DNA from: Utricularia gibba | Lineage: Eukaryota > Streptophyta > Magnoliopsida > Lamiales > Lentibulariaceae | DNA: 38,221 bases | Reading direction: 5' to 3' | Assembly: GCA_002189035.1 (NCBI GenBank) | Contig: NEEC01000045.1 | Coordinates: 1 to 38,221, forward strand | Shown here: positions 1 through 38,221 of the stretch, piece after piece | How the letters are laid out: every line of letters begins with the position of its first letter | How positions within the stretch are numbered: position 1 is the first letter of the stretch | The notes under the pieces: generated by a model | The model's input: only the letters and a program-made list of their open reading frames with translations | The model's database searches: none | Told to the model about the DNA's origin: nothing | Position numbers and translations under genes: made by a program

Positions 1-227
1 AACATATGGTGTCAGAATTCATCTACTATGCGATCAAGTTGGAAAAAAGTCACATGCTACATCATGAATTTCGTGGCATCACTTATCCCAACACTGTTAT
101 ACACTCTGGATATGCGTAAATATTTATTTTTAATGAATCCCGTGCACGTGTGATTTTTAGGATGCACCCCGAATGATGATGCGCAATGAAATGACTACGT
201 CGCACATCCTGGTCCGCGAAGCACCTC
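1..227 (+). repeat. Partial A monomer tail cut by the window edge
   Basis: The window opens in AACATATGGTGTCAG, the 3-prime half of an A monomer (EcoRI-site variant), and runs through the tail and the start of the next core. It matches the reference A tail closely. Confidence 0.9.
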
Positions 228-3200
228 TTGCATAACATGCAGATCCTTGCTCTTCATAGCACACTGTTGGGAAGCCCTTTTCGAGCTCCAAGTATTATAA
301 TTTGGAGTTACGTTTGTCCGATAACTGTGGACATATTAAAAAAGGGCCACAACGAAAGGTGTCTCACGTGGCATTCCGTGGTGACTGCATTTAATAATGT
401 GCTTCATGTTCTCGAAATTGATGCGAACAACATACAAGGCAAAAGAATCAAATAGCCACTAGAGACATGGTATACGGGAATGGTGCATCAAGAATCAGAA
501 GTATCATAGCAACTAAATGCATCAACATATGGGTGTCAGAATTCATCTACTATGCGATCAAGTTGGAAAAAAGTCACATGCTACATCATGAATTTCGTGG
601 CATCACTTATCCCAACACTGTTTAACACTCTGGATATGCGTAAATATTTATTTTTAATGAATCCCGTGCACGTGTGATTTTTAGGATGCACCCCGAATGA
701 TGATGCGCAATGAAATGACTACGTCGCACATCCTGGTCCGCGAAGCACCTCTTGCATAACATGCAGATCCTTGCTCTTCATAGCACACTGTTGGGAAGCC
801 CTTTTCGAGCTCCAAGTATTATAATTTGGAGTTACGTTTGTCCGATAACTGTGGACATATTAAAAACAAGCCACAACGAAAAGTGTCTTAGGTGGCCTTC
901 CTTGGTGGCTGCGTCTAATAATGTGCTTCATGTTCTCGACATTGATGCAAAAACATACACGGCAAAAGAATCAAATAGCCACTAGAGACATGGTATACGG
1001 GAATGGTGCATCAAGAATCAGAAGTATCATAGCAACTAAATGCATCAACATATGGTGTCAACTTCATCTACTATGCGATCAAGATGGAAAAAAGTCACAT
1101 GCTACATCATGAATTTTCGTGGCATCACTTATCCCAACACTGTTATACACTCTGGATATGCGTAAATATTTATTTTTAATGAATCCCGTGCACGTGATTT
1201 TTAGGATGCACCCGAATGATGATGCGCAATGAAATGACTACGTCGCACATCCTGGTCCGCGAAGCACCTCTTGCATAACATGCAGATCCTTGCTCTTCAT
1301 AGCACACTGTTGGGAAGCCCTTTTCGAGCTCCAAGTATTATAATTTGGAGTTACGTTTGTCCGATAACTGTGGACATATTAAAAAAGGGCCACAACGAAA
1401 GGTGTCTCACGTGGCATTCCGTGGTGACTGCATTTAATAATGTGCTTCATGTTCTCGAAATTGATGCGAACAACATACAAGGCAAAAGAATCAAATAGCC
1501 ACTAGAGACATGGTATACGGGAATGGTGCATCAAGAATCAGAAGTATCATAGCAACTAAATGCATCAACATATGGTGTCAGAATTCATCTACTATGCGAT
1601 CAAGTTGGAAAAAAGTCACATGCTACATCATGAATTTCGTGGCATCACTTATCCCAACACTGTTATACACTCTGGATATGCGTAAATATTTATTTTTAAT
1701 GAATCCCGTGCACGTGTGATTTTTAGGATGCACCCCGAATGATGATGCGCAATGAAATGACTACGTCGCACATCCTGGTCCGCGAAGCACCTCTTGCATA
1801 ACATGCAGATCCTTGCTCTTCATAGCACACTGTTGGGAAGCCCTTTTCGAGCTCCAAGTATTATAATTTGGAGTTACGTTTGTCCGATAACTGTGGACAT
1901 ATTAAAAAAGCCACAACGAAAAGGTGTCTTACGTGGCTTTCCGGTGGCTGCATTTAAGAATGTGCTTCTCGTTCTCGAAATTGATGAAACAACATACACG
2001 GCAAAAGAATCAAATAGCCACTAGAGACATGGTATGGGAATGGTGCATCAAGAATCAGAAGTATCATAGCAACTAAATGCATCAACATATGGTGTCAAAT
2101 TCATCTATATGCGATCAAGATGGAAAAAAAGTCACATGCTACATCATGAATTTCGTGGCATCACTTATCCCAACACTGTTATACACTCTGGATATGCGTA
2201 AATATTTATTTTTAATGAATCCGTGCACGTGTGATTTTTAGGATGCACCCCGAATGATGATGCGCAATGAAATGACTACGTCGCACATCCTGGTCCGCGA
2301 AGCACCTCTTGCATAACATGCAGATCCTTGCTCTTCATAGCACACTGTTGGGAAGCCCTTTTCGAGCTCCAAGTATTATAATTTGGAGTTACGTTTGTCC
2401 GATAACTGTGGACATATTAAAAACAAGCCACAACGAAAAGTGTCTCACGTGCATTCCTTGGTGCTGCGTTAATAATGTGCTTCATGTTCTCGAAATTGAT
2501 GCGAACAACATACAAGGCAAAAGAATCAAATAGCCACTAGAGACATGGTATACGGGAATGGTGCATCAAGAATCAGAAGTATCATAGCAACTAAATGCAT
2601 CAACATATGGTGTCAATTCATCTACTATGCGATCAAGTTGGAAAAAAGTCACATGCTACATCATGAATTTCGTGGCATCACTTATCCCAACACTGTTATA
2701 CACTCTGGATATGCGTAAATATTTATTTTTAATGAATCCCGTGCACGTGTGATTTTTAGGATGCACCCCGAATGATGATGCGCAATGAAATGACTACGTC
2801 GCACATCCTGGTCCGCGAAGCACCTCTTGCATAACATGCAGATCCTTGCTTCATAGCACACTGTTGGGAAGCCCTTTTCGAGCTCCAAGTATTATAATTT
2901 GGAGTTACGTTTGTCCGATAACTGTGGACATATTAAAAAAGGGCCACAACGAAAGTGTCTCACGTGGCTTTCCGTGGTGACTGCATTTAATAATGTGCTT
3001 CATGTTCTCGAATTGATGCAAACAACATACAAGGCAAAAGAATCAAATAGCCACTAGAGACATGGTATACGGGAATGGTGCATCAAGAATCAGAAGTATC
3101 ATAGCAACTAAATGCATCAACATATGGTGTCAGAATTCATCTACTATGCGATCAAGTTGGAAAAAAGTCACATGCTACATCATGAATTTCGTGGCATCAC

Positions 3201-4379
3201 TTATCCCAACACTGTTATACACTCTGGATATGCGTAAATATTTATTTTTAATGAATCCCGTGCACGTGTGATTTTTAGGATGCACCCCGAATGATGATGC
3301 GCAATGAAATGACTACGTCGCACATCCTGGTCCGCGAAGCACCTCTTGCATAACATGCAGATCCTTGCTCTTCATAGCACACTGTTGGGAAGCCCTTTTC
3401 GAGCTCCAAGTATTATAATTTGGAGTTACGTTTGTCCGATAACTGTGGACATATTAAAAAAGCCACAACGAAAGTGTCTCACGTGCTTTCCGTGGTGCTG
3501 CGTTTAATAATGTGCTTCTCGTTCTCGAAATTGATGCAAACAACATACAAGGCAAAAGAATCAAATAGCCACTAGAGACATGGTATACGGGAATGGTGCA
3601 TCAAGAATCAGAAGTATCATAGCAACTAAATGCATCAACATATGGTGTCAAATTCATCTATATGCGATCAAGATGGAAAAAAGTCACATGTTACATCATG
3701 AATTTCGTGGCATCACTTATCCCAACACTGTTTATACACTCTGGATATGCGTAAATATTTATTTTTAATGAATCCCGTGCACGTGTGATTTTTAGGATGC
3801 ACCCCGAATGATGATGCGCAATGAAATGACTACGTCGCACATCCTGGTCCGCGAAGCACCTCTTGCATAACATGCAGATCCTTGCTCTTCATAGCACACT
3901 GTTGGGAAGCCCTTTTCGAGCTCCAAGTATTATAATTTGGAGTTACGTTTGTCCGATAACTGTGGACATATTAAAAAAGGGCCACAACGAAAGGTGTCTC
4001 ACGTGCATTCGTGGTGACTGTTTAATAATGTGCTTCATGTTCTCGAATTGATGCGAACAACATACAAGGCAAAAGAATCAAATAGCCACTAGAGACATGG
4101 TATACGGGAATGGTGCATCAAGAATCAGAAGTATCATAGCAACTAAATGCATCAACATATGGTGTCAGAATTCATCTATATGCGATCAAGTTGGAAAAAA
4201 GTCACATGCTACATCATGAATTTCGTGGCATCACTTATCCCAACACTGTTATACACTCTGGATATGCGTAAATATTTATTTTTAATGAATCCCGTGCACG
4301 TGTGATTTTTAGGATGCACCCCGAATGATGATGCGCAATGAAATGACTACGTCGCACATCCTGGTCCGCGAAGCACCTC
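228..4379 (+). repeat. Eight A-like and A/B-hybrid monomers
   Basis: Monomers start at 228, 752, 1271, 1794, 2309, 2827, 3346 and 3863, spaced 515-524 bp. Those at 228 and 1271 are ordinary A in V1. Those at 752, 1794, 2309 and 3346 mix A and B bases in V1; 2827 and 3863 are A with single-base losses. None has the B-type 13-bp insertion, so the 1059-bp order is not present here. Many one-base losses fall where A and B disagree, for example GTGCTGC at 2461 for GTGACTGC/GTGGCTGC. An extra G (ATGGGTGTC) occurs near 530. Could be an older array edge or a mixed consensus. Confidence 0.85.
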
Positions 4380-7300
4380 TTGCATAACATGCAGATCCTT
4401 GCTCTTCATAGCACACTGTTGGGAAGCCCTTTTCGAGCTCCAAGTATTATAATTTGGAGTTACGTTTGTCCGATAACTGTGGACATATTAAAAACAAGCC
4501 ACAACGAAAAGTGTCTAGGTGTCCTTTCTTGGTGGCTGCGTCTAAGAATGTGCTTCTCGTTCTCGACATTGATGCAAATGGGATACACGGCAAAAGAATC
4601 AAATAGCCACTAGAGACATGGTGTATGGGAATGGTGCATCAAGAATCAGAAGTATCATAGCAACTAATTGAATCAATCAACAGCCAAAACATATGGTGTC
4701 AAATTCATCGGATATGCGATCAAGATGGAAAAAAGTCACATGTTACATCATGAATTTCGTGGCATCACTTATCCCAACACTGTTGTATACTCTGGATATG
4801 CGTAAATATTTATTTTTAATGAATCCCGTGCACGTGTGATTTTCGGCTGCACCCCGAATGGTGATGCGCAATGAAATGACTACGTCGCACATCCTGGTCC
4901 GCGAAACACCTCTTGCATAACATGCAGATCCTTGCTCTTCATAGCACACTGTTGGGAAGCCCTTTTCGAGCTCCAAGTATTATAATTTGGAGTTACGTTT
5001 GTCCGATAACTGTGGACATATTAAAAAAGGGCCACAACGAAAGGTGTCTCACGTGGCATTCCGTGGTGACTGCATTTAATAATGTGCTTCATGTTCTCGA
5101 AATTGATGCGAACAACATACAAGGCAAAAGAATCAAATAGCCACTAGAGACATGGTATACGGGAATGGTGCATCAAGAATCAGAAGTATCATAGCAACTA
5201 AATGCATCAACATATGGTGTCAGAATTCATCTACTATGCGATCAAGTTGGAAAAAAGTCACATGCTACATCATGAATTTCGTGGCATCACTTATCCCAAC
5301 ACTGTTATACACTCTGGATATGCGTAAATATTTATTTTTAATGAATCCCGTGCACGTGTGATTTTTAGGATGCACCCCGAATGATGATGCGCAATGAAAT
5401 GACTACGTCGCACATCCTGGTCCGCGAAGCACCTCTTGCATAACATGCAGATCCTTGCTCTTCATAGCACACTGTTGGGAAGCCCTTTTCGAGCTCCAAG
5501 TATTATAATTTGGAGTTACGTTTGTCCGATAACTGTGGACATATTAAAAACAAGCCACAACGAAAAGTGTCTTAGGTGTTGGTGGCTGCGTCTAAGAATG
5601 TGCTTCTCGTTCTCGACATTGATGCAAATGGGATACACGGCAAAAGAATCAAATAGCCACTAGAGACATGGTGTATGGGAATGGTGCATCAAGAATCAGA
5701 AGTATCATAGCAACTAATTGAATCAATCAACAGCCAAAACATATGGTGTCAAACTTCATCGGATATGCGATCAAGATGGAAAAAAGTCACATGTTACATC
5801 ATGAATTTCGTGGCATCACTTATCCCAACACTGTTGTATACTCAGGATATGCGTAAATATTTATTTTTAAAAATCCGTGCACGTGTGATTTTTCGGATGC
5901 ATCCCGAATGATGATGCGCAATGAAATGACTACGTCGCACATCCTGGTCCGCGAAGCACCTCTTGCATAACATGCAGATCCTTGCTCTTCATAGCACACT
6001 GTTGGGAAGCCCTTTTCGAGCTCCAAGTATTATAATTTGGAGTTACGTTTGTCCGATAACTGTGGACATATTAAAAAAGCCACAACGAAAAGTGTCTTAG
6101 GTGTCCTTTCTTGGTGCTGCTGCGTTCTCGACATTGATGCAAATGGGATACACGGCAAAAGAATCAAATAGCCACTAGAGACATGGTGTAGGGAATGGTG
6201 CATCAAGAATCAGAAGTATCATAGCAACTAATTGAATCAATCAACAGCCAAAACATATGGTGTCAAACTTCATCGGATATGCGATCAAGATGGAAAAAAG
6301 TCACATGTTACATCATGAATTTCGTGGCATCACTTATCCCAACACTGTTATATACTCTGGATATGCGTAAATATTTATTTTTAATGAATCCGTGCACGTG
6401 TGATTTTTAGGATGCACCCGAATGATGATGCGCAATGAAATGACTACGTCGCACATCCTGGTCCGCGAAGCACCTCTTGCATAACATGCAGATCCTTGCT
6501 CTTCATAGCACACTGTTGGGAAGCCCTTTTCGAGCTCCAAGTATTATAATTTGGAGTTACGTTTGTCCGATAACTGTGGACATATTAAAAAAGGGCCACA
6601 ACGAAAGGTGTCTCACGTGGCATTCCGTGGTGACTGCATTTAATAATGTGCTTCATGTTCTCGAAATTGATGCGAACAACATACAAGGCAAAAGAATCAA
6701 ATAGCCACTAGAGACATGGTATACGGGAATGGTGCATCAAGAATCAGAAGTATCATAGCAACTAAATGCATCAACATATGGTGTCAGAATTCATCTACTA
6801 TGCGATCAAGTTGGAAAAAAGTCACATGCTACATCATGAATTTCGTGGCATCACTTATCCCAACACTGTTATACACTCTGGATATGCGTAAATATTTATT
6901 TTTAATGAATCCCGTGCACGTGTGATTTTTAGGATGCACCCCGAATGATGATGCGCAATGAAATGACTACGTCGCACATCCTGGTCCGCGAAGCACCTCT
7001 TGCATAACATGCAGATCCTTGCTCTTCATAGCACACTGTTGGGAAGCCCTTTTCGAGCTCCAAGTATTATAATTTGGAGTTACGTTTGTCCGATAACTGT
7101 GGACATATTAAAAACAAGCCACAACGAAAAGTGTCTTAGGTGTCCTTTCTTGGTGGCTGCGTCTAAGAATGTGCTTCTCGTTCTCGACATTGATGCAAAT
7201 GGGATACACGGCAAAAGAATCAAATAGCCACTAGAGACATGGTGTATGGGAATGGTGCATCAAGAATCAGAAGTATCATAGCAACTAATTGAATCAATCA

Positions 7301-10300
7301 ACAGCCAAAACATATGGTGTCAAACTTCATCGGATATGCGATCAAGATGGAAAAAAGTCACATGTTACATCATGAATTTCGTGGCATCACTTATCCCAAC
7401 ACTGTTGTATACTCAGGATATGCGTAAATATTTATTTTTAACAAATCCGGTGCACGTGTGATTTTTCGGCTGCATCCCGAATGTGATGCGCAATGAAATG
7501 ACTACGTCGCACATCCTGGTCCGCGAAACACCTCTTGCATAACATGCAGATCCTTGCTCTTCATAGCACACTGTTGGGAAGCCCTTTTCGAGCTCCAAGT
7601 ATTATAATTTGGAGTTACGTTTGTCCGATAACTGTGGACATATTAAAAAAGGGCCACAACGAAAGGTGTCTCACGTGGCATTCCGTGGTGACTGCATTTA
7701 ATAATGTGCTTCATGTTCTCGAAATTGATGCGAACAACATACAAGGCAAAAGAATCAAATAGCCACTAGAGACATGGTATACGGGAATGGTGCATCAAGA
7801 ATCAGAAGTATCATAGCAACTAAATGCATCAACATATGGTGTCAGAATTCATCTACTATGCGATCAAGTTGGAAAAAAGTCACATGCTACATCATGAATT
7901 TCGTGGCATCACTTATCCCAACACTGTTATACACTCTGGATATGCGTAAATATTTATTTTTAATGAATCCCGTGCACGTGTGATTTTTAGGATGCACCCC
8001 GAATGATGATGCGCAATGAAATGACTACGTCGCACATCCTGGTCCGCGAAGCACCTCTTGCATAACATGCAGATCCTTGCTCTTCATAGCACACTGTTGG
8101 GAAGCCCTTTTCGAGCTCCAAGTATTATAATTTGGAGTTACGTTTGTCCGATAACTGTGGACATATTAAAAACAAGCCACAACGAAAAGTGTCTTAGGTG
8201 TCCTTTCTTGGTGGCTGCGTCTAAGAATGTGCTTCTCGTTCTCGACATTGATGCAAATGGGATACACGGCAAAAGAATCAAATAGCCACTAGAGACATGG
8301 TGTATGGGAATGGCATCAAGAATCAGAAGTATCATAGCAACTAATTGAATCAATCAACAGCCAAAACATATGGTGTCAAACTTCATCGGATATGCGATCA
8401 AGATGGAAAAAAGTCACATGTTACATCATGAATTTCGTGGCATCACTTATCCCAACACTGTTGTATACTCGGATATGCGTAAATATTTATTTTTAACAAA
8501 TCCGTGCACGTGTGATTTTTAGGATGCACCCCGAATGGTGATGCGCAATGAAATGACTACGTCGCACATCCTGGTCCGCGAAACACCTCTTGCATAACAT
8601 GCAGATCCTTGCTCTTCATAGCACACTGTTGGGAAGCCCTTTTCGAGCTCCAAGTATTATAATTTGGAGTTACGTTTGTCCGATAACTGTGGACATATTA
8701 AAAAAGGGCCACAACGAAAGGTGTCTCACGTGGCATTCCGTGGTGACTGCATTTAATAATGTGCTTCATGTTCTCGAAATTGATGCGAACAACATACAAG
8801 GCAAAAGAATCAAATAGCCACTAGAGACATGGTATACGGGAATGGTGCATCAAGAATCAGAAGTATCATAGCAACTAAATGCATCAACATATGGTGTCAG
8901 AATTCATCTACTATGCGATCAAGTTGGAAAAAAGTCACATGCTACATCATGAATTTCGTGGCATCACTTATCCCAACACTGTTATACACTCTGGATATGC
9001 GTAAATATTTATTTTTAATGAATCCCGTGCACGTGTGATTTTTAGGATGCACCCCGAATGATGATGCGCAATGAAATGACTACGTCGCACATCCTGGTCC
9101 GCGAAGCACCTCTTGCATAACATGCAGATCCTTGCTCTTCATAGCACACTGTTGGGAAGCCCTTTTCGAGCTCCAAGTATTATAATTTGGAGTTACGTTT
9201 GTCCGATAACTGTGGACATATTAAAAACAAGCCACAACGAAAAGTGTCTTAGGTGTCCTTTCTTGGTGGCTGCGTCTAAGAATGTGCTTCTCGTTCTCGA
9301 CATTGATGCAAATGGGATACACGGCAAAAGAATCAAATAGCCACTAGAGACATGGTGTATGGGAATGGTGCATCAAGAATCAGAAGTATCATAGCAACTA
9401 ATTGAATCAATCAACAGCCAAAACATATGGTGTCAAACTTCATCGGATATGCGATCAAGATGGAAAAAAGTCACATGTTACATCATGAATTTCGTGGCAT
9501 CACTTATCCCAACACTGTTGTATACTCAGGATATGCGTAAATATTTATTTTTAACAAATCCGTGCACGTGTGATTTTTCTGCATCCCGAATGGTGATGCG
9601 CAATGAAATGACTACGTCGCACATCCTGGTCCGCGAATCTTGCATAACATGCAGATCCTTGCTCTTCATAGCACACTGTTGGGAAGCCCTTTTCGAGCTC
9701 CAAGTATTATAATTTGGAGTTACGTTTGTCCGATAACTGTGGACATATTAAAAAAGGGCCACAACGAAAGGTGTCTCACGTGGCATTCCGTGGTGACTGC
9801 ATTTAATAATGTGCTTCATGTTCTCGAAATTGATGCGAACAACATACAAGGCAAAAGAATCAAATAGCCACTAGAGACATGGTATACGGGAATGGTGCAT
9901 CAAGAATCAGAAGTATCATAGCAACTAAATGCATCAACATATGGTGTCAGAATTCATCTACTATGCGATCAAGTTGGAAAAAAGTCACATGCTACATCAT
10001 GAATTTCGTGGCATCACTTATCCCAACACTGTTATACACTCTGGATATGCGTAAATATTTATTTTTAATGAATCCCGTGCACGTGTGATTTTTAGGATGC
10101 ACCCCGAATGATGATGCGCAATGAAATGACTACGTCGCACATCCTGGTCCGCGAAGCACCTCTTGCATAACATGCAGATCCTTGCTCTTCATAGCACACT
10201 GTTGGGAAGCCCTTTTCGAGCTCCAAGTATTATAATTTGGAGTTACGTTTGTCCGATAACTGTGGACATATTAAAAACAAGCCACAACGAAAAGTGTCTT

Positions 10301-10675
10301 AGGTGTCCTTTCTTGGTGGCTGCGTCTAAGAATGTGCTTCTCGTTCTCGACATTGATGCAAATGGGATACACGGCAAAAGAATCAAATAGCCACTAGAGA
10401 CATGGTGTATGGGAATGGTGCATCAAGAATCAGAAGTATCATAGCAACTAATCAATCAACGGTGTCAAACTTCATCGGATATGCGATCAAGATGGAAAAA
10501 AGTCACATGTTACATCATGAATTTCGTGGCATCACTTATCCCAACACTGTTGTATACTCAGGATATGCGTAAATATTTATTTTTAACAAATCCGGTGCAC
10601 GTGTGATTTTTCGATCCCGAATGGTGATGCGCAATGAAATGACTACGTCGCACATCCTGGTCCGCGAAACACCTC
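4380..10675 (+). repeat. Alternating B/A block with small deletions
   Basis: Monomer starts: B 4380, A 4913, B 5436, B-like 5963, A 6477, B 7000, A 7535, B 8058, A 8590, B 9113, A 9640, B 10163. The A units match the reference; most defects sit in B units, in V1 or the tail (for example ATGTGATG at 7481, CTCGGATA at 8469, a shortened TTTTTCTGCATCC near 9577, a lost V2 part at 10450-10463). A five-base loss at the core border precedes the A unit at 9640. Spacings vary between 513 and 536 bp. Confidence 0.85.
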
Positions 10676-12786
10676 TTGCATAACATGCAGATCCTTGCTC
10701 TTCATAGCACACTGTTGGGAAGCCCTTTTCGAGCTCCAAGTATTATAATTTGGAGTTACGTTTGTCCGATAACTGTGGACATATTAAAAAAGGGCCACAA
10801 CGAAAGGTGTCTCACGTGGCATTCCGTGGTGACTGCATTTAATAATGTGCTTCATGTTCTCGAAATTGATGCGAACAACATACAAGGCAAAAGAATCAAA
10901 TAGCCACTAGAGACATGGTATACGGGAATGGTGCATCAAGAATCAGAAGTATCATAGCAACTAAATGCATCAACATATGGTGTCAGAATTCATCTACTAT
11001 GCGATCAAGTTGGAAAAAAGTCACATGCTACATCATGAATTTCGTGGCATCACTTATCCCAACACTGTTATACACTCTGGATATGCGTAAATATTTATTT
11101 TTAATGAATCCCGTGCACGTGTGATTTTTAGGATGCACCCCGAATGATGATGCGCAATGAAATGACTACGTCGCACATCCTGGTCCGCGAAGCACCTCTT
11201 GCATAACATGCAGATCCTTGCTCTTCATAGCACACTGTTGGGAAGCCCTTTTCGAGCTCCAAGTATTATAATTTGGAGTTACGTTTGTCCGATAACTGTG
11301 GACATATTAAAAACAAGCCACAACGAAAAGTGTCTTAGGTGTCCTTTCTTGGTGGCTGCGTCTAAGAATGTGCTTCTCGTTCTCGACATTGATGCAAATG
11401 GGATACACGGCAAAAGAATCAAATAGCCACTAGAGACATGGTGTATGGGAATGGTGCATCAAGAATCAGAAGTATCATAGCAACTAATTGAATCAATCAA
11501 CAGCCAAAACATATGGTGTCAAACTTCATCGGATATGCGATCAAGATGGAAAAAAGTCACATGTTACATCATGAATTTCGTGGCATCACTTATCCCAACA
11601 CTGTTGTATACTCAGGATATGCGTAAATATTTATTTTTAACAAATCCGGTGCACGTGTGATTTTTCGGCTGCATCCCGAATGGTGATGCGCAATGAAATG
11701 ACTACGTCGCACATCCTGGTCCGCGAAACACCTCTTGCATAACATGCAGATCCTTGCTCTTCATAGCACACTGTTGGGAAGCCCTTTTCGAGCTCCAAGT
11801 ATTATAATTTGGAGTTACGTTTGTCCGATAACTGTGGACATATTAAAAAAGGGCCACAACGAAAGGTGTCTCACGTGGCATTCCGTGGTGACTGCATTTA
11901 ATAATGTGCTTCATGTTCTCGAAATTGATGCGAACAACATACAAGGCAAAAGAATCAAATAGCCACTAGAGACATGGTATACGGGAATGGTGCATCAAGA
12001 ATCAGAAGTATCATAGCAACTAAATGCATCAACATATGGTGTCAGAATTCATCTACTATGCGATCAAGTTGGAAAAAAGTCACATGCTACATCATGAATT
12101 TCGTGGCATCACTTATCCCAACACTGTTATACACTCTGGATATGCGTAAATATTTATTTTTAATGAATCCCGTGCACGTGTGATTTTTAGGATGCACCCC
12201 GAATGATGATGCGCAATGAAATGACTACGTCGCACATCCTGGTCCGCGAAGCACCTCTTGCATAACATGCAGATCCTTGCTCTTCATAGCACACTGTTGG
12301 GAAGCCCTTTTCGAGCTCCAAGTATTATAATTTGGAGTTACGTTTGTCCGATAACTGTGGACATATTAAAAACAAGCCACAACGAAAAGTGTCTTAGGTG
12401 TCCTTTCTTGGTGGCTGCGTCTAAGAATGTGCTTCTCGTTCTCGACATTGATGCAAATGGGATACACGGCAAAAGAATCAAATAGCCACTAGAGACATGG
12501 TGTATGGGAATGGTGCATCAAGAATCAGAAGTATCATAGCAACTAATTGAATCAATCAACAGCCAAAACATATGGTGTCAAACTTCATCGGATATGCGAT
12601 CAAGATGGAAAAAAGTCACATGTTACATCATGAATTTCGTGGCATCACTTATCCCAACACTGTTGTATACTCAGGATATGCGTAAATATTTATTTTTAAC
12701 AAATCCGGTGCACGTGTGATTTTTCGGCTGCATCCCGAATGGTGATGCGCAATGAAATGACTACGTCGCACATCCTGGTCCGCGAA

Positions 12787-12787
12787 A
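12787..12787. other. G/A variant site marking B-to-A junctions
   Basis: The base in GCGAARCACC is always G before B monomers but G or A before A monomers. Listing by the A monomer that follows: A at 4913, 7535, 8590, 10676, 11735, 12794; G at 13853, 14912, 15970, 17028, 18086, 19413; A at 20472; G at 21531; A at 22590, 23649; G at 26339, 27398; A at 28420, 29479; G at 30538; A at 31597, 32656 and at 34755-37925. In clean blocks it is almost the only difference among units. Confidence 0.85.
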
Positions 12788-12851
12788 CACCTCTTGCATA
12801 ACATGCAGATCCTTGCTCTTCATAGCACACTGTTGGGAAGCCCTTTTCGAG

Positions 12852-12873
12852 CTCCAAGTATTATAATTTGGAG
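12852..12873. other. Inverted repeat in the core (6-bp arms, 10-nt AT loop)
   Basis: CTCCAA at 12852-12857 pairs with TTGGAG at 12868-12873 around ten A/T-rich bases that include ATTATAAT, itself a palindrome. It overlaps the perfect palindrome GAGCTC at 12849-12854. The element is present in nearly every monomer, so it recurs about every 530 bp. Short dyads able to form non-B structures are known enrichments of centromeric satellites lacking CENP-B boxes; that this one extrudes is inference. Confidence 0.6.
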
Positions 12874-12930
12874 TTACGTTTGTCCGATAACTGTGGACAT
12901 ATTAAAAAAGGGCCACAACGAAAGGTGTCT

Positions 12931-12936
12931 CACGTG
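12931..12936. other. A-specific CACGTG (E-box/G-box core) in V1
   Basis: The perfect palindrome CACGTG occurs in V1 of A monomers and is lost in B, which reads TTAGGTG. Together with the tail copies this gives three CACGTG sites per 1059-bp unit. CACGTG is the core for bHLH and bZIP factors in eukaryotes; any occupancy here is unknown. Confidence 0.4.
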
Positions 12937-13137
12937 GCATTCCGTGGTGACTGCATTTAATAATGTGCTTCATGTTCTCGAAATTGATGCGAACAACATA
13001 CAAGGCAAAAGAATCAAATAGCCACTAGAGACATGGTATACGGGAATGGTGCATCAAGAATCAGAAGTATCATAGCAACTAAATGCATCAACATATGGTG
13101 TCAGAATTCATCTACTATGCGATCAAGTTGGAAAAAA

Positions 13138-13145
13138 GTCACATG
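13138..13145. other. GTCACATG motif (conserved in every monomer type)
   Basis: GTCACATG follows an A-run in both A and B (13138-13145; B copy 13674-13681) and is kept even in truncated monomers such as the one at 19217. It matches RTCACRTG, the CDEI site bound by Cbf1 at budding-yeast point centromeres, but no CDEIII-like sequence follows, so the match is recorded only as a conserved motif. Confidence 0.35.
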
Positions 13146-13230
13146 CTACATCATGAATTTCGTGGCATCACTTATCCCAACACTGTTATACACTCTGGAT
13201 ATGCGTAAATATTTATTTTTAATGAATCCC

Positions 13231-13239
13231 GTGCACGTG
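13231..13239. other. Overlapping palindromes GTGCAC and CACGTG in the tail
   Basis: GTGCACGTG in the tail of both monomer types contains two overlapping 6-bp palindromes and is followed by TGATTTTT. It is retained in most imperfect copies, although the base just upstream (C in A, G in B) is often missing. Confidence 0.45.
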
Positions 13240-13316
13240 TGATTTTTAGGATGCACCCCGAATGATGATGCGCAATGAAATGACTACGTCGCACATCCTG
13301 GTCCGCGAAGCACCTC

Positions 13317-13852
13317 TTGCATAACATGCAGATCCTTGCTCTTCATAGCACACTGTTGGGAAGCCCTTTTCGAGCTCCAAGTATTATAATTTGGAGTTAC
13401 GTTTGTCCGATAACTGTGGACATATTAAAAACAAGCCACAACGAAAAGTGTCTTAGGTGTCCTTTCTTGGTGGCTGCGTCTAAGAATGTGCTTCTCGTTC
13501 TCGACATTGATGCAAATGGGATACACGGCAAAAGAATCAAATAGCCACTAGAGACATGGTGTATGGGAATGGTGCATCAAGAATCAGAAGTATCATAGCA
13601 ACTAATTGAATCAATCAACAGCCAAAACATATGGTGTCAAACTTCATCGGATATGCGATCAAGATGGAAAAAAGTCACATGTTACATCATGAATTTCGTG
13701 GCATCACTTATCCCAACACTGTTGTATACTCAGGATATGCGTAAATATTTATTTTTAACAAATCCGGTGCACGTGTGATTTTTCGGCTGCATCCCGAATG
13801 GTGATGCGCAATGAAATGACTACGTCGCACATCCTGGTCCGCGAAGCACCTC
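13317..13852 (+). repeat. Reference type B monomer (536 bp)
   Basis: Representative B monomer. It starts with the same core as A, then diverges: its V1 window lacks the CACGTG of A and carries about 23 substitutions over about 97 bp. V2 is 22 bp (13606-13627) where A has 9 bp, which accounts for the 13-bp length difference; the extra sequence includes the short direct repeat ATCAATCAA. The EcoRI site of A is absent because GAATTC reads AACTTC. GTCACATG is kept at 13674-13681 and the tail CACGTG at 13770-13775. The tail differs from A at scattered bases (CCGGTGCAC for CCCGTGCAC, CGGCTGCAT for AGGATGCAC). Confidence 0.95.
13606..13627 (+). repeat. B-specific V2 segment with the 13-bp insertion
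   Basis: Between ACTAA and CATATGG, B carries 22 bases while A carries 9 (13083-13091). The B segment contains AATCAATCAA, a tandem duplication-like element absent from A. This is the cleanest diagnostic of monomer type. It first appears in the window at about 4677-4690 and is absent from every monomer to the left. Confidence 0.85.
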
Positions 13853-16800
13853 TTGCATAACATGCAGATCCTTGCTCTTCATAGCACACTGTTGGGAAGC
13901 CCTTTTCGAGCTCCAAGTATTATAATTTGGAGTTACGTTTGTCCGATAACTGTGGACATATTAAAAAAGGGCCACAACGAAAGGTGTCTCACGTGGCATT
14001 CCGTGGTGACTGCATTTAATAATGTGCTTCATGTTCTCGAAATTGATGCGAACAACATACAAGGCAAAAGAATCAAATAGCCACTAGAGACATGGTATAC
14101 GGGAATGGTGCATCAAGAATCAGAAGTATCATAGCAACTAAATGCATCAACATATGGTGTCAGAATTCATCTACTATGCGATCAAGTTGGAAAAAAGTCA
14201 CATGCTACATCATGAATTTCGTGGCATCACTTATCCCAACACTGTTATACACTCTGGATATGCGTAAATATTTATTTTTAATGAATCCCGTGCACGTGTG
14301 ATTTTTAGGATGCACCCCGAATGATGATGCGCAATGAAATGACTACGTCGCACATCCTGGTCCGCGAAGCACCTCTTGCATAACATGCAGATCCTTGCTC
14401 TTCATAGCACACTGTTGGGAAGCCCTTTTCGAGCTCCAAGTATTATAATTTGGAGTTACGTTTGTCCGATAACTGTGGACATATTAAAAACAAGCCACAA
14501 CGAAAAGTGTCTTAGGTGTCCTTTCTTGGTGGCTGCGTCTAAGAATGTGCTTCTCGTTCTCGACATTGATGCAAATGGGATACACGGCAAAAGAATCAAA
14601 TAGCCACTAGAGACATGGTGTATGGGAATGGTGCATCAAGAATCAGAAGTATCATAGCAACTAATTGAATCAATCAACAGCCAAAACATATGGTGTCAAA
14701 CTTCATCGGATATGCGATCAAGATGGAAAAAAGTCACATGTTACATCATGAATTTCGTGGCATCACTTATCCCAACACTGTTGTATACTCAGGATATGCG
14801 TAAATATTTATTTTTAACAAATCCGGTGCACGTGTGATTTTTCGGCTGCATCCCGAATGGTGATGCGCAATGAAATGACTACGTCGCACATCCTGGTCCG
14901 CGAAGCACCTCTTGCATAACATGCAGATCCTTGCTCTTCATAGCACACTGTTGGGAAGCCCTTTTCGAGCTCCAAGTATTATAATTTGGAGTTACGTTTG
15001 TCCGATAACTGTGGACATATTAAAAAAGGGCCACAACGAAAGGTGTCTCACGTGGCATTCCGTGGTGACTGCATTTAATAATGTGCTTCATGTTCTCGAA
15101 ATTGATGCGAACAACATACAAGGCAAAAGAATCAAATAGCCACTAGAGACATGGTATACGGGAATGGTGCATCAAGAATCAGAAGTATCATAGCAACTAA
15201 ATGCATCAACATATGGTGTCAGAATTCATCTACTATGCGATCAAGTTGGAAAAAAGTCACATGCTACATCATGAATTTCGTGGCATCACTTATCCCAACA
15301 CTGTTATACACTCTGGATATGCGTAAATATTTATTTTTAATGAATCCCGTGCACGTGTGATTTTTAGGATGCACCCCGAATGATGATGCGCAATGAAATG
15401 ACTACGTCGCACATCCTGGTCCGCGAAGCACCTCTTGCATAACATGCAGATCCTTGCTCTTCATAGCACACTGTTGGGAAGCCCTTTTCGAGCTCCAAGT
15501 ATTATAATTTGGAGTTACGTTTGTCCGATAACTGTGGACATATTAAAAACAAGCCACAACGAAAAGTGTCTTAGGTGTCCTTTCTTGGTGGCTGCGTCTA
15601 AGAATGTGCTTCTCGTTCTCGACATTGATGCAAATGGGATACACGGCAAAAGAATCAAATAGCCACTAGAGACATGGTGTATGGGAATGGTGCATCAAGA
15701 ATCAGAAGTATCATAGCAACTAATTGAATCAATCAACAGCCAAAACATATGGTGTCAAACTTCATCGGATATGCGATCAAGATGGAAAAAAGTCACATGT
15801 TACATCATGAATTTCGTGGCATCACTTATCCCAACACTGTTGTATACTCAGGATATGCGTAAATATTTATTTTTAACAAATCCGTGCACGTGTGATTTTT
15901 CGGATGCACCCCGAATGATGATGCGCAATGAAATGACTACGTCGCACATCCTGGTCCGCGAAGCACCTCTTGCATAACATGCAGATCCTTGCTCTTCATA
16001 GCACACTGTTGGGAAGCCCTTTTCGAGCTCCAAGTATTATAATTTGGAGTTACGTTTGTCCGATAACTGTGGACATATTAAAAAAGGGCCACAACGAAAG
16101 GTGTCTCACGTGGCATTCCGTGGTGACTGCATTTAATAATGTGCTTCATGTTCTCGAAATTGATGCGAACAACATACAAGGCAAAAGAATCAAATAGCCA
16201 CTAGAGACATGGTATACGGGAATGGTGCATCAAGAATCAGAAGTATCATAGCAACTAAATGCATCAACATATGGTGTCAGAATTCATCTACTATGCGATC
16301 AAGTTGGAAAAAAGTCACATGCTACATCATGAATTTCGTGGCATCACTTATCCCAACACTGTTATACACTCTGGATATGCGTAAATATTTATTTTTAATG
16401 AATCCCGTGCACGTGTGATTTTTAGGATGCACCCCGAATGATGATGCGCAATGAAATGACTACGTCGCACATCCTGGTCCGCGAAGCACCTCTTGCATAA
16501 CATGCAGATCCTTGCTCTTCATAGCACACTGTTGGGAAGCCCTTTTCGAGCTCCAAGTATTATAATTTGGAGTTACGTTTGTCCGATAACTGTGGACATA
16601 TTAAAAACAAGCCACAACGAAAAGTGTCTTAGGTGTCCTTTCTTGGTGGCTGCGTCTAAGAATGTGCTTCTCGTTCTCGACATTGATGCAAATGGGATAC
16701 ACGGCAAAAGAATCAAATAGCCACTAGAGACATGGTGTATGGGAATGGTGCATCAAGAATCAGAAGTATCATAGCAACTAATTGAATCAATCAACAGCCA

Positions 16801-18850
16801 AAACATATGGTGTCAAACTTCATCGGATATGCGATCAAGATGGAAAAAAGTCACATGTTACATCATGAATTTCGTGGCATCACTTATCCCAACACTGTTG
16901 TATACTCAGGATATGCGTAAATATTTATTTTTAATGAATCCGGTGCACGTGTGATTTTTCGGCTGCACCCGAATGATGATGCGCAATGAAATGACTACGT
17001 CGCACATCCTGGTCCGCGAAGCACCTCTTGCATAACATGCAGATCCTTGCTCTTCATAGCACACTGTTGGGAAGCCCTTTTCGAGCTCCAAGTATTATAA
17101 TTTGGAGTTACGTTTGTCCGATAACTGTGGACATATTAAAAAAGGGCCACAACGAAAGGTGTCTCACGTGGCATTCCGTGGTGACTGCATTTAATAATGT
17201 GCTTCATGTTCTCGAAATTGATGCGAACAACATACAAGGCAAAAGAATCAAATAGCCACTAGAGACATGGTATACGGGAATGGTGCATCAAGAATCAGAA
17301 GTATCATAGCAACTAAATGCATCAACATATGGTGTCAGAATTCATCTACTATGCGATCAAGTTGGAAAAAAGTCACATGCTACATCATGAATTTCGTGGC
17401 ATCACTTATCCCAACACTGTTATACACTCTGGATATGCGTAAATATTTATTTTTAATGAATCCCGTGCACGTGTGATTTTTAGGATGCACCCCGAATGAT
17501 GATGCGCAATGAAATGACTACGTCGCACATCCTGGTCCGCGAAGCACCTCTTGCATAACATGCAGATCCTTGCTCTTCATAGCACACTGTTGGGAAGCCC
17601 TTTTCGAGCTCCAAGTATTATAATTTGGAGTTACGTTTGTCCGATAACTGTGGACATATTAAAAACAAGCCACAACGAAAAGTGTCTTAGGTGTCCTTTC
17701 TTGGTGGCTGCGTCTAAGAATGTGCTTCTCGTTCTCGACATTGATGCAAATGGGATACACGGCAAAAGAATCAAATAGCCACTAGAGACATGGTGTATGG
17801 GAATGGTGCATCAAGAATCAGAAGTATCATAGCAACTAATTGAATCAATCAACAGCCAAAACATATGGTGTCAAACTTCATCGGATATGCGATCAAGATG
17901 GAAAAAAGTCACATGTTACATCATGAATTTCGTGGCATCACTTATCCCAACACTGTTGTATACTCAGGATATGCGTAAATATTTATTTTTAACAAATCCG
18001 GTGCACGTGTGATTTTTCGGATGCACCCGAATGATGATGCGCAATGAAATGACTACGTCGCACATCCTGGTCCGCGAAGCACCTCTTGCATAACATGCAG
18101 ATCCTTGCTCTTCATAGCACACTGTTGGGAAGCCCTTTTCGAGCTCCAAGTATTATAATTTGGAGTTACGTTTGTCCGATAACTGTGGACATATTAAAAA
18201 AGGGCCACAACGAAAGGTGTCTCACGTGGCATTCCGTGGTGACTGCATTTAATAATGTGCTTCATGTTCTCGAAATTGATGCGAACAACATACAAGGCAA
18301 AAGAATCAAATAGCCACTAGAGACATGGTATACGGGAATGGTGCATCAAGAATCAGAAGTATCATAGCAACTAAATGCATCAACATATGGTGTCAGAATT
18401 CATCTACTATGCGATCAAGTTGGAAAAAAGTCACATGCTACATCATGAATTTCGTGGCATCACTTATCCCAACACTGTTATACACTCTGGATATGCGTAA
18501 ATATTTATTTTTAATGAATCCCGTGCACGTGTGATTTTTAGGATGCACCCCGAATGATGATGCGCAATGAAATGACTACGTCGCACATCCTGGTCCGCGA
18601 AGCACCTCTTGCATAACATGCAGATCCTTGCTCTTCATAGCACACTGTTGGGAAGCCCTTTTCGAGCTCCAAGTATTATAATTTGGAGTTACGTTTGTCC
18701 GATAACTGTGGACATATTAAAAACAAGCCACAACGAAAAGTGTCTTAGGTGTCCTTTCTTGGTGGCTGCGTCTAAGAATGTGCTTCTCGTTCTCGACATT
18801 GATGCAAATGGGATACACGGCAAAAGAATCAAATAGCCACTAGAGACATG

Positions 18851-19412
18851 GTATGGGAATGGTGCATCAAGAATCAGAAGTATCATAGCAACTAATTGTC
18901 ATCAACAGCATATGGTGTCAAATTCATCGATATGCGATCAAGAAAAAAAAGTCACATGTTACATCATGAATTTCGTGGCATCACTTATCCCAACACTGTG
19001 GATATGCGTAAATCAAATCACGTGTGATTTTTAGGATGCACCCCGAATGATGATGCGCAATGAAATGACTACGTCGCACATCCTGGTCCGCGAAGCACCT
19101 CTTGCATAACATGCAGATCCTTGCTCTTCATAGCACACTGTTGGGAAGCCCTTTTCGAGCTCCAAGTATTATAATTTGGAGTTACGTTTGTCCGATAACT
19201 GTGGACATATTAAAAACAAGTCACATGTTACATCATGAATTTCATGTGGCATCACTTCATCCCAACAACTGGTGTGCGATCAAGATCACATGGAATATGT
19301 TGGATAAAATATTTATTTTTAAAATCCGTGCACGTGTGATTTTTAGGATGCACCCGAATGATGATGCGCAATGAAATGACTACGTCGCACATCCTGGTCC
19401 GCGAAGCACCTC
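18851..19412 (+). repeat. Truncated and degenerate monomers
   Basis: The B monomer from 18609 degrades after 18850: V2 is changed (TTGTCATCAACAGCATATGG), the tail loses most of the AT-rich run (CGTAAATCAAATCACG near 19010), and a normal core follows at about 19038-19217. Instead of V1, this core runs directly into GTCACATGTTACATC, so the monomer starting at 19102 is only 311 bp. Its tail near 19311-19340 has lost exactly the bases at which A and B differ. The clean array resumes at 19413. Confidence 0.85.
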
Positions 19413-22400
19413 TTGCATAACATGCAGATCCTTGCTCTTCATAGCACACTGTTGGGAAGCCCTTTTCGAGCTCCAAGTATTATAATTTGGAGTTACGTTT
19501 GTCCGATAACTGTGGACATATTAAAAAAGGGCCACAACGAAAGGTGTCTCACGTGGCATTCCGTGGTGACTGCATTTAATAATGTGCTTCATGTTCTCGA
19601 AATTGATGCGAACAACATACAAGGCAAAAGAATCAAATAGCCACTAGAGACATGGTATACGGGAATGGTGCATCAAGAATCAGAAGTATCATAGCAACTA
19701 AATGCATCAACATATGGTGTCAGAATTCATCTACTATGCGATCAAGTTGGAAAAAAGTCACATGCTACATCATGAATTTCGTGGCATCACTTATCCCAAC
19801 ACTGTTATACACTCTGGATATGCGTAAATATTTATTTTTAATGAATCCCGTGCACGTGTGATTTTTAGGATGCACCCCGAATGATGATGCGCAATGAAAT
19901 GACTACGTCGCACATCCTGGTCCGCGAAGCACCTCTTGCATAACATGCAGATCCTTGCTCTTCATAGCACACTGTTGGGAAGCCCTTTTCGAGCTCCAAG
20001 TATTATAATTTGGAGTTACGTTTGTCCGATAACTGTGGACATATTAAAAACAAGCCACAACGAAAAGTGTCTTAGGTGTCCTTTCTTGGTGGCTGCGTCT
20101 AAGAATGTGCTTCTCGTTCTCGACATTGATGCAAATGGGATACACGGCAAAAGAATCAAATAGCCACTAGAGACATGGTGTATGGGAATGGTGCATCAAG
20201 AATCAGAAGTATCATAGCAACTAATTGAATCAATCAACAGCCAAAACATATGGTGTCAAACTTCATCGGATATGCGATCAAGATGGAAAAAAGTCACATG
20301 TTACATCATGAATTTCGTGGCATCACTTATCCCAACACTGTTGTATACTCAGGATATGCGTAAATATTTATTTTTAACAAATCCGGTGCACGTGTGATTT
20401 TTCGGCTGCATCCCGAATGGTGATGCGCAATGAAATGACTACGTCGCACATCCTGGTCCGCGAAACACCTCTTGCATAACATGCAGATCCTTGCTCTTCA
20501 TAGCACACTGTTGGGAAGCCCTTTTCGAGCTCCAAGTATTATAATTTGGAGTTACGTTTGTCCGATAACTGTGGACATATTAAAAAAGGGCCACAACGAA
20601 AGGTGTCTCACGTGGCATTCCGTGGTGACTGCATTTAATAATGTGCTTCATGTTCTCGAAATTGATGCGAACAACATACAAGGCAAAAGAATCAAATAGC
20701 CACTAGAGACATGGTATACGGGAATGGTGCATCAAGAATCAGAAGTATCATAGCAACTAAATGCATCAACATATGGTGTCAGAATTCATCTACTATGCGA
20801 TCAAGTTGGAAAAAAGTCACATGCTACATCATGAATTTCGTGGCATCACTTATCCCAACACTGTTATACACTCTGGATATGCGTAAATATTTATTTTTAA
20901 TGAATCCCGTGCACGTGTGATTTTTAGGATGCACCCCGAATGATGATGCGCAATGAAATGACTACGTCGCACATCCTGGTCCGCGAAGCACCTCTTGCAT
21001 AACATGCAGATCCTTGCTCTTCATAGCACACTGTTGGGAAGCCCTTTTCGAGCTCCAAGTATTATAATTTGGAGTTACGTTTGTCCGATAACTGTGGACA
21101 TATTAAAAACAAGCCACAACGAAAAGTGTCTTAGGTGTCCTTTCTTGGTGGCTGCGTCTAAGAATGTGCTTCTCGTTCTCGACATTGATGCAAATGGGAT
21201 ACACGGCAAAAGAATCAAATAGCCACTAGAGACATGGTGTATGGGAATGGTGCATCAAGAATCAGAAGTATCATAGCAACTAATTGAATCAATCAACAGC
21301 CAAAACATATGGTGTCAAACTTCATCGGATATGCGATCAAGATGGAAAAAAGTCACATGTTACATCATGAATTTCGTGGCATCACTTATCCCAACACTGT
21401 TGTATACTCAGGATATGCGTAAATATTTATTTTTAACAAATCCGGTGCACGTGTGATTTTTCGGCTGCATCCCGAATGGTGATGCGCAATGAAATGACTA
21501 CGTCGCACATCCTGGTCCGCGAAGCACCTCTTGCATAACATGCAGATCCTTGCTCTTCATAGCACACTGTTGGGAAGCCCTTTTCGAGCTCCAAGTATTA
21601 TAATTTGGAGTTACGTTTGTCCGATAACTGTGGACATATTAAAAAAGGGCCACAACGAAAGGTGTCTCACGTGGCATTCCGTGGTGACTGCATTTAATAA
21701 TGTGCTTCATGTTCTCGAAATTGATGCGAACAACATACAAGGCAAAAGAATCAAATAGCCACTAGAGACATGGTATACGGGAATGGTGCATCAAGAATCA
21801 GAAGTATCATAGCAACTAAATGCATCAACATATGGTGTCAGAATTCATCTACTATGCGATCAAGTTGGAAAAAAGTCACATGCTACATCATGAATTTCGT
21901 GGCATCACTTATCCCAACACTGTTATACACTCTGGATATGCGTAAATATTTATTTTTAATGAATCCCGTGCACGTGTGATTTTTAGGATGCACCCCGAAT
22001 GATGATGCGCAATGAAATGACTACGTCGCACATCCTGGTCCGCGAAGCACCTCTTGCATAACATGCAGATCCTTGCTCTTCATAGCACACTGTTGGGAAG
22101 CCCTTTTCGAGCTCCAAGTATTATAATTTGGAGTTACGTTTGTCCGATAACTGTGGACATATTAAAAACAAGCCACAACGAAAAGTGTCTTAGGTGTCCT
22201 TTCTTGGTGGCTGCGTCTAAGAATGTGCTTCTCGTTCTCGACATTGATGCAAATGGGATACACGGCAAAAGAATCAAATAGCCACTAGAGACATGGTGTA
22301 TGGGAATGGTGCATCAAGAATCAGAAGTATCATAGCAACTAATTGAATCAATCAACAGCCAAAACATATGGTGTCAAACTTCATCGGATATGCGATCAAG

Positions 22401-24295
22401 ATGGAAAAAAGTCACATGTTACATCATGAATTTCGTGGCATCACTTATCCCAACACTGTTGTATACTCAGGATATGCGTAAATATTTATTTTTAACAAAT
22501 CCGGTGCACGTGTGATTTTTCGGCTGCATCCCGAATGGTGATGCGCAATGAAATGACTACGTCGCACATCCTGGTCCGCGAAACACCTCTTGCATAACAT
22601 GCAGATCCTTGCTCTTCATAGCACACTGTTGGGAAGCCCTTTTCGAGCTCCAAGTATTATAATTTGGAGTTACGTTTGTCCGATAACTGTGGACATATTA
22701 AAAAAGGGCCACAACGAAAGGTGTCTCACGTGGCATTCCGTGGTGACTGCATTTAATAATGTGCTTCATGTTCTCGAAATTGATGCGAACAACATACAAG
22801 GCAAAAGAATCAAATAGCCACTAGAGACATGGTATACGGGAATGGTGCATCAAGAATCAGAAGTATCATAGCAACTAAATGCATCAACATATGGTGTCAG
22901 AATTCATCTACTATGCGATCAAGTTGGAAAAAAGTCACATGCTACATCATGAATTTCGTGGCATCACTTATCCCAACACTGTTATACACTCTGGATATGC
23001 GTAAATATTTATTTTTAATGAATCCCGTGCACGTGTGATTTTTAGGATGCACCCCGAATGATGATGCGCAATGAAATGACTACGTCGCACATCCTGGTCC
23101 GCGAAGCACCTCTTGCATAACATGCAGATCCTTGCTCTTCATAGCACACTGTTGGGAAGCCCTTTTCGAGCTCCAAGTATTATAATTTGGAGTTACGTTT
23201 GTCCGATAACTGTGGACATATTAAAAACAAGCCACAACGAAAAGTGTCTTAGGTGTCCTTTCTTGGTGGCTGCGTCTAAGAATGTGCTTCTCGTTCTCGA
23301 CATTGATGCAAATGGGATACACGGCAAAAGAATCAAATAGCCACTAGAGACATGGTGTATGGGAATGGTGCATCAAGAATCAGAAGTATCATAGCAACTA
23401 ATTGAATCAATCAACAGCCAAAACATATGGTGTCAAACTTCATCGGATATGCGATCAAGATGGAAAAAAGTCACATGTTACATCATGAATTTCGTGGCAT
23501 CACTTATCCCAACACTGTTGTATACTCAGGATATGCGTAAATATTTATTTTTAACAAATCCGGTGCACGTGTGATTTTTCGGCTGCATCCCGAATGGTGA
23601 TGCGCAATGAAATGACTACGTCGCACATCCTGGTCCGCGAAACACCTCTTGCATAACATGCAGATCCTTGCTCTTCATAGCACACTGTTGGGAAGCCCTT
23701 TTCGAGCTCCAAGTATTATAATTTGGAGTTACGTTTGTCCGATAACTGTGGACATATTAAAAAAGGGCCACAACGAAAGGTGTCTCACGTGGCATTCCGT
23801 GGTGACTGCATTTAATAATGTGCTTCATGTTCTCGAAATTGATGCGAACAACATACAAGGCAAAAGAATCAAATAGCCACTAGAGACATGGTATACGGGA
23901 ATGGTGCATCAAGAATCAGAAGTATCATAGCAACTAAATGCATCAACATATGGTGTCAGAATTCATCTACTATGCGATCAAGTTGGAAAAAAGTCACATG
24001 CTACATCATGAATTTCGTGGCATCACTTATCCCAACACTGTTATACACTCTGGATATGCGTAAATATTTATTTTTAATGAATCCCGTGCACGTGTGATTT
24101 TTAGGATGCACCCCGAATGATGATGCGCAATGAAATGACTACGTCGCACATCCTGGTCCGCGAAGCACCTCTTGCATAACATGCAGATCCTTGCTCTTCA
24201 TAGCACACTGTTGGGAAGCCCTTTTCGAGCTCCAAGTATTATAATTTGGAGTTACGTTTGTCCGATAACTGTGGACATATTAAAAACAAGCCACA
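19413..24295 (+). repeat. Clean higher-order repeat block 2 (about 4.6 dimers)
   Basis: Dimers start at 19413, 20472, 21531, 22590 and 23649, all exactly 1059 bp apart, and look identical to the reference dimer except at the G/A junction site (G, A, G, A, A). The block breaks in V1 of the B monomer at 24172, just after CAAGCCACA. Confidence 0.93.
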
Positions 24296-25289
24296 GGTGG
24301 CTGCGTCTAAGAATGTGCTTCTCGTTCTCGACATTGACAACGATCAAGATGGAAAAAAGTCACATGTTACATCATGAATTTCGTGGCTAATGGTCTTGCA
24401 TAACATGCAGATCCTTGCTCTTCATAGCACACTGTTGGGAAGCCCTTTTCGAGCTCCAAGTATTATAATTTGGAGTTACGTTTGTCCGATAACTGTGGAC
24501 ATATTAAAAAAGTGTCTCAACTGTTCTTCATGTTCTCGAAATGCATTCAAATAGCCACTAGAGACATGGTAATGGTGCATCAAGAATCAGAAGTATCATA
24601 GCAACTAAATGCATCAACATATGGTGTCAAATTCATGCGATCAAGTTGGAAAAAAGTCACATGTACATCATGAATTTCGTGGCATCACTGGGATATGCGT
24701 AAATATTTATTTTTAATGAATCCCGTGCACGTGTGATTTTTAGGATGCACCCCGAATGATGATGCGCAATGAAATGACTACGTCGCACATCCTGGTCCGC
24801 GAAGCACCTCTTGCATAACATGCAGATCCTTGCTCTTCATAGCACACTGTTGGGAAGCCCTTTTCGAGCTCCAAGTATTATAATTTGGAGTTACGTTTGT
24901 CCGATAACTGTGGACATATTAATAAAACACTGTCCTTCTCGGCATCGGCATTCATCTACTATGCGATCAAGTTGGAAAAAAGTCACATGTACATCATGAA
25001 TTTCGTGGCATCACTTATCCCAACACTGTTATACACTCTGGATATGCGTAAATATTTATTTTTAATGAATCCCGTGCACGTGTGATTTTTAGGATGCACC
25101 CCGAATGATGATGCGCAATGAAATGACTACGTCGCACATCCTGGTCCGCGAAGCACCTCTTGCATAACATGCAGATCCTTGCTCTTCATAGCACACTGTT
25201 GGGAAGCCCTTTTCGAGCTCCAAGTATTATAATTTGGAGTTACGTTTGTCCGATAACTGTGGACATATTAAAAACAAGCCACAACGAAA

Positions 25290-25555
25290 AGTGTCAACTA
25301 ACGTGCTTCTCGTTGCGACATTGATGCAAATGTGGGCGGCCCACTCTGGTGTATGGAATGGTGCATCAAGCAGATCAGGTAAAGGCATAACTACATTTAT
25401 CACAACAGTGTATCAAACTTCATCGGATATGCGATCAAGATGGAAAAAAGTCACATGCCATCATGAATTTCGTGGATACATTAATCAACACAGCTAATAC
25501 TTTTTCATCTCCGGTGTCAGCCCTCGGATGGCCAATCTGCTCGTCGCACATCCTG
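25290..25555. other. Segment with sequence not seen elsewhere in the array
   Basis: Amid recognisable fragments (CGTGCTTCTCGTT, TGGTGCATCAAG, the GATCAAGATGGAAAA motif) lie pieces foreign to the monomer: around 25331-25345 (TGTGGGCGGCCCACT), about 25370-25410 (AGATCAGGTAAAGGCATAAC onward) and about 25497-25541 (TACTTTTTCATCTCCGGTG, then CCCTCGGATGGCCAATCTGC). No reading frame, target-site duplication or terminal repeat of an inserted element was seen. Confidence 0.55.
25332..25344. other. Perfect GC-rich inverted repeat (6-bp arms, 1-nt centre)
   Basis: GTGGGC-G-GCCCAC occurs once in the window, in the scrambled island. Its GC-rich composition contrasts with the surrounding satellite. It is too short and has no T-run after it to be read as a terminator. 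Confidence 0.6.
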
Positions 25556-25813
25556 GTCTACATGCAGATCCTTGCTCTTCATAGCACACTGTTGGGAAGC
25601 AGCTCCAAGGGAGTTACATAACTGTGGACATATTATACAACACTATACGGTGGTCCGAATCAGAAGTATCATAGCAACTAAATGCATCAACAGAATGCGA
25701 TCAAGTCACATGCGAATTTCATCGTGGATATGCGTAAATAGAATCACGTGCACCCCGAATGATGATGCGCAATGAAATGACTACGTCGCACATCCTGGTC
25801 CGCGAAGCACCTC

Positions 25814-27513
25814 TTGCATAACATGCAGATCCTTGCTCTTCATAGCACACTGTTGGGAAGCCCTTTTCGAGCTCCAAGTATTATAATTTGGAGTTACGTT
25901 TGTCCGATAACTGTGGACATATTAAAAACAAGCCACAACGAAAAGTGTCTTAGGTGTCCTTTCTTGGTGGCTGCGTCTAAGAATGTGCTTCTCGTTCTCG
26001 ACATTGATGCAAATGGGATACACGGCAAAAGAATCAAATAGCCACTAGAGACATGGTGTATGGGAATGGTGCATCAAGAATCAGAAGTATCATAGCAACT
26101 AATTGAATCAATCAACAGCCAAAACATATGGTGTCAAACTTCATCGGATATGCGATCAAGATGGAAAAAAGTCACATGTTACATCATGAATTTCGTGGCA
26201 TCACTTATCCCAACACTGTTGGATATGCGTAAATATTTATTTTTAACAATCCGTGCACGTGTGATTTTTCGGCTGCACCCCGAATGATGATGCGCAATGA
26301 AATGACTACGTCGCACATCCTGGTCCGCGAAGCACCTCTTGCATAACATGCAGATCCTTGCTCTTCATAGCACACTGTTGGGAAGCCCTTTTCGAGCTCC
26401 AAGTATTATAATTTGGAGTTACGTTTGTCCGATAACTGTGGACATATTAAAAAAGGGCCACAACGAAAGGTGTCTCACGTGGCATTCCGTGGTGACTGCA
26501 TTTAATAATGTGCTTCATGTTCTCGAAATTGATGCGAACAACATACAAGGCAAAAGAATCAAATAGCCACTAGAGACATGGTATACGGGAATGGTGCATC
26601 AAGAATCAGAAGTATCATAGCAACTAAATGCATCAACATATGGTGTCAGAATTCATCTACTATGCGATCAAGTTGGAAAAAAGTCACATGCTACATCATG
26701 AATTTCGTGGCATCACTTATCCCAACACTGTTATACACTCTGGATATGCGTAAATATTTATTTTTAATGAATCCCGTGCACGTGTGATTTTTAGGATGCA
26801 CCCCGAATGATGATGCGCAATGAAATGACTACGTCGCACATCCTGGTCCGCGAAGCACCTCTTGCATAACATGCAGATCCTTGCTCTTCATAGCACACTG
26901 TTGGGAAGCCCTTTTCGAGCTCCAAGTATTATAATTTGGAGTTACGTTTGTCCGATAACTGTGGACATATTAAAAACAAGCCACAACGAAAAGTGTCTTA
27001 GGTGTCCTTTCTTGGTGGCTGCGTCTAAGAATGTGCTTCTCGTTCTCGACATTGATGCAAATGGGATACACGGCAAAAGAATCAAATAGCCACTAGAGAC
27101 ATGGTGTATGGGAATGGTGCATCAAGAATCAGAAGTATCATAGCAACTAATTGAATCAATCAACAGCCAAAACATATGGTGTCAAACTTCATCGGATATG
27201 CGATCAAGATGGAAAAAAGTCACATGTTACATCATGAATTTCGTGGCATCACTTATCCCAACACTGTTGTATACTCAGGATATGCGTAAATATTTATTTT
27301 TAACAAATCCGGTGCACGTGTGATTTTTCGGCTGCATCCCGAATGGTGATGCGCAATGAAATGACTACGTCGCACATCCTGGTCCGCGAAGCACCTCTTG
27401 CATAACATGCAGATCCTTGCTCTTCATAGCACACTGTTGGGAAGCCCTTTTCGAGCTCCAAGTATTATAATTTGGAGTTACGTTTGTCCGATAACTGTGG
27501 ACATATTAAAAAA
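25814..27513 (+). repeat. Short higher-order repeat block 3 (B-A-B-A partial)
   Basis: Monomers start at B 25814 (525 bp; lost bases in its tail near 26220-26255), A 26339, B 26862 and A 27398. The A at 27398 has a normal core and then leaves the satellite consensus at about 27514, before V1. Confidence 0.88.
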
Positions 27514-27883
27514 GTAAACATCAACGTGGCAAGGCTAGCATGCCATCAATCAGCATAGCAACTAAATGCATTCACAGATGGCACCTTGCTCTTCATAGCA
27601 CACTGTTGGGAAGCCCTTTTCGAGCTCCAAGTATTATAATTTGGAGTTACGTTTGTCCGATAACTGTGGTAATAACAACTTGGTGCGCAATTATCATTAC
27701 GCAGCATGTCAAGCACATGCGAATTTCGTGGCATCACTTATCCCAACACTGTTATACGGATATTAAATATTTATTTTTATGAATCGCACGTGTTGGATCA
27801 CATGCTGAATTTCGATGCACTCCCGAATGGATGCATGCGCAATGAAATGACTACGTCGCACATCCTGGTCCGCGAAGCACCTC
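27514..27883 (+). repeat. Second scrambled island with a minimal core copy
   Basis: After ATTAAAAAAG at 27504-27513 comes unassignable sequence (AACATCAACGTGGCAAGGC) and then a stripped core at about 27583-27669, from ACCTTGCTCTTCATAGC to GATAACTGTGG. V1 and V2 are replaced by short fragments with many losses, and the tail (27720-27840) is patchy with a rearranged TGCATGCGC. The B monomer at 27884 is normal again. Confidence 0.8.
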
Positions 27884-30800
27884 TTGCATAACATGCAGAT
27901 CCTTGCTCTTCATAGCACACTGTTGGGAAGCCCTTTTCGAGCTCCAAGTATTATAATTTGGAGTTACGTTTGTCCGATAACTGTGGACATATTAAAAACA
28001 AGCCACAACGAAAAGTGTCTTAGGTGTCCTTTCTTGGTGGCTGCGTCTAAGAATGTGCTTCTCGTTCTCGACATTGATGCAAATGGGATACACGGCAAAA
28101 GAATCAAATAGCCACTAGAGACATGGTGTATGGGAATGGTGCATCAAGAATCAGAAGTATCATAGCAACTAATTGAATCAATCAACAGCCAAAACATATG
28201 GTGTCAAACTTCATCGGATATGCGATCAAGATGGAAAAAAGTCACATGTTACATCATGAATTTCGTGGCATCACTTATCCCAACACTGTTGTATACTCAG
28301 GATATGCGTAAATATTTATTTTTAACAAATCCGGTGCACGTGTGATTTTTCGGCTGCATCCCGAATGGTGATGCGCAATGAAATGACTACGTCGCACATC
28401 CTGGTCCGCGAAACACCTCTTGCATAACATGCAGATCCTTGCTCTTCATAGCACACTGTTGGGAAGCCCTTTTCGAGCTCCAAGTATTATAATTTGGAGT
28501 TACGTTTGTCCGATAACTGTGGACATATTAAAAAAGGGCCACAACGAAAGGTGTCTCACGTGGCATTCCGTGGTGACTGCATTTAATAATGTGCTTCATG
28601 TTCTCGAAATTGATGCGAACAACATACAAGGCAAAAGAATCAAATAGCCACTAGAGACATGGTATACGGGAATGGTGCATCAAGAATCAGAAGTATCATA
28701 GCAACTAAATGCATCAACATATGGTGTCAGAATTCATCTACTATGCGATCAAGTTGGAAAAAAGTCACATGCTACATCATGAATTTCGTGGCATCACTTA
28801 TCCCAACACTGTTATACACTCTGGATATGCGTAAATATTTATTTTTAATGAATCCCGTGCACGTGTGATTTTTAGGATGCACCCCGAATGATGATGCGCA
28901 ATGAAATGACTACGTCGCACATCCTGGTCCGCGAAGCACCTCTTGCATAACATGCAGATCCTTGCTCTTCATAGCACACTGTTGGGAAGCCCTTTTCGAG
29001 CTCCAAGTATTATAATTTGGAGTTACGTTTGTCCGATAACTGTGGACATATTAAAAACAAGCCACAACGAAAAGTGTCTTAGGTGTCCTTTCTTGGTGGC
29101 TGCGTCTAAGAATGTGCTTCTCGTTCTCGACATTGATGCAAATGGGATACACGGCAAAAGAATCAAATAGCCACTAGAGACATGGTGTATGGGAATGGTG
29201 CATCAAGAATCAGAAGTATCATAGCAACTAATTGAATCAATCAACAGCCAAAACATATGGTGTCAAACTTCATCGGATATGCGATCAAGATGGAAAAAAG
29301 TCACATGTTACATCATGAATTTCGTGGCATCACTTATCCCAACACTGTTGTATACTCAGGATATGCGTAAATATTTATTTTTAACAAATCCGGTGCACGT
29401 GTGATTTTTCGGCTGCATCCCGAATGGTGATGCGCAATGAAATGACTACGTCGCACATCCTGGTCCGCGAAACACCTCTTGCATAACATGCAGATCCTTG
29501 CTCTTCATAGCACACTGTTGGGAAGCCCTTTTCGAGCTCCAAGTATTATAATTTGGAGTTACGTTTGTCCGATAACTGTGGACATATTAAAAAAGGGCCA
29601 CAACGAAAGGTGTCTCACGTGGCATTCCGTGGTGACTGCATTTAATAATGTGCTTCATGTTCTCGAAATTGATGCGAACAACATACAAGGCAAAAGAATC
29701 AAATAGCCACTAGAGACATGGTATACGGGAATGGTGCATCAAGAATCAGAAGTATCATAGCAACTAAATGCATCAACATATGGTGTCAGAATTCATCTAC
29801 TATGCGATCAAGTTGGAAAAAAGTCACATGCTACATCATGAATTTCGTGGCATCACTTATCCCAACACTGTTATACACTCTGGATATGCGTAAATATTTA
29901 TTTTTAATGAATCCCGTGCACGTGTGATTTTTAGGATGCACCCCGAATGATGATGCGCAATGAAATGACTACGTCGCACATCCTGGTCCGCGAAGCACCT
30001 CTTGCATAACATGCAGATCCTTGCTCTTCATAGCACACTGTTGGGAAGCCCTTTTCGAGCTCCAAGTATTATAATTTGGAGTTACGTTTGTCCGATAACT
30101 GTGGACATATTAAAAACAAGCCACAACGAAAAGTGTCTTAGGTGTCCTTTCTTGGTGGCTGCGTCTAAGAATGTGCTTCTCGTTCTCGACATTGATGCAA
30201 ATGGGATACACGGCAAAAGAATCAAATAGCCACTAGAGACATGGTGTATGGGAATGGTGCATCAAGAATCAGAAGTATCATAGCAACTAATTGAATCAAT
30301 CAACAGCCAAAACATATGGTGTCAAACTTCATCGGATATGCGATCAAGATGGAAAAAAGTCACATGTTACATCATGAATTTCGTGGCATCACTTATCCCA
30401 ACACTGTTGTATACTCAGGATATGCGTAAATATTTATTTTTAACAAATCCGGTGCACGTGTGATTTTTCGGCTGCATCCCGAATGGTGATGCGCAATGAA
30501 ATGACTACGTCGCACATCCTGGTCCGCGAAGCACCTCTTGCATAACATGCAGATCCTTGCTCTTCATAGCACACTGTTGGGAAGCCCTTTTCGAGCTCCA
30601 AGTATTATAATTTGGAGTTACGTTTGTCCGATAACTGTGGACATATTAAAAAAGGGCCACAACGAAAGGTGTCTCACGTGGCATTCCGTGGTGACTGCAT
30701 TTAATAATGTGCTTCATGTTCTCGAAATTGATGCGAACAACATACAAGGCAAAAGAATCAAATAGCCACTAGAGACATGGTATACGGGAATGGTGCATCA

Positions 30801-33308
30801 AGAATCAGAAGTATCATAGCAACTAAATGCATCAACATATGGTGTCAGAATTCATCTACTATGCGATCAAGTTGGAAAAAAGTCACATGCTACATCATGA
30901 ATTTCGTGGCATCACTTATCCCAACACTGTTATACACTCTGGATATGCGTAAATATTTATTTTTAATGAATCCCGTGCACGTGTGATTTTTAGGATGCAC
31001 CCCGAATGATGATGCGCAATGAAATGACTACGTCGCACATCCTGGTCCGCGAAGCACCTCTTGCATAACATGCAGATCCTTGCTCTTCATAGCACACTGT
31101 TGGGAAGCCCTTTTCGAGCTCCAAGTATTATAATTTGGAGTTACGTTTGTCCGATAACTGTGGACATATTAAAAACAAGCCACAACGAAAAGTGTCTTAG
31201 GTGTCCTTTCTTGGTGGCTGCGTCTAAGAATGTGCTTCTCGTTCTCGACATTGATGCAAATGGGATACACGGCAAAAGAATCAAATAGCCACTAGAGACA
31301 TGGTGTATGGGAATGGTGCATCAAGAATCAGAAGTATCATAGCAACTAATTGAATCAATCAACAGCCAAAACATATGGTGTCAAACTTCATCGGATATGC
31401 GATCAAGATGGAAAAAAGTCACATGTTACATCATGAATTTCGTGGCATCACTTATCCCAACACTGTTGTATACTCAGGATATGCGTAAATATTTATTTTT
31501 AACAAATCCGGTGCACGTGTGATTTTTCGGCTGCATCCCGAATGGTGATGCGCAATGAAATGACTACGTCGCACATCCTGGTCCGCGAAACACCTCTTGC
31601 ATAACATGCAGATCCTTGCTCTTCATAGCACACTGTTGGGAAGCCCTTTTCGAGCTCCAAGTATTATAATTTGGAGTTACGTTTGTCCGATAACTGTGGA
31701 CATATTAAAAAAGGGCCACAACGAAAGGTGTCTCACGTGGCATTCCGTGGTGACTGCATTTAATAATGTGCTTCATGTTCTCGAAATTGATGCGAACAAC
31801 ATACAAGGCAAAAGAATCAAATAGCCACTAGAGACATGGTATACGGGAATGGTGCATCAAGAATCAGAAGTATCATAGCAACTAAATGCATCAACATATG
31901 GTGTCAGAATTCATCTACTATGCGATCAAGTTGGAAAAAAGTCACATGCTACATCATGAATTTCGTGGCATCACTTATCCCAACACTGTTATACACTCTG
32001 GATATGCGTAAATATTTATTTTTAATGAATCCCGTGCACGTGTGATTTTTAGGATGCACCCCGAATGATGATGCGCAATGAAATGACTACGTCGCACATC
32101 CTGGTCCGCGAAGCACCTCTTGCATAACATGCAGATCCTTGCTCTTCATAGCACACTGTTGGGAAGCCCTTTTCGAGCTCCAAGTATTATAATTTGGAGT
32201 TACGTTTGTCCGATAACTGTGGACATATTAAAAACAAGCCACAACGAAAAGTGTCTTAGGTGTCCTTTCTTGGTGGCTGCGTCTAAGAATGTGCTTCTCG
32301 TTCTCGACATTGATGCAAATGGGATACACGGCAAAAGAATCAAATAGCCACTAGAGACATGGTGTATGGGAATGGTGCATCAAGAATCAGAAGTATCATA
32401 GCAACTAATTGAATCAATCAACAGCCAAAACATATGGTGTCAAACTTCATCGGATATGCGATCAAGATGGAAAAAAGTCACATGTTACATCATGAATTTC
32501 GTGGCATCACTTATCCCAACACTGTTGTATACTCAGGATATGCGTAAATATTTATTTTTAACAAATCCGGTGCACGTGTGATTTTTCGGCTGCATCCCGA
32601 ATGGTGATGCGCAATGAAATGACTACGTCGCACATCCTGGTCCGCGAAACACCTCTTGCATAACATGCAGATCCTTGCTCTTCATAGCACACTGTTGGGA
32701 AGCCCTTTTCGAGCTCCAAGTATTATAATTTGGAGTTACGTTTGTCCGATAACTGTGGACATATTAAAAAAGGGCCACAACGAAAGGTGTCTCACGTGGC
32801 ATTCCGTGGTGACTGCATTTAATAATGTGCTTCATGTTCTCGAAATTGATGCGAACAACATACAAGGCAAAAGAATCAAATAGCCACTAGAGACATGGTA
32901 TACGGGAATGGTGCATCAAGAATCAGAAGTATCATAGCAACTAAATGCATCAACATATGGTGTCAGAATTCATCTACTATGCGATCAAGTTGGAAAAAAG
33001 TCACATGCTACATCATGAATTTCGTGGCATCACTTATCCCAACACTGTTATACACTCTGGATATGCGTAAATATTTATTTTTAATGAATCCCGTGCACGT
33101 GTGATTTTTAGGATGCACCCCGAATGATGATGCGCAATGAAATGACTACGTCGCACATCCTGGTCCGCGAAGCACCTCTTGCATAACATGCAGATCCTTG
33201 CTCTTCATAGCACACTGTTGGGAAGCCCTTTTCGAGCTCCAAGTATTATAATTTGGAGTTACGTTTGTCCGATAACTGTGGACATATTAAAAACAAGCCA
33301 CAACGAAA
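27884..33308 (+). repeat. Clean higher-order repeat block 4 (about 5.1 dimers)
   Basis: One B at 27884, then dimers at 28420, 29479, 30538, 31597 and 32656, all 1059 bp apart and visually identical to the reference except at the G/A site (A, A, G, A, A). It ends in V1 of the B monomer at 33179, within about 15 bases of the equivalent point at which block 2 ends. Confidence 0.93.
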
Positions 33309-34219
33309 GAATTGTCTTAGGTGTCCACGTTGGTGGCTGCGTCTACGTGTGCTTCTCGTTCTCGACATTGATGCATAATGGGATAGCACGGCAACATAAT
33401 AGCCACTAGAAGACACATCAAATGTATGGAGACATGGTGCATCAAGAATCAGAAGTATCATAGCAACTAAAATCAATCAACATATGGTGTCAAATTCATC
33501 TATATGCGATCAAGATGGAAAAAAGTCACATGTTACATCATGAATTTCGTGGCATCACTTATCCCAACACTGTTGTATACTCAGGATATGCGTAAATATT
33601 TATTTTTAACAATCCGTGCACGTGTGATTTTTAGGATGCACCCGAATGATGATGCGCAATGAAATGACTACGTCGCACATCCTGGTCCGCGAAGCACCTC
33701 TTGCATAACATGCAGATCCTTGCTCTTCATAGCACACTGTTGGGAAGCCCTTTTCGAGCTCCAAGTATTATAATTTGGAGTTACGTTTGTCCGATAACTG
33801 TGGACATATTAAAAAAAGCCACAACGAAAGTGTCTTAGGTGTCCTTCTTGGTGGCTGCGTTAATAATGTGCTTCATGTTCTCGAAATTGATGCGAACAAC
33901 ATACAAGGCAAAAGAATCAAATAGCCACTAGAGACATGGTATACGGGAATGGTGCATCAAGAATCAGAAGTATCATAGCAACTAAATGCATCAACATATG
34001 GTGTCAGAATTCATCTACTATGCGATCAAGTTGGAAAAAAGTCACATGCTACATCATGAATTTCGTGGCATCACTTATCCCAACACTGTTATACACTCTG
34101 GATATGCGTAAATATTTATTTTTAATGAATCCCGTGCACGTGTGATTTTTAGGATGCACCCCGAATGATGATGCGCAATGAAATGACTACGTCGCACATC
34201 CTGGTCCGCGAAGCACCTC
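33309..34219 (+). repeat. Diverged B tail followed by one hybrid monomer
   Basis: From 33309 the B monomer carries insertions as well as losses (AAGAATTGTC, GTCCACGTTGG, GCATAATGGGATAGCACGG, GAAGACACATCAAATG), which is unusual since most other defects in the window are losses. Its V2 lacks the 13-bp insertion. The monomer starting at 33701 (519 bp) is B in the first part of V1 and A from TTAATAATGTGC on, so it is a B/A recombinant or mixture. Confidence 0.85.
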
Positions 34220-37200
34220 TTGCATAACATGCAGATCCTTGCTCTTCATAGCACACTGTTGGGAAGCCCTTTTCGAGCTCCAAGTATTATAATTTGGAGT
34301 TACGTTTGTCCGATAACTGTGGACATATTAAAAACAAGCCACAACGAAAAGTGTCTTAGGTGTCCTTTCTTGGTGGCTGCGTCTAAGAATGTGCTTCTCG
34401 TTCTCGACATTGATGCAAATGGGATACACGGCAAAAGAATCAAATAGCCACTAGAGACATGGTGTATGGGAATGGTGCATCAAGAATCAGAAGTATCATA
34501 GCAACTAATTGAATCAATCAACAGCCAAAACATATGGTGTCAAACTTCATCGGATATGCGATCAAGATGGAAAAAAGTCACATGTTACATCATGAATTTC
34601 GTGGCATCACTTATCCCAACACTGTTGTATACTCAGGATATGCGTAAATATTTATTTTTAACAAATCCGTGCACGTGTGATTTTTCGGCTGCATCCCGAA
34701 TGGTGATGCGCAATGAAATGACTACGTCGCACATCCTGGTCCGCGAAACACCTCTTGCATAACATGCAGATCCTTGCTCTTCATAGCACACTGTTGGGAA
34801 GCCCTTTTCGAGCTCCAAGTATTATAATTTGGAGTTACGTTTGTCCGATAACTGTGGACATATTAAAAAAGGGCCACAACGAAAGGTGTCTCACGTGGCA
34901 TTCCGTGGTGACTGCATTTAATAATGTGCTTCATGTTCTCGAAATTGATGCGAACAACATACAAGGCAAAAGAATCAAATAGCCACTAGAGACATGGTAT
35001 ACGGGAATGGTGCATCAAGAATCAGAAGTATCATAGCAACTAAATGCATCAACATATGGTGTCAGAATTCATCTACTATGCGATCAAGTTGGAAAAAAGT
35101 CACATGCTACATCATGAATTTCGTGGCATCACTTATCCCAACACTGTTATACACTCTGGATATGCGTAAATATTTATTTTTAATGAATCCCGTGCACGTG
35201 TGATTTTTAGGATGCACCCCGAATGATGATGCGCAATGAAATGACTACGTCGCACATCCTGGTCCGCGAAGCACCTCTTGCATAACATGCAGATCCTTGC
35301 TCTTCATAGCACACTGTTGGGAAGCCCTTTTCGAGCTCCAAGTATTATAATTTGGAGTTACGTTTGTCCGATAACTGTGGACATATTAAAAACAAGCCAC
35401 AACGAAAAGTGTCTTAGGTGTCCTTTCTTGGTGGCTGCGTCTAAGAATGTGCTTCTCGTTCTCGACATTGATGCAAATGGGATACACGGCAAAAGAATCA
35501 AATAGCCACTAGAGACATGGTGTATGGGAATGGTGCATCAAGAATCAGAAGTATCATAGCAACTAATTGAATCAATCAACAGCCAAAACATATGGTGTCA
35601 AACTTCATCGGATATGCGATCAAGATGGAAAAAAGTCACATGTTACATCATGAATTTCGTGGCATCACTTATCCCAACACTGTTGTATACTCAGGATATG
35701 CGTAAATATTTATTTTTAACAAATCCGTGCACGTGTGATTTTTCGGCTGCATCCCGAATGGTGATGCGCAATGAAATGACTACGTCGCACATCCTGGTCC
35801 GCGAAACACCTCTTGCATAACATGCAGATCCTTGCTCTTCATAGCACACTGTTGGGAAGCCCTTTTCGAGCTCCAAGTATTATAATTTGGAGTTACGTTT
35901 GTCCGATAACTGTGGACATATTAAAAAAGGGCCACAACGAAAGGTGTCTCACGTGGCATTCCGTGGTGACTGCATTTAATAATGTGCTTCATGTTCTCGA
36001 AATTGATGCGAACAACATACAAGGCAAAAGAATCAAATAGCCACTAGAGACATGGTATACGGGAATGGTGCATCAAGAATCAGAAGTATCATAGCAACTA
36101 AATGCATCAACATATGGTGTCAGAATTCATCTACTATGCGATCAAGTTGGAAAAAAGTCACATGCTACATCATGAATTTCGTGGCATCACTTATCCCAAC
36201 ACTGTTATACACTCTGGATATGCGTAAATATTTATTTTTAATGAATCCCGTGCACGTGTGATTTTTAGGATGCACCCCGAATGATGATGCGCAATGAAAT
36301 GACTACGTCGCACATCCTGGTCCGCGAAGCACCTCTTGCATAACATGCAGATCCTTGCTCTTCATAGCACACTGTTGGGAAGCCCTTTTCGAGCTCCAAG
36401 TATTATAATTTGGAGTTACGTTTGTCCGATAACTGTGGACATATTAAAAACAAGCCACAACGAAAAGTGTCTTAGGTGTCCTTTCTTGGTGGCTGCGTCT
36501 AAGAATGTGCTTCTCGTTCTCGACATTGATGCAAATGGGATACACGGCAAAAGAATCAAATAGCCACTAGAGACATGGTGTATGGGAATGGTGCATCAAG
36601 AATCAGAAGTATCATAGCAACTAATTGAATCAATCAACAGCCAAAACATATGGTGTCAAACTTCATCGGATATGCGATCAAGATGGAAAAAAGTCACATG
36701 TTACATCATGAATTTCGTGGCATCACTTATCCCAACACTGTTATACTCAGGATATGCGTAAATATTTATTTTTAACAAATCCGGTGCACGTGTGATTTTT
36801 CGGCTGCATCCCGAATGGTGATGCGCAATGAAATGACTACGTCGCACATCCTGGTCCGCGAAACACCTCTTGCATAACATGCAGATCCTTGCTCTTCATA
36901 GCACACTGTTGGGAAGCCCTTTTCGAGCTCCAAGTATTATAATTTGGAGTTACGTTTGTCCGATAACTGTGGACATATTAAAAAAAGGGCCACAACGAAA
37001 GGTGTCTCACGTGGCATTCCGTGGTGACTGCATTTAATAATGTGCTTCATGTTCTCGAAATTGATGCGAACAACATACAAGGCAAAAGAATCAAATAGCC
37101 ACTAGAGACATGGTATACGGGAATGGTGCATCAAGAATCAGAAGTATCATAGCAACTAAATGCATCAACATATGGTGTCAGAATTCATCTACTATGCGAT

Positions 37201-38221
37201 CAAGTTGGAAAAAAGTCACATGCTACATCATGAATTTCGTGGCATCACTTATCCCAACACTGTTATACACTCTGGATATGCGTAAATATTTATTTTTAAT
37301 GAATCCCGTGCACGTGTGATTTTTAGGATGCACCCCGAATGATGATGCGCAATGAAATGACTACGTCGCACATCCTGGTCCGCGAAGCACCTCTTGCATA
37401 ACATGCAGATCCTTGCTCTTCATAGCACACTGTTGGGAAGCCCTTTTCGAGCTCCAAGTATTATAATTTGGAGTTACGTTTGTCCGATAACTGTGGACAT
37501 ATTAAAAACAAGCCACAACGAAAAGTGTCTTAGGTGTCCTTTCTTGGTGGCTGCGTCTAAGAATGTGCTTCTCGTTCTCGACATTGATGCAAATGGATAC
37601 ACGGCAAAAGAATCAAATAGCCACTAGAGACATGGTGTATGGGAATGGTGCATCAAGAATCAGAAGTATCATAGCAACTAATTGAATCAATCAACAGCCA
37701 AAACATATGGTGTCAAACTTCATCGGATATGCGATCAAGATGGAAAAAAGTCACATGTTACATCATGAATTTCGTGGCATCACTTATCCCAACACTGTTA
37801 TACACTCAGGATATGCGTAATATTTATTTTTAACAAATCCGGTGCACGTGTGATTTTTCGGATGCACCCGAATTGATGCGCAATGAAATGACTACGTCGC
37901 ACATCCTGGTCCGCGAAACACCTCTTGCATAACATGCAGATCCTTGCTCTTCATAGCACACTGTTGGGAAGCCCTTTTCGAGCTCCAAGTATTATAATTT
38001 GGAGTTACGTTTGTCCGATAACTGTGGACATATTAAAAAAGGCCACAACGAAAGGTGTCTCACGTGGCATTCCGTGGTGACTGCATTTAATAATGTGCTT
38101 CATGTTCTCGAAATTGATGCGAACAACATACAAGGCAAAAGAATCAAATAGCCACTAGAGACATGGTATACGGGAATGGTGCATCAAGAATCAGAAGTAT
38201 CATAGCAACTAAATGCATCAA
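34220..38221 (+). repeat. Higher-order repeat block 5, cut by the window edge
   Basis: B 34220, then dimers at 34755, 35813 and 36870 and a partial A from 37925. Spacings are 1058, 1057 and 1055 because each B tail has lost one or a few bases (AATCCGTGC near 34665 and 35723; CTGTTATACTC near 36737; AAATGGATAC near 37591; GCGTAATATTT and GAATTGATG near 37815-37876). The window ends in V2 of an A monomer, at ATGCATCAA. Confidence 0.9.

Follow-up and report, generated by a model that had tools for sequence, protein, structure and literature searches.

Very probably, the damaged monomers of the satellite array described here are consensus artifacts of mixed reads of its two alternating units, A and B, and the satellite itself is real. 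The window analyzed is a stretch of 38,221 bp that makes up one contig in full (G000:C391, positions 1-38221, forward strand) of the 516 in a 100.09-Mb assembly of the Utricularia gibba genome, and it consists of monomers of ~530 bp arranged head-to-tail. By far the best account of the bases missing from its imperfect monomers is the mixing of A and B reads.

The reference copy of monomer A spans 10700-11222 on the forward strand (523 bp; 27 identical copies in the window), and is followed on the same strand by the reference copy of monomer B at 11223-11758 (536 bp), the two most frequent 536-bp forms of B being present in the window in 9 and 5 copies. The alignment of both units occupies 536 columns, with 45 substitutions among the 523 shared columns and one 13-bp insert, carried by B. 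The head-to-tail alternation of two variants that characterizes a satellite with a dimeric higher-order repeat is present in the window, which is a genuine plant satellite array whose regular period and repeat unit is the A-B dimer of 1059 bp. Regular A-B blocks extend over 10700-18632, where single losses occur in three B units (15459, 16517 and 17575), and over 19437-24195 and 28444-33202, both devoid of losses (all on the forward strand). Tandem Repeats Finder, with a maximum period of 500, reported no repeat in the window. A conserved core 20-mer, CTCCAAGTATTATAATTTGG, has 1,496 exact copies in the genome (507 on one strand and 989 on the other), corresponding to ~0.8 Mb of repeat. A literature search met no description of this ~530-bp satellite in the consulted portions of the articles retrieved, including PMC8333044, PMC10663240 and PMC6982007.

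Several blocks of the forward strand depart from this regular pattern. The first damaged block (776-4403) contains mosaics of A, B and absent columns in the units starting at 776, 1818, 2333, 3370 and 3887, together with unit 2849, which has two losses, and the intact unit 1295; the A-to-A distance across it, from 1295 to 4937, amounts to 3.44 dimers. The second (5460-6500; units 5460 and 5987) and the third (18633-19436) lie within A-to-A distances of 1.48 and 1.25 dimers, respectively. A scrambled zone at 24196-26362, with an A-to-A distance of 2.54 dimers, comprises five irregular core-to-core pieces (224, 415, 349, 393 and 261 bp) and one damaged B. Between 24196 and 25837 the conserved cores are kept at irregular spacing, separated by short stretches that in part resemble neither A nor B, a scrambling that goes beyond simple two-register mixing and is not explained by it. 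Further damage affects an A slot at 27422-27907, where the conserved core is present twice (169 + 317 bp), a block at 33203-34243 (units 33203 and 33725), and the B that constitutes the last unit near the contig end (37418-37948). Intervals between perfect A units fall within 3 bp of 1059 in 18 of 27 cases, and the four intervals given above, which are far from whole dimers, each span damaged blocks. Such half-dimer register slips are the expected remnant of joining reads in two registers; real unequal exchange also shifts the register.

The first-pass annotation of this DNA had proposed that the bases missing from imperfect monomers fall where A and B disagree, and had quoted six types of shortened motif as examples. 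All six were found in the window, displaced by one base at most: the three-column loss TTAAAATCCGTG at 19319, inside the third damaged block; TTAACAATCCGTG at 26243 and 33606; GTGCTGC at 2461 and 3495, and additionally at 6114; CTCGGAT at 8468, and additionally at 25523; CGAATGTG at 7478; and CTCGAATT at 3007, and additionally at 4042. The undamaged A and B versions of these motifs occur 19 to 49 times each in the window, and a single genomic occurrence was found for the triple-loss motif together with its flanks (19316-19334). For a systematic count, the window was cut at the conserved 20-mer into 75 units, 67 of which (480-560 bp) were aligned to an A/B mosaic model in which each column was scored as A, B, lost or other, with the remaining 8, of irregular length, left out. 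Losses were present in 25 of the 67 aligned units, and the loss test was run on 22 of these after dropping the irregular units 10187, 18633 and 33203. Because one allele is often the same as the neighboring base, the placement of a loss is ambiguous, and the 67 units yield 88 discordant and 82 concordant losses when ties are assigned to discordant columns, and 15 and 155 when they are assigned to concordant ones. As raw counts thus depend on tie-breaking, they were judged against deletions simulated with an identical tie rule, in three null models of 100 runs each that placed the deletions uniformly, in homopolymers, or within 3 bp of an A/B difference.

With ties favoring the claim, 74 of 113 losses in the 22 units were placed on discordant columns, compared to 14.3±3.7 in the uniform, 17.7±4.1 in the homopolymer and 33.9±5.0 in the within-3-bp null. 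Of the single-base losses, 51 of 54 could be placed on discordant columns, with nulls of 8.1±2.6 (maximum 16), 11.1±3.0 (maximum 20) and 20.0±3.8 (maximum 33), respectively. With ties set against the claim, 12 discordant single losses were left, compared to 3.2±1.9 and 2.1±1.2 for the uniform and homopolymer nulls and to 7.5±2.6 for the within-3-bp null, which reached 14, so that this strict count alone does not rule out the latter. The proposed concentration of losses at discordant columns in the window is confirmed. Concordant columns hold the other 39 of the 113 losses, which is above the level of the clean-backbone simulation described below. Stretches identical in A and B stay intact, as expected of a mixed-read consensus artifact: 16 events (losses or mismatches) were counted over the 6,058 column-units in the interiors of nine concordant stretches of at least 15 columns (units of irregular length excluded), with five of the nine free of events and 5, 2, 7 and 2 events in the other four. 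The longest stretch (2,054 column-units) is among those without events, and as the cutting anchor covers part of it, events there would be invisible.

The analysis was extended to six further satellite contigs (118.7 kb; 186 units, of which 166 were aligned and 20 skipped for their length). Three of them, C79, C80 and C97, consist of A-B dimers with damage like that of the window, and in 58 of their units, after 2 with block losses had been dropped, 119 of 170 single losses were discordant, compared to 23.8±4.5 and 32.6±5.6 in two nulls (60 runs each), the latter being the homopolymer one. The other three, C381, C383 and C503, carry a third unit, C, of 536 bp, separated from A by a single mismatch and two gaps (15 and 2 bases). 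Unit C closely resembles A, except that its first variable columns are B-like and that it has an insert similar to the 13-bp one; it forms arrays of its own, in whose fetched stretches no alternation was seen. Positions 1-5000 of C503 hold another kind of tandem repeat, in which open frames recur, the C-type satellite lying further along this contig. Losses in the C-type arrays occur mostly at homopolymers and at a few variable columns. In 75 units from the three contigs, 50 of 111 single losses lie within two columns of one of three polymorphic columns, a zone that makes up 2.8% of the unit and whose hot spots are also homopolymers. A loss in the CCCG run that is also affected in the window is found in 24 of these 75 units, and a loss in this run is also the one shared by the identical B units 34244 and 35302 of the window, so that it is possibly a real allele or a systematic error. 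Some losses, that in CCC[G] in particular, may stem from real variation or from plain homopolymer error.

The effect of mixing was modeled by combining noisy A and B reads in a backbone-anchored graph consensus, where half of the local coverage is subtracted from the number of reads on an edge to give its score, a rule that we take to be the pbdagcon scoring (0.5 x coverage). Mixes with 30 to 70% A rendered mosaics in which some columns were those of A, some those of B, and others were absent. With a clean backbone and a 50% threshold, 150 mixed runs produced 555 discordant and 13 concordant losses, compared to 7 and 2 in 60 runs of pure A and 33 and 9 in 60 runs of pure B, and with a noisy backbone 500 mixed runs produced 2,564 and 630. 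Lowering the threshold to 0.35 (150 mixed runs of 40 reads) gave 133 discordant losses, four times fewer than at 50%, and no concordant ones. A plurality-vote control proved to be badly built, in that any deletion in its noisy backbone cost the consensus a base: its 500 runs gave 1,899 discordant and 6,677 concordant losses, with a rho that still reached 0.50. The clean backbones at two thresholds took its place.

These figures bear on ordinary homopolymer undercalling in noisy long reads, independent of A/B mixing, which we regard as an improbable explanation of the losses. At many lost columns one allele equals the adjacent base, the commonest C-type losses lie at or beside CCC, CCCC and A runs, and the simulated pure-B reads lost 42 columns in their 60 runs, all of which is as undercalling would have it. 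However, pure-A reads lost only 9 in as many runs, the homopolymer null fell far below the discordant single losses observed both in the window and in C79, C80 and C97, and undercalling by itself makes neither A/B mosaics nor partial 13-bp inserts.

The loss profile over the 45 discordant columns was then compared between the simulation and the 31 heavily damaged units (13 from the window, 12 from C80, 4 from C97 and 2 from C79), giving a Spearman correlation of 0.70 (p about 1e-7), compared to 0.21 for a random-deletion control. Taken contig by contig, rho was 0.86 for C80 (12 units), 0.44 for C97 (4), 0.24 for the window (13) and 0.11 for C79 (2), the simulated profile showing no significant correlation with that of the window alone (p 0.11). 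Two columns, 425 (CC[C/G]G) and 451 (CA[C/T]CCC), were lost far more often than simulated, and dropping them raised rho for the window to only 0.25. The threshold of 0.35 still gave rho values of 0.56 and 0.60, and other settings gave 0.56 to 0.64, so the 0.5 rule is not the only one to yield such a correlation. Among the alleles that survived, the proportion of A per column was not significantly correlated with the simulation (0.25, p 0.10).

Additional evidence came from the surroundings of the 13-bp insert, where some units contain chimeric strings foreign to both A and B: AGCAACTAAAATCATCAACAGCC in two C80 units, AGCAACTAATTGAATCATCAACATATGG in one C80 unit, and AGCAACTAATTGCAATCAACAGCC in one C97 unit. 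These strings appeared exactly in 2, 11 and 6 of 500 simulated consensuses, respectively, and in none of 5,000 uniform and none of 5,000 nearby random-deletion controls. The partial-insert string of window unit 18633 was absent from the 500 simulations. The most frequent partial-insert states in the simulation, BB-BB---BBBBB (18 of 500) and B-BB--------- (14 of 500), were found three times and once, respectively, in 158 assembled units. A test on 14-mers did not discriminate: the simulation contained 928 of 2014 novel k-mers and the two controls 905 and 868, although the k-mer set of the controls is two to three times the size of that of the simulation. As many as 14 changes between A and B were counted over the 45 sites of a damaged unit, with a median of 5 switches in the real units (2 of the 31 having none) vs. 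9.5 in the simulated ones. All 31 heavily damaged units differ from each other, whereas the 84 units without discordant loss comprise 19 sequences. The cause that the first-pass annotation had put forward, a consensus caller working on mixed A and B reads, is thus supported, if indirectly, by a model that produces similar mosaics, the pooled correlation of 0.70 and the chimeric strings of C80 and C97. The annotation had also suggested that the true number of copies may be higher.

The same observations weigh against the view that the damaged monomers are real, being old A/B hybrids formed by unequal crossing over or gene conversion, with small deletions in fast-evolving parts. In its favor, losses cluster near variable positions, as if change were tolerated there, one imperfect B unit is present in two identical copies, and unequal exchange predicts hybrids at register breaks. 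Nevertheless, this origin has little to recommend it: deletions confined to within 3 bp of a difference account for less than half of the 51 discordant single losses, up to 14 switches per unit and exact single-column losses are unlike tract-like conversion, and no two heavily damaged units are alike in an otherwise faithfully copied family. It is hardly credible that recombination between satellite copies really removes mismatched bases from A/B heteroduplex DNA, and mismatch-directed deletion, by which hybrid monomers would shrink exactly where their A and B parents differ, deserves equally little credence. Losses exactly at discordant columns and register breaks are what it predicts, but we know of no repair pathway that would excise a mismatched pair and nothing else. 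A program supplied with only A and B already yields both the correlated pooled profile and those chimeric strings, and no heavy damage pattern recurs in a second copy.

Mixing of A and B reads very probably damaged the monomers as follows. Noisy long reads of A would be aligned over reads of B, either by a register shift of one monomer or by the recruitment of reads from another copy of the array, and a graph consensus would then be built from the mixture. Bases would survive where A and B agree, while at a discordant column neither base would hold half of the coverage, for which reason the best path would take A, take B, or often skip the column. Later polishing would have failed to restore the sequence, presumably with reads mapping ambiguously in the repeat. 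The assembly is probably a PacBio/HGAP product made with pbdagcon. According to the consulted part of the published description, the U. gibba genome was assembled by HGAP from 88x PacBio data with mean subreads of 10.4 kb (PMC5793159), and pbdagcon is described, in the section consulted, as the correction and consensus module of HGAP, which takes the best-scored path through the graph (PMC4906657). The general artifact is known: in the consulted section of PMC7545148, mixed alleles are said to give a mosaic consensus, with frameshifts possible, and ambiguous mapping is named as a way in which polishing may introduce errors into repeats. Among the titles returned by a literature search on the exact artifact, none describes it directly, and the Canu and HiCanu papers, as far as consulted, present the general problem. 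Given this background, and with read mixing as the best account, the losses are very probably, for the most part, no real feature of the plant.

Regarding the genomic context, C-type satellite is located at the start of the 3.45-Mb contig C505, where it was seen at 1-10,000 and at 20,001-21,000 and not at 30,001-31,000. Among the core matches listed, the first contig is C79; if these follow contig order, C1 to C78, including C3, have no exact copy of the core. Plant-type telomere repeats open contigs C1 to C4 among the matches listed, and C3 (5,347,415 bp) has them at both ends. In the portion of PMC8333044 consulted, U. gibba is described as having four putatively complete chromosomes and putative centromeric regions without satellite repeats. 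The mitochondrial contig C515 carries COX1 with an intron-encoded endonuclease. By eye, we take this COX1 to be the intron-containing plant type. Two short contigs, C390 and C502, share a GC-rich sequence at their start, and the sizes of C390, C502, C505, C515 and C1 are exact multiples of 2,500.

As the missing bases look like averaging errors, the damaged copies should not be taken as real biology. Work on satellite evolution, gene conversion or copy number based on this assembly would misread consensus damage as mutation, and across the damaged blocks the contig does not give the real length or order of the array. Losses that fall on variant columns, frequent switching between alleles, damaged copies of which no two are alike, and half-dimer register slips together constitute a signature that provides a simple test, with no need for reads, for any satellite contig derived from noisy long reads.

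The closest parallel to the damage is the mosaic consensus that arises from collapsed haplotypes or repeat copies, as presented in the part of PMC7545148 consulted. There, likewise, the averaging of two similar sequences yields a third that is identical to neither and has small losses, and ambiguous mapping makes the polishing of repeats unreliable. Unlike those mosaics, the sources here alternate as the two halves of one satellite dimer, so that mixing would come about through a register shift of one monomer, and the presence of intact A and B allows each column to be scored. The array itself shares with plant satellite DNA of dimeric higher-order structure its head-to-tail monomers of ~530 bp, near-identical copies, alternating variants and several arrays per genome.
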